A stretch of DNA of 64,000 nucleotides from assembly GCA_013791775.1 (NCBI GenBank), contig VMTE01000035.1, positions 57,183 through 121,182 of the forward strand, in the 5' to 3' direction. Made by a program: the position numbers and the translations under genes. Under the pieces are notes generated by a model. It did no database searches. It was not told where the DNA came from and was given only the letters and a program-made list of their open reading frames with translations. The DNA is from Hyphomonas sp. GTDB taxonomy: Bacteria; Pseudomonadota; Alphaproteobacteria; Caulobacterales; Hyphomonadaceae. This document shows positions 1 to 64,000 of the stretch, in pieces (position 1 is the stretch's first letter; each line of letters starts with the position of its first letter).

Positions 1-360
1 TCTGCCCGGTGCAGAGCACTTTTGCGGCGACCGGACCGAGGGTTGCAGCCTCTTCTGACACTCGGAAATGTCGTCCTGAATCCTGTGGAGCGAACTGTAT
101 CGGTCGGTGAAGACTTGCAGGAGTTCAGGCGCAAGGAGGTTGACTTGCTCGAAGTGCTTCTGCGGAGGGCGGGACACGTCGTGCCGCGTCCGGTGTTGGA
201 AGATTCCATGTACGGCATGAACGAAGACGTTAGTTCGAATGCCCTTGAAGCGGTGGTGTCGCGGTTGCGCCGCCACCTGAAGCAATCCGGGGCAACGGTC
301 GAAATCCGAACGATCCACGGCGTCGGGTATTCGATCTCCAAGCAGCCGATCCTCCCATGA
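1..360 (+). CDS. OmpR-family response regulator, C-terminal part
   Basis: The reading frame is open from the first base, so the gene begins left of the window. What remains (119 codons) is the end of the receiver linker, with an Arg-rich RALLRRP segment, and a complete winged-helix Trans_reg_C DNA-binding domain. Recognisable parts are the EFRRKEVDLLEVLL start of the wing domain, the SSNALEAVVSRLRRHL recognition region and the terminal IRTIHGVGYSI hairpin. It binds DNA when phosphorylated by its partner kinase. The stop codon overlaps the start of the downstream kinase gene by 4 bp (ATGA), so the two are translationally coupled. The phosphorylated Asp lies outside the window and its targets cannot be read from sequence. 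The neighbouring redox trio is a candidate target, by position only. Confidence 0.9.
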   Translation, partial: SARCRALLRRPDRGLQPLLTLGNVVLNPVERTVSVGEDLQEFRRKEVDLLEVLLRRAGHVVPRPVLEDSMYGMNEDVSSNALEAVVSRLRRHLKQSGATVEIRTIHGVGYSISKQPILP

Positions 361-1682
361 CGGAGCGACTTGAACCGGGTGACAAGAGGCCGGGGCTGTT
401 CCGCCAGATCACGGTACGGCTCGCAATTTTTGCCTTGGTCTTTGCACTCGTTGACATCGGCATCGTGGTTTACACTTACCTGAGCCAGCCACAGACCCTG
501 GCGCAGGAACTACTCGATCTGGAAGTTTCGCGTATCGATCCCGGCTCGATCCATACGTATTCGGAGCGGTCGGATGCGTCCAACAGTTTCCGATGGACCT
601 ATACTCTGGTCGAACCGCTTCCTGTCGGAGTTGGGGCGACGTCCGGTCCTGGCAATGCTCGGCTGATCGACTGGACCAAGCGCGAGCAAATTCCGGGTGG
701 CTACCTGATCACTGGCCTGCGATCTCTGGAAAGAGATGGCAAGGAGTTCTGGATCCGTCTCGAATTCGAAGGACACGGACTGCGCCCCTTCGCCGAAGTT
801 ATTGGAAGGGAAATCATTCAGCACGTCGCGCTGCCACTCGTGCCTTTGTCGCTCCTGCTCCTTTTGTTCAACGCACTTGCTGTCCGGAGTGTTCTGAAGC
901 CGCTGTTCGAAGCGGAGCAGCAAGCGCTGGAAATGGATCCGGGCATACCGGGTCAGCGGTTGTCGGTGAAATCCGCTCCGCGTGAAATCACGACACTCGT
1001 TCAAGCGCTCAATGGAGCCTTCGAACGTCTCGACAAATCCGTTTCCACACTGAAGGATTTCACCGGCTTTGCAGCCCATGAGTTGCGAACCCCGCTGTCG
1101 ATCATGCTGCTGACGGCTGGAAAGCTTCCGCCGGGCGAAGTTCGTCAGCAACTCAGCGACGACATCCGGTCAATGTCCCGGCTGGTCGCGCAATTGCTGG
1201 AGTTGGCGCAGGCAGAAGCACTTGTCCTGGCAGATCCACCCATCGTGAATCTCGCGGAGATCGGCAAGGCGGTTGTTGGCTCGCTTGAGGACGTCGCCCG
1301 GGCGGCCAACCAGACCCTTGTGTTTCATGATTTTGGGAATTCCGATGCCCTCGCGCATTCGGAAGCTGTCAGCCGCATCTTCCGGAACCTGATCGACAAT
1401 GCGATTGCCCACGCTCCCTCTGACCGGCCGATTGAAGTCAGTGCAGGACCCGGACCGCGCCTCTCGGTCAGGGATTTTGGCCCCGGCATCGCGAACTCGG
1501 ACCGCACGAATGTCTTCAAGAAGTTCTGGCAGGGAGGCACACGCAGCGAAGGCGGCGCCGGTCTCGGCCTGGGTATCGTGAAACGCCTTGTGGACGCGCT
1601 CAATGGCGAGGTGACCCTCGAACTTCCTGAAGGCGGAGGCACGAGCTTTTCGGTGAGCTTTCGTTCGGTTGACTTGAAATAG
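357..1682 (+). CDS. Sensor histidine kinase
   Basis: A 441-residue membrane kinase. There is one membrane helix at about 20-42, a periplasmic sensor of about 115 residues and a second helix at about 158-178. A short HAMP-like linker and a HisKA box follow, with phospho-accepting His241 in AAHELRTP. The HATPase domain has an N box (RNLIDNA, Asn344/348), a G1 box (DFGPG, 373-377) and a G2 box (GLGLG, 402-406). It should autophosphorylate on His241 and pass the phosphate to the response regulator encoded just upstream, with which it overlaps by 4 bp. The sensor domain shows no family I recognise, so the signal is unknown. The overall plan resembles QseC/PmrB-type kinases. Confidence 0.92.
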   Translation: MTERLEPGDKRPGLFRQITVRLAIFALVFALVDIGIVVYTYLSQPQTLAQELLDLEVSRIDPGSIHTYSERSDASNSFRWTYTLVEPLPVGVGATSGPGNARLIDWTKREQIPGGYLITGLRSLERDGKEFWIRLEFEGHGLRPFAEVIGREIIQHVALPLVPLSLLLLLFNALAVRSVLKPLFEAEQQALEMDPGIPGQRLSVKSAPREITTLVQALNGAFERLDKSVSTLKDFTGFAAHELRTPLSIMLLTAGKLPPGEVRQQLSDDIRSMSRLVAQLLELAQAEALVLADPPIVNLAEIGKAVVGSLEDVARAANQTLVFHDFGNSDALAHSEAVSRIFRNLIDNAIAHAPSDRPIEVSAGPGPRLSVRDFGPGIANSDRTNVFKKFWQGGTRSEGGAGLGLGIVKRLVDALNGEVTLELPEGGGTSFSVSFRSVDLK

Positions 1683-2127
1683 CGCCGGAAAAACCAAGGT
1701 GCCCGAAGCGGAGTGAACCGTGTGAATGATGGCTGGCGATGGAACGGGTTGATCCTGATCAAGTCACTGGTCGAATATCTGGCGCAAGTGGGTATCTGTG
1801 TGGACCGTAAGTAGTTCTACGACTGGATCTGGTGGGGCGGGACCCACCAAAGGAGCAGGTGATGAAAGGAGCGCAACGATGAGTGGCTTCTTCGCCGATT
1901 TCGAGAATTTGACTGACGCAAATGGCGATGTCCGCCACCTTCTGCACACCGTTAAAAATCTGAAACCAGCGTGGACGGCGTCCACCATATGGCCGAATTC
2001 GGCGCCGGCGTCATCGGAGCATAGAGATGGCAAAATTACCCGATAGGGCAGGCAGGTCGCAGTCGGGCGTACCGCCGCGCTGCCTGAGGCCGCCCGAGAG
2101 CGGGTGGCGGGAACGCCGGATTGCCGG
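1683..2127. other. Intergenic region without a convincing gene
   Basis: About 445 bp between the kinase and the ferredoxin-reductase gene. One short plus-strand frame starts at ATG 1879 behind a good ribosome-binding site (GGAGCG about 8 bases upstream) and would give a 55-residue peptide that matches nothing I recognise. A plus-strand stretch around 1760-1830 reads as protein with internal stops and may be gene debris. No strong terminator or repeat was seen. The promoter of the redox trio presumably lies here. Confidence 0.4.
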
Positions 2128-3354
2128 ATGCCCGACGTGACCGCGTTTCAGCTTTTCGGTTACATTGCCGCTGCCCTTGCCCTGCAAATCCTGTTGGCTG
2201 GAGCCATCGCCGTCTTGCGTCGCAGACCGAAGATCCGACAACTTTTGACTGACACCGCCAGTCAGAAAACCCCACAAGGCGCTTGGGTTGGTTGGCGTGA
2301 TTTTCGGGTGGTGGCGCGGACTTATGAGGACCCCGCAGAAACGCAGTGTTCGTTTACGTTGGCGCCGGTTGACGGCGCGCCGCTGCCGCCTTTCATACCG
2401 GGACAGTTTCTGACCGTCAGGCTTGCAATGGACGGTCAGGGAGAACCTGCAAGGGTCGTGCGTTGCTACTCGATTTCCGATACCCCTGATCCCGGCCGGT
2501 ATCGCATCACGGTCAAACGGGCAATCGCCCCACCGGGCAAACCGGACTTGCCCGCAGGCGTTGCCTCGAGTTGGTTGCACGATCATGCGCAAGTCGGAAC
2601 GATCCTGCAGTTCAGAGCACCTTCCGGGCAGTTCGTTTTCTCGCCGGATGCAAATGCCTCTCCGGTGTTCATTGCGGGCGGCATCGGAATTACGCCGATC
2701 CTGTCGATGCTGAAGGCAGCTCTTGCGGATCAACCAGGCCGCGCGGCGCATCTGTACTATGGTGTGCGAGGCGGGCAGGACCATGCCTTCAAAGCGGTTT
2801 TAAGCGAGCTTGCGCAGACCCATCCGGGGCTTGATCTTCATGTTTTCTATGCTGAACCTGCGACCGGCGATGTGCAGGGACGGGACTATGATCATGCGGG
2901 GTTCATCAGTCTCGATATGTTGAAGCAGACCCTGCCACATGGCCGGCACGCGTTCTATATCTGCGGCCCGGACCAAATGACGAAAGCCCTGATCCCGGCT
3001 CTGCTGGCTTGGGGAGTACAGGAAGGTGACATTCACCGCGAGGCTTTCGGGCCGCAATCGGCTGCTCTGAAACCTCCGGCAGTCACAGCCTCCGGTCCGG
3101 TACTCACCGTTGGTTTCCGCCGGTCTGGCCGGACGCTGGAATGGGCGGGGCAGGACGCGAACCTGCTGGATTTTGCAGAGCGCCAATCCATTCCGGTTGA
3201 TTCTGGTTGTCGCTCTGGCAGTTGCGGCACTTGCGAGACGCGCCTGATATCGGGGCGTGTTCGGTACGAAACGAAACCCGATCACGACATTGCTCCGGGT
3301 CACTGTCTGGTGTGTGTCGGTATCCCCGAAACAGCTTTGGAGTTGGACGCATGA
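2128..3354 (+). CDS. Membrane-anchored FAD/NAD(P)H reductase with C-terminal 2Fe-2S ferredoxin domain
   Basis: A 408-residue flavin reductase anchored by one N-terminal helix (about residues 6-28). The ferredoxin-reductase FAD domain carries the RCYSISDTP flavin motif. The NAD(P) domain has GGIGITPILSML and YICGPDQM. The C-terminus is a plant-type 2Fe-2S domain with CRSGSCGTC followed by a fourth Cys in GHCLVC. It should move electrons from NAD(P)H through FAD and the iron-sulfur cluster to a membrane partner. The next gene, a cytochrome b-like protein, overlaps it by 4 bp and is the obvious acceptor. I chose ATG 2128 because it places the membrane helix at the very N-terminus; a GTG at 2104 is also in frame. 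Domain order matches phthalate-dioxygenase-reductase and CDP-6-deoxy-glucose-reductase-like proteins with an added anchor. Confidence 0.9.
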   Translation: MPDVTAFQLFGYIAAALALQILLAGAIAVLRRRPKIRQLLTDTASQKTPQGAWVGWRDFRVVARTYEDPAETQCSFTLAPVDGAPLPPFIPGQFLTVRLAMDGQGEPARVVRCYSISDTPDPGRYRITVKRAIAPPGKPDLPAGVASSWLHDHAQVGTILQFRAPSGQFVFSPDANASPVFIAGGIGITPILSMLKAALADQPGRAAHLYYGVRGGQDHAFKAVLSELAQTHPGLDLHVFYAEPATGDVQGRDYDHAGFISLDMLKQTLPHGRHAFYICGPDQMTKALIPALLAWGVQEGDIHREAFGPQSAALKPPAVTASGPVLTVGFRRSGRTLEWAGQDANLLDFAERQSIPVDSGCRSGSCGTCETRLISGRVRYETKPDHDIAPGHCLVCVGIPETALELDA

Positions 3355-3935
3355 CACTGAAAGGCAGTCTGCTCGGCCGTGAAGTGGCACCGTTTTATTT
3401 GTCGCTTCTCGCCCTTCTCGCAGTCACGTTGGCGGTCGATGCGGCGCTTCATCTGCTGAACCTCGTCTGGGTAGGCAAATGGTTGGGCATACCAGGCGTG
3501 CTGCTGATCTGCGGCTCGTTCGGGTATTCGCTGAGGAAGCGCAAGCTGATCAGCCAAGGTCACCCGGCCAAGCTGTTGCGCCTGCACGAACGCATGGCGT
3601 GGGCTGGATCGTTGCTTATCCTTGTTCATGCGGGGATCCATTTCAACGCCGTTCTGGCCTGGCTCGCTACTGGCGCGATGTTGTTGAATGTGGTCAGCGG
3701 CCTGACCGGAAAATTCCTGCTACGCCGGGCCGGCGTTCGATTGGCCGCGACGACGCAGCGGTTGCGGGATCAAGGTCTGTCGGCGCAAGACCTTGAAGAC
3801 CGGCTCTACTGGGACAGCCTGACCTATGACACGGTCAAGCAGTGGCGGGTTCTGCACTATCCGATCACGCTGGCCTTCGCCGTACTAGGCACCGCGCACA
3901 TCGTGAGTGCGGTCATTTTCTGGGGGTGGTCATGA
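3351..3935 (+). CDS. Cytochrome b-like integral membrane protein
   Basis: A 194-residue protein with about five predicted membrane helices (roughly 15-36, 44-60, 80-100, 103-120 and 168-190). Histidines lie within or beside the helices at 34, 79, 93, 97, 168 and 182, a pattern suited to b-haem ligation as in ferric-reductase or cytochrome b561-like proteins. Start and stop codons overlap the genes on both sides by 4 bp (ATGA each time), so the flavin reductase, this protein and the octahaem cytochrome are made together. It most likely carries electrons across the membrane between them. Haem binding is inferred; no family signature is decisive, and the long in-frame extension upstream of ATG 3351 lies inside the preceding gene. 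Confidence 0.75.
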   Translation: MTLKGSLLGREVAPFYLSLLALLAVTLAVDAALHLLNLVWVGKWLGIPGVLLICGSFGYSLRKRKLISQGHPAKLLRLHERMAWAGSLLILVHAGIHFNAVLAWLATGAMLLNVVSGLTGKFLLRRAGVRLAATTQRLRDQGLSAQDLEDRLYWDSLTYDTVKQWRVLHYPITLAFAVLGTAHIVSAVIFWGWS

Positions 3936-4684
3936 AACGCTGGTTCCTGGCGCTCATCGCCGCCAATCTCGTGGGCATTGTAGCGCTGGTCTTCGTCTAT
4001 CCAGGTCCCATGCTGGCACCGGGCGAGCTGATCCCCGCGCACGCCAGCTTCGCGAACGATTGCTTCGCCTGCCACGCGCCGCTGCAGGGTGCGGTCGAAG
4101 CGCGCTGCACGACCTGCCACGAGGTTGCCGACATCGGCGTTCGGACTGTCGCAGGTGTAGCAATATCGCAGCGCACGACGATGCCCGCGTTTCACCAGGG
4201 ACTGGCAGATACCGACTGTATGGGTTGCCACACCGATCACCGCCTCGCCGGCCTGACGCCGGTGCACAGCCACACCTTTGATCATGCGATGCTGACGCCG
4301 GCGGCGGGGGCTGCCTGTGCCAGTTGCCATACGGCGCCCAAAACGTCGATCCACGAAGGCGTCACCGCGCAGTGCAGCACCTGTCACTCACAAAAGAGCT
4401 GGTCCGCTGCGACCTTTGATCATCGCCGGTTCTTCGCACTGACCGGGCCGCATGACGTCGCCTGCGCGAGTTGCCATACGACAACCAACGACTTCAGCGA
4501 GTTCACCTGTTTCGGCTGCCATGAGCATCAGGAAGCCGATCTCATCCGCGAGCACCGGGAAGAGGGCATTCGCAACATCGACGATTGCGCCGAGTGCCAC
4601 CGCGACACCAACGCCGAGGGAGGAGAAGGCCGCGAGGGACGAGAAGGCGACGAGGAAGGAGAGGGCCGCGAAGACGACGATTAG
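3932..4684 (+). CDS. Octahaem c-type cytochrome (cytochrome c3-like), periplasmic
   Basis: A 250-residue protein with an N-terminal signal or anchor helix (residues 4-23) and eight CXXCH haem motifs: CFACH, CTTCH, CMGCH, CASCH, CSTCH, CASCH, CFGCH and CAECH. Isolated histidines such as HSHTFDH and HEHQ can serve as distal ligands, giving bis-His haems as in the cytochrome c3/multihaem family. It should sit on the periplasmic side and take electrons from, or give them to, the overlapping cytochrome b-like protein. The last 24 or so residues are a repetitive Glu/Gly/Arg/Asp tail (EGREGREGDEEGEGRED) that follows the last haem motif and is not part of the haem fold. The terminal acceptor or donor is not encoded nearby. 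Confidence 0.93.
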   Translation: MKRWFLALIAANLVGIVALVFVYPGPMLAPGELIPAHASFANDCFACHAPLQGAVEARCTTCHEVADIGVRTVAGVAISQRTTMPAFHQGLADTDCMGCHTDHRLAGLTPVHSHTFDHAMLTPAAGAACASCHTAPKTSIHEGVTAQCSTCHSQKSWSAATFDHRRFFALTGPHDVACASCHTTTNDFSEFTCFGCHEHQEADLIREHREEGIRNIDDCAECHRDTNAEGGEGREGREGDEEGEGREDDD

Positions 4685-4750
4685 AAATTCGGATCGCGCG
4701 GCGCTTTAGCAAACGGACAGAGTGCGAAAGACTCCATCTACCCGGGGTGT

Positions 4751-4870
4751 TCAAGTGAGCCTCGGTTCAGGGTTCGCCTCAATCGGGCTCGCTCGCTGCG
4801 GCGCGAGCGCTTCGGCAACCTTGACGGCGTCAACGGCGGCAGAGAGAATGCCGCCACTCTGGCCCGATAT
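4751..4870 (-). pseudogene. Relic of the 3' end of an FAD-dependent oxidoreductase gene
   Basis: On the minus strand this stretch reads GGILSAAVDAVKVAEAL and then an in-frame stop at 4751. It matches the C-terminus of the intact oxidoreductase at 34827-36461, which reads GGILSAAVDGIKVAEAL. At DNA level 4782-4858 aligns with about 34840-34920 with scattered differences. The rest of the gene is missing: upstream the frame diverges immediately. It sits just downstream of the TerB-like gene in the same orientation. I read it as the remnant of a second copy of that gene. Confidence 0.75.
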
Positions 4871-4910
4871 TTCGGACAAAAGATCAGGCGCGCCAACTTG
4901 CCTGCAGCGA

Positions 4911-5414
4911 TCAGTATCTGTTCTTGACGGACAGTATGCGCGTCGCGAGCCGCGCATCGTCTTCGCTGACGCTCAAATGCTCCAGCAAGGTTTCGAGATA
5001 TTCCGCTTCCGCAGGTACCATGGCGCCGTCAGCCAGGCAGATATCGAGGCAGTGCACAAATATGGAAAGGTGCATGTCCTGCGGAAGTGCGCGGCACGCT
5101 TCGCCGAGCCATTCAGGACGGTCTGTGCGGCGCTTGACGACCGCGCGGTTCAACGCGGCCAATTCATTGGGATCGAGATTGCGCAATATGCGGGAGCGGT
5201 GTGACAGAGCCTTGAGTTCCTCCGTCTCTTGCTGCGCCATACGCCCATCAGCCAAAGCGGCAGAAAGAACCAGGCAGAGAAAGGATTCCGGGATAGACCA
5301 ATCAGTCTGATTGTTTGGAAACTCGGCGACGAGTTCCTTCAGACTGAATGGCTGCTTCTTTTCAATTGTGACGGGCGCAAACAGTTCGCCGGCCCCTTCG
5401 ATCAGCTCACTCAT
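4911..5414 (-). CDS. TerB-like protein
   Basis: A 167-residue, mostly helical protein with two copies of the acidic TerB signature, LSAALADGRMAQQETEEL and CLDICLADGAMVPAEAEYLETL. Such Asp/Glu pairs bind metal in TerB/DjlA-N-type helical domains. The start at 5414 is preceded by AAAGGAAC, a good ribosome-binding site; the longer frame to 5480 overlaps the upstream gene and lacks one. It is the last gene of a three-gene minus-strand run behind a TPR lipoprotein and a coiled-coil membrane protein. No signal peptide is present, so it is probably cytoplasmic. The fold assignment is fairly firm and the function is unknown; tellurite resistance should not be assumed. Confidence 0.75.
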   Translation of the reverse strand: MSELIEGAGELFAPVTIEKKQPFSLKELVAEFPNNQTDWSIPESFLCLVLSAALADGRMAQQETEELKALSHRSRILRNLDPNELAALNRAVVKRRTDRPEWLGEACRALPQDMHLSIFVHCLDICLADGAMVPAEAEYLETLLEHLSVSEDDARLATRILSVKNRY

Positions 5415-5443
5415 GCGCGTGGTTCCTTTGTGTCGTTGGAAGT

Positions 5444-6010
5444 TCAATCGGGACGGGGGGATACGGGGGCCGGTGGCCAAGCTGCGACGTCGGATTTCAA
5501 CTTCTGCAGCTTGTCGCGCCGGGATGTCAGCACCGAGATTGTAGTATCAAGCCATTCAACTTCAGGCGGAAGCTCTGTGAGTTTCCTTGGTGCTCCGGCG
5601 CGGCTGGGCTCGGAAAGCAGTTGGGCAATTTCAAGTTCCAGCTGGTCGGCTTGTTGCTGCAAAGTCACGATACTTTGAAACGGAGCGTATGCGTCGAGTT
5701 GCTTTTTCTGCGAGTCGATCGTCTGTTTCTGAGCCATGAACAGCGCGTCTTTTTCCTCGATCTTCTTGTTCAGCTGGGCGACTTCGGCTTCGGCCTTTTC
5801 AATCTGGGCGGCGGCACTCTGCTTGACCATGGACATGCCAATTGCACCGGCCGCAACGATGCCGCCGAGGAAAACGACCGCAATCAACAACTTCGCACGG
5901 CCTGCTTTGGCCTGCATGGCTTCATGCGAGAGAGCCTGCATGTCCTCGCGCGTCGGGACGGGTTGGAACACCAGTTCTTCAGAATGTTCGTGGTCGCTTG
6001 GCGGAAGCAT
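5444..6010 (-). CDS. Single-pass membrane protein with periplasmic coiled coil
   Basis: A 188-residue protein with a 40-residue cytoplasmic N-terminus, one membrane helix (about 41-62) and a long heptad-like coiled coil (about 68-135, with runs such as AEVAQLNKKIEEKDAL and KQTIDSQKKQLDAY). A short Pro-rich tail ends the protein. I recognise no enzyme motif. It lies between the TPR lipoprotein gene (80 bp upstream) and the TerB-like gene (29 bp downstream), so the three probably act together at the inner face of the envelope. The coiled coil could make it a spacer or scaffold between the periplasmic lipoprotein and the cytoplasmic TerB-like protein; that is inference. Confidence 0.75.
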   Translation of the reverse strand: MLPPSDHEHSEELVFQPVPTREDMQALSHEAMQAKAGRAKLLIAVVFLGGIVAAGAIGMSMVKQSAAAQIEKAEAEVAQLNKKIEEKDALFMAQKQTIDSQKKQLDAYAPFQSIVTLQQQADQLELEIAQLLSEPSRAGAPRKLTELPPEVEWLDTTISVLTSRRDKLQKLKSDVAAWPPAPVSPRPD

Positions 6011-6090
6011 GGATCAGGTCTCCGGATCGGAATGGTTCGGCCCAAAGGAGTGGGGGCCGGCGTCGGGTATTGTGGGCGGCACATTGGTAG

Positions 6091-8112
6091 TCAGGATGCG
6101 GAGCATTTGAGGACTCCGTAGTGCCCGAAGAAGGATTCGAGCTCTTTCCAAGTCTGCGATCCTGTCTCGATCGAAGTTTCTCTCCGGCACCTTTCGACGA
6201 TCATTGTCCCTTGGGCGAGAGCCACTGCGAGATCGATGTCGCGGCCCAAATCGTCAAACCGCAGTTTGGACTTTGCAGTCGGCAGCAATTTCAGGGTCTG
6301 TTGGCCCGCTTGGAAAGAATCTTCCGCGAGTCTGAGGACACTGCGCCAGTGTTCCTGGGAGCCGCTGTCATATGCCGATACATCAATCAGTTGGGCCTGC
6401 TTCAAGAAGTACATGCCTCTGAGGAGATGCTTTTCGGGCGTGTCATCAACGGGGCAACGCTGAAGGCTTGCTCCGGTCCTGACGTCGCTTCCGCCGCTGA
6501 CAATATGCGAGAGGCAAACCTGCCGGGAATACTTTGCCGAGAAGCTGTTGGCCTGTGCGGCCGCATCTGCGTATGTGCGGGCGCGGGCCTGCCAGCCGCT
6601 CCGGCGCAGCACTGCCTCTGCAACACTCAACATGTAATGCGCTTCTGCCGTCTGCGCATCGCCGAACTTGCCGGCAACCGGGGACAGTGCATCGATAGCG
6701 CCCTCAAAGTTGGACTTGCTGAACCGCAGTCGTCCAATTTCGTAACGAACAGAGGGCGTTTGCAGACCAGCTGCAAAACCAGTCTCGAGGACTAAAAGCG
6801 CTTCATCCGCTTTATTGGTCCGCTCGAGAAGCCGGGCAAGCGCCAATGTCGCGCTGTCATTGGCAGAGCTTTCCCCGGCCGCCATGGCCAAGCGATAGGC
6901 GGCCTCTGCATCCTTGTTTCGACCGGATTGCTCATAGGCATTGCCCAGCATCAGTTGGCGCGAATAGGTCGGAGAGAGCAACACGGATTTCTCCAGGACC
7001 AGGATCGCAGCATTGATCAGGTGGTCCTTCTCCTCAGTCTCGATTTGGCGCTTGGCATCGACAAGTTTCAAATAGCTGTCACCCAATTGCGTCAGGTCTT
7101 CCGCATGGGATTCTCCTGCCGCGCCGGAACTGATCTTCTGTGCCGAATCAAACGCTTCTGCAGCAGCCTCGAAATGCTCGGCGGCATTGCCCGGCTGGAG
7201 AACAGCGAGATCGAGATAAACTGAACCAAGACCGCGATACGCGGGCAGTTTAGGCGTCTCAGCGCGCAGCGCATCGCGGTAGCTGATCACCGCAGACGCG
7301 CCGAGCGCGGCGGATTCTGCAGGCGGCGCCTTTGAAATGATTGAGTCCAGCATGGACTTGCGAAGTTGTTCCCCGCGATCAAACGCAATCTGCGCCAGTT
7401 TGCTCGACGCGTTGCCGGAAAGTGATGGGCAGTACCGGACGATGCTCCGGAGAGACGTCACTGCCGCGTATTCATGATCCACGCCTCGCAACGCGTTGAT
7501 GCGCGCGTTGAGATCCAAGGCCTGGCATGCAATTGCGGCGATCGGTTCATCCCCGCTCGCGGCGAAAGATTCAAAATCGTAGGCTGCAAGCGTTTCAGCC
7601 GCCATGCTGAAGCAGTCGTCTGGCTCGGCACATGCCGAGTTGCCCGATTGCGCAGATTCCATCAACGCCTGAGCCTGCACCAACTTGCGCCGCAGGACAA
7701 AGAGCCCATTGATATCGGTTCCAATCGACGATTGGTTCACCGCGATCAGGGCATCCTCCTGATTGTCATAGGACTTTTCGATGAGTTTCAGCGCGGACTG
7801 ATAGCAATTGGCGCTCGACGCACAGGCGGTTGACGCCAATCCGGTTGCGGCGAGATGCGTGTAGCCTGCCGCCGCGTTGAAATAGGCGGTTGCCCGTTCG
7901 ACGCCGCTTCGGTTGGGGTCTGCTCCCGCTTCCGGACCGGAACAAGCGAGTGCCATACGTTCGGCGTTCTGATCGGTTGCGGCCACATTGCGACTGAAGC
8001 AATCGGACGCGCTCGCCCAATGCGGGATGGCACCGCCTGACTGTACCGGCTGCGTGGCGCATCCCGCGCAGACGCAGACCATTGCAAGGACCAAAGCCAT
8101 CCGCGCCTTCAT
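6091..8112 (-). CDS. TPR-repeat lipoprotein
   Basis: A 673-residue protein starting with a lipoprotein signal peptide whose lipobox is VCAGC (Cys about 19). I chose the ATG at 8112 because it gives a compact signal peptide; a start at 8139 adds nine residues. The mature part is helical and Ala-rich. It has TPR-like units, clearest in MLGNAYEQSGRNKDAEAAYRLA and the following LARLLERTNKADEALLVLE, plus many Cys residues in the N-terminal third, which fits an oxidising periplasm. It heads the run continued by the coiled-coil and TerB-like genes. It is probably an outer- or inner-membrane anchored scaffold; no partner can be named. Confidence 0.8.
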   Translation of the reverse strand: MKARMALVLAMVCVCAGCATQPVQSGGAIPHWASASDCFSRNVAATDQNAERMALACSGPEAGADPNRSGVERATAYFNAAAGYTHLAATGLASTACASSANCYQSALKLIEKSYDNQEDALIAVNQSSIGTDINGLFVLRRKLVQAQALMESAQSGNSACAEPDDCFSMAAETLAAYDFESFAASGDEPIAAIACQALDLNARINALRGVDHEYAAVTSLRSIVRYCPSLSGNASSKLAQIAFDRGEQLRKSMLDSIISKAPPAESAALGASAVISYRDALRAETPKLPAYRGLGSVYLDLAVLQPGNAAEHFEAAAEAFDSAQKISSGAAGESHAEDLTQLGDSYLKLVDAKRQIETEEKDHLINAAILVLEKSVLLSPTYSRQLMLGNAYEQSGRNKDAEAAYRLAMAAGESSANDSATLALARLLERTNKADEALLVLETGFAAGLQTPSVRYEIGRLRFSKSNFEGAIDALSPVAGKFGDAQTAEAHYMLSVAEAVLRRSGWQARARTYADAAAQANSFSAKYSRQVCLSHIVSGGSDVRTGASLQRCPVDDTPEKHLLRGMYFLKQAQLIDVSAYDSGSQEHWRSVLRLAEDSFQAGQQTLKLLPTAKSKLRFDDLGRDIDLAVALAQGTMIVERCRRETSIETGSQTWKELESFFGHYGVLKCSAS

Positions 8113-8378
8113 TGGGGTGTGAACCAGCACTTGAGCCATCCGATTATCTGTCTTTGGAAGTTCTGCGTATCACAAAAAACTGTGCGCCGCTGCGCGTTTC
8201 TCCTATCCGCAGTTCTACCTAGTTCAGACAACGCGGCGTCAGCGCCGCTGGCCTTGAGATGTGGCGCATTGCGTTTGACCCCGGAAAACGAGCAAAGGCC
8301 CGTTCCGGCGCCACATGACATTTTTTGAGATCATTCATCTCGGCGTGCTGATGCACATCTTCCTGAAAATCTGTTGCC

Positions 8379-8930
8379 TTACAGAATCGCCAGCAATGCG
8401 GCGACCAGCGAGCCGCCCACCAAGGCGATGCCGGTTGAGCGCCGGTAGTTCTTGGCCAGCAATCCGACCGCTACGCCGCCGACGACCACCAGGAACAGGG
8501 CGAGCGCGACGAGGATCTGGTAGTACCGGTAGGCTTGCGGACCGTGACCCTTGTGCAGCTCGAGCAGGGCATACGGGAAATCCGGCGTGTTGAGCGCGGC
8601 CTCGATGCCGTCCGGTGTTTGCTGAAAGGTCAGGAAGGTGCGGGTCGTCGGCCGCGTCTGGGCGCGGTCCGGACCGCCGCGAACATACTCGAAATCGACG
8701 TTCAGGCCCTGGCTATCGATCAACTGGCGAACGTCAGCTTCGAACGTCTCCGAGCCGAGTTCAAGCTGCACGTCTGTTGGAAGTTCGAGGGGAGTTTGCT
8801 TCGCCTTTCCTTCGATTCCCGCAATGTACAAGCCGCCCGAAACGGCGACAATCAGGAACGCAGGCGCGAGCAGCCCGGCGATCCAGAGATGGAGTGTGAT
8901 CAACAGGCGGCGCAGGTACAGAATGTTCAT
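8379..8930 (-). CDS. PepSY-associated membrane protein
   Basis: A 183-residue protein with an N-terminal helix (about 12-37), a periplasmic loop of about 90 residues and two closely spaced C-terminal helices (about 138-160 and 167-183). The LITLHLWIAGLLAPAFLIVAVSG start and the HKGHGPQAYRYYQI segment are typical of PepSY-TM proteins, which are often linked to iron or siderophore uptake and flavin transfer. It stands alone, about 270 bp upstream of the TPR lipoprotein gene on the same strand. Residues about 78-146 have a near-identical DNA copy at 36543-36745. Confidence 0.75.
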   Translation of the reverse strand: MNILYLRRLLITLHLWIAGLLAPAFLIVAVSGGLYIAGIEGKAKQTPLELPTDVQLELGSETFEADVRQLIDSQGLNVDFEYVRGGPDRAQTRPTTRTFLTFQQTPDGIEAALNTPDFPYALLELHKGHGPQAYRYYQILVALALFLVVVGGVAVGLLAKNYRRSTGIALVGGSLVAALLAIL

Positions 8931-9091
8931 GTCGGACCCTTCAGACGAAACTTTCCGCCTACCGTAAGGCGGAGACGCTCGTCTAACGAATTAACGCACG
9001 TTTTCCGTCGCATCTGTCTGACATTAATGCGAAATCTTCCGTTCTGGCCGTCCGTGAAACCGGGGGTGATCCGGGGCCGGGTCAGAACTCG

Positions 9092-10219
9092 TCACACCAT
9101 CAACCGGAACACCGAGACGCCGATGAAGTTCGCAATGGCGTTGCCGAGTATGCCGCACAGCATGCCGGGCGTGATGAGTGTACGCCATTTGAAGGTGGCG
9201 GCCATGGCGGACGCCGTGGGTCCGCCAAGGATCGCGGCGTTGGAGGCGATGAGCGCTTCGGCGACGTCAAGGGCAAAGAGCCGCGTGGCCAGCAGCAGCA
9301 CGCCGACATGGACCGAGACAATGGTGAGCGCGAAGGCAATGACATCCAGCGAGTTCGCCGACAGCGAGCGCAGGTCCGTGAAGGCACCGATCACCGGCAT
9401 ATACAGATAGATGAATATGAGACCGGCCTCTTCAGCCCCCCGTTCCATCGCCAGCTGCCTGGGGAAGAGATTGGCGATCACAAGAGCGATCCCGGATACG
9501 AACAGGAGCGTATAGTTCTGGAGGCCGAACCTCTCGGCCATCAGAGCTGAGGCGGCGACGATGACGGCGCTGGCCGCGATCGACGTGAGCATGCGCGTCG
9601 ATCTGAGAGGCGTCTCGGTGCTGGATTCACCGGGCGGAGCGGCGGCTGCGTCTGCCATCACGTCAGAACGGAAGAACCGCCTCAGGAATGGAGTGGTTGG
9701 CAAGGTCATGATCAGGATCATGAAGCTGATGCCACCGACGGCGTCTGCCGCGAAAGCCACGGAGAGTGAGGCAGGATCGTGGAAATCGACCATCTGCGAG
9801 ACAGCAACGAGGTTTGATGAGCCACCGATGTAACTCGCCGACAGAACGGCAGCTATGGCGGGTTCGTCCGGACCGAGATCAAAGAACAGAACGCCTGCCG
9901 CGACGCCAATCAATGTCGAAAGGCTCGCAATGCCGAAGAGCAGCAGGAGCGGGCCGGCGATGCGGTATATGCGTCTGAAATCTGCCTGAAAGAGAAGCAG
10001 CGGAATCGCGAGCGGAATGAGCCAGGCGCCGAGGGTCGAGTAAATTGGCGCGTCGGAAGGCATGACGCTGGTTGAGGTCAGGACTGTTGGTATAAGGATC
10101 GAAACCAGAATGCCGGGAACACGCCGGCCCCATTTCGTGCTGTCGATCCAATAGCCAAACGCCGCGGAAACGGCGATGATGGCAAAGAGCGCGTAGGGAT
10201 CGTTTACGTAGGCGTTCAT
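9092..10219 (-). CDS. DUF819 family integral membrane protein, putative permease
   Basis: A 375-residue protein with about ten hydrophobic helices and the glycine-rich segments typical of DUF819, such as ASYIGGSSNLVAV and ILGGPTASAMAATFKW. The family looks like an export or import permease, but its substrates are not established. The ATG at 10219 overlaps the stop of the C45 acyltransferase gene by 4 bp, so both come from one transcript that probably starts at the S12 hydrolase promoter near 13.03 kb. Pairing with an amide-cutting or amide-forming enzyme suggests transport of its substrate or product. The long frame extending upstream to 11074 is a shadow of the acyltransferase gene. Confidence 0.85.
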   Translation of the reverse strand: MNAYVNDPYALFAIIAVSAAFGYWIDSTKWGRRVPGILVSILIPTVLTSTSVMPSDAPIYSTLGAWLIPLAIPLLLFQADFRRIYRIAGPLLLLFGIASLSTLIGVAAGVLFFDLGPDEPAIAAVLSASYIGGSSNLVAVSQMVDFHDPASLSVAFAADAVGGISFMILIMTLPTTPFLRRFFRSDVMADAAAAPPGESSTETPLRSTRMLTSIAASAVIVAASALMAERFGLQNYTLLFVSGIALVIANLFPRQLAMERGAEEAGLIFIYLYMPVIGAFTDLRSLSANSLDVIAFALTIVSVHVGVLLLATRLFALDVAEALIASNAAILGGPTASAMAATFKWRTLITPGMLCGILGNAIANFIGVSVFRLMV

Positions 10220-11370
10220 GCTGCACTCCCAGACGTATCGGCTGAAAGGTCGAACACCCGGAAGTCCGTGCAGCTCGGCGGGCCGGCGGCGATATGCATT
10301 GCTGGCTTTGGTCCAAGCTCGAAGACCGTACAGGCGAGTGTATAGTCGATGACCGTTTCGGCCGAGAGTGTGGCCGGCATTTCGCGCGAGAGCGGATGTT
10401 TCGTGTGCGCGGTCGAAGAAAAGATGTCTTTGACGCCGCTGATACTCGCTGATCCTGGTTCGGCTAGGCTGGCGACGAGCTGAGCGTAGCGTGCGCAGGA
10501 GTTTTCGGACTTCTTCGCGCGAACTTCCGGGGGGAGTTTGTCGAGCACGGATCGGTATTCCGCGTCGTCCGGATTGGCGAGCGGGTGATTGGTGTGAGCC
10601 ACCGGGTCGCTGACGCCGCTCGTCTGGGTTTGAACCACCTTGCGCCCGGACGCTTCGAAACTGCCGAAGCCGTCTGCGCCGCCGATTACATAGTTCTGGC
10701 CCGACCCGGACTGGACGCTTTTCAGGACCTCGCGAGCCTGCGCGAAGCTGTTCGCTTCGAGTATAAGCCGGATAACGCCCATGACCGGCAGACCGCTCTT
10801 GTTGCCGTCGAGTTGCACGAGCGAGTTCACACAAACGCCGACCGAGCTGCCATTGACGCCGTTGAGAGCGAGCAGGCCCGGCAATGAAAACAGGAGTGTG
10901 CGCTGGCCGCTGGCGGTATCCACATGCAGAAAGAGACGCTGGAAGCCTTCCATCCAGTTCACGCCGTCGAAATTCTGCGCGACAAGCGTAACACCCTCCG
11001 CCGTTTTCAGCGCGAGCGCGCTGCAGTGGTGCGGCGTTCTGGACGTTCGAATGCGCCGTGCACGGTAGGACCATTCTTCATCGAGAAGCTGAAGGTCGAA
11101 AATATCATCGAAGGGAAGGCCTGCGCCATCGGCGATGCCTTCGATCTCCTCGAGCAGATGCGGCGCATACGTTCTGAACCCCTCGACATAGCCGGTGTCG
11201 GCGCGGAATTGCTGCATGTACGCACGCGCTTCTGCGCCGGGGGCCGCGACATGCCGCTCCCAGGCTGCACGAAGCCTGCGGATATCGCCCGCGCAAGCCG
11301 AACCGTGCTGGCGCCCACGCTCCCGGGCGCTTCCTCGCAACGTGATCAAGGGGATATCCTCAGGATGCAT
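10216..11370 (-). CDS. C45-family autoproteolytic acyltransferase/hydrolase
   Basis: A 384-residue protein of the acyl-CoA:6-aminopenicillanate acyltransferase (AAT/C45) family. The N-terminus has GSARERGRQHG. The central HHCSALAL contains the expected nucleophile Cys116, followed by AQNFDG, the usual xQNxD element, and later NSLVQLDG and AHTNHPL. Members are made as precursors and cleave themselves before the Cys, freeing an N-terminal nucleophile that cuts or forms amide bonds. Here the residue before Cys116 is His, not the Gly of the fungal enzyme, so cleavage is not certain. The neighbours are a DUF819 permease (4-bp overlap) and an S12 hydrolase 4 bp upstream. No signal peptide: a cytoplasmic amidase or acyltransferase is likely. 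Confidence 0.85.
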   Translation of the reverse strand: MHPEDIPLITLRGSARERGRQHGSACAGDIRRLRAAWERHVAAPGAEARAYMQQFRADTGYVEGFRTYAPHLLEEIEGIADGAGLPFDDIFDLQLLDEEWSYRARRIRTSRTPHHCSALALKTAEGVTLVAQNFDGVNWMEGFQRLFLHVDTASGQRTLLFSLPGLLALNGVNGSSVGVCVNSLVQLDGNKSGLPVMGVIRLILEANSFAQAREVLKSVQSGSGQNYVIGGADGFGSFEASGRKVVQTQTSGVSDPVAHTNHPLANPDDAEYRSVLDKLPPEVRAKKSENSCARYAQLVASLAEPGSASISGVKDIFSSTAHTKHPLSREMPATLSAETVIDYTLACTVFELGPKPAMHIAAGPPSCTDFRVFDLSADTSGSAA

Positions 11371-11374
11371 GATA

Positions 11375-13018
11375 TTATTCTCGGCGCGTGAACTTGAGGT
11401 TTTTGACGCGCCAGGTACTCAGCAGGAAACTGTCCGAAGACTCAAATTCGATGCAGAGGCCGAACGGCGCAAAAATGTAACGTCCGTTGTCGAGGGCGGT
11501 CAGCGGGATAGGCGGTTGTCCGGCCATGACGATCGAAAGCGTTCCGTCCAGCACGGCAAGTTCGTATTCGCTGCCAAGCTCTTCCGAGTAAAATGCGCCG
11601 GTCGGGATGGTCTCGACGGGGCTGGTCGACACATCGACGCGGCGCGCTTCGGCAGCAGGCCCAACGCCGGTCAACGTCATGGAATTGAAGCGCGTGCCGT
11701 CCAGATCTGAAAACGAAATGCGGACCTGACTTGGCGCATGCAGCAACTCGGTGTCCGACACCGCTTCCATCGGAAGCATTCCAAAGGGATCGACGGCGAC
11801 AAGGATCGTATTTCCTTCATGGATGATCTGTGCATCACGGCCTGCTTCGAACTCGTAGAATCCGGTCAGCCTTGCGACCGCCTGTTCGTCCAGGCTGGCG
11901 CCGGGTGACGGCGTACGGCGCGGCGCAGGTTCGCTGAACGCATCGTCAAACAGCACGTCGAGAACCTTTTCCGCGAGGGGTTGCGGGCGCTGGCTGCCAT
12001 TGCCGAGAACCGTGACGACGATCCCTTTTTCCGGCAGCAGGATCAGAATCGATCTGTATCCGGATTCAGATCCACTGTGCATGAAGACGGTCTGGCCGCG
12101 ATACTGCGTCAGTTCGAGTCCCATACCATAGGCGACGGACTGGCCGTCATTCAGCCGGGCAGGCGCGACCATCTGTTGAGCCCGCGCATCTCCTTCGCGC
12201 ATGGCAGCCAGGAAATGAAGGCCCCACTTCGCCAGATCGCCTGCGCTGGCATAGGCATTCGTACTGCCGACGGTTCCGGCGGAATGAGGGATCAGATGCC
12301 AAACGGTCGCTTCGCCGTCGAAGACGTAGGATTTTGCAGAACCTGCCGGCATTGAACCGGGCGTGTCCATGATTGCAGCGCCGGTCAATCCGGCGGGGTC
12401 GAAGACGAGTTGCTGTGTCAGTGACGAGAAGCTGCGGTGCGTCGCGGCTTCCATGGCGAGCGCCGTGAGCAGATAGCCGCTGTTGGAATAGAGGTAGCGA
12501 TCACCGGCAGGAAAGTTCAGAGCTGCCTGGCGATGCAGGAGCGCCAGGCCGTCGGTGTTCGAAATCGGTTCGGAAGCAGACCGGCCGGCCATGATGTACA
12601 TCGTGCCGGTGTCGCGGATGCCGGATGTATGATTGAGCATCTGGCGCGACGTGACATCACGCGCATAGGCGGGCGCATCGGGCAGATAGCGGGAGAGGGG
12701 GGCGTCAAGATCATATTCGCCTGATGCGGAGAGGCTGGTTGCCGCCCAGGCCGTCAGCGCCTTGCTGACGGACGCCAGGTTGAAGCGGGTGGCGTCACTG
12801 ATAGGCTCTTTGGTTTCAAGGTCGGCCGCGCCGAAGTTTTGCGTGCATTGAACTTCGCCGTTCACAGCGACGGCGACCGCGAAGCCCGGATTGTCGGTGC
12901 CGGCGAAGTCGGCGAAAATCGGCGCGATGTTCTCGCAGGCTGGCTGGAGCGGCTGCTCGCTGGACGACACACAGGCGCCCAGAAGCAGGAAAAGCGTAGT
13001 TGACGCAAAGCGGCGCAT
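11375..13018 (-). CDS. S12-type serine hydrolase lipoprotein (beta-lactamase fold)
   Basis: A 547-residue lipoprotein: signal peptide with lipobox LLGAC (Cys16), then a class C beta-lactamase/D-aminopeptidase domain. The catalytic SVSK tetrad (Ser83, Lys86), the YSN motif and a third motif in HSGSESGY are all visible. About 170 C-terminal residues form an extra beta-rich domain, as in DD-peptidase/D-aminopeptidase relatives. It should hydrolyse an ester or amide, often of a D-amino acid or peptide, in the periplasm. I chose ATG 13018, behind GGGAGACAGG; the longer frame to 13063 would run into the palindromic operator. It is first in a run with the C45 and DUF819 genes and divergent from the P450. 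Confidence 0.88.
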   Translation of the reverse strand: MRRFASTTLFLLLGACVSSSEQPLQPACENIAPIFADFAGTDNPGFAVAVAVNGEVQCTQNFGAADLETKEPISDATRFNLASVSKALTAWAATSLSASGEYDLDAPLSRYLPDAPAYARDVTSRQMLNHTSGIRDTGTMYIMAGRSASEPISNTDGLALLHRQAALNFPAGDRYLYSNSGYLLTALAMEAATHRSFSSLTQQLVFDPAGLTGAAIMDTPGSMPAGSAKSYVFDGEATVWHLIPHSAGTVGSTNAYASAGDLAKWGLHFLAAMREGDARAQQMVAPARLNDGQSVAYGMGLELTQYRGQTVFMHSGSESGYRSILILLPEKGIVVTVLGNGSQRPQPLAEKVLDVLFDDAFSEPAPRRTPSPGASLDEQAVARLTGFYEFEAGRDAQIIHEGNTILVAVDPFGMLPMEAVSDTELLHAPSQVRISFSDLDGTRFNSMTLTGVGPAAEARRVDVSTSPVETIPTGAFYSEELGSEYELAVLDGTLSIVMAGQPPIPLTALDNGRYIFAPFGLCIEFESSDSFLLSTWRVKNLKFTRRE

Positions 13019-13041
13019 GATCACCTGTCTCCCAAGAAAAA

Positions 13042-13063
13042 ATGACATTGATATCATCGTCAT
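13042..13063. promoter_or_regulatory. Palindromic operator in the S12 hydrolase/P450 divergent promoter
   Basis: A 22-bp inverted repeat whose half-sites are ATGACATTGAT and the complement of ATCATCGTCAT (9 of 11 pairs match); flanking A/T bases extend the symmetry. It lies between the divergent hydrolase and P450 starts. The same sequence recurs at 16731-16752 with 18 of 22 identical bases, between the acyl-CoA ligase and TonB receptor genes. Size and symmetry fit a TetR-family operator, and the island's only regulator, a TetR protein at 14360-15076, lies between the two sites. Binding is inferred. Confidence 0.7.
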
Positions 13064-13167
13064 TTAATTGCAAGAGAACAAGAGAAGATGACTCTTCAAA
13101 TTCGGTCCCGGATGAAGCTCCGGGTACGTGGCAGAGTCTGATGATTGGAAATGAGAAGGGAACACGC

Positions 13168-14358
13168 ATGATTCACCCTGGAACATTCCCGATCGGAGAT
13201 TCCGTTGACCCCGTTCAATTGAGCAAGGACCCTTACACCATTCTGTCGCGGATGCGCGAGCGCGAGCCGGTTTCGCGGGTTGCGAAGTTCGGGATGTATT
13301 ACATTGTCCGCCATGACGACGTCACTGCGGTGTTGCGCGATGACGTGAACTACGGTGTCGGCGTCGAGAGCATGCTTGTCTATGACACCTTTGGCCGGCA
13401 CATGATGACGGTCGATGGCGAGGAGCACAACCGCTATCGACTGGCCGCGCGGGCGCCGTTCACGGCCAAGCTCATTCGAGAGCGACTCGAAGCGAAGATC
13501 ACGGAGACGGTCGACAAGCTGATCGACGGCTTTGAAACTGACGGCCGGGTTGAAATTCGCAGTGCCTTTGCAAGCCGGCTTCCTGTCCAGGTCATGCTTG
13601 CAGTCTTTGGATTGCCCGCAGAAGACGAACCTCTCTTGCGCAAATGGTATGACGCCTTCGAACAGGCGCTCGGCAATTACGAATGGGATCCGGCTGTGCG
13701 CCAGCGCGGCCAGCAGTATGTTGCGGAATTCAAGTCCCATCTGACCATGCGTCTCGAGGCCTACAAGGGCCGAAGCGGTGAGACGAACCTGCTTGCCGCA
13801 TTGGTCAATGATGCGCCCGAACGCCGGCTCACCGACGAAGAAATCCTGCGCAATGCCCTTATCATTTTCTTTGGGGGCATTTCGACCGTTGAGGCGCTGG
13901 TGCTGAATGCGCTTTATGCGCTTGCCATGCATCCCCGGACCTTTGACCGGGTGAAGCGTGACCCGGCCTTGATTCCCGTCACGCTCGAAGAGACGGTGCG
14001 CTGGTTGTCGCCCGTGCAGGCGGTGACGCGCCATGTTCGGAAGGAGATGACGTTGCGCGGTGTCGTCTTCAAGGAAGGTGACCTCGTCAATTGCATGATA
14101 GGAAGCGCCAATCGCGACGCGGGCGTGTTCATCCATCCTGATGTGTTCGATATTGATCGCCCGGATCTATCACGCCATATCGCGTTTGCGACCGGTCCGC
14201 ACACGTGCCTCGGTCTGCAATTGGCGCGCACGGAGGGACGGATCGCGCTATCGCGGCTTTTCGCCCGGTTTCCAGGTTGCCGTGTCGATCTCAAAACCAC
14301 CTCCTTGCCGGAGGGCTATGAATTCCGGCAACCGAGCCGGCTTGATCTGGTCTGGTAG
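13168..14358 (+). CDS. Cytochrome P450
   Basis: A 396-residue soluble bacterial P450. The haem loop FATGPHTCLG provides the thiolate Cys (about residue 347), the K helix has EETVR (ExxR), and the C-helix region has GEEHNRYR. The oxygen-activation motif in the I helix reads FGGISTVEA: the usual acid before Thr (A-G-x-D/E-T) is replaced by Ser. The enzyme should need ferredoxin and a ferredoxin reductase, neither of which is adjacent. ATG 13168 follows GAGAAGGGA at ideal spacing, so I prefer it to in-frame upstream starts. It is divergent from the S12 hydrolase across a palindromic operator and convergent with the TetR gene. A role in hydroxylating the island's substrate is inference. Confidence 0.9.
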   Translation: MIHPGTFPIGDSVDPVQLSKDPYTILSRMREREPVSRVAKFGMYYIVRHDDVTAVLRDDVNYGVGVESMLVYDTFGRHMMTVDGEEHNRYRLAARAPFTAKLIRERLEAKITETVDKLIDGFETDGRVEIRSAFASRLPVQVMLAVFGLPAEDEPLLRKWYDAFEQALGNYEWDPAVRQRGQQYVAEFKSHLTMRLEAYKGRSGETNLLAALVNDAPERRLTDEEILRNALIIFFGGISTVEALVLNALYALAMHPRTFDRVKRDPALIPVTLEETVRWLSPVQAVTRHVRKEMTLRGVVFKEGDLVNCMIGSANRDAGVFIHPDVFDIDRPDLSRHIAFATGPHTCLGLQLARTEGRIALSRLFARFPGCRVDLKTTSLPEGYEFRQPSRLDLVW

Positions 14359-14359
14359 G

Positions 14360-15076
14360 TCAGCTGGTCATTCCTGGCGGATCACGGAGGTAGAGTGCGC
14401 GGTACCAGATGGCGGACAGTTTCTCGACGACATCGTCTTCCGTCTTCGTCAGTCCGACGACAATCGGATCGGGGTTCTGGAATCGAACGTAGAGGAATTC
14501 CTCGACCATGGATCCGAGGGCGTAGACCAGCAGCTTGATCTGGTCGGCGGACATATTCTTGCCGACCTCGGTGCGTGAGAGATGAGATATGTTGCGGTTG
14601 TACCAGGCTGCATCCGTCTTGCGCTTGAGCGCCGCGAACAAGGGGTCTTGTTCGCTCAGCGCACGGATGCAGCGCATCAATCCGAGGTTTTCGCAGTAGT
14701 AGCGAATGAAGGCGGCGGTCGTGTCGCGGATGCGCGTGAACTCGTCTGCAGCGTGCCCGGGACGCAAATCGCGGTCCAGGATATCGAAGTACTCTTCGAT
14801 GATAGCCTGCACAATGTCGTGGCGATTCTTGTAGTGCGTATAAAAGGTGCCATGCGAAACGCCGGCGTGTTTTGAGATGTCGGCCACATGCAGTTCATTG
14901 ACGCTGCGGTCTTCCAGAAGCTCGGCCGCGGCGATCCGAAGGCGCAGCGCCGTACGCTGGGATTTGTCGAGGCCCATTGAATCCGACTCGGCCTGGATGA
15001 TGCGCGGATAACGCATGTTGCCGCGGGACAGGTCCGCCATCTTCGTCTGGGGGGATTTGGTCCGATGGCTCGGCAT
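14360..15076 (-). CDS. TetR-family transcriptional regulator
   Basis: A 238-residue regulator. After about 35 poorly structured residues comes the TetR HTH, with RIAAAELLEDRSVNELHVADISKHAGVS then HGTFYTHYKNRHDI, and an all-helical ligand domain behind it. The ATG sits directly after the stop of the acyl-CoA ligase gene (TGAATG), so it is the second gene of that operon and is co-produced. It ends 1 bp from the convergent P450 gene. Its likely operators are the two palindromes at 13042-13063 and 16731-16752, which would control both arms of the island and, through the ligase promoter, itself. An acyl-CoA or free acid substrate is a plausible inducer, as in other TetR regulators linked to acyl-CoA ligases. 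Confidence 0.9.
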   Translation of the reverse strand: MPSHRTKSPQTKMADLSRGNMRYPRIIQAESDSMGLDKSQRTALRLRIAAAELLEDRSVNELHVADISKHAGVSHGTFYTHYKNRHDIVQAIIEEYFDILDRDLRPGHAADEFTRIRDTTAAFIRYYCENLGLMRCIRALSEQDPLFAALKRKTDAAWYNRNISHLSRTEVGKNMSADQIKLLVYALGSMVEEFLYVRFQNPDPIVVGLTKTEDDVVEKLSAIWYRALYLRDPPGMTS

Positions 15077-16660
15077 TCACTTCTCCGGCGCTGTCGCGCT
15101 TTTTGTCATTTGTGCCGTGTCAGCGAAATCTTCGCCTCGAGGCGGGGTGGGCTCATTTGCGCGCAAGGTGGCCTTCTCTACTCTTTCTGAAGGGGTCATC
15201 GGCAATGCCTCGACCTCTTCCCAATAGCGCGGAACCTTGAAACGGGCGATTCTCTGTGACACGAATTCATGAAGTTCACCCATCGAAGGTTGCTGCCTTT
15301 TTGCAGACTTCTTGAACAAGATAAATACTTTCACTTCTTCGCCGCGTATATCATCCGGGACCGGGATGCAGGCCGCGAGGGCGACACCCGGGTGGGATTC
15401 GATGGCCGCTTCGACCTCGGCTGCGGCAATGTTCTCGCCGCCCCGCCGAATCATATCCTTAGTGCGGCCAACATAATAGAAGACGCCCGCGTTGTCCTGC
15501 CGGACGAGATCGCCTGTCATGTAGAAGCCGGCCATGAACGCATTCGCTGTCGCGGCGGGATCGTTGTGATAGCCATCCATCATGCCGAGGCCGCGAATTG
15601 CCAGTTGCCCGACTTCGCCTTGCTTCACCGGCCGTCCGTCAGCGCCGAGGGCGCGGGCCTCCTTCGTCGGAACCGGCTTGCCGATGGCGCCCGTTCCCAG
15701 CGCGGCATCGTGATCCTCGGGCCCGACAATCAGATCGCCGCCGGTTTCGGTCGTCCCGAAGGCTTCGAACCAGGGGCAGGCGAACCGGGACTCGAGTTCC
15801 TTGTGCCGATCGCGCGGAATCCCGGAACACAGCACCTGGCGGACCTTGTGATCGCGCTCGAACGACGAAGGCGGCACCTGCAGCATCAGGCTTGGCATGG
15901 CGCCAAGGCAATAGAAGAAGGTTGTCTGGCTCTCGCAGACTTGCTGCCAGAAGCGGCTGGGGCTGAACTTCTCGAGGATTGTCAGCGAGGCGCCGGACTG
16001 GAGCGCAGCGATGACGTTCCATTGTGGATCGGCGTAGCTGAAGGGCTGCGCCGTCAGGACGCGGTCCTCAGGTGTGAGGCGCGGGCCTGTTCGCAGAAAA
16101 CACTCTCCGAAGCGAATCCAGTAATTGTTCGAGAGGACGCAGCCTTTGGGCATGCCGGTTGTACCCGACGTGTACTGTATATTTGCCGTCGTGTGCGCCA
16201 TGACCAAGGGCAGTTCGGGCTGAGACGTATGCGCAGCCTCGTTGACCAGTGTTTCGATGTCAGCGCTCCAGGCGAGACCCGGCGGCAAGCTGCGTGCGCC
16301 GGCGAGGGTGCGCAGATTGTCGTCTTCGGCGATGAAGGCCACGGCGCCGGAATGGGAGAGGATGTGATTTCTGTCAGAGTCGCGGTAGCGCACATTGACA
16401 GGTGCCATGGCGGCGCCCGCCTTGATGATCGCGAGCCACAGAAGAGGGAATTCGAGGCGGTTGGGGAGCATCACGGCGACGACGTCGCCTGTCTTCACGC
16501 CGCGCTTGACGAGTGCGCCGGCGATCGCGGTCGAGCGGCGCTCCAGTTCGCTGAAGGTGATCGCGCCATTGCCGAGTTCGCACGTGATGGCCGGACGGTC
16601 TGGCCAGCGATGAGCCGCCTCTGCGGTCAGTTCGGGAATGGTTGCAGGAAAGGAACTCAT
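15077..16660 (-). CDS. Acyl-CoA synthetase (AMP-forming, CaiC/FadD-like)
   Basis: A 527-residue ANL-superfamily ligase. The P-loop-like adenylation motif is YTSGTTGMPKGC. Later come FGTTETGG, YMTGDLVRQD, the hinge GRTKDMIRRGGENIAAAEVE and the C-terminal Lys in MTPSERVEKATLR. It should activate a carboxylic acid to its CoA thioester. The closest general plan is crotonobetaine/carnitine-CoA ligase and related small-acid ligases, but substrate cannot be read reliably. ATG 16660 follows TTGGAGG, a strong ribosome-binding site. It is divergent from the TonB receptor across a palindromic operator and co-transcribed with the TetR gene. Confidence 0.9.
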   Translation of the reverse strand: MSSFPATIPELTAEAAHRWPDRPAITCELGNGAITFSELERRSTAIAGALVKRGVKTGDVVAVMLPNRLEFPLLWLAIIKAGAAMAPVNVRYRDSDRNHILSHSGAVAFIAEDDNLRTLAGARSLPPGLAWSADIETLVNEAAHTSQPELPLVMAHTTANIQYTSGTTGMPKGCVLSNNYWIRFGECFLRTGPRLTPEDRVLTAQPFSYADPQWNVIAALQSGASLTILEKFSPSRFWQQVCESQTTFFYCLGAMPSLMLQVPPSSFERDHKVRQVLCSGIPRDRHKELESRFACPWFEAFGTTETGGDLIVGPEDHDAALGTGAIGKPVPTKEARALGADGRPVKQGEVGQLAIRGLGMMDGYHNDPAATANAFMAGFYMTGDLVRQDNAGVFYYVGRTKDMIRRGGENIAAAEVEAAIESHPGVALAACIPVPDDIRGEEVKVFILFKKSAKRQQPSMGELHEFVSQRIARFKVPRYWEEVEALPMTPSERVEKATLRANEPTPPRGEDFADTAQMTKSATAPEK

Positions 16661-16730
16661 TTGGCCTCCAATCAGCACAGATTTTGAGCAACTCATGGGA
16701 CCGAACGCGGCCCGAGCCAATCTTTCATAA

Positions 16731-16752
16731 ATGACATTGACGTCAGTGTCAT
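16731..16752. promoter_or_regulatory. Palindromic operator in the ligase/TonB receptor divergent promoter
   Basis: A 22-bp inverted repeat with half-sites ATGACATTGAC and the complement of GTCAGTGTCAT; 10 of 11 pairs match. It differs from the 13042-13063 copy at only four positions. It lies 71 bp upstream of the ligase start and 66 bp upstream of the TonB receptor start. It is the likely site where the TetR protein of this island represses both directions. Confidence 0.75.
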
Positions 16753-16817
16753 CTGCTGACAGGGTGGTTTGCGTTAAGTTATCGGAAACCGAACAAACGC
16801 CGGCAGGGGAGATACAA

Positions 16818-19070
16818 ATGGACCAAATTGGCAAGTACATGACATGCGTGGGCGGAGCAGCATTGCTGTTTGCGGCCGGTTCTGGCGCGTTCGCCCAGGA
16901 ACAATCGACGGCGACCGATGTGGCGAGGATGGACGCCATCATCGTCACGGCGCAGAAGCGCGAGCAGTCGCTTTCTGACGTGCCGATGTCGATCACGGCG
17001 ATTTCAGACGAAGACCTGACATTGCTCGGCGCCGACAACTTTGCCGAATACGCGATGACCGTGCCGGGCCTCGGCTATTCTTCAGTGGGCACGTTCGGAA
17101 ATCGCGGGCAACGGCAGATCAACCTGCGCGGCATTTCTTCAAACGTCGGCTCATCGACGGTCGGCTACTACATCGGAGAAACACCGATCCGGTTTGTCGA
17201 TCCGCGCCTCTTCGACATCAGCCGTATCGAGGTTCTGCGTGGCCCGCAGGGTACGCTCTATGGGGCCGGATCAATGGGTGGCACGATCCGCCTCATTCCG
17301 GCCGCGCCCGACCTCGGCTCGTTCGCTGCCGAGGCTGATGGAACCTATTCGAACACGCGGTACGGCGAAGCCAACTATGCGGGCAACCTGATGGTGAACC
17401 TGCCGCTCGTCGAAGACAAACTCGCGGTGCGCGGCGTGTTCTTCTACAACAACGACGGCGGATACATCGACAACCGCACGCCGGAAACCCAGCCGCTTCC
17501 GTCTTTCATGGTGTCGGATTCGGCTGACACGCTGATCGACAATGTGGACAACTACAACGACGAGAAAGCGGCGGGTTACCGCATCGCCCTCGCGATCCAG
17601 CCCACTGAGAATGTGACGATAACGCCGAGCGTCTTTCACCAGAAACTCGAAGCGGATGCCTGGACGACTTCTGTGAAAGAGGCTGGCGAACTCACGTCGA
17701 ACTTCCTTGAAATGTCTCCGCATTCGGAAGACTTCACGCTCTACGATCTCACGGCTGAAATCGATCTGGGCTGGGCGCAGCTTGCCTCGTCCACATCCTA
17801 CACGGACTACGATCTGTTCCTGACCGAGCCATTCGACCGCATTCTTGCCGGTGCTATGGGTCTCCCGTTTGCCTACGTCGCGCCTTATCGCTCCTATGAC
17901 GAGCGCGAGGTGTTTGTCCAGGAAGCGCGGCTGACCTCGAATGGCGAGGGCAAGTTCAACTGGCTGATCGGTGCCTTCTATCAGCAGGAAGATCAAAACA
18001 CGCGCCAGCGCTATGTCGCGCCGGATATCAATGATGACCTCTTCGGCGGTTTCCCGGCGATTCCGAATGGCGATCTCTTCATCTTCGACGCGGAGCGCTC
18101 GGAGGAGCAGGTGGCCCTCTTCGGCGAGGCGAGCTATGCCTTGACCGATCGGCTCACGGCGACCGTGGGACTTCGCTGGTTCGATCTTTCAAGTGACCGT
18201 TATGCGGTATCAGACGGCGTCTTCAACGGCGGTCAGACGATCACCGATGTTTCGGTGAGCGAGCATGGAACAACTCCGAAGTTCCTTCTTTCCTACAAGG
18301 CGACGGACGATGCGCTTGTCTACTCGTCAGTCTCGAAAGGCTTTCGTCCGGGCTTTGGCTATGTGAAGCCGCCCCCGGGGATCTGTGACGCCGATCTTGC
18401 TGCCGTCGGAATTACCAGCGCAGACGGCCAGGTCGATTCTGACAACCTCTGGGCCTATGAAGTCGGCGGTAACACCAAACTGTTCAACGGCGCCGTGTTC
18501 GTGAGCGGGGCGGCCTATGTCAACAAGTGGAAGAACCTGCAGCAGAGTATCGACCTTCCGACATGCGGCTTCACAGTGACCGAGAATGCCGGCGAAGCGG
18601 AAAGCAAGGGCTTCGAACTTGAAATCTCCGCGAGCCCGGTCGAAGGCCTCGATCTGGATCTCGGCCTTGGGTATGTCGATGCCGAGCTCACGAAGAGTGC
18701 GCCAGGGCTGGGCGCCGCCGAAGGTGATCGGCTTGTCTTTGTTCCGGATTGGAGCGTGTCGGCCGGTCTCACCTATGCGCGGCCGATTTCGGAGAAGATT
18801 GAAGCCTTCCTGCACGCAGACTATCAGTACTCGGGTGACATGAACTTCAACTTCGATCCGTCTGTTCCCGATCTGCACAGCCGGAAGGCGTTCGATATCG
18901 CCGGAGCTCGCATCGGTCTTCGCGGCAAGCGTTGGGAAACATCGCTGTTCGTCGAGAACGCGTTTGATGAACGCCCCACACTTGGGAACATTCGCTTCCT
19001 GACGTCTGGTACGTTGACCTACACCCGGCGCCCACGGACGATCGGTGTGAATTTCTCTGTCACCTACTAA
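16818..19070 (+). CDS. TonB-dependent outer-membrane receptor
   Basis: A 750-residue receptor. A signal peptide ending near GAFAQE is followed by the TonB-box region DAIIVTAQKREQSLSDVP. The plug domain has RQINLRGISSN and IEVLRGPQGTLYGAGSMGGTIR, and a 22-stranded beta-barrel ends in the aromatic FSVTY. It should import a large or scarce compound using TonB energy. ATG 16818 lies behind CAGGGGAG at proper spacing; the frame upstream overlaps the operator. It is the first gene of the island's plus-strand arm and is divergent from the acyl-CoA ligase. Being under the same candidate operator as the catabolic enzymes, it probably imports their substrate. Confidence 0.93.
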   Translation: MDQIGKYMTCVGGAALLFAAGSGAFAQEQSTATDVARMDAIIVTAQKREQSLSDVPMSITAISDEDLTLLGADNFAEYAMTVPGLGYSSVGTFGNRGQRQINLRGISSNVGSSTVGYYIGETPIRFVDPRLFDISRIEVLRGPQGTLYGAGSMGGTIRLIPAAPDLGSFAAEADGTYSNTRYGEANYAGNLMVNLPLVEDKLAVRGVFFYNNDGGYIDNRTPETQPLPSFMVSDSADTLIDNVDNYNDEKAAGYRIALAIQPTENVTITPSVFHQKLEADAWTTSVKEAGELTSNFLEMSPHSEDFTLYDLTAEIDLGWAQLASSTSYTDYDLFLTEPFDRILAGAMGLPFAYVAPYRSYDEREVFVQEARLTSNGEGKFNWLIGAFYQQEDQNTRQRYVAPDINDDLFGGFPAIPNGDLFIFDAERSEEQVALFGEASYALTDRLTATVGLRWFDLSSDRYAVSDGVFNGGQTITDVSVSEHGTTPKFLLSYKATDDALVYSSVSKGFRPGFGYVKPPPGICDADLAAVGITSADGQVDSDNLWAYEVGGNTKLFNGAVFVSGAAYVNKWKNLQQSIDLPTCGFTVTENAGEAESKGFELEISASPVEGLDLDLGLGYVDAELTKSAPGLGAAEGDRLVFVPDWSVSAGLTYARPISEKIEAFLHADYQYSGDMNFNFDPSVPDLHSRKAFDIAGARIGLRGKRWETSLFVENAFDERPTLGNIRFLTSGTLTYTRRPRTIGVNFSVTY

Positions 19071-19108
19071 AGCACTGGCAGGCACGCCGTCTGCCAAAAT
19101 GGAGATAC

Positions 19109-19140
19109 GGCCTGCTTCTTCTCCCGGGAAGAAGCAGGCC
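19109..19140 (+). terminator. Perfect 13-bp hairpin after the TonB receptor gene
   Basis: Arms GGCCTGCTTCTTC and GAAGAAGCAGGCC pair perfectly around a TCCCGG loop, 38 bp after the receptor stop and just before the next gene. Only a weak T-rich tail follows (TTGATCCTC), so it may act as a partial terminator or as an mRNA stabiliser that separates receptor level from the downstream enzymes. Confidence 0.6.
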
Positions 19141-19159
19141 TTGATCCTCAAGAAAAGGA

Positions 19160-20614
19160 ATGAGCAAGGTGCTGGTACGAAAGTGGTCGTTGGTCGCCTC
19201 ATTGCTGCTGACGTCAGCGTTTCTCACGGTGGGTTGCGCGACGCCGCGCGAGGCGTCGCAGTCGGTGATCGAAGTGCCGCAAACGGTCGAGGAGCGCCTC
19301 GAAGGCGCGGCGCGCACGGCCTACGAAGGCGGTGCCTATGCGGGACTTTCGGTCGGCGTTTACAGGAACGGTGACGCGCTCTTCGAGGGGCAGTTTGGTG
19401 AAGCAAACATCGAAAACGCCGTTCCCGTCGATAGCCGTACGGTTTTCTATGTCGGATCAATCACCAAGCCTTTCACGGGGCTGGCGGCGAACCTGCTGAT
19501 CGAGGAGGGCGCTCTGTCGCTCTCCGACACGGTCGGGCAGATTCTTCCGGGCTACCAGGGAGCGGGATCCACAGTCACGGTGGCTCAACTCCTGAGCCAG
19601 ACTTCCGGCATTCCCGACTATGTCGATGCGGCCGTTTCGGCTTCGTTCATCCCTTACAGCCGGGAAGATGTCCTGGCGTTGTTTTCCGGCAAGCCGCTCG
19701 TGTTCACGCCGGGAGAACGCTGGCAGTATTCAAACTCCAACGCCTATCTGCTGGGGCTGATCATCGAGGCGGTGACAGGCAAGACCTATGGTGAGTTCAT
19801 CAGCGAACGCGTTGCAGCGCCTCTCGGCTTGGCATCCACTCAGTTTGCGGATGAAACATTGATTGTTCCGCATCGTGCAGACGGATATTTCCTGTCCCCG
19901 AATGGATACCTGAACGCGCCGAAATACGACCCGCTTCTGCCGTTCTCGGCAGGCTCGCTGCTGTCGACGCCGGGAGATATCGCGAAGTTTGCGCGCGCCG
20001 CTTATGGCTCGGGGCAAAGCGAACTGGTATCGAACAACGTTCGCGAGCGTTTGCTTTCGCCGGTTGTGTTGCCCGGCGGTCTCGAAAGTTTTTATCGCCT
20101 CGGCTCAGTTGCGCTTTTGAGTTTTGAGGGTCGCCGGAAAGTATCGCACGCCGGGCTGACAGCGGGATTCACAAGCCATTTCGGCTATTATCCTGACGAT
20201 GATCTGGTAGTCGTTGTTCTTGCAAACGGGTCGGGAGTATCGCCGCACCCCGCTCACATCGAAGCCGAACTTGCACGCATAGCGCTTGGTCTGCCGCAGC
20301 CTTCCATTTCCGCAGAGCCAATCGACGAAGTCCTGGCGGGAGATTTTTCCGGCGACTACAAGCTGGCGCCCGCCATGTTTTTCGGAACGGATGTGTTCGG
20401 CTTCGTGGTGCGTGATGGCGGCCTCGCGTTTCAGTTTGGCCCGTCGTCTGCGTCGGACCCGGCAATTCCCCTCGTATACATTGGCGAAGATGTTTTCGTC
20501 AGTGCCGCCGACAGCGAGCACGTCTTTTCGTTTCGTCGCAACGAAGCCGGCGACGTCGTCTCTCTCGATCTCGAATTCTACGGCATGCCATTTTCCGGGG
20601 CCCACCAGCCATGA
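19160..20614 (+). CDS. S12-type serine hydrolase lipoprotein
   Basis: A 484-residue lipoprotein with lipobox LTVGC (Cys26), the catalytic tetrad SITK (Ser100, Lys103), a YSN motif in WQYSNSNAYL and the third motif in SHAGLTAGF. A C-terminal beta-rich extension of about 110 residues follows. It should cut an amide or ester bond in the periplasm. It is distinct from the other S12 lipoprotein at 11375. An AAGGA lies almost on top of ATG 19160 and about 10 bp before GTG 19169, so translation may begin at the GTG, three codons later. The crotonase gene overlaps its end by 4 bp. Confidence 0.88.
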   Translation: MSKVLVRKWSLVASLLLTSAFLTVGCATPREASQSVIEVPQTVEERLEGAARTAYEGGAYAGLSVGVYRNGDALFEGQFGEANIENAVPVDSRTVFYVGSITKPFTGLAANLLIEEGALSLSDTVGQILPGYQGAGSTVTVAQLLSQTSGIPDYVDAAVSASFIPYSREDVLALFSGKPLVFTPGERWQYSNSNAYLLGLIIEAVTGKTYGEFISERVAAPLGLASTQFADETLIVPHRADGYFLSPNGYLNAPKYDPLLPFSAGSLLSTPGDIAKFARAAYGSGQSELVSNNVRERLLSPVVLPGGLESFYRLGSVALLSFEGRRKVSHAGLTAGFTSHFGYYPDDDLVVVVLANGSGVSPHPAHIEAELARIALGLPQPSISAEPIDEVLAGDFSGDYKLAPAMFFGTDVFGFVVRDGGLAFQFGPSSASDPAIPLVYIGEDVFVSAADSEHVFSFRRNEAGDVVSLDLEFYGMPFSGAHQP

Positions 20615-21411
20615 CCAAGCCGACGTCCCCTGAATCTGCGTCTGTCGCTCCCCGTTCGGAAGACGATGTTGTGCTGTGCGAAAAAGTCGACCGCATCGCC
20701 ACCATCACGCTCAACCGGCCCGCGCGGTTGAACGCGATCAATCGCAAACTGATCGAACAACTGCATGCTGCGATTGGCGATTGCATGGATGACGACGATG
20801 TCGCCAGCATCATACTGACCGGCGCTGGCCGCGCATTTTGCGCGGGCGACGATCTGAAGGACATGCCGGACGAATTTGTTCTGGATGAACATTTCGGAGA
20901 GACTGTAGACATTCTGCAAGATATTTCGCGGTTGCTCGTCCTGGGCCCCAAGCCTAGCGTCGCGGCCATCCGAGGCTGGGCTGTTGGCGGAGGATTGTCC
21001 TGGGCGATCAATTGCGATGAGCTGGTCTTTGCCGACAACGTGGTTGCATTCTTTTCGGAGGTCGGTCTGGGTCTTTCGGTTTCTGGCGGGGTGACCTACC
21101 TTCTCCCGGCTGCAATCGGCAGGATGCGTGCGCGGTCTCTCCTGATGTCCGGGCGGCGACTGAAGAGCCAGGAAGCTCTGGAGTATGGCTTGGCAATGTA
21201 TGTGGCATCGGATGCAGACCTGGATGCGGTTGCACTGGAGCGTGCGAAGGAACTGGCCAGACTTCCTGCCAACGCACTTGGCGAACTCAAGCGCTCGCTG
21301 AACAGTCTTGAACGGAATGCCTTAGAAGAGGCGCTCTCGAATGAAGCCAGCGCTCTGAAGCTTCTGATGCATGATATGGCAACCAGCAAGGCCTGGCCGA
21401 GCGTACGATGA
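20611..21411 (+). CDS. Enoyl-CoA hydratase/isomerase family protein (crotonase)
   Basis: A 266-residue crotonase. The oxyanion-hole segments are AFCAGDDLKDM and RGWAVGGGLSWAINCDE. The position of the first catalytic Glu of enoyl-CoA hydratase (GGGCE in the rat enzyme) is Ser here (GGGLS), while the second Glu is present in FSEVGLGL. The enzyme may therefore be an isomerase, hydrolase or unusual hydratase. It acts on a CoA thioester, presumably made by the island's acyl-CoA ligase. It overlaps the S12 hydrolase and the CocE-like hydrolase genes by 4 bp each, so it sits inside a coupled operon. Confidence 0.88.
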   Translation: MTKPTSPESASVAPRSEDDVVLCEKVDRIATITLNRPARLNAINRKLIEQLHAAIGDCMDDDDVASIILTGAGRAFCAGDDLKDMPDEFVLDEHFGETVDILQDISRLLVLGPKPSVAAIRGWAVGGGLSWAINCDELVFADNVVAFFSEVGLGLSVSGGVTYLLPAAIGRMRARSLLMSGRRLKSQEALEYGLAMYVASDADLDAVALERAKELARLPANALGELKRSLNSLERNALEEALSNEASALKLLMHDMATSKAWPSVR

Positions 21412-23255
21412 GCGTTCGCATTTTTATCATTTGCTGTCTTGCTCTTCTCGGCGCGTGCGCGACGAAGGCGGACCGGCCTGTTTCTCCGCCTCGGCTTCAA
21501 TCCGAGTATGTGACCATGCGCGACAGTGTGGACCTTGCCGTTGATGTCTGGACGCCGGCGTCAGCTGAGCTGGAGAAGGTTCCTGCGATCATTCTGTTCA
21601 CACGCTACTGGAGAGCACGGGACGTCGGTTCAACGAACCCCGGCGATGATGTAAACTTCGAAAGAGCGGTGAAGTTTTCGGCGGCGGGATATGCGCTCGT
21701 CATGGTTGATGTCCGCGGCTCAGGCGCATCATTCGGAGAGCGGCGCGCAGAATTTTCGCCGGAAGAGATCCAGGACCTGGGCGAAGTTGTCGAGTGGATT
21801 GCAGCGCAGCCGTGGTCAAATGGACGCGTGGCCGCAATGGGTTCGTCCTATCTGGGCAACACGGCGGAACTGGCAGCGATTCATGGCGGCCTGGCTTTCC
21901 GCGCCGCAGTTCCTCGCTTCAGCGACTATGACCTCTACAGGTACGCTGTGTTTCCCGGCGGCGTGCCGAATACGGTTCTTCTCAACGCGTGGGCCTCGAT
22001 TGTCGCGTCGCTGGATAGCAACGAGAAATGTGCCTACGGCCCGGATACTTGCGGCGAAGGCAGGGGCGGCGGCGTGAAGCCGGTAACCGGCTCCGAAAAC
22101 CAGCTCGACATGGCAGTTCTCGCGCACGAGAAGAATCTCGATGTGTCGACCCTGCTCGATACGCTTACGTTCATTGATGACAGCGCGAGCGCAGACAGCG
22201 ACCCGAAGGTCACCCTTTCGAGTGTCAGTCCGAGTGCGTTGAAGGGTGATCTCGACAAAGCCGGTGTGCCCATGCAGTTTTGGGTAAGCTGGTACGATGC
22301 TGCAACAGCAGATGGCGCGCTCAGTCGCTACATGACGTCGAAGGCGCCCATGCAGCTCATCATCGGCCCGTGGAATCACGGTGCGACGGTTGACGCCAAT
22401 CCGTACACGCCTTTCGACGTTGACTACGTCGGTCCATCCGTGAGCGACCAGTACGGGAAGATATTCGAGTTCCTGGATCCCTTGATGAAGGGTGACACCG
22501 GTTCTGAAGTGAAATCGCGGATCGACTATTTCACAGTGGGCGCAAACAAATGGCAGGTTACCGATACCTGGCCGCCGGCGGGTGTGCAGAACATTTCGCT
22601 CTACGCGGGGCTTGAATCGACGCTTGCGACAAGCGTGGGCGCGGCGGGAAAGGACACCTACACCGTCGATTATTCGATCATATCAGCCCCGAAGAACCGA
22701 TGGACAACGCAACTGGGAGAGCCGGTTGACTACAGCGCCTGGACTTCAGACGGGAAGCTCAGCTTCACGTCGGCGCCACTGAAAAGCGAAGTGGAGATCA
22801 CGGGTCAGCCGGTTGTGGAACTTTGGCTGGAGTCCTCGGCGCCCGACGGCGCGCTGCACGTCTATCTTGAAGATGTCGCGGAAGACGGCAAGGCGACCTA
22901 TTTGACCGAGGGCGTATTCCGGCTTCAGCACCGCAAGGTTTCGGCTGGCTCGCCCGATTTCCATGTGTTTGGACCATTTCACAGCTTCAAGCGCGCAGAT
23001 GCTGCGCCGATGCCGGAAGGCGCGCCGGAAAATGTTGCCTTCAATCTGTTGCCGATATCCGCCACGCTCGCCCGGGGACACCGGATAAGGGTTTCGGTTG
23101 CCGGCGCGGATGCCTCGGCTTTCGGTCGTATTCCGGCCATCGGAGATGCGCCTGTCTATGGTTTGCATTATGGCGGCGTAACACCAACGCGAATTGACTT
23201 GCCCGTCATGACGCCGGCGGCTTTCGAATTCGAAGCAGCAGACGTGGGCGAATGA
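21408..23255 (+). CDS. CocE/NonD-family (X-Pro dipeptidyl-peptidase-like) hydrolase, lipoprotein
   Basis: A 615-residue lipoprotein (lipobox LLGAC, Cys17) with an S15-type alpha/beta-hydrolase domain. The nucleophile is Ser147 in GSSYLG, and DVRGSGASFGE forms the preceding strand-loop. A helical cap follows, then the C-terminal jelly-roll PepX_C domain (from about residue 430) with ARGHRIRVSVAGAD. Relatives cleave cocaine esters, X-Pro dipeptides, glutaryl-7-ACA amides or alpha-amino acid esters. In the periplasm it probably cuts an ester or amide of the imported compound. It overlaps its neighbours by 4 bp on both sides. Confidence 0.88.
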   Translation: MSVRIFIICCLALLGACATKADRPVSPPRLQSEYVTMRDSVDLAVDVWTPASAELEKVPAIILFTRYWRARDVGSTNPGDDVNFERAVKFSAAGYALVMVDVRGSGASFGERRAEFSPEEIQDLGEVVEWIAAQPWSNGRVAAMGSSYLGNTAELAAIHGGLAFRAAVPRFSDYDLYRYAVFPGGVPNTVLLNAWASIVASLDSNEKCAYGPDTCGEGRGGGVKPVTGSENQLDMAVLAHEKNLDVSTLLDTLTFIDDSASADSDPKVTLSSVSPSALKGDLDKAGVPMQFWVSWYDAATADGALSRYMTSKAPMQLIIGPWNHGATVDANPYTPFDVDYVGPSVSDQYGKIFEFLDPLMKGDTGSEVKSRIDYFTVGANKWQVTDTWPPAGVQNISLYAGLESTLATSVGAAGKDTYTVDYSIISAPKNRWTTQLGEPVDYSAWTSDGKLSFTSAPLKSEVEITGQPVVELWLESSAPDGALHVYLEDVAEDGKATYLTEGVFRLQHRKVSAGSPDFHVFGPFHSFKRADAAPMPEGAPENVAFNLLPISATLARGHRIRVSVAGADASAFGRIPAIGDAPVYGLHYGGVTPTRIDLPVMTPAAFEFEAADVGE

Positions 23256-24607
23256 TGTCAACCACCGTTCCAGCACGCACGATAGGCCTCTTTGGCGCGA
23301 CCGTCACGATCATCGGATTTGTCGTCGGCGCGTCGATTTTCATCCTGCCCGGCGCCATTGCGGCCGAGGCCGGCCCGGGTGTTGTCCTTTCCTACCTTGT
23401 CGCCGGTTTGCTCGCACTGTTCTCGTGTGTGGTTGCCGCGCAGATAGGTGTCGCGTTTCCAACGAGCGGCGCAAGTTTTGTGGCCATCGGCCGGCTTGTC
23501 TCGCCGTTGGCGGGCTTTGTCTGCATCTGGATGATGATCGGTGCCGCGGCGGTCGCCGTTGCGCTGCTCGGATACGGATTTGCAGATTACGTACATGTGT
23601 GGATCGCCGGTGTGGACCGGCGGATTGTTGGCTTGGTGACCATTCTCCTCCTCACGCTGATCAACCTGTTTGGCGTGCGCGAAGCGGTTTCTGCGCAGTA
23701 CGTCATGGTGGCGGCGTTCGCGGCAGCTCTCGTTCTGTTCGGAGTTGCGGCGCTCCTGAATGCCGACGCGAGCAATTTTGTTCCATTCCTGCCGAACGGT
23801 ATCGAGCCGGCGCTTGCCGGCGCGGTGCCTGCCTTTTTCTCCTTTGCGGGTTTCATGATCATCATCGAACTGGGCGGTGAGGTAAAGAATCCCGGGCATG
23901 CAATACCGATCGCGCTCGGCGCAAGTTTCCTGGTGGTTCTTGCGCTCTACTCGCTGACGTCGATCGCCGTCGTCGGGCTCATCCCCTGGGAGGAGCTTAA
24001 GGGGCTCGACGCGCCGGTCGCCGTGGCTGCAGCGCGTGTACTACCGGCGCCGCTCGCGGGGTTTGTTTCATTTGCTGTCCTGGCGGCGACGATCAGTTCG
24101 ATCAACGTCATGCTGCTGGCGTATTCACGCGACGTCTATGTCTTGGCGCGGGGCGGCGTGTTTCCGAAACGGATGGCGAAAACCATAGGTCGCAACAGTG
24201 TGCCAATTGGCGGCATTCTGACAATCGCCGCAGTTTCCTTCGCCGCCTATGCGTTCGAGGCCAAGATTACCGAGTACGCCACCTTTGTGGTTATCGGCGT
24301 GCTTTGCTTGCAGATCGGACTGGGTGTGGCTGCAATGCTTTTGCCCGGGAAACCGCAGTATGCTGAATTGCGCGATACGTTCCGGCTGTCAGCCGCGTCA
24401 CTTCGCTTTTTTGCAGCTGGGCTCGTACTCCTTTCCGCCGCGTTCCTGTTCATGATTGTGCGCAGCGCGCCTGCTACGGCGGCGCTAGCGCTCGGCTATC
24501 TGGCCCTGGGTGTCGTCTACTACCTGGTTCGCCGGACCATGCTCGCAAAGACATCGGCGCCTCTCGAGCAAACCCTGATCAAAGCGATCGATGACGCAAG
24601 CAACTGA
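23252..24607 (+). CDS. APC-family amino acid permease
   Basis: A 451-residue inner-membrane protein with about twelve helices. The first helix carries the substrate-binding GxxxG-type segment TIIGFVVGASIFILPG, and FFSFAGFMIIIELGGEVKNPGHAIP matches the helix 6/loop of APC amino-acid transporters. It should move an amino acid or amine across the inner membrane, probably the part released by the periplasmic hydrolases. The start overlaps the stop of the CocE-like gene, and the epimerase-like gene follows after about 50 bp. Confidence 0.9.
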   Translation: MMSTTVPARTIGLFGATVTIIGFVVGASIFILPGAIAAEAGPGVVLSYLVAGLLALFSCVVAAQIGVAFPTSGASFVAIGRLVSPLAGFVCIWMMIGAAAVAVALLGYGFADYVHVWIAGVDRRIVGLVTILLLTLINLFGVREAVSAQYVMVAAFAAALVLFGVAALLNADASNFVPFLPNGIEPALAGAVPAFFSFAGFMIIIELGGEVKNPGHAIPIALGASFLVVLALYSLTSIAVVGLIPWEELKGLDAPVAVAAARVLPAPLAGFVSFAVLAATISSINVMLLAYSRDVYVLARGGVFPKRMAKTIGRNSVPIGGILTIAAVSFAAYAFEAKITEYATFVVIGVLCLQIGLGVAAMLLPGKPQYAELRDTFRLSAASLRFFAAGLVLLSAAFLFMIVRSAPATAALALGYLALGVVYYLVRRTMLAKTSAPLEQTLIKAIDDASN

Positions 24608-24660
24608 CGCCGTCTCGCGGGGCCGTGCGCACACAAACTGAAAGCAGAAGGCGAAAACTT

Positions 24661-25641
24661 ATGCCGCTTGAACTATCCGTAAATCTGGAAGTGTGGCCTC
24701 TGACCGAGCCGTTCCGCATTGCGTCGGGCGTTTTCTCGCAAAGCGATCTGATCGTTGTGTCGGTTACTGACGGCGTTCACGTCGGCAGAGGAGAAGGGGC
24801 GCCGTCCTTCGTCTTCAATCAGGATCCGGTGGCGGAAGTTGCCTACATCGAGGAAAACCGAAGCGCCCTCGAGCGGGCATCTAGCCCGGCTGATGTTCAG
24901 GAGATCCTTCGAGCTGGTCCGGCGCGCAATGCCGTTGACTGCGCCTTCTGGGACCTGGAAGCGAAACGGCACGGGTCGATATGGTCGGTGCTGAAATTGA
25001 CGCCGCCGCCCCATCTCGACGCGTTCATGACGATCGGAATCGATGAGCCGTCAGCCATGGCGCGCCAGGCTGAACGGCTGAGCTCTTATCCGCTTCTGAA
25101 GATCAAGCTGAATGCGGACAGGGTTGTGGAAAAAATGTCCGCCATCCATTCGGTTGCGCCCAATTCCCGCATGATTGTCGACGTGAACGAAGGCTGGACG
25201 CTGGATCATCTCCGTGAATATGCGCCGCTTTTGGCTGACTTCGGCGTTGAGATGATCGAGCAACCCATGCCGAGAAATGCCGATGGAGCTCTCTCGGGTT
25301 ATGTTTCGCCCATTCCGCTGTGTGCGGACGAATCGATCCGAACACGCGCAGAGCTGGACCGGGTCGCAGGCCTCTATCAGATGATCAATATCAAGCTCGA
25401 CAAGGCTGGCGGTCTTACCGAGGGGTTGGCCCTCGCGCATGCTGCCCGGGCACGCGGCATGGACGTGATGATCGGGAACATGCTCGGCACGTCGCTGTCC
25501 CTTGCGCCGGCCTTCATCGTGGGCATGTTCAGCAAGTACTGTGATCTCGACGGCGCCATGTACTATCCGAAGGACCGCGCGCACGGCACGCCCTTCAAGG
25601 ATGGGCGCGCGCATTGTTTCGTGCCGGCGCTTTGGGGGTGA
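24661..25641 (+). CDS. Dipeptide epimerase / N-acyl amino acid racemase-like enolase-superfamily enzyme
   Basis: A 326-residue muconate-lactonizing-type enolase. The first base pair KIK is Lys147/Lys149. Metal ligands are Asp174 (VDVN), Glu200 (EQPMP) and Asp223 (CADES). The second base is Lys245 in NIKLDKAGG. This layout is that of L-Ala-D/L-Glu epimerases, also seen in N-acetyl-glutamate racemase (DgcA) proteins. It should interconvert L- and D-forms of an acylated or peptidyl amino acid. ATG 24661 is preceded by AGAAGG. Downstream is an SDR 43 bp away. Peptide and N-acyl amino acid substrates are both possible. Confidence 0.85.
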   Translation: MPLELSVNLEVWPLTEPFRIASGVFSQSDLIVVSVTDGVHVGRGEGAPSFVFNQDPVAEVAYIEENRSALERASSPADVQEILRAGPARNAVDCAFWDLEAKRHGSIWSVLKLTPPPHLDAFMTIGIDEPSAMARQAERLSSYPLLKIKLNADRVVEKMSAIHSVAPNSRMIVDVNEGWTLDHLREYAPLLADFGVEMIEQPMPRNADGALSGYVSPIPLCADESIRTRAELDRVAGLYQMINIKLDKAGGLTEGLALAHAARARGMDVMIGNMLGTSLSLAPAFIVGMFSKYCDLDGAMYYPKDRAHGTPFKDGRAHCFVPALWG

Positions 25642-25684
25642 AGCAGGCGCGCGCACCAGGCGGCGCACGTGCCGGAAAACGGTT

Positions 25685-26473
25685 ATGGGAAAGTCAACGT
25701 CAATGAATGAACTGGGAGCGTGCCGCGTACTTGTTACAGGCGCCGACACGACGGCGCGGGTCATCTCGGAATGTTTCCTGGCTGCCGGGGCGCGTGTGTT
25801 CGCATGCGATGTCCGGCGCGACGCCGTTGACGCGCTGTGTGCGGCGCACCCGGCGATGGATGCGGTTGTGGCTGATGTCAGCGTCGAGGACGATGTCACG
25901 CGCCTGGTTGCGGCAGCTGAAAGCCATATGGGCGGGATTGATGCTCTCATCAATGTTGTCGGTGTCGCTGGCCCGGCCAAACCTGTTGAGGAGATCACGC
26001 TTCACGAATGGCGCTCGACATTTGCGGTCAACACGGACGGCGTATTCCTAACAGCGCGCGCAGTTGCGCCGGGCATGAAGGCCCGGCGTCAAGGTTCCAT
26101 CATCAATATCTCGACCGCTTCAACGCGGACACTCCCCGTCAATCGTTCGCCCTATATTTCGTCGAAAGCGGCGGTCGAAGGTCTGACGCGCGCCCTTGCC
26201 CGTGAACTTGGACCGCACAATGTGCGTGTCAATGCAATCCTGCCTGGCGGCATCAATGGCGAGCGTATGCGCGGCATATTTCATCGCATGGCAGAAGAGC
26301 GCGGCATCAGTGACGCGCAGTTTGCGGAAGAAGCGTTGAAGCATGTTTCGATGCGTACACTGATAGAGCCCGCGGAGATCGCCGATATGGCGCTCTTTCT
26401 GTGCTCTGATCGCGCGCGGCACATTACAGGACAGCTCATCGCGGTCGATGGGCATTCAGAGTGGGAGCAATAA
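25685..26473 (+). CDS. Short-chain dehydrogenase/reductase with altered cofactor motif
   Basis: A 262-residue SDR. The catalytic residues are in place: Ser in INISTAS and the YxxxK pair in PYISSKAAVEG, plus NVRVNAILPGG and the C-terminal GQLIAVDGH. The N-terminal cofactor loop, normally TGxxxGxG, reads TGADTTARV, so two glycines are lost and the loop is one residue shorter. Either the enzyme binds NAD(P) differently or it is impaired. It precedes the beta-keto acid cleavage gene with no gap (TAAATG), so it is a candidate for making that enzyme's beta-keto substrate from a beta-hydroxy acid. An alternative start is ATG 25703. Confidence 0.85.
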   Translation: MGKSTSMNELGACRVLVTGADTTARVISECFLAAGARVFACDVRRDAVDALCAAHPAMDAVVADVSVEDDVTRLVAAAESHMGGIDALINVVGVAGPAKPVEEITLHEWRSTFAVNTDGVFLTARAVAPGMKARRQGSIINISTASTRTLPVNRSPYISSKAAVEGLTRALARELGPHNVRVNAILPGGINGERMRGIFHRMAEERGISDAQFAEEALKHVSMRTLIEPAEIADMALFLCSDRARHITGQLIAVDGHSEWEQ

Positions 26474-27370
26474 ATGTCCAAACAGAAGGTCATCATAACA
26501 TGCGCGGTGACGGGGAACGCTCCGGTCAATCCGAAGCACCCGAATTTCCCGGTGACGCCGCGCCAGATTGCGGATGCCGTCGATGAGGCCGCGAAGGCAG
26601 GCGCGGCGATCGCGCATATTCATGTGCGCGACCCGGAAACAGGCGCCGGCAGCCGCGACGTTGCGCTCTTCAAGGAAGTTGTTTCGCGGATCCGTGACCG
26701 GGGGACAAATATAGCCATCAACCTGACGGCGGGCATGGGCGCTCTCTTTCTCCCCGATCCGGAGGACGAATCGCGCGCCTTGCCCGGCAGCGACGTCATT
26801 GGGGTCGAGGCCCGCATTGCCCATCTCGCAGATTGCCTGCCCGACATTGCCTCTCTCGATGTGACGACCGGCAATCAAGAAGAGGGCGGCTTCGAATTTG
26901 TTTATCTCAATACGACCCGCACTCTGAGAGGCATGGCCAAACGTTTCAAGCAGCTCGGCGTGAAGCCAGAACTTGAGGCATTCCAGGCGGGTGATGTTCT
27001 GTTTGCCAACCAGCTCGTCGCTGAGGGCCTGGTTGATGGTCCGCCGATGTACCAGTTCGTGCTGGGTGTAAAATGGGGCGCGCCGGCAAATCCCGAGACG
27101 GTCACGTACATGAAAAACCTGATCGAACCGAAAAATGCAATCTGGACTGCGATGGGCATTGCGCGGGCCCAGTTTCCGACTGCGGCGCAATCGATCCTTC
27201 TCGGTGGGCATGTGCGGGTTGGGCTCGAGGACAATCTCTATCTCGACCGCGGTGTCTTCGCGACAAACGGACAGCTCGTCGAGCGCGCTGTGCGCTTGAT
27301 CGAGGCGGTCGGGGGGGCGGCCGCGACCACGGCTGAGGCGAGAGAAATACTTCATCTCCGCAAAGCGTGA
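26474..27370 (+). CDS. Beta-keto acid cleavage enzyme (BKACE, DUF849)
   Basis: A 298-residue TIM-barrel enzyme of the BKACE family, founded by 3-keto-5-aminohexanoate cleavage enzyme and including the dehydrocarnitine-cleaving enzyme. The metal-binding HIHVRD (His48, His50), NLTAGMG, and GGHVRVGLEDN are typical. It condenses a beta-keto acid with acetyl-CoA to give acetoacetate and a new CoA ester. The gene starts on the base after the SDR stop. Substrate specificity in this family depends on a few pocket residues and cannot be assigned by eye. It is the last gene of the plus-strand arm. Confidence 0.9.
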   Translation: MSKQKVIITCAVTGNAPVNPKHPNFPVTPRQIADAVDEAAKAGAAIAHIHVRDPETGAGSRDVALFKEVVSRIRDRGTNIAINLTAGMGALFLPDPEDESRALPGSDVIGVEARIAHLADCLPDIASLDVTTGNQEEGGFEFVYLNTTRTLRGMAKRFKQLGVKPELEAFQAGDVLFANQLVAEGLVDGPPMYQFVLGVKWGAPANPETVTYMKNLIEPKNAIWTAMGIARAQFPTAAQSILLGGHVRVGLEDNLYLDRGVFATNGQLVERAVRLIEAVGGAAATTAEAREILHLRKA

Positions 27371-27397
27371 TTGAATCGGTTTGGGCACCGGTTTCAA
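27371..27397. terminator. Imperfect hairpin between convergent genes
   Basis: TTGAATCGGT and ACCGGTTTCAA form an imperfect stem between the BKACE stop and the convergent regulator gene. It could end transcription from both sides. No T-tract is evident. Confidence 0.35.
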
Positions 27398-27411
27398 GCT
27401 GGGCGGAAAGA

Positions 27412-28440
27412 TCAGGCTTTCAAATGTGCCCGGGTCCTGGCGGATTGCGACTTTGACCCGGAAACACTGGAAGTCTTGGCCGGAAGCGGTCCAATTTCCT
27501 TCCGGTAGCTGCGCACAAAGTGAGAGAGGTCGCAGAAACCCGTCGCTTCTGCGATTTCTTCCACAGAGCGGTCGCCGCGCGCCAGCAGTAAGCCGCCATG
27601 CTTGAGTCTGATCAAACGGCCCACGCGTGCCGGGCTTGATCCGGTGGCAATCTGGAAACGTCGTTCGAGTTGGCGCCGGCTGATACCAAAACGTTCGGCA
27701 ATCTCGAGAGAACTTGGGGGGAGGCTCATGCGTTGGCGCATGAAGTGGATGGCCTTCTGCACGAGTTCGTCGCTTGCGATCAGGGGGACGTTTGATTGGG
27801 GCTGGGGGTCTTCTCCGTTCAGTACACGGTCAATCATCATGATATTGAGGCTCTTGATGGCGGCTGCCGTGCCCACGTGCCTGTCTACCAGAAGTGCTGC
27901 GAGGTGGGCTGAGCCAACGCCGCCCGAGCAGGTCAGACGATCACGATCAACCACATAAAGTTGATCGGATATCGGCTCGGTACCCAGAAACTTGTTGCGA
28001 AAGTCATCGTGGTGAAACCAGCTGACGCAGCAGCGATACCCTTTCATCAGGCCGGCTTCGGTCAGATCGAATACACCCGTGCACAAGGCGACGAGCGGTG
28101 TTCCGGACGCGGCAGCTGTCTTCAGGAAGCGGACCAGCGACGGTTCAAGCCGGACGGGAGAGTTTCGCAGGACGCCGCCCACAACGACGAGATAATCGTA
28201 CTCGCGAGGTTCGAAAGCGTGTTCATTCGGCTGAACCGATATTCCGCAACTGGAAGCGATAGGGGTCATCTTGCTGGAAAGAATTTTCCAGGTGCAGTTG
28301 ATCTGCCGGCTCCCGTCACCGTCATCCGCCGCGAGGCGCAGGACGTCCACGAAGTTGGCGAAGGCGCCAAGAGTGAAACCGTCAATCAGGATGAACCCGA
28401 CTTTGAGGCGTGCGCGGCGAGCTTCGGTACGGGTGGGCAT
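27412..28440 (-). CDS. GlxA/GbdR-type AraC-family regulator
   Basis: A 342-residue regulator with an N-terminal DJ-1/PfpI-like (class I amidotransferase-like) ligand domain and a C-terminal AraC HTH pair. In the N-domain, [16 protein letters not shown] contains the nucleophile-elbow Cys position. The HTH is at about 225-325 ([23 protein letters not shown] and [25 protein letters not shown]). Family members GbdR, SouR and CdhR activate glycine-betaine, sarcosine and carnitine catabolism. It is divergent from soxB with 112 bp between starts, which makes sarcosine or betaine a likely signal. ATG 28440 follows GAGGACGAGC. Confidence 0.88.
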
Positions 28441-28552
28441 GCTCGTCCTCGCATGGCGCAAATCTACGCCGGAAGTGTCGCAAAAATACTATCCAAACTC
28501 AAGGCATCACCGCACAGAATGGGTGCTGGAATACTCGAGCGAAGGACGTTGT

Positions 28553-29803
28553 ATGCGGTTCTCCTTCTTGTCCCTGATGCGCAATGCGATGGCTGGCCAG
28601 AGCCTCTGGACCCCTCAATGGCCGCAGGTCGAACCCAAACCCTTCTATGATGCCATCATCGTTGGCGCTGGCGGTCATGGACTCGGCGCAGCCTACTATC
28701 TGGCGAAGGAGCACGGCATCACGAATGTCGCGGTTCTGGACAAGGGTTGGCTCGGCGGCGGCAACACGGGCCGCAACACGACCATCATCCGGTCCAACTA
28801 TCTCTATGACGAAAGTGCCGGCTTGTATGATCACGCACTCAAGCTCTGGGAAAGTTTGAGCCAGGAGCTCAACTACAACGTCATGTTTTCCCAGCGCGGC
28901 GTACTCATGCTGGCGCACACGGTTCATGATATTCAGGTGTTCAAGCGCCACGTGTATGCCAATCAAAGACTGGGCATCGACAATGAGTGGCTGACGCCCG
29001 CAGAAGCGCAAGCCTACTGTCCGCCTCTCAACATTTCCGCAGATGCGCGCTACCCGGTCCTGGGAGCGGCCCTGCAACGCCGGGGGGGCGTGGCGCGCCA
29101 TGACGCGGTTGCGTGGGGCTATGCGCGCGCTGCAGCCGAGCGCGGCGTCGACATCATTCAGAACTGCGCCGCGGTGTCCATTCGCAGGGACGCCGATGGC
29201 CGCGTTGCGGGTGTGGATACGGAGCGCGGATTTATCGGGGCGAAGAAGGTGGCGGTATCGGTCGCAGGCAATACGAGCCCGCTGATGGAATCTGCGGGGG
29301 TGAGGCTGCCGCTGGAAAGCTACCCCCTTCAGGCCCTTGTGTCGGAACCCGTCAAGCCTGTGATGCCTTGTGTGGTCATGTCGAACACCGTGCACGGATA
29401 TATCAGCCAGTCCGACAAGGGTGAGCTGGTCATCGGATCGGGAACGGATCAGTACATCTCCTATTCCCAGCGCGGCGCGCTCCACATTGTGGAGGAGACG
29501 GTCGCGGCAATCTGCGAACTGTTTCCAACCTTTTCGCGCATGCGCATGCTGCGCAACTGGGGGGGCATCGTCGATGTCACGCCGGACCGGTCACCTATTG
29601 TCGGCAAGACCCCTGTGCCTGGGCTCTATGTGAATTGCGGGTGGGGAACGGGTGGGTTCAAGGCGACGCCCGGATCGGCGCATGTCTTTGCGCATACGAT
29701 TGCACGCGACGAACCCCACGGGCTGAACGCCCCGTTTCATCTCGACCGGTTTCGTACCGGCCGCCTGATCGACGAAGCCGCGGCTGCGGCCGTCGCGCAC
29801 TGA
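28553..29803 (+). CDS. soxB: Sarcosine oxidase subunit beta
   Basis: A 416-residue flavoprotein of the usual SoxB length. Features are the dinucleotide motif [47 protein letters not shown] with the His that carries the covalent FMN in heterotetrameric enzymes, and the C-terminal [15 protein letters not shown]. With SoxA, SoxD and SoxG it oxidises sarcosine to glycine, giving peroxide and, with tetrahydrofolate, methylene-tetrahydrofolate. ATG 28553 follows GAAGGA. SoxD begins 11 bp after its stop. Confidence 0.95.
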
Positions 29804-29814
29804 AGGAGATCAGC

Positions 29815-30105
29815 TTGATACAGGTCCGCTGCCCCTACTGCGACGCGCTGCTTCCGGAGCAGGAATTTGCGTATGCTGGTCAGGCACACATTGCCCGCCC
29901 AGAAGATCCGTCTGCTGAGACCGACGAAGCGTGGCGCGACTACCTTTACATCCGGTCTAACACGCGGGGGCTGCACAAGGAGCGTTGGCGCCATGTGCAT
30001 GGCTGCGGCCGGTTCTTCAACGCCATACGCGATACCGTGTCAGATCGCATCCAAGAGACCTACCGCATGTTTGAAACACCAGCAGGCGGCAGCGCAGATG
30101 AGTAA
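29815..30105 (+). CDS. soxD: Sarcosine oxidase subunit delta, TTG start
   Basis: A 96-residue zinc subunit. The N-terminal VRCPYCDALLPEQEF, the middle WRDYLYIRSNTRGLHKERW and the HGCGRFFNAIRDT segment supply the Cys/His zinc ligands of SoxD. No ATG lies near; TTG 29815 is preceded by AAGGAGAT at ideal spacing and is the clear start. It overlaps soxA by 8 bp. Length and motifs match the family. Confidence 0.93.
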   Translation: MIQVRCPYCDALLPEQEFAYAGQAHIARPEDPSAETDEAWRDYLYIRSNTRGLHKERWRHVHGCGRFFNAIRDTVSDRIQETYRMFETPAGGSADE

Positions 30106-33073
30106 CGCGTATCGAATTCCGGCAGGTGGACGGATAAACCGGAAAAAGCCGCTCAAATTCCAGTTCAACAACCAAAATTATATTGGCTTTGAAGGCGACA
30201 CTTTGGCGTCAGCGCTGCTGGCAAACGGTGTGCACTTTGTCGCCCGTTCCTTCAAGTATCACCGGCCGCGCGGCATCCTGTCGGCCGGGTCTGAGGAGCC
30301 GAACGCACTGGTGACGATCAATCGCGGGCAAGCGCGGGTGACACCCAACTTGCCGGCGACAACAGCCCAGCTGTATGACGGGTTGATCGCAGCGAGCCAG
30401 AACCACTGGCCAAGCCTGAATGTTGATGCAGGCGCGGTGAACGATCTGCTTCATCCCGTTTTGGCAGCAGGCTTCTACTACAAGACGTTCATGTGGCCGC
30501 GCAACTTCTGGAACACGGTTTACGAGCCGTTCATTCGCGCCGCTGCAGGTCTTGGAAAGGCGCCGTCCGAGCCGGATCCCGACTTCTATGCGACGCGCCA
30601 CGCCTATTGCGATGTCCTGATCATTGGCGGCGGACCGGCGGGCATCGCTGCAGCGCTTGCGGCGGCGGCGACAGGCGCCCGCGTAATGCTGGTTGACGAA
30701 CAAAGCGAGATGGGCGGGTCACTCTTGTCCGAGGTGTCGGTCCGGATCGACAGTGCAGCGGCTGGGGACTGGCTCGCGTCGGCGCTGGAGACCCTGCGGG
30801 CAGCGCCCAACGTTCAAGTGATCCAACGCGCGGCGGCCTTCGGATTCTATCACGAGAACTTCGTGGGAATCGGTCAGCGCTTGACGGACCATCTTGCCGA
30901 TCCGTCTGCGGATTGTCCCAGGGAGCGGCTATGGAAAGTCCGGGCCCGGACCGTAATACTCGCGCAAGGCGCTATCGAGCGGCCACTGGTATTCGGCGGC
31001 AATGACCGCCCGGGGGTCATGCTCGCGGGAGCCGCGAGAACCTACTTGAACCGGTATGGCGTGTTGGCCGGGCGCAGCGCGGTGATTGCCACCTCGAACG
31101 ATTCCGGATGGCTGACCGCGCTGGATCTGGCGCGTGCCGGATCTGCGCCGACCGCCATCGTTGACATGAGACCCGACGTGGCGCCGGATCTCGTCGCGCG
31201 GGCCGGAGATGCAGGTATAGAGGTGATAAAGGATTCAAGAGTGATCCGGACGTCTGGCCGGTTCAGGGTGCGCCGTATCGTGGTCGCCCGGAACGACGGC
31301 GCTGGTCAGCGCGAACTTGCCTGCGACAGCTTGCTGATGAGCGGCGGCTGGACTCCGAGTGTGCATCTCTGGTCGCAGGCGAATGGAACGCTATCGTGGG
31401 ACGAAACCTTCAAGGCGTTCGTGCCCGAGGCAGCCCCGGGCGGTGTGTTCGCCGCAGGGGCCGGCGCCGGTGTTTTCGGCCTTGGCGAGACGCTGCAGTC
31501 AGGTTGGTCCGCGGGATCCGCCGCATGCCGTTCGGCGGGATTTGGAGCACCGGGCGCTACGCGTGGTTTCCGGATCGAAGGCGAAATCGCAGCATCGCCT
31601 GCGACCCCGCTCCAGGCGCCGTCAACGGGCCGCGCTTTCATAGACTTTCAGAACGATGTCACGGCGAAAGATATCCGCCTGGCCGTCCAGGAGGGCTTTC
31701 AGTCGGTTGAGCATATCAAACGCTACACCACGACCGGCATGGCGACGGACCAGGGCAAGACGTCAAACATCAATGCATTGGCGGAGGCCGCAGCCACCCT
31801 CGGTGTATCGCCTCAGCAGGCGGGTCTGACCCGGTTTCGCCCGCCTTACTCGCCGATCACATTCGGCGCGCTGGCGGGGATGAAGCGCAATGGAACATTC
31901 CAGCCCGTTCGCCGCACTGAGATCGATCCGTGGGCCGAGCAACAAGGCGCTGTCTTCGAGCCGGTTTCGCTGTGGCGCCGCGCGCGGTATTTCCCCAAGG
32001 CGGGCGAGGATATGCATGCAGCAGTGAGGCGCGAAAGCGTTGGCGTGCGAACGGCTGTCGGCATGTTCGATGCTTCGACGCTGGGCAAGATCGAGGTCGT
32101 CGGACCGGATGCCGCAGAATTTCTCAACCGTCTCTATGTAAATGCCTGGAAGTCTCTGGCGCCAAGCCGATGCAAGTACGGCGTTCTCCTGGGCGAAGAC
32201 GGATTCATCCGCGACGACGGCGTCGTCGCACGCCTCACCGAAGACAGGTTTCATGTTACAACAACGACGGGCGGGGCGCCGCGTGTCCTGACCATGATGG
32301 AAGACTATCTGCAGACGGAGTGGCCCGATCTTCAGGTGTGGCTGACATCGACGACGGAACAATGGGCTGTCATCGCCGTCAATGGTCCGAATGCGAAGCA
32401 ATTGATTGCGCCATTCATCGATGGAATCGACCTCTCCGATGAAGCTCTCCCTCATATGGCCTATGCAGAAGGCAATATTGCCGGAGCGCAACTGCGCCTG
32501 TTCCGGGTAAGTTTTACGGGAGAGCGAGGCTACGAGTTGAATGTGCCCACAAGCGAGGCGCGCCGGATATGGGAGCTGTTGCATGCGGCCGGGGCTGCGC
32601 TTGGTCTGGTCGTCTACGGGACAGAAACGATGCATCTGCTCCGGGCCGAAAAGGGCTACATCATCGTCGGACAAGACACCGACGGAACGAACACGCCTCA
32701 GGATGTCGGGCTGGGCTGGGCCGTCGGAAACAAGAAGAAGGATTTCGTTGGCAAGCGATCCCTCAACCGGCCCGACATGTTGAAAGCGGACCGGCCGCAA
32801 CTTGTAGGCCTTCTGACCGAAGATAGCCGAACCGTTCTGGAAGAAGGGGCCCAGGTCGTGTCCACCGGCCCCGCAGGTGCTCGCCCCCTCGGGCATGTAA
32901 CCTCGGCCTACTGGAGCGAGGCCCTCGGACGCTCCGTTGCGCTGGCGCTCGTTGCCGGCGGACGGGCTTGCATGGGCCAGGACGTGGCGGTCTGCGCCGC
33001 GAAGGTTCAAACCCGCGCGACCATTTCCGGCACAGTATTCTATGATCCGAAAGGTGAGCGTATCAATGCCTGA
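30098..33073 (+). CDS. soxA: Sarcosine oxidase subunit alpha
   Basis: A 991-residue subunit. The N-terminal 100 residues form the ferredoxin-like domain with RSFKYHRPRGILSAGSEEPN. A central NAD/FAD domain follows, with DVLIIGGGPAGIAAALAAA and ARTVILAQGAIERPLVF. A four-helix linker holds the LAVQEGFQSVEHIKRYTTTGM motif, and the C-terminal GcvT-like folate domain carries VGMFDASTLGKIEV and GERGYELNVP. It supplies NAD, part of the FMN site and tetrahydrofolate to the complex. The start overlaps soxD and the end overlaps soxG by 8 bp. Confidence 0.95.
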   Translation: MSNAYRIPAGGRINRKKPLKFQFNNQNYIGFEGDTLASALLANGVHFVARSFKYHRPRGILSAGSEEPNALVTINRGQARVTPNLPATTAQLYDGLIAASQNHWPSLNVDAGAVNDLLHPVLAAGFYYKTFMWPRNFWNTVYEPFIRAAAGLGKAPSEPDPDFYATRHAYCDVLIIGGGPAGIAAALAAAATGARVMLVDEQSEMGGSLLSEVSVRIDSAAAGDWLASALETLRAAPNVQVIQRAAAFGFYHENFVGIGQRLTDHLADPSADCPRERLWKVRARTVILAQGAIERPLVFGGNDRPGVMLAGAARTYLNRYGVLAGRSAVIATSNDSGWLTALDLARAGSAPTAIVDMRPDVAPDLVARAGDAGIEVIKDSRVIRTSGRFRVRRIVVARNDGAGQRELACDSLLMSGGWTPSVHLWSQANGTLSWDETFKAFVPEAAPGGVFAAGAGAGVFGLGETLQSGWSAGSAACRSAGFGAPGATRGFRIEGEIAASPATPLQAPSTGRAFIDFQNDVTAKDIRLAVQEGFQSVEHIKRYTTTGMATDQGKTSNINALAEAAATLGVSPQQAGLTRFRPPYSPITFGALAGMKRNGTFQPVRRTEIDPWAEQQGAVFEPVSLWRRARYFPKAGEDMHAAVRRESVGVRTAVGMFDASTLGKIEVVGPDAAEFLNRLYVNAWKSLAPSRCKYGVLLGEDGFIRDDGVVARLTEDRFHVTTTTGGAPRVLTMMEDYLQTEWPDLQVWLTSTTEQWAVIAVNGPNAKQLIAPFIDGIDLSDEALPHMAYAEGNIAGAQLRLFRVSFTGERGYELNVPTSEARRIWELLHAAGAALGLVVYGTETMHLLRAEKGYIIVGQDTDGTNTPQDVGLGWAVGNKKKDFVGKRSLNRPDMLKADRPQLVGLLTEDSRTVLEEGAQVVSTGPAGARPLGHVTSAYWSEALGRSVALALVAGGRACMGQDVAVCAAKVQTRATISGTVFYDPKGERINA

Positions 33074-33590
33074 TGCCGCCCCATCCCGCGTGCTGATCAC
33101 GCCGCTGCCCAGCGCTGTGCGCCTCGGTGTTCGCTGCGCTCATTCGCATTTGCCGGAAATGGAATCTGGATTGTCTGCTACTTTTCCGCAGGCGATCAGA
33201 CAGGTCGCGGGAACGCCGCAACGCTTCGTATCTTGTCTTGGTCCAGATGAATGGGTGTTCTCTGCGCCCGCAACCGAGTTTCCCGATGTCCGCAGAAAGA
33301 TCCGGCAACTGACGGAGTCTACGCCTTGCAGCGTGACGGATATCAGTTCCCGCGAGCTCTCCTATCGGCTTGACGGGCCTGCAGCAGCAGCGCTGCTCAA
33401 TTCGGGTTGTCCGGCAAACTTGCGGGACATGCCCGCACCCAGCGCAGCACGAACCGTGTTCGAGGGCGTTCAGGTAAGTCTGGTGAAATGGAGCGAGGAC
33501 GCATTCCGGCTTGACGTCTGGCGGTCGTTCGCGCCTCACGTCCTCGCCGGCCTCCACCTTGCGCAACGTGATGTTCATTCAGATCAATAG
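33066..33590 (+). CDS. soxG: Sarcosine oxidase subunit gamma
   Basis: A 174-residue subunit similar in fold to part of GcvT. SRELSYRLDGPAAAALLNSGCPANL, RTVFEGVQVSLVKWSEDAFRLDVWRSFAPHVL are typical of SoxG. It completes the four-subunit enzyme. It overlaps soxA by 8 bp and ends the operon. No formyl-THF deformylase or glyA gene follows, as in some other sox clusters; the DNA turns into scar sequence directly after. Confidence 0.9.
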   Translation: MPDAAPSRVLITPLPSAVRLGVRCAHSHLPEMESGLSATFPQAIRQVAGTPQRFVSCLGPDEWVFSAPATEFPDVRRKIRQLTESTPCSVTDISSRELSYRLDGPAAAALLNSGCPANLRDMPAPSAARTVFEGVQVSLVKWSEDAFRLDVWRSFAPHVLAGLHLAQRDVHSDQ

Positions 33591-33739
33591 CGGGCTTGGC
33601 CTTGTCAAAGGACTTGGTCTTGTGAAGGCGGGCGAGGAAACGTCTCAGCAGGCAACCGGTCGGGCATTGTCAGCGGAACCGGGGTTGAGGCGATCATTTC
33701 CAAGGCTTAGCCTCAGAAAATAAGCGACAATCCGTTCCG

Positions 33740-34010
33740 GCCTGCGGATCAAGCCGAAGAAGCGGCTGGTTCGCGAGGTACCAGAGCCCCTGGCGGTTCC
33801 GGAGCGACCGAACGTAATGTGGTCGATGGACTTCATGGCCGACCAGCTCGGTGATGGCCGCTCCTTCCGGACACTGAACGTTCTTGACGACTTCATTCGC
33901 GAGGGGCTTGCCATTGAGGCCGACTTCTCCCTGCCTGCAGCTCGCGTTGTCCGTACGCTCAACCAGATCATCGAATGGTGCGGAAAGCCGATGGTGTCGC
34001 TTCAGGCGAG
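33740..34010 (+). pseudogene. Fragment of an IS3-family transposase (orfB, integrase core)
   Basis: An in-frame stretch reads [20 protein letters not shown], then [10 protein letters not shown] with the first catalytic Asp of the DDE core, [10 protein letters not shown] and [22 protein letters not shown]. This is the middle of IS3-type (IS407-like) OrfB. The N-terminal HTH part and the second Asp and Glu are missing, no orfA or terminal repeats remain, and the frame is lost right after GKPM. It lies between sox and hipB genes as an old insertion scar. Confidence 0.85.
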
Positions 34011-34051
34011 ATCTGGCCCGTCCGCCGCCCAAGGCAATGAAAGTTAGTTTG

Positions 34052-34067
34052 CTTCCCGATCGGGAAG
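34052..34067. promoter_or_regulatory. Operator O1 for the HipB-like repressor
   Basis: Perfect 16-bp palindrome CTTCCCGATCGGGAAG, the farthest of three related sites upstream of the HTH gene. Its start is 49 bp from the start of O2. Confidence 0.75.
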
Positions 34068-34100
34068 TTTTCCGCCAGTTTGTCCATCTCCAGGCCGATT

Positions 34101-34116
34101 CTTCCCGGTCGGTAAG
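34101..34116. promoter_or_regulatory. Operator O2 for the HipB-like repressor
   Basis: CTTCCCGGTCGGTAAG, the same palindrome with one altered base in the right arm. It lies midway between O1 and O3, at almost exactly five helical turns from each. Confidence 0.65.
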
Positions 34117-34150
34117 AACTAAACTTGCGGCAAGGATTAGGTGGCATTAT

Positions 34151-34166
34151 CTTCCCGGTCGGGAAG
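34151..34166. promoter_or_regulatory. Operator O3 for the HipB-like repressor
   Basis: CTTCCCGGTCGGGAAG, palindromic except for the central pair, ending 7 bp before the ATG of the HTH gene, so a bound repressor would cover the promoter or ribosome-binding region. Confidence 0.75.
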
Positions 34167-34173
34167 GTGTGAT

Positions 34174-34404
34174 ATGATCAGCAATGCGAAAGAATTCGGT
34201 CAGATCGTTGCCCAGGGACGCAAGGCTCTTGGCATAACCCAACGCCAGCTCGCGCTCGCAATCAACACCGGTGAGCGCTTCATCGTCGATCTGGAATCCG
34301 GCAAGGCAACCGCGCAGCTGGGCAAGGCGCTCGCGGCCGCAAAAGCGGTCGGCATACGCCTGGAAGATGTCTCTGGCCCCGCCGGAAAGAGTAAGGCGTC
34401 CTGA
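34174..34404 (+). CDS. HipB-like HTH antitoxin/repressor
   Basis: A 76-residue Cro/C1-type protein: QIVAQGRKALGITQRQLALAINTGERFIVDLESGKA is the HTH, and a short C-terminal stretch GIRLEDVSGPAGK follows. It has the form of HipB/y4mF-type antitoxins, which bind palindromes and neutralise the HipA kinase. Three matching palindromes stand upstream at 34052, 34101 and 34151. The stop overlaps the start of a collapsed hipA frame (TGATG). With no intact toxin next to it, it now is an orphan repressor. Confidence 0.85.
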   Translation: MISNAKEFGQIVAQGRKALGITQRQLALAINTGERFIVDLESGKATAQLGKALAAAKAVGIRLEDVSGPAGKSKAS

Positions 34405-34679
34405 TGCCGGATGTGTATTCAGGCCGTGTACGGGTGGGGACGATCACCACCGGCAGGCAAGGCTCGGTCCTACGCCGGGTCGCGGCGCTCACGTAGCACA
34501 TCTCGGCAGAGTTGCCCGCGGCGCGCGAAGCGGTCGCGGCGATGCCGGCGGGAGCCGGCGCGTTTCTAGACACCTTCGTTGCGGAAATCACCGCCCGTGC
34601 CGCGACGGTCCGGTTCAACCTCGACCATGATGCGCAGGATCCGCAGACGGATGATCCTGTTGAGCAGAATCCCGCCTAA
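34404..34679 (+). pseudogene. Collapsed hipA toxin gene
   Basis: The frame opens with MPDVYSGRVRVGTIT, which matches the start of HipA-like kinases. It meets TAG at 34494 after 30 codons, then continues in the same frame as HISAELPAAREAVAAMPAGAG and AFLDTFVAEITARAATV to TAA at 34677. The second part looks like the C-terminal helices of HipA. The kinase core, about 350 residues, is absent. The remnant probably arose by an internal deletion plus a nonsense change. Assignment of the second part is tentative. Confidence 0.6.
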
Positions 34680-34826
34680 CAAGCCGTCAGGCCACTGGCT
34701 TGCTCCTTGCCTCATTGATTGATCAAGACTGTGTTTCGGCCTGCATATTTGACCGCATACTAGGGATCATTGGCGTCCAACTTTGCCTCCATTCGGCGCG
34801 GCGGACGTTGCGAAGGCGCTTTGATT

Positions 34827-36461
34827 TCAGGACCGAAGGGCGGGCTCGCTCGCCAAGGCGCGGGCGAGCGCCTCGGCAACCTTGATGCCGTCAACGGCAG
34901 CGGAAAGAATACCGCCAGCATAGCCGGCGCCTTCGCCGGCCGGGAACAGGCCGCGTACATTCAGGCTCTGGAAGTCTCCGCGCCGCGTGATGCGGATCGG
35001 AGAGGAGGTGCGGGTCTCAACCCCCGTCAGCAGGGCGTCCGGATCGTCATAGCGAGGGATTTTCTGGCCAAAGACGGGAAGCACTTCGCGCAGGGCCTCG
35101 ACGACATAGTCCGGCATCAGTGGCGCCAGGTCGGCGGGTCGCACGCCCGGGCGGTAACTGGGTGTCACAGTCCCGAGCGTGGTGGAGGCCCGGCCCGCCA
35201 GGAAGTCACCGACCCGCTGGCCCGGCGCGAAATAGTCCCGCCCCCCGGCGACGAAGGCGCGCGCTTCCAATGCCCGCTGAAACTCGATCCCGGCGAGGGG
35301 ATGGTCAGTTGGATAGTCAGCCGGCGAGACCCCGACCACGAAGCCTGCATTGGCATTGCGCTCATTGCGCGAATACTGGCTCATGCCGTTGGTGACGAGA
35401 TGGCCAGGCTCGGACGCTGCCGCCACCACCGTGCCCCCCGGGCACATGCAGAAGCTGTAGGCGGTCCGGCCATTGGCGCAGTGATGCGAGAGTGAATAGG
35501 CCGCCGCACCGAGGTCCGGATGGCCGGCGCAGGGGCCGAACATCGCCTTGTCGATCCATGACTGCGGGTGCTCGATCCGGTAGCCCACGGAGAAGGGTTT
35601 GGCCTCGATGTGGACGCCCCGGTTGTGAAGCGCCTCAAAGGTGTCGCGGGAGGAGTGCCCGACCGCAAGGACGACGTGGTCGGCTTCGAGAAACTCGCCC
35701 GTGTGCAGGTGGAGGCCGCGAAGGCGCTGGCTGCCGTCTGGCGCGCGGTCTAGCTCCACATCAGTGACCCGGTGCTGGAACCGGTACTCGCCGCCCAGCG
35801 CTTCGATCTTCGCCCGCAGGCTCTCCACCATGCCGACCAGCCGGAAGGTGCCGATATGGGGGTGGGCTTCGGTGAGGATTTCTGGCGGCGCGCCCGCTGC
35901 AACGAACTCGGCCAACACCTTGCGGCTCAGGAAGCGCGGGTCCTTGATCTGGCTGTAGAGCTTCCCGTCGGAAAATGTGCCCGCCCCGCCCTCGCCGAAC
36001 TGGACGTTGGACTCGGGATTCAGCTCGCTGCGCCGCCACAGGCCCCAGGTGTCCTTGGTCCGCTCGCGCACGACCTTGCCCCGGTCGAGAATGATCGGGC
36101 GCAGCCCCATCTCCGCGAGGATCAGGCCGGCGAACAGGCCGCAGGGGCCGGCCCCGATGACAACTGGGCGAAGCCGGCCAGCCGGGGGATGCGGCACTGG
36201 GGGGCGATAGGATGTTTCGGGGGTCGGGCCGACATGCGGATCATCGGCCAGCCGCTGGCGTATGGCCGGTTCGCCGCGCACTTCGACATCAACAATATAG
36301 ACCTTGAGGATCGCGGACTTGCGCCGGGCGTCATGTGCCCGCTTCCAGACCGACCAGCTCAGTAGATCGTCAATGCCTACGCCGAGACGGCTCGCAATTG
36401 CCGCCGGCAGGGCGGCAGGGGCATGGTCGAGGGGCAGTTTGAGTTCGGAAATCCGTAGCAT
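34827..36461 (-). CDS. FAD/NAD(P)-dependent oxidoreductase (COG2509-type)
   Basis: A 544-residue flavoprotein. An N-terminal domain of about 90 residues (SELKLPLDHAPAALPAAIASRLG) is followed by the FAD motif VVIGAGPCGLFAGLILAEMG. Other segments are FGEGGAGTFSDGKLYSQIKD, HVVLAVGHSSRDTFEAL, FCMCPGGTVVAAASEPGHLVTNGMS and the C-terminal LFPAGEGAGYAGGILSAAVDGIKVAEAL. This is the widespread uncharacterised FAD-dependent dehydrogenase family. It stands alone on the minus strand. A relic of a second copy of its 3' end lies at 4751-4870. Confidence 0.88.
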   Translation of the reverse strand: MLRISELKLPLDHAPAALPAAIASRLGVGIDDLLSWSVWKRAHDARRKSAILKVYIVDVEVRGEPAIRQRLADDPHVGPTPETSYRPPVPHPPAGRLRPVVIGAGPCGLFAGLILAEMGLRPIILDRGKVVRERTKDTWGLWRRSELNPESNVQFGEGGAGTFSDGKLYSQIKDPRFLSRKVLAEFVAAGAPPEILTEAHPHIGTFRLVGMVESLRAKIEALGGEYRFQHRVTDVELDRAPDGSQRLRGLHLHTGEFLEADHVVLAVGHSSRDTFEALHNRGVHIEAKPFSVGYRIEHPQSWIDKAMFGPCAGHPDLGAAAYSLSHHCANGRTAYSFCMCPGGTVVAAASEPGHLVTNGMSQYSRNERNANAGFVVGVSPADYPTDHPLAGIEFQRALEARAFVAGGRDYFAPGQRVGDFLAGRASTTLGTVTPSYRPGVRPADLAPLMPDYVVEALREVLPVFGQKIPRYDDPDALLTGVETRTSSPIRITRRGDFQSLNVRGLFPAGEGAGYAGGILSAAVDGIKVAEALARALASEPALRS

Positions 36462-36542
36462 CGCCGGCCCTTTAGCACTTCAAATCAGGCCTTGCACCCG
36501 GAAGCTGCGTCAATACCTGGCCCGTTCCGGAACAAGGACCGC

Positions 36543-36745
36543 CGGGAACAGGGCGCGCGCGATAGGGATCTGGTCGTACGGTAGGCTTACGGACCGTGAC
36601 CTTCGTGAAGCTCGAGCTGGGCATACGGGAACTCCGGCCACGTTGAGCGCGGCCTCGATGCCGTCCGGTGTTTGCTGAAAGGTCAGGAAGGTGCGGGTCG
36701 TCGGCGGCGTCTGGGCGCGGTCCGAGCCGCCTAGAATTTACTCGA
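36543..36745 (-). pseudogene. Fragment of a PepSY-TM gene
   Basis: This stretch repeats 8491-8697, the region coding residues about 78-146 of the PepSY-associated protein. An uninterrupted match of 64 bp joins 36642-36705 to 8589-8652; small insertions and deletions elsewhere break the frame. Start and C-terminal helices are missing. It lies upstream of the FAD oxidoreductase in the same orientation. Confidence 0.85.
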
Positions 36746-37037
36746 GGCCGGAATGGGTTCGTTTATCAGCACACGGTCATTGCGATCGCCAACGCGTACC
36801 AGGCAAGTCGCCAGTGCCGAATCAGGAAGTACCTGCGCCCTTCGCGAATAGCGCGACGTTCTTGCCGCAGGGCGCTCAATCACTGGCAAAAACCTGCGAC
36901 CGATTGGTGTCAGATGTGCATTGCCCACGCGGGCGATTGTACGAATTTTTTAGCATGAATCGTTCAAGCCGGGCTTTTGGATCCAGAATACTTTCTCGGG
37001 AAAGGGAGCAATTGCGCCTTAACTGGGAGGTCTACCA
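36746..37037. other. Leader region of the TonB receptor, no gene seen
   Basis: About 290 bp between the PepSY fragment and the next receptor. A short minus-strand frame over 36731-36928 has no recognisable motif. The promoter and, just before 37038, the ribosome-binding site GGGAGG lie here. No inverted repeat of note. Confidence 0.4.
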
Positions 37038-39647
37038 ATGATCATGAAGCTATCGGTCAGTGCGCTTGCGCTGACATTCTCGGCCAATCTGTTTGCCTAC
37101 GCACAAGATGCGGCCGCCGAGGGCGAGCAAGAGGCCAGAACGCTGGGCACCGTTACAGTGACCGCGCAAAAGCGCGAACAGAACGTGCAGGACGTGCCGA
37201 TTGCCATTTCGGCCTTTGGCGAAGAACAGCTTCAGGAGCTGGGCGTGGTCGACCTCTCGGGTCTTTCACAAGCAACGCCGAACGTGAATCTAGACAACTC
37301 TTCCCCCTTTGGCGGGTCGCAGTCGATCCTCTCCGCATATATCCGCGGCATTGGAGCCGACGACTTCGCTTTCAACATTGATCCGGGCGTCGGTGTTTAC
37401 GTTGACGGCGTCTATCTCGCCCGCTCGGTCGGCGCCAACCAGGGGCTGCTGGACGTCCAGCGTATCGAGGTTCTCAAAGGACCGCAGGGTACACTGTTCG
37501 GCCGAAACACCATCGGCGGAGCGATCTCCGTTGTGACGGCGGATCCTTCTGACACTTTCGGCAGTAAGCTCGACCTGACTTATGGAAGTGACAATTTGCT
37601 TCAGTTCCGCGCCCTTGTTGAAGGGCCCTTGGCGGAAAACCTGACGGCCTCTCTGGCAGTTTCCAGCCGCACGCGCGACGGCTATCTGGAACGCGTCCGT
37701 TTCGGTGACCCGGCCGCCTATAATGGCACGCCGAGCACTGAATTTCCGCTGACGGGCTATGGTTCAGACGACAAGGAAGGAGCCGAGGATACGCAGATCA
37801 TCCGCGGCAAGCTGAAATGGGAAGGTGAACGCGCGACTGTTCGTCTGACGGCGGATTATACCAAGGACCAGAGCACGCAGGCCTCGAAACTCATTCAGAC
37901 GACGGCAGGTCTGCCATTTCCGCTCCCGGACGGGGGGCAGTCAGCCTATGTGGCAGGCCCGTTTCTGGATCCCAACCCCACAGACGGATTTGACGGCTTC
38001 TTCTTTGGGGGGCTCTACAACTTCTGTCTGACCCAGCCTGCCGGCGCGCCGGCCCCGATCAGCGATCTTTGCGGGACGCGCGGCCAGATCGGCTCCTCCC
38101 TCCAGATCGATACGCCGCTGAACGGCAATCCGAATGGGCTTGCCTTCTATTCGGATCGCTTCGTCCACCCCGACATCGACAAGACCTATTCCGATGATCC
38201 GAACTTCTCCGACATGGAGACCTTCGGTCTGACGGCGCAGGTTGACTATGATCTGACGGACAATCTGGCGGTGAAGTCGATCACCGGTTATCGGGACCAG
38301 ACCTTTCTGGCGGGACTTGATCTTGACGGGTCACCACTGAACATTCTGACGGTCAGCTTTGATCAGAATCAAGAGCAGCTCTCGCAGGAGTTCCAGCTGC
38401 TCGGGAGCAATCTCGCGGACAACAAACTGGATTTCGTCCTCGGGGCCTTCTATTTCAAGGAAGAGGGCGATCTTCAGGATCTGGTTCTGTTCCCCGAAGG
38501 TCTTCTCTATGTTGACGGTTTCAATACGTTCGAGACTAAAAACTATGCCGTGTTCGGACAATTCGAATATGATCTGACGGATCAGTTCACAGTGATTCTT
38601 GGCGGCCGGTATACAAAGGAAGAAAAGAAGTTCGAGGGCGGTCAGCGCGACCTCAATGGTGGAAACTATCGCGGGTACTTCTGCGTCGGCGCAAATGGCT
38701 ATCCGGATCCCAGCCTGCCGATCGCGCCTTTCCTCCCAACCGGCGGCCTAGGTTTGACCTGTGCCAACGGCTTGTTGCCGGCACCTTACTTTGATCCGGA
38801 TACCTTCCGCGTCTACGAGCCGGGTGTTCAGACGCAGGAGTTCGAAAACTTCTCGCCGAAGATCGGTCTGCAATATTTCCCGACGGATCGTGTACAGCTC
38901 TACGCGAGCTATTCGGAAGGCTACAAGACCGGTGGTTGGACTACGCGCCTGACCAACCCGATTCCCGCTGCAGACACGCAGTATGACGAAGAAATCGCCG
39001 AAACCATGGAACTTGGCGTGAAGACGCGCCTGTTCAATGACCGGGTCCAGCTGAACGCAGCGATTTTCCAGACCGACTACGATGACGTCCAACTCAATTT
39101 CCAGCAGGGGCTGTCGCCAACGCTTCAGAACGCAGGGACTGCGGAAATCCGGGGCTTCGAGGCGGATATCGAGGGGATCCTCACCGACGAGATCAGCTTC
39201 CGCGGTTCGGTTGGTCTGCTGAACACGGAGTTCACTGCGATTGACCCACTGGTGACAGTTGCCAGCGGTCCCAATCCTTTCCAGGCCGGAATCGTGGTCG
39301 GTGGTGAGTTGCCCAAAGCGCCGGAAGTTCAGGTCAATTTCGCGCCCCGCTATGAACGGAACCTGGGTCCGGGCGTGTTTGCGGTGCAAGGGAGCTTCAC
39401 GTATTCCAGCGAGGCTGCCAACCAGGCTGAACGGGTGTTCGTGCTCAACCGTGACGAATACGTCGTATCGGATCTGATTTTTTCCTACGCGTTCGACAAT
39501 CAGCCCTTGGTGCTGACGGCGGGTGTGAAGAACATTGGCGACGAGCGGTTCCTGGTGACCGGTGTTCCAAACACGGCTGCCGGTGTCCTGAGCGGCACGT
39601 ATAATCGCGGCCGGGAATGGTTCCTGACGCTCGGTTACGAATTCTAG
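37038..39647 (+). CDS. TonB-dependent outer-membrane receptor, large
   Basis: An 869-residue receptor: signal peptide ending about ANLFAYAQD, then LGTVTVTAQKREQNVQDVPIAISAFGEE, a plug with SAYIRGIGADDFAFNIDPGVGVYVDGVYLARS and IEVLKGPQGTLFGRNTIGGAISV, and a barrel ending in LTLGYEF. ATG 37038 follows GGGAGG; a second ATG two codons on is possible. It stands alone, with hairpins downstream, so its substrate cannot be inferred from partners. The plug type is that of the many Caulobacterales and sphingomonad receptors for plant or aromatic compounds and siderophores. Confidence 0.93.
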   Translation: MIMKLSVSALALTFSANLFAYAQDAAAEGEQEARTLGTVTVTAQKREQNVQDVPIAISAFGEEQLQELGVVDLSGLSQATPNVNLDNSSPFGGSQSILSAYIRGIGADDFAFNIDPGVGVYVDGVYLARSVGANQGLLDVQRIEVLKGPQGTLFGRNTIGGAISVVTADPSDTFGSKLDLTYGSDNLLQFRALVEGPLAENLTASLAVSSRTRDGYLERVRFGDPAAYNGTPSTEFPLTGYGSDDKEGAEDTQIIRGKLKWEGERATVRLTADYTKDQSTQASKLIQTTAGLPFPLPDGGQSAYVAGPFLDPNPTDGFDGFFFGGLYNFCLTQPAGAPAPISDLCGTRGQIGSSLQIDTPLNGNPNGLAFYSDRFVHPDIDKTYSDDPNFSDMETFGLTAQVDYDLTDNLAVKSITGYRDQTFLAGLDLDGSPLNILTVSFDQNQEQLSQEFQLLGSNLADNKLDFVLGAFYFKEEGDLQDLVLFPEGLLYVDGFNTFETKNYAVFGQFEYDLTDQFTVILGGRYTKEEKKFEGGQRDLNGGNYRGYFCVGANGYPDPSLPIAPFLPTGGLGLTCANGLLPAPYFDPDTFRVYEPGVQTQEFENFSPKIGLQYFPTDRVQLYASYSEGYKTGGWTTRLTNPIPAADTQYDEEIAETMELGVKTRLFNDRVQLNAAIFQTDYDDVQLNFQQGLSPTLQNAGTAEIRGFEADIEGILTDEISFRGSVGLLNTEFTAIDPLVTVASGPNPFQAGIVVGGELPKAPEVQVNFAPRYERNLGPGVFAVQGSFTYSSEAANQAERVFVLNRDEYVVSDLIFSYAFDNQPLVLTAGVKNIGDERFLVTGVPNTAAGVLSGTYNRGREWFLTLGYEF

Positions 39648-39659
39648 TCAGGAAGGGTC

Positions 39660-39681
39660 CCGGACCCATAATCGGGTCCGG
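39660..39681. terminator. Hairpin after the TonB receptor gene
   Basis: CCGGACCC and GGGTCCGG pair perfectly around ATAATC, 13 bp after the receptor stop. No T-run follows, so termination strength is uncertain. Confidence 0.5.
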
Positions 39682-39700
39682 ATCTGGCGTGAAATTCTGG

Positions 39701-39728
39701 GCACACTTCTCGAGGGTGAGGAGTGTGC
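39701..39728. terminator. Second hairpin in the convergent region
   Basis: GCACACTTCTC and GAGGAGTGTGC form an 11-bp stem with one G-T pair around GAGGGT. With the hairpin at 39660 it forms a tandem between the receptor and the convergent gabT gene. Confidence 0.5.
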
Positions 39729-39998
39729 CTTAGCCATAGTGAGCCACTTCCGAAGAGCAGATTGCCTATGCCGGGAGACCGGCCGGCGATATCTGCCAAA
39801 ATGCGGGCGTCTCCGAGGCTCCTTGCGCCCGGATTGACTGCCCGGCCAACCGGCGCCGGTCGCGGTCGGCAGACCACAGGGGCCAACCCGAAATCTTAAA
39901 TGAACTCAATCGTACATTTTAGGCTTGGCGCCTCCGTCGATGACGGGGGCGTACTCTGCAAGTACCGGCTCAAAAGGCTCAAGGTGCAGTCTGCGACT
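39729..39998. other. Spacer between hairpins and gabT, no gene seen
   Basis: Together with the two hairpins this makes a 351-bp stretch without a gene between the plus-strand receptor and the minus-strand aminotransferase. Short frames here lack codon bias or motifs. Nothing else recognised. Confidence 0.4.
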
Positions 39999-41276
39999 TC
40001 AAGCTGCCGTGCGCCTGATGACGCCGTCGAGGATATCCAATCCTTCATCGAGCACCTCGAACGGGATCGTCAGCGGGGACAGGAACCGGATAACGTTCGA
40101 GCGCACACCGCAGGACAGCAATAGAAGTCCGCTTTCACGGGCGAGCGCGACGATCCGTTTGGTCCGTTCCGGATCGGCGCGCGCAGCGTCGCCGTCGACA
40201 ATCAGTTCCATGGCCGTCATGGCGCCCAGTGTGCGGATTTCGCCGATGCCAGGATCAGACTGGCGAAGCGCTTCGCACTTTCGAACGATCCGTTCACCGA
40301 TTTCGATCGCACGCTCGCACAACTTCTCGTCGGCAATGACATCGAGAACGGCCAAACCTGCGGCGCAGCCCAGCGGCGAGCCGCCATAGGTTCCTCCGAG
40401 GCCGCCAGTGGCCGGCGCGTCCATGATGGCCGCCTTTCCGATGACGCCTGAGATGGGCACGCCGCCAGCCATCGCCTTTGCGACGGTCATCAGATCGGGT
40501 TCGATCCCGGCATACTCGGTCGCGAACAGCTTTCCGGTGCGCGCAAACCCAGACTGGATTTCATCCACGATCAGCAGAATGCCATGCGTGTCGCAGATCT
40601 CCCGCAAGGTCTGCAGGAAGGACGGCGTGGCTGCATAGAATCCGCCTTCGCCCTGAACCGGCTCGATGAGAATCGCCGCGACGCGGGCAGCCTCGACATC
40701 TGACTTGAAGAGATTGTCGAGCGCTTTGAGAGAGTCCGCCTCACTGATGCCGAGATAGGGCGCCGGGAAAGGGATGTGCCACACATCGCCGGGAAATGGC
40801 CCGAAACCAATCTTGTAAGGGGCAACCTTGCCTGTCAGCGCCATCGTCATCAGGGTGCGCCCATGGAATCCGCCGGAAAATGCGATAACTCCGGGCCTGC
40901 CGGTGGCGGCGCGGGCAATCTTGACAGCGTTTTCAACCGCTTCGGCGCCGGTGGTCAGGAAGATCGTCTTTTTGGGGGTCGGGCCGGGTGCGAGCGCGCT
41001 GAGACGTTCGGCAAGCTCGATGTAGGAATCGTAAGGCGTGACCTGAAAGCAGACGTGCGAGAAGTTTTCGAGCTGCGCGCTGATCGCCGCTTTGACCCGG
41101 GGATGGTTGTGCCCGGTGTTTGTGACCGCAATGCCAGCAGCGAAGTCGATATACCGGCGGCCTTCGCCGTCCCAGATTTCGGCGTTCAATGCGCGCGCGG
41201 CAAACACCGGATGCATGCTACCAATGCCGCGAGGAACGGCAGCTTCGCGGCGGGCCCAGAGTGCTTTGTTGTCCAT
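39999..41276 (-). CDS. gabT: 4-aminobutyrate aminotransferase
   Basis: A 425-residue class III PLP aminotransferase: DFAAGIAVTNTGHNHPRV, the PLP phosphate region LTTGAEAVENAVKIAR, SGGFHGRTLMTMALTG, EPVQGEGGF, IVDEIQSGFARTG and the Schiff-base Lys in MTVAKAMAGGVPISG. It should move the amino group of GABA (or a similar omega-amine) to 2-oxoglutarate, giving succinate semialdehyde. ATG 41276 is preferred to the TTG at 41297. It is downstream of gabD by 17 bp and ends a long minus-strand run. Confidence 0.92.
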   Translation of the reverse strand: MDNKALWARREAAVPRGIGSMHPVFAARALNAEIWDGEGRRYIDFAAGIAVTNTGHNHPRVKAAISAQLENFSHVCFQVTPYDSYIELAERLSALAPGPTPKKTIFLTTGAEAVENAVKIARAATGRPGVIAFSGGFHGRTLMTMALTGKVAPYKIGFGPFPGDVWHIPFPAPYLGISEADSLKALDNLFKSDVEAARVAAILIEPVQGEGGFYAATPSFLQTLREICDTHGILLIVDEIQSGFARTGKLFATEYAGIEPDLMTVAKAMAGGVPISGVIGKAAIMDAPATGGLGGTYGGSPLGCAAGLAVLDVIADEKLCERAIEIGERIVRKCEALRQSDPGIGEIRTLGAMTAMELIVDGDAARADPERTKRIVALARESGLLLLSCGVRSNVIRFLSPLTIPFEVLDEGLDILDGVIRRTAA

Positions 41277-41293
41277 GTTTTCACGTCCGGCGC

Positions 41294-42751
41294 TCAAGCG
41301 CCGAGACCTCCCATCAAGAGATATTTGATTTCCAGATAATCATCGAGGCCGTAACGGGAGCCTTCGCGTCCCATGCCGGATTGTTTGACGCCGCCAAACG
41401 GCGCAGCTGCGTTCGACAGTGCACTGTCATTTATGCCGACCATGCCATAGTCCAATCGCTCTCCGATACGCCAGGCACGTCCCAGGTCGCGGGTGTAGGC
41501 GTAGGCGGCGAGGCCGAAAGGCGTATCGTTCGCCATGCTGATCGCTTCTGCTTCGGTGTTGAAAGAGATCATGGCGACGACAGGGCCAAAGATTTCCTCC
41601 TGCGCGATGTCCATTCGCGGCTGGACATTCGCCAGGATTGTGGGCGTGTAGAAAAGTTCGCCGGCTGCGTGGCGCTCGCCGCCGATCACCAGCTTCGCCC
41701 CGTCGCGGCATGCGGAGTCCACAAGGCGTTCCACCTTGCGAACAGCGTTGGCATTGATCAGAGGTCCGATGTCTGCGCCGGCAACATCGCCGCGGGCGAC
41801 CTTCAGCCTCGATACCCGCTCGCGAACCAGATCGGAGAATTTCTCCATGACGCCGGCCTGCACAAAGATCCGGTTGGCGCAAACACACGTCTGTCCGGCG
41901 TTGCGGAACTTTGACAGCATCAGGCCGTCGGCAGCAGCCTCAAGATCGGCATCGTCAAAGACAATGAAGGGGGCGTTGCCGCCAAGCTCCATCGACGTTT
42001 TCTTGATGGTGCCGGCAGCCTGTTCCAACAGAAGTCGTCCGACCTGGGTGGAGCCAGTGAAGCTGATTTTGCGCACGAGGTCGCTACCTGTCAGCGCGCC
42101 GCCGACAAGTTTTGGCCGCGAAGTCGGAACGACATTGAAAACGCCGTCGGGAACGCCAGCTTGTGCGCCCAGATTTGCGATCGCCAGTGCCGACAAGGGC
42201 GTGTCTTCAGCCGGCTTCGCAACCATCGTGCACCCTGCCGCCAAGGCGGCTGCGACCTTGCGCGAGAGCATGGCGTTCGGAAAGTTCCACGGAGTGATGG
42301 CGGCGCAAACGCCGACGGGCTGGCGAATGACCAGGACTCGCTTGTTGCCGGCTGGCGCCGGAATGATATCGCCGTAAACTCGGCGAGCTTCTTCAGAAAA
42401 CCATTCCAGGTATGATGCACCGTAGAGCACTTCACCGCGGGCTTCGGCGAAGGGCTTGCCGTTTTCTCGCATCAAGAGTGTCGCAAGATCGTCCGCGTGC
42501 TCAACGAACAGATCTCTCCAGCGTCTCAGAATGGTCGCCCGCTCGGCGGCAGTGGTGCTTGCCCAACCCGCCTGGGCGCCGTGAGCCGCCTCGATGGCAG
42601 ACACGGTGTCCGCTTCGCTGCAATCGGCCACGTTCGCAATCAGATCGCCCGTGGCAGGATCGATCACAGCGAACGTGCGCCCGTCCCGGGCATCTTCCCA
42701 GCGTCCGCCGATAAAGGCCTGGGTCGGAAAAGAGTGTTCCGTATCGAACAT
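41294..42751 (-). CDS. gabD: Succinate-semialdehyde dehydrogenase family
   Basis: A 485-residue aldehyde dehydrogenase. The NAD site contains TPWNFPNAML and FTGSTQVGRLLLEQ, the general base Glu is in MELGGNAPF, and the nucleophilic Cys is in RNAGQTCVCANR, followed by EEIFGPV and GMVGIN. The FxNxGQxCVCANR pattern is typical of GabD. It oxidises succinate semialdehyde to succinate, completing GABA use with gabT immediately downstream. The MFS transporter gene precedes it by 80 bp. Confidence 0.92.
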   Translation of the reverse strand: MFDTEHSFPTQAFIGGRWEDARDGRTFAVIDPATGDLIANVADCSEADTVSAIEAAHGAQAGWASTTAAERATILRRWRDLFVEHADDLATLLMRENGKPFAEARGEVLYGASYLEWFSEEARRVYGDIIPAPAGNKRVLVIRQPVGVCAAITPWNFPNAMLSRKVAAALAAGCTMVAKPAEDTPLSALAIANLGAQAGVPDGVFNVVPTSRPKLVGGALTGSDLVRKISFTGSTQVGRLLLEQAAGTIKKTSMELGGNAPFIVFDDADLEAAADGLMLSKFRNAGQTCVCANRIFVQAGVMEKFSDLVRERVSRLKVARGDVAGADIGPLINANAVRKVERLVDSACRDGAKLVIGGERHAAGELFYTPTILANVQPRMDIAQEEIFGPVVAMISFNTEAEAISMANDTPFGLAAYAYTRDLGRAWRIGERLDYGMVGINDSALSNAAAPFGGVKQSGMGREGSRYGLDDYLEIKYLLMGGLGA

Positions 42752-42831
42752 TGCAGAGGCTTTCTGATTGGCTTCTGGGACCAGTTAGGCCGTTGAACGG
42801 CGGCGCCATAGGGCCAGATTGATGAGGCGTG

Positions 42832-44046
42832 TTAAGCCAGTTGCGCAATGGGCGTTGGCACACGGGTTCCATCCAGCAAACGCGCTGGAACCAGCATGAT
42901 GAGGGCACTGATCGCCAATGCGATCAGGGCGAGATTGATCAGCAGGGGGAACCCACCGTTACCGGCCAATATCCAGCCGGCGATCATCGGGCCAGACGCC
43001 AGGCCAAGCTTGGAAACGAACCCGCCGAATGCGGCCGCGCGTCCTGCCTTGTCGAATTCGGCGGTCATGCCGAACAGGTAAGGCATCACGAAGCCCCAGG
43101 TTATTCCGGTGCCGCAATTGGCAATCAGGTAGGCCAGCAAGTTGCCGCTGAAATGGAAAACCGCAGTTCCCGCCAATGTCAGCACCATTGACCAGAGCAA
43201 CAACGGGAAGCGGCCGAACTTCAGACCGAACACCATGACAAGCAATGGTCCGAGCAGGGCGATCCAGGTCGCCAGGCCAAGCGTGGTGGACACATAGGCG
43301 CGGTCAAGTCCGTAGCTGAGGCCAAGACGGATGATGTAGGCGAGAAGCCCCATGTTGGCGGCCTGAAACACGAATATGGCCCCGAGGGTGAGCAGGAAGG
43401 GTGTCCAGCGTACAGCGGCCGGCTTCTCGGTCTTCACGTCTTGAGGCGGGTAGGACGAAAGAAATGGCAACATCAGAAGGGTTACTGCGCTGAACAGAGC
43501 CAGCGACAGGAACAGGGCCTGGGTCCCATAGAGCGGCGCCAGAGGGGGCAGCACCATGACGCCCAGCCCGCCCAGGCCAAACTGAACAAAGAGAAGCATG
43601 CCAAAGGTGCGGTCCGGATTGGCGGTGCGGGCGATGACGGCAAAGGCGGAACCGGTCAGGATCCCGCCAGCAAAGCCATGGGCCGCGCGGACCGGAAGGA
43701 GAAGGTCAAATGTCTGAATGGCGATCGAGCCAATATCGATACCGATCAGGATGACGAGGCAGGCCGTTGCAAGGATTTTCCAGGGGATCCGCCGGACCAG
43801 GAAGACAGACACCAAGGCCCCCGCCGCGGCGCCATAAATGTTGATCGATCCAACCTGTCCTGCTTGGGCTTCGCTCAGCCCCAAGCCGCTGACCAGGCCG
43901 TCAACAATGGCAGCCATGATGTTCACGTAGAACAATCCGGCGGTTGCCAGAAAGGCGAGGAGCGTGGCGGCAACAAGACCGTCAGGCGCTGCCTTGGGAA
44001 GACGCGGTTCTGCGGGAAGCGTTGCGATCGGTCCAGCTTCGGTCAT
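42832..44046 (-). CDS. MFS transporter
   Basis: A 404-residue membrane protein with about twelve helices in two groups of six. The first half has SEAQAGQVGSINIYGAAAGAL in helices 1-2, and the loop after helix 2 has RRIPWK in place of the usual MFS Arg/Lys motif. ATG 44046 overlaps the stop of the S12-like hydrolase by 4 bp, so it is translated with it. It probably takes up the product of that hydrolase, such as GABA or a small amine acid. Substrate not determinable. Confidence 0.88.
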   Translation of the reverse strand: MTEAGPIATLPAEPRLPKAAPDGLVAATLLAFLATAGLFYVNIMAAIVDGLVSGLGLSEAQAGQVGSINIYGAAAGALVSVFLVRRIPWKILATACLVILIGIDIGSIAIQTFDLLLPVRAAHGFAGGILTGSAFAVIARTANPDRTFGMLLFVQFGLGGLGVMVLPPLAPLYGTQALFLSLALFSAVTLLMLPFLSSYPPQDVKTEKPAAVRWTPFLLTLGAIFVFQAANMGLLAYIIRLGLSYGLDRAYVSTTLGLATWIALLGPLLVMVFGLKFGRFPLLLWSMVLTLAGTAVFHFSGNLLAYLIANCGTGITWGFVMPYLFGMTAEFDKAGRAAAFGGFVSKLGLASGPMIAGWILAGNGGFPLLINLALIALAISALIMLVPARLLDGTRVPTPIAQLA

Positions 44047-46223
44047 TGTGCAGCCTCTTGGCAAAACGGTTCAATTGTCTGCGTGGCAAGCGCAGCACGG
44101 GCCCAGGCGAAGGCGCCTCCATCGCTGATGTAGTAGTAGCTTGTCCCGTTCGGGATAAGCACGGCAACCAGGCCGCCGAACCCGGACATGAACGGTATGG
44201 GCGTTGGACGCGAACAACCGCCAAAGGCCTGGATATCCCAGGACCAGAAGCCATTATTGTAGGCGAGCGGTGATTTATCCGCAGGAAGCCCTCGATCTGA
44301 GGGTGTCTTCTGCAAGGCGGCCGCGAAGGCTGCCGGGTTAACCACGGCTTTGCCCGAAATTGATCCGTCTCCAGACGACAGAAAACGCAAAAGATGAGCA
44401 AGGTCACCGCGCTGCATGAACAGCCCCCAACCCGTGAACGGCTGCCGGTCAGAATCCGCCGTCCGCCGGGTTTCATCAAGTGTGGCGGATAGACCGAGCG
44501 GCTTCCAGATGGGGTCAACGAGCAAGTCGCGGTAGATGTCTGCGTCGCCGCCCTTTCGCTCGCGCAGGAAGGCTTGCATGGCCTCGCCGAGAAGATAGGT
44601 ATCGGTGGTGTGGTAGACCCAGGTTTGCCCGGGCTTGTCACGGCGCGGGAAGTGTTCACACGCAAAGTGTATTTTCTCTTCGCGTGTTTCGACGACGAAG
44701 AAATCTCCCTCAGTTGTGGCACCTTCATCCACATCGGGCGCGGGCGACAAGTAGTGTCCAGTCGCCATGTCCAGGGCGTCTTCAAATGTCACGTCGTCCC
44801 ATGTGCCGGTCTGTTTGCAGGCAGGTACGTAGTCGGAGATTTTGGCGTTCATGGCGCCGGGATAGAGAAGTTCAAGGCGCATCAGCGCGAGACCGGCGAA
44901 CAACGACTTCGCAAATGAATATGATGGAATGACAAGCTCGTTGCAGTAGGGATAGGGCCCGTAGCGGGTTTCACATCCGCCTGCATAGTGGATATCGCCT
45001 ACGACCAGACCAAACGCGGTCATCGCGGAAGGCGCGACATCTGCTGGCGAACCGAAAGGCTCCAGGTCCATTCCGGGGTAGTCGGCGGCGAGCGCGGTCA
45101 GGCTGCGTACTTCCAGACGAGAGCGGCGTTCTGAAAGGTCGCGCGTGCGAACGGCCTCTGCCTCCAACGCGTCGTCTGGCACCAAATTGGTCTCTGCGAC
45201 TCCCCATGCGTCGAACTGGAAATAGGCGCACGTTTCGGAACCGATCTGCCAGACGGATGGCGTGGTGGTGCCATCTGGTTTTAAGGCAAAGGTCAACAGT
45301 CCATTGTGGGTGCAGTTGGCGTTCTTCTCGACCAAGGCGAAGGGCAGCGCGGCGCGGGACCAACCTTCTTCCCCGGGTTCCCGCCAGATCCGGCCTGGGG
45401 ACAGGATGTAATCCCAGTGCGGACTATCGGTTAGCAAAAGACCGCGCTCTGCAGGAAGTAGCCGGTCTCCGGACTGAACCAATGTGACATCGAGGGGCGG
45501 CAAGGATGAAAGTTGCATCTCCTCATTTGAGTCAGCGCTGTACCGATCAACCAAGACCCGCTTGTTGGCTCCGACAGGTGCGGGGCGCCAGTTCAGAATG
45601 CCCTGGAATTCGGGTCCGGGCGGCAAAGCAACCGCGCTCGGACCGTACGACCCCGCCGCCAAAGGCGTTGTGACCGGTTCCATACTCTGCAACCGTTCAA
45701 TCGATGGCGGGGCTGTGTCGAGGGGCATGTCAATGGGTAGGGGCGAATATGAAACGCGGATATTGTCGGCCCAGCAGGTGTCATTTGCAGCGTTGCCGCC
45801 GGCCCTTACACGTACACCGATTGTGCCGGCAGATACCGTGAGATTGCCGGCAACCGTTTTCATCACGGTTGCGCTCGCCGACTTGGCGTCAACGCGCCCG
45901 ATCTCGGTCCATTTTCCAGCCTCGGAAGAGGCTTCAAGTATGCAAGCGTCGCGCGCCTCCAGACCGGCTGCGGCGAAGTCGGCCGATACGGTAATGAGAC
46001 CTTCTGCGGGTGGATTCAGGGTGGCCGCTGCCCAGGCGTTGCGTCTCAGACGCAGCGATACATTTCCCTCATACTCAGTGAGCTGTATATCGCCCCGGCC
46101 GGGATTGCCGAGCCACCCTGAGAGTGATTTGTCCTGAAAATCCTCCGCAAGCAGAGGCTGCGCGGACGCCGTTGCCTGGCACGCTGCTGCGACAACAAGG
46201 ACGACGAACTGTCGGAGGCTCAT
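44043..46223 (-). CDS. Secreted S12-like serine hydrolase with N-terminal beta-sandwich domain
   Basis: A 726-residue exported protein with a signal peptide (cleavage near ATASAQ). An N-terminal beta-sandwich of about 150 residues resembles carbohydrate-binding or discoidin-like folds (EDFQDKSLSGWLG, ITVSADFAA, CWADNIRVSYS). The beta-lactamase-like catalytic domain follows. The tetrad SFAK is in PSYSFAKSLFAG, and YHTTDTYLLGEAM is the likely second motif. The extra N-domain and length set it apart from the two S12 lipoproteins at 11 and 19 kb. It overlaps the MFS gene by 4 bp and the sulfotransferase gene by 4 bp. Substrate unknown; an amide of GABA is a candidate from context. Confidence 0.78.
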   Translation of the reverse strand: MSLRQFVVLVVAAACQATASAQPLLAEDFQDKSLSGWLGNPGRGDIQLTEYEGNVSLRLRRNAWAAATLNPPAEGLITVSADFAAAGLEARDACILEASSEAGKWTEIGRVDAKSASATVMKTVAGNLTVSAGTIGVRVRAGGNAANDTCWADNIRVSYSPLPIDMPLDTAPPSIERLQSMEPVTTPLAAGSYGPSAVALPPGPEFQGILNWRPAPVGANKRVLVDRYSADSNEEMQLSSLPPLDVTLVQSGDRLLPAERGLLLTDSPHWDYILSPGRIWREPGEEGWSRAALPFALVEKNANCTHNGLLTFALKPDGTTTPSVWQIGSETCAYFQFDAWGVAETNLVPDDALEAEAVRTRDLSERRSRLEVRSLTALAADYPGMDLEPFGSPADVAPSAMTAFGLVVGDIHYAGGCETRYGPYPYCNELVIPSYSFAKSLFAGLALMRLELLYPGAMNAKISDYVPACKQTGTWDDVTFEDALDMATGHYLSPAPDVDEGATTEGDFFVVETREEKIHFACEHFPRRDKPGQTWVYHTTDTYLLGEAMQAFLRERKGGDADIYRDLLVDPIWKPLGLSATLDETRRTADSDRQPFTGWGLFMQRGDLAHLLRFLSSGDGSISGKAVVNPAAFAAALQKTPSDRGLPADKSPLAYNNGFWSWDIQAFGGCSRPTPIPFMSGFGGLVAVLIPNGTSYYYISDGGAFAWARAALATQTIEPFCQEAAQ

Positions 46224-47824
46224 TCCTCAATCTCCAGCGCTTCAATGAGTGGACCCAGATGCTTGCGATACTTCTTCCAGCGCCCGATTGAAGACGTGTA
46301 CAACGGGCGACGGACCTGCGCGGCGCTCGCCGTCGCACTCGGACTGTCGTTCAGGTGAAAATCAAGACACGCCGGAGTCCACTCGAGCCCGCAGGCATCC
46401 AGCAGCCGCCGCGTTTCCGCTTCCTGGTCCGTCACAATGGATTCGTAGTTCACATCAATGATCCGGCCCGGGAGCACCGAGCGCCAATGCTCCATCAGCC
46501 GGTCCTTGGCACGCATGTAAGTAGCCAGGTCGCCGAGATCGTATGAGAACGGATAACCCATGCGGAACAGGGCCTTGTACATACCCAGCGCATTGTCCAT
46601 CGGTGCGCGGTTGAGATGAATGATCCGCGCATTCGGGAGTGCGGCGGCGATCAGCCCGGCATAGAGGAAATTTGCTGGCGCCTTGTCGATAAAGAACCGG
46701 CTACCCGTCGAACGCTGCCGAGCCCGGTGAATATAGGCTTGCCCAAGCGCTTGCATGTCGAGTGAGGCCGACTGCGCCACCAGGTCCTGCTTGCTCCCCG
46801 CCGTCCGTGATTGCAACTGGAGGGCCATTGGAAAATCCGTGAGCTCGCCCAGACTTTCGACCTCCGGGTGGGCGCTGAGTATTCGGTCCACCAATGTCGT
46901 GCCGCTGCGCGGGAAACCCATGATGAAGATCGGCGAAGCATCGGAGCAGCCGACATGCATTTGATTGAAGAACGCGTTGTCGAACACGCCGGCAATTTTC
47001 TCCATGGTGTCCGTATCGGAACTCACCTTGTAGGACATCAGGCTGCGGCGGGCGTCTGCCCCTGCCTTCAACGCAGCAAAACTCTCGTCATGCCGTTCGA
47101 GATCGTCGAGTTCATGGGCGAGCGCGTAGTGGAGTTGTACGGACGCGGCAGGGACGTGTCCGTCTGATTTGATCCGTTCACGAAGTGCATCGACATGATT
47201 GGAGTGCGGGGTCTGTTTGCGAAGCGTCGCGCGGTTGTAGTAGGCGTCATATTGATCTGGTCGAGCTGCGATCAGCGCATCCAGAAGCGATTCTGCTTCT
47301 TTCAGGTTTCCGTTTGCAACCAGTGCGGCCGAAAGCGCATTGGCGAAAGCGGGATCGGAGGGAGCCAGGTTGAAGGCGCGGCGCGCGCATCTTTCCGCGG
47401 AGACATAGTCACCGCACTGCGTGTGCGCTTCGCTCAGCCGGCCATGCCAGGCAGCATCCGTGCCAGCTTCGGCTTCCATCGCCTCGATTGACGCCCGGGC
47501 CGCAGCGATTTCGCCGAGATGGATCAAGGCTTCGGCATCCATCAGCCGTGCCAGCGGTGAGCCTGGTGCCAGACGAAGCGCGAGGGCAAGCTGATCCCGC
47601 ATGGCCGCAAAGTCGTTCGTCATCTGGGACAGCCTCGCCGCGGCGATCCAGCCTTCCACGAAATCAGGGCGCGTGTTGGTCAGGTGGGTGATGAGCGCGC
47701 GCGCACGTGGGACGTCCCGGCGACGAAGAGCGAGGCCGATCTCCGAAAGTGTCGATGTTGGCGCGCGGTTTGTAATGACGTTCCCGATCGGGCGGCGCGG
47801 TGCGGCGAGTTCGCTTCGCCGCAC
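46220..47824 (-). CDS. TPR-containing sulfotransferase family protein
   Basis: A 534-residue protein. Residues about 30-260 are TPR-like repeats (LSEAHTQCGDYVSAERCARRAFNLAPSDPA is clear). The C-terminal half is a sulfotransferase domain with the PAPS loop IFIMGFPRSGTTLVDRILSAHP and the 3'-phosphate region HLNRAPMDNALGMYK. The start is GTG 47824 behind AGAGGACTGG, 12 bp after the TonB receptor stop. Genes of this type are repeatedly found beside TonB receptors in alphaproteobacteria; the acceptor of the sulfo group is not known. It overlaps the S12-like gene by 4 bp. Confidence 0.88.
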   Translation of the reverse strand: MRRSELAAPRRPIGNVITNRAPTSTLSEIGLALRRRDVPRARALITHLTNTRPDFVEGWIAAARLSQMTNDFAAMRDQLALALRLAPGSPLARLMDAEALIHLGEIAAARASIEAMEAEAGTDAAWHGRLSEAHTQCGDYVSAERCARRAFNLAPSDPAFANALSAALVANGNLKEAESLLDALIAARPDQYDAYYNRATLRKQTPHSNHVDALRERIKSDGHVPAASVQLHYALAHELDDLERHDESFAALKAGADARRSLMSYKVSSDTDTMEKIAGVFDNAFFNQMHVGCSDASPIFIMGFPRSGTTLVDRILSAHPEVESLGELTDFPMALQLQSRTAGSKQDLVAQSASLDMQALGQAYIHRARQRSTGSRFFIDKAPANFLYAGLIAAALPNARIIHLNRAPMDNALGMYKALFRMGYPFSYDLGDLATYMRAKDRLMEHWRSVLPGRIIDVNYESIVTDQEAETRRLLDACGLEWTPACLDFHLNDSPSATASAAQVRRPLYTSSIGRWKKYRKHLGPLIEALEIEE

Positions 47825-47836
47825 CGGTCCAGTCCT

Positions 47837-50221
47837 CTAGAAATTATAGCGCAATGTCGCGCCAATTGTTCTCGGCAGTGAGATTAGCTGCTTGCTTGCG
47901 TTGCCGAAATAGCCTTCGGAGGGCGATGTGCCCATATAGGCTTCTGTGTAGTAACCGGTCACGCCATCTTCATTGGCGATGTTCTTGATCCATAGAGACA
48001 GGTCGACATTGTCACGCGACAATGTCGTCGTGGCGTTCCAGATCGAGAAGCCGTCGATCGGGACGTTGAACGTCGGCGAAGTGCCCACGCCGTTGCGCGT
48101 CTCGGATTGATAGTAGCCGTCAAGGCGGGAAAACCAGGACCAGGTGCCCACGGGGCGGGTATAGTCGAGCGCCCAGTTCAGCTGGTGCTCCGGTGTGCCG
48201 GGCAGCATTGCGCCGTCCAGGGCGATCGGCGCCGCCGGTGCCGGGCGGTCTGGAGCATAGAAGTCTTCCATCAGTCTGGCGTTTACGTAGGCATATCCCA
48301 ACGAATAGTGCCAGGCGTCCGAGAGGTAACCGTCGACCGAGGCTTCAAGACCGTAGCTCCGGGCTGCGCCTCCGTTCTGGACCGTGTAGAAGCCCCAGTT
48401 GGTGGATGCCGTATTGAGTTGAGGGTCGGTCCAGTCGACGTAGAAGGTGCTGACGTCGTATCGGACATCGCCGCGCTGGCCTTTCAGTCCGACTTCGTAG
48501 TTGACCACAGAGTCAGCCGTGTAGAGTTGCCAGCGAGGATCCTCCTGGAAGGTGCCGGTGAGCGGAACGGCATTGGATCCGCCGCGGCGGTAGCCTTCAG
48601 AAACCGTGCCGTACAGCATGTCATGTTCGTTGAAGTGCCAGGAGGCGTTGCCCTTGAACAGCACGTCATCTTCAGCGGACTCGAAATAGGCGTTCGTCGG
48701 ATCGGAGAATCCGGCGAACAGCGGCAGATCCATGAAGGTGTCATTTTCCGACTTGTTGTCGAAATACCGTGTACCCACGGTGACATCAAGATCGGAGCTC
48801 GCGTGCCAGGTCAGCTCGCCGAAAAGTGCCGTTTCTTCGAAGTTTTCGGTACGGCGATAGGCAAAGTCACGATCACCCGTGACGGCACCGGCGGCAAAGG
48901 GCAGGAACGCATCCCACCAATTCTTGAAGCCGCGCATGTAGCTGTCTTGCGTCGAACCGATCTGTTGCTTGCGGTAGAACGCGCCGAGCACATAATCGAA
49001 GTTTTCTCCGCCATCGGATACGAGACGGAGTTCCTGCACAACCGCTTCGTCGGCGAAGGTTCGCACGGCAGAGGCCATCGGACGGGGGTGGTTGTAGTAG
49101 AAACCGAGGAAGCCGGCCTGAGCATAGAATCCCGTGTTCTCGCTGATGCTTTCTCCGACATGATCATAATGCGATGTGGACGAAGTCAGCGTCGCAAATC
49201 CAAGATCGAACGCCGCTTCGAGCGAAGTCGTGTTGATGTCGCTCGACGACGGTTCAAGCTGGACCGAACCATTCTCGTAGTCGCCGTAGGTGTTGCCGAA
49301 ACCGTCCACGCCGACCGTGCTCTGGCGCCGGCCGCCCACATCATCCGATTGGCGAGCATGCACGAACCGGAACGACATGGTGTCGGACGGTTCCCACAAC
49401 AGGGTCGCCCGGCCCATCCAGACATCGACCGTGTCGGCGTCTTCAACGGACCGGTAGGAGGCGGCGGGATCCAGAACGCCATTTGGCGCAACCGGAATAC
49501 CGGCCGCGTCCAGTTCGTAAACATTCACATAATCGGTGATGCCGGGGTAGTCACCGTAGCTGCCGACGATGCGGAGCGCGGCGCTATCGCCGAGTGGCAG
49601 ATTGAAGGCGCCGTCCAGGCCGTAGCCGAAGCTTTCGGAACCTTCCACCGATGAGCCACTGGCGCTGATGTACCCATTGGTTTCGCCAAGGTCAGGATCG
49701 CGGGTGATGTAGCGGATCGTGCCGCCGAGTGATCCGGATCCATAGAGCGTGCCTTGTGGCCCACGGAGGACTTCGACGCGTTCAAGATCGCGCAGAAGGA
49801 GATTTGCGAACACCGGCGTGTCGTTGACATAGGTCGAGACGGACGCAACCGCTGAAACGGCGTAGTCGCCCAATCCATTTCCATCGACCGCGAGGCCGCG
49901 AATCCGGGCGGCGTTGAGCGTACCGGAATTCCGGGCGCCGCGATCAACGACAGCAACGCCGGGGATCGAGCGCAGAAGTTCAGCTTCATCGAGAATGTTG
50001 CCCGCTTCAATCGCATCGCCGGTGACGGCTGAAATGTTGTAAGGAACATCAATCAGACTTTCGTCCCGGCGTGTTGCGGTCACCGTGATGGTCTGCTGCC
50101 GACTGACGGTTTCGTCTTCCTGCGCCGAGGCACTGCCAAGGCTGCCTGTGGCCAAGCAGGATCCAGCCATCAATGCGCTGACCAGGCTTGCCTTGCGAAG
50201 TTTGCTCGTGTGGTGGTTCAT
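47837..50221 (-). CDS. TonB-dependent outer-membrane receptor of the GABA-linked operon
   Basis: A 794-residue receptor: signal peptide ending SASAQE, TonB-box region QQTITVTATRRDESLIDVP, a plug with NAARIRGLAVDGNGLG and VEVLRGPQGTLYGSGSLGGTIRYI, and a barrel ending IGATLRYNF. It lies 54 bp downstream of the nitrilase gene and directly before the sulfotransferase, in one operon with hydrolase, MFS and gabDT genes. It probably brings in the conjugate that these enzymes cut. Confidence 0.93.
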   Translation of the reverse strand: MNHHTSKLRKASLVSALMAGSCLATGSLGSASAQEDETVSRQQTITVTATRRDESLIDVPYNISAVTGDAIEAGNILDEAELLRSIPGVAVVDRGARNSGTLNAARIRGLAVDGNGLGDYAVSAVASVSTYVNDTPVFANLLLRDLERVEVLRGPQGTLYGSGSLGGTIRYITRDPDLGETNGYISASGSSVEGSESFGYGLDGAFNLPLGDSAALRIVGSYGDYPGITDYVNVYELDAAGIPVAPNGVLDPAASYRSVEDADTVDVWMGRATLLWEPSDTMSFRFVHARQSDDVGGRRQSTVGVDGFGNTYGDYENGSVQLEPSSSDINTTSLEAAFDLGFATLTSSTSHYDHVGESISENTGFYAQAGFLGFYYNHPRPMASAVRTFADEAVVQELRLVSDGGENFDYVLGAFYRKQQIGSTQDSYMRGFKNWWDAFLPFAAGAVTGDRDFAYRRTENFEETALFGELTWHASSDLDVTVGTRYFDNKSENDTFMDLPLFAGFSDPTNAYFESAEDDVLFKGNASWHFNEHDMLYGTVSEGYRRGGSNAVPLTGTFQEDPRWQLYTADSVVNYEVGLKGQRGDVRYDVSTFYVDWTDPQLNTASTNWGFYTVQNGGAARSYGLEASVDGYLSDAWHYSLGYAYVNARLMEDFYAPDRPAPAAPIALDGAMLPGTPEHQLNWALDYTRPVGTWSWFSRLDGYYQSETRNGVGTSPTFNVPIDGFSIWNATTTLSRDNVDLSLWIKNIANEDGVTGYYTEAYMGTSPSEGYFGNASKQLISLPRTIGATLRYNF

Positions 50222-50275
50222 GGTTCTGTCTCCTGTCTCGCCCGGCGGGCCGGGTCCCCTGGTTTCAAGTCGGGC

Positions 50276-51205
50276 TTATGCCGGACCTTTTTTCTTGATT
50301 ATTGTCAGTTTGGGCTTGGGTTCGGTTGCCGCGTCTGTCGGCGGGCGGTCGTGTTGGATGGGGCCTGGCATCTCGAGAGCGCCAAGGTTTTTCATGGCCT
50401 TTTGACGCGCGGCGACGCTTTCGTGCATGGGGAAGGCGACCGGCATGTCCCTGAAACTCTTCAGAACCTGGCCGAGACCATGCCACCCACGTTCGCGGGC
50501 ATTCCTGACCTGTTGCATGTCGAGTTCCAAGGCGAGGATTTCCCTGCCAGCGCCGGCCTCGTGGATGCACTCACCGCCAGGGCCGTACACTGCTGACCTG
50601 CCGACACCCTGTTCGCCGGCGACATTGATTGCGACGACATAGCATTGGCTGATTGCCGCGTTGGCGCGCGCTATCGCAAGTTCAACGTCACGGTCGATCG
50701 TATTCGTCATCGTCGGGACGAGAATGACCTCGGCTCCGAGCGCGCACAGTGTGCGGATGATTTCTGGAAACCACACGTCATAGCAGATAACCACGCCGAC
50801 CTTTGCGCCTCCGGGCGCATCGAACACGACGTAGTCCGACCCTGATGAGACGTTCTTTTCGTAAGGAAGGAACGGGAACAGCTTGTCGTAACGCGCAACA
50901 ATGTCGCCCGCTGAATCAATGATTGGAGTTGTGTTGAAGATCTTGCCGTCCCGGGCTTCGTACAGGCTTCCGGGAATGATCCAGAGACCGGTTTCTTTGG
51001 CCAGTTGGCTCAGCCGTTGTTCAGTCGGACCGCCTGCAGGCTCGGCCAGATCGATGCTGGATCCGTGAATCGCCAGTTCTCCGATCGCGACCATCGAGAC
51101 CCAGGGAAAGCGCTTCGCGACGGACCGGATCTCGCGTTCGACCAGGTCGAAGTTCCCGCCGGCTTCTGCCGCAGTCTGGATGGCAGCGAGTCCGAGTAGC
51201 GACAT
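50276..51205 (-). CDS. Nitrilase-superfamily amidase (carbon-nitrogen hydrolase)
   Basis: A 309-residue enzyme with the Glu-Lys-Cys triad of the family: Glu43 in IGELAIHG, Lys108 in RYDKLFPFLPYEK and Cys141 in VVICYDVWFPE. It should hydrolyse an amide, carbamoyl or nitrile group. ATG 51205 follows GGGAGAAACG; the in-frame TTG at 51301 gives an N-terminus unlike the family. It is the first gene of the operon that ends with gabT, so it may release an omega-amino acid. No signal peptide: cytoplasmic. The basic C-terminal tail (KPKLTIIKKKG) is unusual. Confidence 0.88.
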   Translation of the reverse strand: MSLLGLAAIQTAAEAGGNFDLVEREIRSVAKRFPWVSMVAIGELAIHGSSIDLAEPAGGPTEQRLSQLAKETGLWIIPGSLYEARDGKIFNTTPIIDSAGDIVARYDKLFPFLPYEKNVSSGSDYVVFDAPGGAKVGVVICYDVWFPEIIRTLCALGAEVILVPTMTNTIDRDVELAIARANAAISQCYVVAINVAGEQGVGRSAVYGPGGECIHEAGAGREILALELDMQQVRNARERGWHGLGQVLKSFRDMPVAFPMHESVAARQKAMKNLGALEMPGPIQHDRPPTDAATEPKPKLTIIKKKGPA

Positions 51206-51355
51206 GCCTGCGTTTCTCCCAAGTACGGATGAGCCGAATTGCGCGGCGGTTCCGATCAAGACAGAAGCATGAAGGAGCCCCAGCTTGCGCCGTAGGGCCA
51301 AAATCGTCCCATCAATGGAGCCAGTTTCGATTGCAGATCACCTGGCGGGACTGCG

Positions 51356-53209
51356 TCAGATGTCGGACAGGCTGATGACGGCTGAGTCCATGACGCGCCC
51401 GGACTCGTCGAGCCAAGACAGATCATTGCCGGTTATGGCTACCCGGAATCCAAGCACTTCGCCGAAGGCCCACCGATCCCATTTGCGAAACCACATGTCA
51501 CCTTCGACCCACCAACGGCCGACATCGACATCCTCCCCAGCGGTTCCCGCCCGTCCCGACATTTCTCCGTCAGGTTTCAGAATGATCGTGCACGGCTCGC
51601 CATAAACGGTCTTGTAATGCAACACGGTGTTGGACAGCCTGGACTTGATCAGTTCGCCGGTCAGGTAGGGTGTTGGAGAGTTTGCCGATGCAGGTTCGGT
51701 GGCTACGGCGTGAATCGCGTCCGATAGCGCGGCGATGCCTTCGCGAATGCGCTCGACGGGCAAGCTGGTGATGCCGAGCCGGAACATGTTTGTGGGCGCA
51801 TCACTGGCCGCGAAGTAGTGGTCTGCCGGTTCGATCAACACGCCGCGCGCCTGGGTTGCTTCAACCAGTTTCTGGGTTTGAAGATGGGGGCTGCCGCGAA
51901 CCCAATAGGTGGTCCCCCCCCGCACGGGCGCTATGGCGATGGACATCGGCCGATAATGGTTCAGGGCGTCCCGCAAGGCGATCAGGCGGTGTTCGCAAAC
52001 CTGATTGAACCTGCGGAGCATCGTATCGTAGTGGCCGAGCGACAGAAAGAATGCCGCCGCACGCTGGTTATTGGGTGAGGGCCGCCCGGTTGTCAGGCTG
52101 CGCAGCCGGCGCGCTGCCGCAATGACTTCTGGCGCGGCCACCATGAATCCCAACCCGACCCCCGGCGCCAACACCTTTGACAGACTGGCGACATAGACAA
52201 CCCGGTTTCCTCCATCCGTCGCGCGCAGCGCGGGTAGGGGGTTTTCGAGGTAATTGAGTTCACACTCGAAATCGTCTTCCACAATGATGAAGTCGTTTCG
52301 TTCCGCGGACTCCAGCAGCGCTGTGCGCCGGGCCGCCGACATTGTCACCGCGGTTGGACGCTGACGGCTGGGCGTGACGTGAACAATATCACAGCCCTCC
52401 AGCTCCTCGCTGACAATGAGGCCTTCGTCATCGACGGGAAGGTGGATCATCCGGGCATTGCGGCCCGCGAACAGGGCCCGGATTTCCGGCATTCCCGGTT
52501 CTTCGACACCTGCAACCGTTTGATGAGAAGCGAAAAGGCGGGTTACCAGGTGCAGCGCCTGCTGGTCTCCGGCCGTGATCAGGAGTTCGTCCGGTCTCGC
52601 GACGATTCCCCGGCGCGGAAGCAGCTTGGTCCGTATTTCTTCGATCAGGGCCGGGTCGTCGGCCTCGCCGGTGTCCACCGACCAGGTTTCGACCTCCTGC
52701 ACGGCGAGCGCGAGGCGGCTTGCTTCCCGCCACTCGTGCAGCGGGAACAGCGAGCGATCATATTTTCCTTCGAGGAACGGGTATCTGTAGCTTTGCCAGT
52801 CAGAGGGGAACTTGGATTGGGTCCGGCTTATGTCCGGTTGCAGCAATCGGGTGCTGGCTTGGGCGACCGTGGCGCCGCTTCGGGAGCTGACGACCTGCAT
52901 GGTCCGGGCATTCGCACGTTGGGCGTTGGTGGCGACAAACACGCCGCTACGTTCGCGCGAAATCAGGTGCCCATCGGAAATCAGGGTTTGGTACGACAGC
53001 AAGGTGGTATTGCGTGAGACGCCGAGCTGGTCTGCGAGTTTCCGGGACGATGGCAATTTCGCGCCCATCGGCAGAACGCCCGATTCAACCGCATTGATGA
53101 GGCTTCTTCGGATCTGGTCTTGCAGGGACAACCCGCTTGCCCGGTCGAGCCGGAAAAGCGGCACAAGGGCCGTGGTTGAAATATGAGGATGGGGGATTCG
53201 TTCTGCCAT
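51356..53209 (-). CDS. MocR/GabR-type regulator with C-terminal extension
   Basis: A 617-residue fusion. The GntR winged helix is at about 24-92 (GLSLQDQIRRSLINAVESGVLPMGAKLPSSRKLADQLGVSRNTT). A class I aminotransferase-like domain spans about 135-500, with PLP Lys345 in ASLSKVLAPGVGLGF and VEDDFECELNY. About 105 more residues (512-617) hold a Gly/Trp-rich beta-type domain with LKPDGEMSGRAG, DVGRWWVEGDMWF and KWDRWAFGEVLGF. Typical MocR proteins end near 480-510. GabR activates gabTD in response to PLP and GABA, and gabDT lie in the operon that begins 150 bp downstream, so this is the likely regulator. The extension resembles small secreted DUF995-like folds; its role is unknown. Confidence 0.88.
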   Translation of the reverse strand: MAERIPHPHISTTALVPLFRLDRASGLSLQDQIRRSLINAVESGVLPMGAKLPSSRKLADQLGVSRNTTLLSYQTLISDGHLISRERSGVFVATNAQRANARTMQVVSSRSGATVAQASTRLLQPDISRTQSKFPSDWQSYRYPFLEGKYDRSLFPLHEWREASRLALAVQEVETWSVDTGEADDPALIEEIRTKLLPRRGIVARPDELLITAGDQQALHLVTRLFASHQTVAGVEEPGMPEIRALFAGRNARMIHLPVDDEGLIVSEELEGCDIVHVTPSRQRPTAVTMSAARRTALLESAERNDFIIVEDDFECELNYLENPLPALRATDGGNRVVYVASLSKVLAPGVGLGFMVAAPEVIAAARRLRSLTTGRPSPNNQRAAAFFLSLGHYDTMLRRFNQVCEHRLIALRDALNHYRPMSIAIAPVRGGTTYWVRGSPHLQTQKLVEATQARGVLIEPADHYFAASDAPTNMFRLGITSLPVERIREGIAALSDAIHAVATEPASANSPTPYLTGELIKSRLSNTVLHYKTVYGEPCTIILKPDGEMSGRAGTAGEDVDVGRWWVEGDMWFRKWDRWAFGEVLGFRVAITGNDLSWLDESGRVMDSAVISLSDI

Positions 53210-53692
53210 GCCCAGTTTCTTGATATGCGTTCAATGCGGATGCGCAGGACCGCCGGGCCCAGACCTTGTTCATGCCTTCGCGGGCAACAGGTATAAAGCT
53301 GTGATGTCAGCGAAACCGGCTGTGCGATGATCGACTTGGTGTTCAGCTTCAAGAAGCGGGTGAATATCGTCTGCTATTTCAGAACGCCGTTTGAGATCAT
53401 TCAGCTTGGGCCAAAAACAAATCATAGCAGATGCCGATCCGATCTGAGAGACGGTAAAGCCTCCAACGTGCAGTTTGCGCAGATCAAGAGTGCGGAGCGG
53501 CAAAGCGTGCTCTTGTTGCATCTCACACGGGGTCTCCTGACGCGCCAACGGATCCTGCACAACCCCGTTCGAGCCGTGGCACGGCAGTCTGATGAGACGC
53601 AACCTGCATTTGAACGGAGAGACTGTCGCAGGCTGACCAGGGCTCCAAATTGTCCTCATCCTGAACCGGAGTTCTCCGGCGGAAAGTGTCTT
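53210..53692. other. Intergenic region between mocR-type gene and vapC, no gene supported
   Basis: About 480 bp. A 129-codon minus-strand frame (53270-53659) and plus-strand frames exist, but none has a ribosome-binding site, codon bias or a recognisable motif. The promoter of the MocR-type gene is expected near 53210-53280. Confidence 0.4.
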
Positions 53693-54106
53693 TCAGAAGT
53701 CCCAGGGCGAGATCAGCTCGAGGCCGGGTATCTGAAAGTCAGTCAGATTGCGCGTCGCGAGACGTCCGTCGTGAATTTTGGTGATAGCGGCGATCATTCC
53801 ATCGGGCGCCGACATCCTCCGGCCTTGTCGGGACGCATTTCCCATGATGTCACCATAGGACAAGGCTGCATCCTCTGTCAGCCCAAAGATCCGGTCATTG
53901 AATCGGCTGCGCCAATTGTTCAGTCCATCCATCAAGCGATCCGCGCGTTCATCGGGCCGGATTTTGGCAATGCCGAAGGCGATTTCAGCGATGGTGACGG
54001 TCGGAAGCGCGAGTTCTGCATCATGCTTGACGAGCCAGGCGATAACCGCCGGGTGCGGAGATTTTCGCAGAGTTTCCGAGACGACGTTTGTATCCAGAAA
54101 AATCAA
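53693..54106 (-). CDS. vapC: VapC-type PIN-domain ribonuclease toxin
   Basis: A 137-residue PIN domain with the acidic metal-binding set Asp5 (MIFLDTNVVSE), Glu41 (TIAEIAFG), Asp102 (SAPDGMIAA) and Asp123 (TRNLTDF). It should cut RNA, often tRNA or rRNA, when free of antitoxin. It overlaps the antitoxin gene by 4 bp. All catalytic residues are present, so it seems active. Confidence 0.92.
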   Translation of the reverse strand: MIFLDTNVVSETLRKSPHPAVIAWLVKHDAELALPTVTIAEIAFGIAKIRPDERADRLMDGLNNWRSRFNDRIFGLTEDAALSYGDIMGNASRQGRRMSAPDGMIAAITKIHDGRLATRNLTDFQIPGLELISPWDF

Positions 54107-54351
54107 AGCTCGATCCCGGCATGGTGGTCGCGGCCTTCCCGGATAACTTTTTCGAGGTCAATTTCCGTCCCATGATCGCTCGAAAGCCGCGCATAGAAGG
54201 CGGAGGCTAGCTCACGGTCCGAATGCTGGGCCTCATAGGCTTCGAGCGCCCGCTCGACGATATCCGCAATGGAACGACGCTCACGCCGTGCAATCCGATG
54301 GGCCATGTCTCGCGCTTTCGCGCTCCGAACTGAAAGTTGTGGTTGAGCCAT
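54103..54351 (-). CDS. vapB: VapB-type antitoxin
   Basis: An 82-residue antitoxin. The N-terminal half (AQPQLSVRSAKARDMAHRIARRERRSIADIVERALEAYE) is a ribbon-helix-helix-like DNA-binding domain of the StbC/Rv0623 type, and the acidic C-terminus (EIDLEKVIREGRDHH) would wrap the toxin. It is the first gene of the pair and overlaps vapC by 4 bp. Confidence 0.85.
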   Translation of the reverse strand: MAQPQLSVRSAKARDMAHRIARRERRSIADIVERALEAYEAQHSDRELASAFYARLSSDHGTEIDLEKVIREGRDHHAGIEL

Positions 54352-54836
54352 GCACGCCTCCGTTGAGTCAAAGCATAGCAGATTGGGGAAATGCCATCAA
54401 GCCATCACGCGCCATCTTGATGGCAGGCGACAGAGTGTATGCGCGCAATTCGGAACGTTCCTGTCTTCGACCATTTCGCGTCAAACTGTCCGAGCAGGCG
54501 CCCGCATTCAGGTATTCAACGCGGTTTTCCGCTCATGACTTCGCGACCAGGCTCGCGACAGCTGCATCGGATCTGTGCACTGGATCAGCCTCAAGGCAGG
54601 CTGGCGCGCTGTCGTCGGCGTCTTTGTGTTTTCTTGCCTTTGCCGATCATCGGGAGGCTGAACCCTGGCCGAAAAGCCCGGAAGCTGCTGCGATTTCCTG
54701 CCAGGATGAAAATTGCAGCAGGTCTGCTGAAGCTGGCGCTTTCCCGCGCCCCTCATCCTATTCCTGCCTCAATCATTTCATAATTGCCTTGAATGTTGCG
54801 GTGCAACAAGTTGCGGCAAGAACCGACGCTGGTGTG
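54352..54836. other. Upstream region of opgG and vapB
   Basis: About 485 bp between divergent vapB and opgG. An open plus-strand frame runs through it into opgG from inside vapB, but its translation is Ser/Arg/Cys-rich and signal-like features begin only after 54837. Apart from the vapB inverted repeat I see nothing. Confidence 0.45.
54393..54424. promoter_or_regulatory. Inverted repeat upstream of vapB, likely operator
   Basis: GCCATCAAG at 54393-54401 and its complement CTTGATGGC at 54416-54424 are separated by 14 bp and start 42 bp upstream of vapB. Such repeats bind the VapBC complex in other systems. Confidence 0.55.
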
Positions 54837-56585
54837 ATGGATTTGAGGAGTTCGGTTTTGCGGCAGTTTCGCGATGCCATGCCAGAGAAGTTTTGCGCGG
54901 TCGTGGCGGTGCTGCTGCTGTTGCCTGCGTGTTCCGCGCCGTCCAGCCCTGACCGCGTAAACGAGTTGGCGGGTCCGTCCGTTGAACTGGCGTCGCAGGT
55001 GGAGAATGAGCCAGCGCCCGCCGAAGACATCAGTCTGGCCGCCCCGGCGGGTTCAGGATTTGACGCGAGCGTGATCTGCGAAACGGGCAGGGACCGGGTG
55101 CTTGAGGCGCTCTCGTCCTGTCCGGAGCCGGGAGCCGCCGGCGCTTCGGACCCAATCACTGATACATTCAGTTTCAGCGACGTCCGGCACAAAGCCGGTC
55201 TACTCGCGGAACAAGCCTATCGCGCGGCGCCGGAGTTGGCGAAAGACGCCGCCGCGCTCGACTACGATCAGTACCGGCGTATCGAATTCAAATCCACGTC
55301 CACAATCTGGCCAGGCGACGATACGGGGTTCCGCGTCCTGCTTGATCCGCGCGGATACCTCTTCACGCACAATGTCGGGATCAACCTGATTGCCGCTGGC
55401 AAGGTGGCCCGGCGTCCGTACGCCGCCAGTGATCTCGAATTCTGGGACCTCCCGCTGGCTGACGAAGTCAAGAAGTCGCTCGGCTATGCAGGCTTTCGCG
55501 TTCTCAATCCATTGAACCAGCCTGGAAAGTATGACGAGCTGGTGAGCTTCAAGGGAGCGAGCTTTTTCCGGGCGCTGGGGGCTGGAACGGTGTACGGCGC
55601 GTCGGCGCGGGGCCTCTCCATTGGGACAGCATCGACCGGTGGCGAGGAATTTCCTTACTTCACCGAGTTCTGGCTGGCAGAGCCGAGGCCCGGGGACGCG
55701 CAGATCACCTTGTATGCCCTGCTTGACGGCGAAAGTGTAACTGGCGCCTTTGAATTCACGATCACGCCCGGACCGGAAACGCTGGTTGATGTGTCGGCGA
55801 CTTTCTTTCCGCGCCGCGAACTCAGCGCCGTCGGCATCTCGCCGCTCACCTCCATGTATTTCTTCTCGCCGCATGACCTGAAGAAGCAGGCAGATGATTA
55901 TCGCCCCGCTGTGCACGATTCCGAAGGACTGGCGATCTGGATGCAGAACGGCGAGTGGGTCTGGCGTCCGCTCATCAATCCTGAGTCATTGCAGGTGTCG
56001 GTGCTGGCATCGTCGGTACCACGGGGATTCGGCCTCATTCAGCGCAAGCGCGACCTCTCGTCTTATTCGGATGTTGAGGCGAACTATCATTCCCGGCCAA
56101 ACGTCTGGGTCGAACCCACGACGGATTGGGGTGCGGGGCAATTGTCTCTCGTGGAAATTCCGACCGCCAACGAATACAACGACAACGTCGTGGTCTTCTG
56201 GAAACCGGCCGCACCATGGCAGCCGGGTCGTGCGTACGACTTTTCCTACAGAATGCACTGGAGTCTGTTCCCGCCTCCCGCCGCCGCAGTCCTGCCGATT
56301 GCGGAAACCCGCGTGGGCAAAACGCCGGACAAGAAGCGTCAGCTTTTCGTGATTGATTACGAAGCAAAGCAAGAGGCGCTTCTGAAGAATGCCGAGGCGA
56401 GCATTTCGACCTCTGCAGGCAAGATCCTGCATCCGACACTTACGCATCATCCGGAGACCGGGAATACCCGGCTCACGTTTGAGCTCAGCACCGAAAATGA
56501 CGAAGTCGCCGAGCTGAGGGCGCTGCTCACGAGGGGGGGGAAACCTGTAACCGAAACCTGGCTTTACCGGTGGAGACCCGAATGA
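54837..56585 (+). CDS. opgG: Glucan biosynthesis protein OpgG/MdoG
   Basis: A 582-residue exported protein of the OpgG/OpgD family: YDQYRRIEFKSTSTIWPGDDTGFRVLLDPRGYLF, the FKGASFFRALGAGTVYGASARGLSIGTASTGGEEFPYF core and the VPRGFGLIQRKRDLSSYSDVEANYHSRPNVWVEP segment are hallmarks. It acts in the periplasm in making osmoregulated glucan. Unlike the soluble enterobacterial protein it has a lipobox (LLPAC, Cys32), so it may be a lipoprotein. About 90 residues of Ala/Pro/Glu-rich linker precede the catalytic domain. Starts at 54837 or 54879 are possible; neither has a clear ribosome-binding site. opgH overlaps by 4 bp. Confidence 0.92.
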   Translation: MDLRSSVLRQFRDAMPEKFCAVVAVLLLLPACSAPSSPDRVNELAGPSVELASQVENEPAPAEDISLAAPAGSGFDASVICETGRDRVLEALSSCPEPGAAGASDPITDTFSFSDVRHKAGLLAEQAYRAAPELAKDAAALDYDQYRRIEFKSTSTIWPGDDTGFRVLLDPRGYLFTHNVGINLIAAGKVARRPYAASDLEFWDLPLADEVKKSLGYAGFRVLNPLNQPGKYDELVSFKGASFFRALGAGTVYGASARGLSIGTASTGGEEFPYFTEFWLAEPRPGDAQITLYALLDGESVTGAFEFTITPGPETLVDVSATFFPRRELSAVGISPLTSMYFFSPHDLKKQADDYRPAVHDSEGLAIWMQNGEWVWRPLINPESLQVSVLASSVPRGFGLIQRKRDLSSYSDVEANYHSRPNVWVEPTTDWGAGQLSLVEIPTANEYNDNVVVFWKPAAPWQPGRAYDFSYRMHWSLFPPPAAAVLPIAETRVGKTPDKKRQLFVIDYEAKQEALLKNAEASISTSAGKILHPTLTHHPETGNTRLTFELSTENDEVAELRALLTRGGKPVTETWLYRWRPE

Positions 56586-58780
56586 CCGACTTGCGAGCAC
56601 GCCCCATCGAATCTCCCGTCTCGATGCCTGACCAGGATTTCAGCACCGCCGTCAGTATCGGGGACGAGTTCCGGCCAAAGTCTTTGCTCTGGCGCAAGCT
56701 GTTCATCTTTGCCGCGTCCATCTTCCTGACGGGATGGGCCACCTACGAGATGTTCGAGGTCCTGTCCGTATCAAATCTGACCGCGTTCGAATGGGCGTTG
56801 CTGGTCGTCTTCACCCTGAACATCAGCTGGGTATGCTTCGCCTTCGTGAATGCCATGGTGGGTCTCGGTGCGGCGCTGTCTCCGGTCCGCCGGGTGAGCC
56901 ACAGCGCAGGCACTCAGAAAATGGCGCAGGCCAGCACGGTCATTGCCTTTCCCATCTACAACGAAGACGTCGAACATATCTTTGCAACCGTCCTCGCCAC
57001 CGCAAAAAGCCTGTCGAACGCGCCCGGGCATTTCGAGTGTTTCGTCCTGAGTGACACGACGGATCCGACGATCGCCCTTCGCGAAGAGGCGGCCTTCGAG
57101 CGCGTCCAGAGTCTGCGGCCTCACGATGTCCGGATTCACTACCGCCGCCGCACCATCAACCTGCACCGCAAAGCCGGGAACATCCGGGATTTCGTGACCC
57201 GCTGGGGCGGTCACTACGACTACATGATCGTCTTTGACGCCGACAGCTACATGAACCGGGATGCGATCCTTCGGTTGGTTGATGCCATGCAGGCATCGCC
57301 CCGGGCCGGACTGATCCAGACCATCCCCCAGCTCGTCGGCGCCGAAACCTTGTTTGCGCGCTGTCAGCAGTTTGCGGCCGCGCTGTATGGCCCGGTGCTG
57401 GGGCATGGCATCACGTGGTGGGCACAGAAGGAAGGCAACTTCTGGGGACACAACGCCATCATCCGTGTGCGCGCCATGGCCGAGGCAGCCGGGCTTCCTG
57501 AAATTCCCGGACGTGCGCCGTTCGGGGGGAGCATTCTCAGCCACGACTTTGTCGAAGCCGCTTTGTTGCGCCGCGCGGGCTGGAACGTCGAGATCCGTCC
57601 CGACATCACGGGATCATATGAGCAGGGCCCTCCGACCATCATCGACATGGTCACGCGGGATCGCCGCTGGTGCCAGGGAAACATGCAGCACATGGCGGTG
57701 CTGCTCAGGACGCGCGGACTGACGTGGACGAGCCGGTTTCACCTGATCACCGGGATATTCTCCTATCTGTCCTCGCCTCTTTGGCTGCTCTTCATCTGCA
57801 TTGGCATGTTGCTGTCGCTGCAGAACGGATTCCGTCTGCCCAGTTATTTTGGCGAAAGCGCTGTCCTGTTTCCGACCTGGCCAGTGATCGACTCCGAGCG
57901 TGCGTTCAACCTGTTCGTCGCAACGATGGCCATCCTGTTTGCGCCCAAGATATGCGGTCTTGTGTACGGCCTCAGTGACAAAGCCTGGCGCAGCGGTGTG
58001 GGCGTATGGCGCACCCTTGTCGGTACGATCACCGAAACGCTGCTGTCCATCCTTATCGCCCCCATTCTGATGGTGACGCAGACAAGCGCCGTCATCAGCG
58101 TTCTTTCGGGCCGGGATTCCGGATGGGCGCCGCAGAAGCGCGGGGAGGAGGGGTACTCCTTCCGGACGACGATGCGCCACCACTTGCCCGCCACATTGCT
58201 CGGCGCCGGCCTGACAATCTCGGCCGTGGTCATTTCCCCGATCTACGCCGCCTGGCTGGCGCCTGCCACGGTCGGCCTGATGCTCAGCGGGCCTGTCTCC
58301 TATTTCACGGCCCGGCTCGGCTCGGGGCTCGCGTCCAGGCGAATGGGCCTGCTCGTGACGCCGCACGATGAAAGTCCGCCGCCCTCGTTCACGTCTGCCA
58401 TCACCGCCCGCAAGGATTTTTCAGGACTGAACCCGGTTCGGTTCGTTTCGCTCCTGCTTGATCCGTATGCGCAATACATGCGCGCTTACCTTGTGGATCC
58501 CCATTGGCCCCTGAAGCGGAACGAAGTGTGCGTTCCCCTGGCCGTTGCCCGGGCGCGCGCTGACAGTGCCGGTTCCGTATCCGAGTTTGTCGACGCGCTC
58601 GAGCCCAAAGAAAAACTGGCGCTTCTCAACTCGATCAAGGATATGAAGGCCGTGAGTTTCCAGCTCACCTCGGTGCGATCTTCAGAGCGGCGCAGCGGTG
58701 TTGCGTTGGCCCCGGCAGCGCCGGAAACCAATCCGCCAGCGGACGACAGCATGGGTAAGAAAGTGCACGAAGACCAATAG
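56582..58780 (+). CDS. opgH: Glucan glucosyltransferase OpgH/MdoH
   Basis: A 732-residue inner-membrane family 2 glycosyltransferase. Two N-terminal helices (about 41-60 and 70-92) precede the catalytic loop with AFPIYNEDVEHI, IVFDADSYMNRDA (DxD), LSHDFVEAALLRRAGW and the RRWCQGN product-binding motif. A further six or so helices follow. It polymerises glucose from UDP-glucose into the beta-glucan backbone while exporting it, with OpgG in the periplasm. The start overlaps the opgG stop by 4 bp. Confidence 0.95.
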   Translation: MTDLRARPIESPVSMPDQDFSTAVSIGDEFRPKSLLWRKLFIFAASIFLTGWATYEMFEVLSVSNLTAFEWALLVVFTLNISWVCFAFVNAMVGLGAALSPVRRVSHSAGTQKMAQASTVIAFPIYNEDVEHIFATVLATAKSLSNAPGHFECFVLSDTTDPTIALREEAAFERVQSLRPHDVRIHYRRRTINLHRKAGNIRDFVTRWGGHYDYMIVFDADSYMNRDAILRLVDAMQASPRAGLIQTIPQLVGAETLFARCQQFAAALYGPVLGHGITWWAQKEGNFWGHNAIIRVRAMAEAAGLPEIPGRAPFGGSILSHDFVEAALLRRAGWNVEIRPDITGSYEQGPPTIIDMVTRDRRWCQGNMQHMAVLLRTRGLTWTSRFHLITGIFSYLSSPLWLLFICIGMLLSLQNGFRLPSYFGESAVLFPTWPVIDSERAFNLFVATMAILFAPKICGLVYGLSDKAWRSGVGVWRTLVGTITETLLSILIAPILMVTQTSAVISVLSGRDSGWAPQKRGEEGYSFRTTMRHHLPATLLGAGLTISAVVISPIYAAWLAPATVGLMLSGPVSYFTARLGSGLASRRMGLLVTPHDESPPPSFTSAITARKDFSGLNPVRFVSLLLDPYAQYMRAYLVDPHWPLKRNEVCVPLAVARARADSAGSVSEFVDALEPKEKLALLNSIKDMKAVSFQLTSVRSSERRSGVALAPAAPETNPPADDSMGKKVHEDQ

Positions 58781-59268
58781 CTGCGCTTTGCAGGAACCGG
58801 GTTGACAGGCAAGGCGCAAAGCTTTCCGCCGAACTCTGCTGCGCCAATGTGGATTGCTCGAAGACCGCCTCGGTCAACGATCAGACCACGACTGAAAATC
58901 GCCCGGCCTTTTACCTATGGGGGGCTCGACAATATCCGCCAGCGCCGGGTCGGCGCTGGGTGAAGCAGGTGACCGGCGGAGCCGCGCAGTATACAGAGTA
59001 TGGCTCGAATTCCCAAACGTCACATTTTAGCAAGCGCGCGGACACAGGTGTTCCAGACGGTTTCGTGTGCGGCCTGCGCCGCTTGCCCGAACGTTTGACT
59101 TAAAGGTTCGGGCTGGGACGCGCTTACTTTTGGACGCCTGAACCCGGGGCGAGCCTGAGGGCTTCGTCAACGGAGCTTCCACTTCGAAACAAAGGCAATT
59201 GACACGCGGTACCTTCTCAGACCCGAACAGGCGGGTTAGTGTGTCCTTTCAAGTGAAGGGCAGGTCAG
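58781..59268. other. Intergenic region after opgH, with a hairpin
   Basis: About 490 bp with no convincing gene. An 84-codon plus-strand frame (58849-59103) has no ribosome-binding site or motif. A strong inverted repeat lies at 58939-58959. Confidence 0.4.
58939..58959. terminator. GC-rich hairpin downstream of opgH
   Basis: CCAGCGCCG and CGGCGCTGG pair perfectly around GGT, 158 bp after the opgH stop. No T-run follows, so it may be a Rho-type or structural element. Confidence 0.35.
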
Positions 59269-60084
59269 ATGCGGTACTTGTGGATACTTGTGGTCACCGC
59301 CTCGTTGTTCGGGCTTTCGGCGACGCCGTCCCGTGCGCAGACCCAGGACGCGGAGACCGAGGCGTTCGTCCGGGGGTTTGTGCGGTTCCTGGCGTATCAC
59401 GAGGCTGGCCACCTGCTGATGGGCCAGATCGCCGATCTCAACAGTGATCCCGACTGGTCCAATGTTGACCGGGAAGACTATGCGGACCGGTTTGCCATGA
59501 TCCTGCTTGCTCCGGACGCGGAAGATCCGGACGGGATCGATGAGATCATCAGCGCGGCTGCCGGATGGTTGCAGGTAGACAGCTCCGTCCTGCGCAACGA
59601 GCCGCATGCGCCGGCGGAACAGCGCGCCATCGAAATCATTTGCCTGCTCTATGGAAGCAATCCTCAGCAGTTTGGCGAGTTTGCCGAGGCCTTGCCGGCC
59701 GGCCGGGACTGCGCGGCCGAGTACCAGATCATCGACAACGATGTCGAGGAAGTCTTTCGGGACCATAGCGGTGAACTGGGGCAGGAGATCGGTATCGTGT
59801 TTGCTGCGCCGACGGGCGGCATGGAGAATGCCCGCCTGTTCCTGCAGGACAGCGGGATTGTGGAAGACCTGAAACTCGACATCGAGGCCGACTTCTATCT
59901 GACGCACCGCACGACCATCCAGGCGATGAGTTGCGCAGGCAAGGCGAAGCCCGACACGTTTTATTCAGATCGCGTGCGCGGGGCGACACCTGACGAGGAT
60001 CATTTCGTGATCACGCTGTGCTACGAAATGATCGATGAGCGGCTGAGGTATGGCATGCGCGGGTTCGAGGACGAGACGCAGTAG
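59269..60084 (+). CDS. DUF4344 family putative metallopeptidase, exported
   Basis: A 271-residue protein with a signal peptide (cleaved near SRAQTQ), the zinc motif HEAGH in FLAYHEAGHLL, and a downstream ADRFAMILL segment that could give the third ligand. EQRAIEIICLLYGSNPQQF and the Cys-containing C-terminal half match DUF4344. It should be a periplasmic zinc protease; substrates are not known for the family. GTG/ATG choice: ATG 59269 behind GGGCAGG. It stands alone upstream of a small secreted protein gene. Confidence 0.8.
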   Translation: MRYLWILVVTASLFGLSATPSRAQTQDAETEAFVRGFVRFLAYHEAGHLLMGQIADLNSDPDWSNVDREDYADRFAMILLAPDAEDPDGIDEIISAAAGWLQVDSSVLRNEPHAPAEQRAIEIICLLYGSNPQQFGEFAEALPAGRDCAAEYQIIDNDVEEVFRDHSGELGQEIGIVFAAPTGGMENARLFLQDSGIVEDLKLDIEADFYLTHRTTIQAMSCAGKAKPDTFYSDRVRGATPDEDHFVITLCYEMIDERLRYGMRGFEDETQ

Positions 60085-60183
60085 CCGCCGTTCCGGGAAG
60101 GAGGCCATGTGAAGACGGACGTATTCACCCTCCCCGGAAGAGAGTAGGATGGGCTTCAAACAGTGGGAGGAAAGAGAACTCAA

Positions 60184-60558
60184 ATGCGACTGATAAAAAA
60201 ATCGTTGTTGCCGGCATCCATCATGCTCGGTGTGGCCATGGCCCTCGCCAGTTCCGCGCCAGTTCTGGCGCAGGGCGACGATGCTGCGGAACAGGAAGAG
60301 CTGGCTGAAGCCGAAGATTGCGCCGAGGACTGCGACGAGACAGGCGAGGCTGCGCCGGCGGCCGACGACGCTGAAGCGACTGCGGCTGAGGAATCCGCTG
60401 CTGAAGTTCCGGCCGAAGAGCCTGTCGCGGCGGCTGATGAGGCGCCCCCTGAAGCAGCCGCTGCGGCGCCTGATGGCGCTGTCCTCGCGACACCAGGTGC
60501 AACCGATGAGAGCAACCCCGGCGGATCCACCCGGCCGGGTACGACACCGGACGATTAG
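60184..60558 (+). CDS. Small Ala/Glu-rich exported protein
   Basis: A 124-residue protein with a signal peptide (cleaved after APVLAQ) and a very low-complexity mature part: acidic Ala/Glu/Asp repeats, four acidic-flanked Cys/Asp positions in EDCAEDCDE, and a Gly/Ser/Thr/Pro tail ending TPDD. ATG 60184 follows GGGAGGAAAGAG. No family recognised; probably an unstructured periplasmic or secreted protein. It is convergent with the TIR-WD40 gene, 20 bp away. Confidence 0.65.
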   Translation: MRLIKKSLLPASIMLGVAMALASSAPVLAQGDDAAEQEELAEAEDCAEDCDETGEAAPAADDAEATAAEESAAEVPAEEPVAAADEAPPEAAAAAPDGAVLATPGATDESNPGGSTRPGTTPDD

Positions 60559-60578
60559 CCGCCGCTTCAACGCCGGCA

Positions 60579-63509
60579 CTATTCAGAATCGGCGGGCTTG
60601 ATACCTGCGGCTCTATTGAGTTCGGCGAAGGATGGAACACCTTCGACGCCCGCGCAGACGTCGCGCGTTGGGTCCGGCAATTCCGTCTGGAGCAGCTGGT
60701 CGGTCTCGATCTCCAGCTCCATAAAGCGCCGGCTGCCGTCGGAAAGGAGCCGGGTGCACGCATCGGCAGCGAGGTTATCCCAGCTCTGCGTCTGTCGGGC
60801 CACATCCCAGATCCGGACCATGCCGTTGCTGCTTGCAAGAACGATGCGCTGGCCATCGGACGAAAACGTCGCGCTGCGAACATCGCTGCCAAAGCCGGGA
60901 AGGGTTGCGAGGAGGCGGCCATCGACCGCGTCCCATATATTGGCCGTCTGGTCCAGGTTCGCCGTCGCGATCCGGGTGCCATCCGGCGAGAACTGAACGC
61001 CGGAAACCCTGCCCTTCAGGGTGCTAAGCGTCGCGGCGACCTGTTGATCGGCTGCGGTCCATACGCGGGCTGTGCCATCGTCGCTGCCGGTCACGATGCG
61101 CATTCCATCCGGCGAAAAAGCGGCCGCGCTCAAACTGCCGGTATGGCCGGAAAGTTCGGCAATGGGTGATCCGTCCACTGAGTTCCAGGTCCGGGCGATC
61201 CGGTCATGCCCGGCAGTCACGACAAGCGTACCATCAGGAGAAAATTCTGCGCCGCGAACTGCGCCGTCATGGCCCTTCAGGGTGACGAGCAGGGCGCCGG
61301 TAGCGGCATCCCAGATCCGTGCGGTTTCGTCCGCGCTCGCTGTGACGATTCGGTCGCCCTGACGCGAATAGGATGCACTGGCTATCGCTCCTTCGTGGCC
61401 GGTCAAGCGGGCGACAATCCGGCCGGCGCGCCAGTCCCAGATCTTGCTGGTAGTGTCTTCGCCGGCCGTTACTACGTGCGTTCCGACGGGTGAGAACGCC
61501 GCCCCAAAGACACTGCCGGCATGATCCGAAAGTAGGGCCAGGCGGTTGCCGGTAGCCGTGTCCCAAACCTGCACGCTGCCATCCTCGACAGCTGAGACAA
61601 GGTAGGCGCCATCCCTGGAAAGTTCAGCAAACGAAACTGCGTCACCGCCCGCAACGAGGGTTGAAAGGAGACGGCCCTGAACCGACCAGATCTTGGCGGT
61701 GTCATCATCGCTGGCTGTGACGATCTGATTTCCGTCCGGGGAGAAGCGACCCATCCGGATCCGGTCACCATGGCCAAGCAGTGTGCGGACGAGTTCGCCG
61801 TTCCGCGCGTTCCAGACTTTCGCTGTGGCGTCGTTGCTGATCGTCAGCAACAGATTGCCATCCTCCGAGAAGTGCAGATTGCGCACCGAGCTAGCGTGCC
61901 CTTCAAGCTGGAATTTCAGGCGGCCCGATCGTGCGTCCCAGACCCTGGCCGTCGAATCGCCGCTTGCCGTGGCCACGGTGCGCCCGTCAGGCGAAAAGAC
62001 CGCGCTCAGAATGCTGTCTGAATGTCCATCCAGCTGCGACACGAGACGTCCCGATCCGGCATTCCAGATACGCGCGGTCTGGTCAAAGCTTGCCGTCACG
62101 ATCCGGCTGCCATCGGGCGAATAGGCAGCGCTGTAGACGGGACCAGAATGCCCCTTCAAGGCGTGGATCAATTGGCCGGTGCGGGCGTCCCAGATGCGGG
62201 CATTGCCGTCTTCGTGCGCCGTCAGGACATGGGCTTGATCCGGAGAGAATTCTGCGGTCCAGACCGGCTGGCCGGGATCGCCAAGGCGCAGGCGCTGTGT
62301 GCCTGTCTGGGCGTCCCAAAGCCGGGCCGTGCCATCGCGGCTGCTGGTCAGAATGCTCAATCCGTCGGCGGAGAACCGGATGCTCTGCAGCGGTTGGTCA
62401 TGCCCGTTGAGGTGGACGATGGATGCGAGCGTTGACACATCCCAGATGATGGCCGTGCCGTCATGGCTCGCTGTCGCGAGCCGGGCGCCATCACGGGAAA
62501 ACCCGGCCGCACTGACCCGGCCGGTGTGGCCGGTCAAGACACCGATGAGTTCGCCGGATCGGGCATCCCACACCTTTGCGGTCTGGTCGTCGCTGGTGGT
62601 CACTATGCGCAGGCCGTCCGGCGAAAAGTTGGCGCTGAAAACATCGCCGCCGTGCAAGAGCGGTTGCAGAGTTTCTCCGGCCTCGAACATTACCGCCCCG
62701 AGAACCGAATGGTAGCTGTTTGCGTTCCGCTTTGAGAGTTGCATGCCGGCCAGCGCGTAACGAGCGGCGGCTTGAACGTCCTGGCGGTCCAGGCTTTGCC
62801 AGGCACGTTCGGCGAAGAAGGCGGCGAGGTTATCATGCGCGGTCCGGGCGTTCTGTCGGGCCTGCAATCCCATGAAGATTGCGGTTGCCGACAGCAGTGC
62901 GAAGACGGCGCTCAGGGCGGTCAGACCCATCAGCAATTTGCGTTGACGTGCCTCCTCGCGCCGCCGATCCCGTTGCCACAGATCGTCAAAATCTATGCCG
63001 AGGAGACCGGCGGCAAGGCGGGCGATAGCCCGGTCGCGGCCGTCCTTTCGTACATCGAGACCCAGCGGTTCGATGGGTAGGTCCAACGGATCGTCGGGAT
63101 TGTGCGCCCGGCGGAAAGCCGCCGGAAAGCACTCCGTCTCCGGATCGCCCGAGTTTGGAATGCCGTCAACGATGACGGCGAAGACGCGGCCCCCGTCCCC
63201 CTTGCGCCGGAACCGTTCGATCTCAGCCGCTACCCATCTGGACCTGGCCGACCGCGGGGAGCAGACGACGATCATGCTCTCCGACTCGTCGATGGATTGT
63301 TGGACGATCTGCGCGATATCGGACGCAGCGGCCATTTCCTCATCGTCCCGGAAAAACCGTCCGAGCCGCCGCTCGCCGGCAGGCAGGCCGCTGGCGGTGC
63401 CTTCCGGCACGCGGTAGCTTTCCAGCCAACCATGCAGGCGCTTTCCCCAGACCTTGTCCTGCTGGGAATAGCTGATGAAGGCGCGAAAAGTCTTCGACCG
63501 GCCGACCAT
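60579..63509 (-). CDS. TIR domain-transmembrane-WD40 repeat protein
   Basis: A 976-residue protein in three parts. The TIR domain (about 7-150) has FRAFISYSQQDKVWGKRL, FFRDDEEMAAASDIAQ and SESMIVVCSPRSARSRWVAAEIERF, with an invariant-type Glu in the last segment. One membrane helix is at about 192-214. From about 285 to 925 there are about 15 WD40 units of roughly 42 residues (FSPDGxxxxTAxxDxTAxxWDAxxGxxxxxLxGH), enough for two seven-bladed propellers. TIR domains of this kind act as NADases or scaffold domains. The propellers, placed across the membrane, would be sensors or docking surfaces. No NTPase module lies between, unlike many bacterial signalling ATPases with WD repeats. Confidence 0.9.
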   Translation of the reverse strand: MVGRSKTFRAFISYSQQDKVWGKRLHGWLESYRVPEGTASGLPAGERRLGRFFRDDEEMAAASDIAQIVQQSIDESESMIVVCSPRSARSRWVAAEIERFRRKGDGGRVFAVIVDGIPNSGDPETECFPAAFRRAHNPDDPLDLPIEPLGLDVRKDGRDRAIARLAAGLLGIDFDDLWQRDRRREEARQRKLLMGLTALSAVFALLSATAIFMGLQARQNARTAHDNLAAFFAERAWQSLDRQDVQAAARYALAGMQLSKRNANSYHSVLGAVMFEAGETLQPLLHGGDVFSANFSPDGLRIVTTSDDQTAKVWDARSGELIGVLTGHTGRVSAAGFSRDGARLATASHDGTAIIWDVSTLASIVHLNGHDQPLQSIRFSADGLSILTSSRDGTARLWDAQTGTQRLRLGDPGQPVWTAEFSPDQAHVLTAHEDGNARIWDARTGQLIHALKGHSGPVYSAAYSPDGSRIVTASFDQTARIWNAGSGRLVSQLDGHSDSILSAVFSPDGRTVATASGDSTARVWDARSGRLKFQLEGHASSVRNLHFSEDGNLLLTISNDATAKVWNARNGELVRTLLGHGDRIRMGRFSPDGNQIVTASDDDTAKIWSVQGRLLSTLVAGGDAVSFAELSRDGAYLVSAVEDGSVQVWDTATGNRLALLSDHAGSVFGAAFSPVGTHVVTAGEDTTSKIWDWRAGRIVARLTGHEGAIASASYSRQGDRIVTASADETARIWDAATGALLVTLKGHDGAVRGAEFSPDGTLVVTAGHDRIARTWNSVDGSPIAELSGHTGSLSAAAFSPDGMRIVTGSDDGTARVWTAADQQVAATLSTLKGRVSGVQFSPDGTRIATANLDQTANIWDAVDGRLLATLPGFGSDVRSATFSSDGQRIVLASSNGMVRIWDVARQTQSWDNLAADACTRLLSDGSRRFMELEIETDQLLQTELPDPTRDVCAGVEGVPSFAELNRAAGIKPADSE

Positions 63510-63849
63510 GCGATGAACTGCTTTTGTCCCGTTCCCCGTCCGGGGAGCCTAAACGTACCTAAACCAACAGTCGAGGCGTGAATACTCCCGGAAAATCAAA
63601 GCAGCCCCTTCGTTGGACCCCGCTCGTTCCAATTTCTTGAGGCGCCTTATCTCTCAGTAATGCTTTAAGAACAGCCAATCGTTCCAGTTTGGACGAAAGG
63701 CGAAAGGCCATGCTGGCTACCAAACAACCTCAGTCATGAAGTCGAAATCCCGTATACGGAAAAAAACTTCGGACAGACGCTGCGCTCGAACCTGGCGAAT
63801 GGTTTGAGCATTCTGCCAATATTACCGTTTGAATGTGCAGGAACGCGGG
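63510..63849. other. Intergenic region upstream of the TIR-WD40 gene
   Basis: About 340 bp between the TIR-WD40 start and the stop of the last gene. I found no open frame with a motif, no tRNA-like fold and no clear repeat. The promoter of the TIR-WD40 gene should be at its left end. Confidence 0.4.
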
Positions 63850-64000
63850 TTACAGGTAATCCTTCAACCCACGGTCTTTCAGCGCCTTGACCACGGCGCC
63901 GACATCCTGGGCGCGGTCCTTGCGGGTGACGAGGATCCGGTTGCCGTCCACGGCCACGACAAGTCCCTCGACACCGACGAGGGCGACGAGTTGGCCTTCG
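63850..64000 (-). CDS. C-terminal end of a mannose-1-phosphate guanylyltransferase-like protein
   Basis: Fifty codons read on the minus strand into the window from the right edge, ending at TAA 63850-63852. The sequence GLVVAVDGNRILVTRKDRAQDVGAVVKALKDRGLKDYL matches the last beta strands and helix of GDP-mannose pyrophosphorylase-type nucleotidyltransferases, where VxxxDxxLVxxxDRAQDVKxVV is usual. The catalytic N-terminal domain is outside the window. Confidence 0.65.
   Translation of the reverse strand, partial: EGQLVALVGVEGLVVAVDGNRILVTRKDRAQDVGAVVKALKDRGLKDYL

Follow-up and report, generated by a model that had tools for sequence, protein, structure and literature searches.

A TetR-linked gene cluster of Hyphomonas as a candidate catabolic regulon for acylated D-amino-acid compounds

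A run of hydrolase, transporter and acyl-CoA genes in Hyphomonas sp. raises the question of whether its members form one catabolic unit and, if so, for what kind of compound. The run occupies positions 9092–27370 of the window, the whole stretch of 64,000 nucleotides analysed here. A preliminary description had proposed a coherent catabolic island of fourteen genes in two divergent arms, directed at an amide- or ester-linked acyl/amino-acid compound. Profile matches in Pfam and NCBIfam agree with its coordinates and gene families, the fourteenth gene, counted there without a name, being a TetR-family regulator. Gene orientation gives four units instead of two arms, however: S12a-C45-DUF819 on the minus strand, a cytochrome P450 on the plus strand, an acyl-CoA ligase with TetR on the minus strand, and a plus-strand unit running from a TonB-dependent receptor to a beta-keto acid cleavage enzyme (BKACE). 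The 4-bp overlaps it mentioned are found in four adjacent pairs (C45/DUF819, S12b/crotonase, crotonase/CocE and CocE/APC). GC content is 0.58–0.61 at the locus versus 0.57–0.64 across the window and is not distinctive, so the term island is based on gene distribution; in a sample of 299 genomes from the order, which includes the Hyphomonas genome itself, BKACE is present in 37, C45 in 6 and the P450 in 6 at the thresholds applied.

A shared operator-like sequence strongly suggests that the fourteen genes belong to a single regulon. Both divergent promoters carry a 22-bp palindrome, one inverted repeat each, at 13042–13063 between S12a and the P450 and at 16731–16752 between the ligase and the TonB receptor. 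The two are identical at 18 of 22 positions, an agreement equalled by 2 of 2000 shuffled pairs, and no third copy occurs in the 121-kb contig, where the next best site reaches 15/22. The listed reading frames of the P450 and the receptor begin within these palindromes, and 13168 (M43 of the listed frame) and 16818 (M30) are likely the better starts. Read from there, the receptor spans 16818–19070 on the plus strand and matches PF00593 and PF07715. TetR (14360–15076, minus strand; PF00440, 37.9 bits against a cut-off of 24) is the only regulator among the fourteen genes and presumably binds both sites. Control of the arms by separate, unrelated signals had been named in advance as grounds for abandoning the idea of one unit; what we find is one palindrome common to the units.

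When the palindrome consensus derived from the window was scanned over 169 other loci (2.62 Mb, overlaps included) at a threshold of 17/22, a single site was recovered, matching at 19/22 and lying within a related cluster in genome G143, 21 bp upstream of a called M81 peptidase reading frame. At a loose cut-off of 14/22 the consensus was not enriched in related clusters, and a stricter pattern had no match in 171 loci. A looser core pattern gave four sites each in the genomes G261 and G187, two in G143 and one in G020, while six further regions, drawn from five genomes, gave none (0–0.2 expected); as this pattern was designed after an earlier scan result had been seen, and only 6 of its 11 sites are intergenic by the reading-frame calls, we rely on the 17/22 scan. 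A search for sigma-70 promoters returned one site, fewer than the 5.9 in shuffled sequence, and was set aside.

The hydrolases bear on the question of substrate. S12a (11375–13018, minus strand, start at M16 of the listed frame) and S12b (19160–20614, plus strand) both match PF00144 and are probable lipoproteins with a lipobox-like cysteine, the former carrying the motifs SVSK, YSN and HSG and the latter SITK, YSN and HAG. D-stereospecific peptidases that cut non-ribosomal peptides belong to family S12, and such peptidases are reportedly the subject of work by Li et al. in 2018. The top solved relative of S12a is the D-aminopeptidase 1ei5, with an alkaline D-peptidase and a D-amino-acid amidase lower in a mixed list; that of S12b is the beta-lactamase-related protein 2qmi, with a D-peptidase second. 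A third probable lipoprotein, CocE (21408–23255, plus strand), satisfies the CocE/NonD (PepX-like) definition, scoring 310.9 bits on TIGR00976 (cut-off 66.3) and showing the GxSxxG signature as GSSYLG; it too has a lipobox-like cysteine. S12a, S12b and CocE may all be D-specific. The autoproteolytic C45 acyltransferase/amidohydrolase (10216–11370, minus strand) exceeds its NCBIfam subfamily cut-off (NF040521, 160.5 bits against 85); no signal peptide was seen, an HCS motif is present with Cys116 as the candidate nucleophile, and the enzyme weakly resembles the acyl-coenzyme A transferase entry 2x1c (E 3e-7). S12, CocE and C45 are broad families, which counts against the explanation that we favour below. 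C45 matched 7 of 72,556 plasmid records, none above 35.0% identity, and no plasmid matched the P450 at E≤1e-60; plasmid-borne spread was rejected.

We regard the D-amino-acid theme of the cluster as well founded. The epimerase (24661–25641, plus strand, start at M13) belongs to the enolase superfamily (MR/MLE). It scores 365.4 bits on the DgcA N-acetyl-D-Glu racemase model NF042940, below the equivalog cut-off of 400, and 254.8 bits on the L-Ala-D/L-Glu model PRK15129 (equivalog cut-off 343). Its closest solved relative is the L-Ala-D/L-Glu epimerase 1jpd, against which it lines up at KxK, D, E, D, K and DxD. No DgcN (DUF1611) was found in the Hyphomonas genome. The cluster also encodes two carriers: an APC amino-acid permease (23252–24607, plus strand; PF00324 and PF13520) and a DUF819 membrane transporter of the CPA/AT fold (9092–10219, minus strand; PF05684, 210.5 bits against 27). 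Among the 45 other genomes in which DUF819 was matched, at least 10 have such a gene no more than 10 kb away from one of DgcA type.

The remaining genes may serve the handling of an acyl part. The P450 (13168–14358, plus strand; PF00067) has its heme cysteine, ExxR and GGxxT, and neither a ferredoxin nor a reductase for it is found among the fourteen genes. Relatives at 46–61% identity occur in 5 of 298 other genomes of the order and in none of 384 other genomes of the class at E≤1e-90; recurrence across the class was rejected, the one match among 385 genomes being the Hyphomonas genome itself. The AMP-forming ligase (15077–16660, minus strand; PF00501 and PF13193) falls below the cut-off of every NCBIfam model among the 25 listed. 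Also present are a crotonase-family enzyme (20611–21411, plus strand; PF00378, 151.6 bits), an SDR dehydrogenase (25685–26473, plus strand; PF13561) and BKACE (26474–27370, plus strand), the sole PF05853 match in its genome (303.9 bits against 24.8). BKACE conserves the HxH metal motif (HIH at 48) and the RxGxED segment (RVGLED at 248). Of 14 loci with a BKACE 58–69% identical, 8 have an SDR next to it, and in genome G104 a P450 stands 0.6 kb from a BKACE of 77% identity.

It had been suggested that recurrence of the neighbourhood elsewhere would speak for one pathway, and the outcome is mixed: the genes partly co-occur in other genomes, but BKACE, the epimerase, C45, DUF819 and S12 stand together in no other genome examined, and the complete set of fourteen is in none of the other genomes of the order that were examined. 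S12b, a DgcA-type epimerase, CocE and a TonB receptor occur together in G187, G261 and G143, joined by a P450 in the first two, and G020 holds a P450, S12b, epimerase, TonB receptor and DUF819. In all four, the best S12b relative adjoins a DgcA-type gene, that of G143 scoring 400.6 bits on the DgcA model; among eight genomes picked for having a cluster relative, the best S12b match (E 1e-86 to 1e-101) lies 0.08–3.0 kb from a DgcA-type gene in these four, where the next-best matches reach 1e-44 to 1e-18. A P450 and a DgcA-type gene are at most 14 kb apart in 3 of the 5 other P450-bearing genomes (0.08 expected), two of these three being congeneric. The clusters of G187, G261 and G143 include crotonase relatives at 36–39% identity, and C45, DUF819 and APC are absent from them; BKACE has no match at E≤1e-30 across the whole genomes of all four. 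Ligase and TonB relatives in these clusters are about 25–32% identical and may not be orthologues. What recurs as a core is thus S12b with the epimerase, CocE and TonB receptor plus a P450 or another oxygenase; BKACE, C45, DUF819 and APC are peripheral or absent. As far as can be told from sequence, the proposal of a single catabolic unit withstands both checks named in advance, through partial co-occurrence and the common palindrome, but the exact set does not recur.

The reading that we favour, with a probability of about 0.5, is one catabolic regulon, controlled by TetR and fed through the TonB receptor, that degrades an amide or peptide bearing an acyl group and one or more D-amino acids. 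Besides the breadth of the hydrolase families, what weighs against it is that the full set has no second copy in the genomes examined, that ligase and TonB relatives are distant, that DgcN and redox partners for the P450 are missing, that the epimerase scores under both equivalog cut-offs, that P450 relatives are rare and that the 14/22 scan showed no enrichment. Of the three substrates offered in the preliminary description, a D-amino-acid peptide is favoured and an N-acyl amino acid is possible, whereas a beta-lactam retains only a remote, family-level resemblance: S12a (62.3 bits) and S12b (77 bits) fall far below the cut-off of 415 of the class C beta-lactamase model (bla_class_C), and beta-lactam catabolism was rejected. 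A large, scarce substrate would cross the outer membrane through the TonB receptor, and its amide or ester bonds would be cut at the periplasmic face by the lipoproteins S12a, S12b and CocE/PepX. The pieces would be imported by the APC and DUF819 carriers, the cytosolic C45 enzyme would take off or transfer the N-acyl group, and the DgcA/Ala-Glu-type epimerase would turn an N-acylated or dipeptide D-residue into the L form. The P450 would oxidise the acyl part, which the ligase and crotonase would process as a CoA ester; the SDR would yield a beta-keto acid, and BKACE with acetyl-CoA would convert this into acetoacetate and an acyl-CoA. The presence of substrate would make TetR leave the palindrome. 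The order of these steps is our conjecture.

A wider reading is tentative and somewhat doubtful: an alphaproteobacterial family of scattered TetR-controlled, TonB-fed clusters that would consume acylated non-ribosomal peptides rich in D-amino acids and perhaps beta-amino acids. Its members would have a single type of operator and a core of S12b, epimerase and CocE in common, around which modules could be swapped: the oxygenase (P450 or PhyH), the carriers (TRAP/MFS or DUF819/APC), the hydrolases (M81/M55/S58 or C45), and either MaoC/carboxylase or SDR and BKACE.

Among the alternatives, the one that survives best, though we consider it unlikely, is that the locus degrades beta-hydroxy or beta-amino fatty acyl amides (lipopeptides or N-acyl amino lipids) whose amino acids are of the ordinary L form, so that the epimerase would act on a minor product. 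An SDR and BKACE together require a beta-hydroxy or beta-keto acid, for which deoxyribonate offers a precedent (PMC6365646); G104 and G045 have class III aminotransferase genes adjoining BKACE, the former together with a thioesterase, and in G077 the neighbours of C45 include genes for an aminotransferase, a thiolase and MaoC. Against this, the D-specific peptidase families and DgcA/DgcN in related clusters point to D-residues. Scavenging of muropeptides, in which S12 carboxypeptidases would free D-Ala, the epimerase would handle L-Ala-D-Glu, the permeases would import amino acids and the acyl-CoA genes would be incidental, agrees with the closeness of the epimerase to 1jpd and with DD-carboxypeptidases among the S12 relatives. 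We judge it quite improbable, as it has no need of the P450, ligase and crotonase, which nevertheless lie in the palindrome units or operon and recur with the epimerase, and as the genome has another DgcA-type gene elsewhere.

Catabolism of carnitine or acyl-carnitine is very improbable. Esterases would free carnitine, the SDR would oxidise it, BKACE would form betainyl-CoA, and a neighbouring GbdR-like regulator and sarcosine oxidase would finish glycine betaine; immediately downstream of the fourteen genes there are indeed a GbdR-type AraC regulator and SoxB/SoxA, and the ligase scores 268 bits on a crotonobetaine/carnitine-CoA ligase model. In Pseudomonas, BKACE also stands on the route from 3-dehydrocarnitine to betainyl-CoA (PMC12482172). 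That ligase score misses the cut-off of 651, however, as does the AraC regulator the GbdR cut-off (165 bits against 480), and a 3HCDH-type carnitine dehydrogenase is absent from the fourteen genes. In a set of 80 GTDB loci, an AraC relative occurs in 17, every one with a BKACE of at most 56% identity, and in none of the 14 whose BKACE is 58–69% identical; the TonB receptor, S12, C45 and epimerase are also left unexplained. Least probable of all is a chance gathering of unrelated catabolic genes, which the lack of a full copy elsewhere and the independent occurrence of SDR-BKACE and DUF819-epimerase pairs would allow but the common palindrome, 4-bp overlaps and recurring core contradict.

Peptides containing D-amino acids withstand ordinary proteases and are part of slowly degraded organic matter. 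In the open-access literature searched we found no description of this gene set, and no described pathway that both imports such a compound and burns its D-residues and acyl tail. With the palindrome and the S12b-epimerase core as guides, the whole cluster family could be sought and its inducers predicted; they also offer a testable role to the so far uncharacterised DUF819 carriers.

One comparison for our favoured reading, the D-peptide regulon, is with the clusters of G187, G261, G143 and G020, which share S12b, epimerase and TonB receptor in all four, CocE in three and a P450 in three, with weaker variants of the G143 operator-like site in G187 and G261. They differ in having varying sets of an M55 D-aminopeptidase, M81 or S58 peptidases, agmatinase-like, TRAP, MFS, MaoC, carboxylase or DgcN genes, in having no BKACE, C45 or APC in the cluster, and in having DUF819 in G020 only and an SDR in G143. 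The locus does not match the mlr microcystin cluster: Pfam matches for MlrC (M81) and MlrA are absent from the fourteen genes, M81 occurring in related clusters. The DgcN-DgcA route for D-glutamate (PMC10845958, PMC11747546) is alike in its DgcA-type racemase, an often adjoining DUF819 gene and the D-amino-acid theme, whereas here the genome is without DgcN, the racemase is under the DgcA cut-off, and P450, acyl-CoA and BKACE steps are added. The deoxyribonate pathway (PMC6365646) likewise couples SDR oxidation to cleavage of a beta-keto acid by BKACE; our fourteen genes include no lactonase or glycerate kinase, and the other neighbours differ. Finally, the D-stereospecific peptidases that cut non-ribosomal peptides (PMC12516957) resemble the enzymes of this locus as serine peptidases, here presumably also aimed at D-residues; they are described for resistance or maturation, whereas those of this locus are probable lipoproteins beside genes of uptake and catabolism.

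All 14 genes of the catabolic island that the preliminary description had placed at 9092-27370 are present, in the families it named. In map order, DUF819, C45 and S12a, the first of two S12 serine hydrolases, lie at the left end (-) and are followed by the P450 (+), by TetR and the acyl-CoA ligase (-), and then by the TonB receptor, the second S12 hydrolase (S12b), crotonase, the CocE/NonD hydrolase (CocE), APC permease, a DgcA/L-Ala-D/L-Glu-epimerase-type enzyme (the epimerase), SDR and the beta-keto acid cleavage enzyme (BKACE), all (+). Four gene pairs overlap by 4 bp, and the GC content of the region is not distinct. Catalytic motifs were found throughout: SxxK, YxN and HxG in the S12 proteins, the heme cysteine in the P450, GSSYLG in CocE, the lysine/acid set in the epimerase and HxH plus RVGLED in BKACE. 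S12a, S12b and CocE have lipobox-like cysteines, and the crotonase seemingly lacks one of the two acidic residues typical of classical hydratases.

The same palindrome occurs in the intergenic DNA of both divergent promoters, as ATGACATTGATATCATCGTCAT between S12a and P450 (13042-13063) and as ATGACATTGACGTCAGTGTCAT between ligase and TonB (16731-16752). As far as the sequence tells, the two arms are not under unrelated signals. At the settings used it is the only inverted repeat in each region. The two palindrome regions agree at 18/22 bases, a value equalled by 2 of 2000 shuffled pairs, and shuffling gave equally good palindromes in 22 of 1000 trials for the first region and in 0 of 1000 for the second. 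The 121,182 bp contig holds no third site, the next best reaching 15/22. Each of the four units has one of these sites in its promoter, among them the unit with the gene for TetR, the only regulator among the 14; we infer that TetR binds both palindromes.

We searched the same 299 order genomes for each family, the genome itself counted. Matches were found in 159 genomes for the epimerase (E<=1e-40), 46 for DUF819 (E<=1e-20), 37 for BKACE (E<=1e-30), 6 for C45 (E<=1e-20) and 6 for the P450 (E<=1e-80), and the whole 14-gene set was seen in no other genome of this sample. P450 relatives are rare more widely, with none in 384 other genomes of the class (E<=1e-90) and none on plasmids (E<=1e-60). 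A DgcA-type gene lay within 14 kb of the P450 in three of the five other P450 genomes (G261, G187 and G020; expected 0.08), although as G261 and G187 belong to one genus these may represent two independent events.

Genes in the related loci are simple ORF calls, Pfam-scanned in part, with some neighbours taking their name from a similar gene that was scanned; the ligase and TonB relatives there are about as similar as paralogues. G261 and G187 share P450 (61 and 59% identity), S12b (39%), epimerase (39-42%), CocE (32-37%), crotonase (36-37%), ligase, M81, S58 and M55 D-aminopeptidase peptidases, an arginase-family gene (just reaching the agmatinase cut-off in G261), a TRAP carrier, two TonB receptors, a biotin-dependent carboxylase, and MFS-type and MaoC genes; G187 also has a TetR gene. 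The G187 CocE relative is split over two adjacent frames (G187:C1:3961158-3962922), reflecting a broken gene or assembly error, and those of G261 and G143 are in one piece. G143 encodes S12b (37-38%), CocE (34-37%), M55 and M81 hydrolases, epimerase (46-48%), DgcN, a PhyH oxygenase, carboxylase, SDR, MFS, MaoC, ligase, crotonase, TonB receptors, TRAP and a TetR-like gene. G020 combines P450 (45-46%), S12b (41%), epimerase (42%) and further S12 genes with two DUF819, two TetR-like genes, a MaoC-like gene, TonB, ligase and MFS.

S12b and CocE were compared in eight genomes picked for holding some cluster relative. The genome-wide best S12b match sits 0.08-3.0 kb from the epimerase in G261, G187, G143 and G020 (E 1e-86 to 1e-101, against 1e-44 or weaker for the next-best hits), and reaches only 1e-32 to 1e-16 in G104, G045, G147 and G053. 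CocE matches occur in four of the eight, within the cluster in G261, G187 and G143 and elsewhere in G147, where the best relative (44%) adjoins TonB and ligase genes.

A consensus from the window's two sites only was scanned over 169 other loci (2.62 Mb including overlaps). A single site scored at least 17/22, namely 19/22 in G143 (L058:6389), 21 bp upstream of a called M81 ORF on its S12b-facing side; no gene was confirmed in the 1.1-1.3 kb between this ORF and S12b. Eighteen further sites scored 16/22, including one that G261 (L163:18319) and G187 (L165:16756) share in their MaoC/TetR region. A related cluster from a different family thus seems to be under an operator of the same type.

Other linkages were single cases: 0.6 kb between P450 and a 77% BKACE in G104; 2.1 kb between BKACE and C45 in G147, with an MR/MLE enzyme, SDR and M20 peptidase; BKACE-SDR-M81-DUF819 together in G055; and 2.1 kb between DUF819 and C45 in G293, at a locus that also encodes a protein 53% identical to the G055 M81 gene. 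SDR adjoins BKACE in 8 of 14 loci with a 58-69% BKACE. Close BKACE relatives (61-69%) occur in Ramlibacter, Pigmentiphaga, Roseiarcus, Paraglaciecola and a Halieaceae MAG (L069-L072, L077); judging from their sequence starts, genes near them look like hydantoinase/oxoprolinase A, so that this BKACE subgroup has another kind of neighbourhood there.

A second catabolic cluster (39999-53209) encodes a class III aminotransferase, aldehyde dehydrogenase, MFS, an S12-like protein, TPR-sulfotransferase, TonB receptor, carbon-nitrogen hydrolase and GntR-aminotransferase regulator, and is adjoined by the periplasmic glucan biosynthesis protein MdoG (54288-56585). A copy of it, seven genes in a row at 45-78%, directly adjoins the G143 S12b/DgcA/DgcN cluster, and the second cluster may serve one nutritional strategy together with the 14 genes. 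At 27412-33073, sarcosine oxidase subunits SoxB and SoxA diverge from a GbdR-like AraC regulator; of 42 genomes of the genus, only its own gave a match to the AraC gene (E<=1e-60).

The candidate substrate is an acylated D-amino-acid-containing amide or peptide, which would be cut outside the cell, then epimerised and split inside, with the acyl part passing through CoA chemistry to acetoacetate. D-aminopeptidase is the top solved relative of S12a in a mixed list; S12b is closest to the beta-lactamase-related protein 2qmi, followed by alkaline D-peptidase and, further down, ClbP. In the epimerase, the catalytic residues known from L-Ala-D/L-Glu epimerase 1jpd are conserved, and its scores fall below both the DgcA and Ala-Glu cut-offs. 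No DgcN was found in the genome itself, and C45 may supply or remove an N-acyl group in its place. Of the 45 other genomes in which DUF819 matched, at least 10 have a DgcA-type gene within 10 kb of it, which suggests that DUF819, which has a CPA/AT fold (PMC8396727), serves the same substrate class. Among known systems, deoxyribonate catabolism (PMC6365646) has the same SDR and BKACE arrangement as the window cluster.
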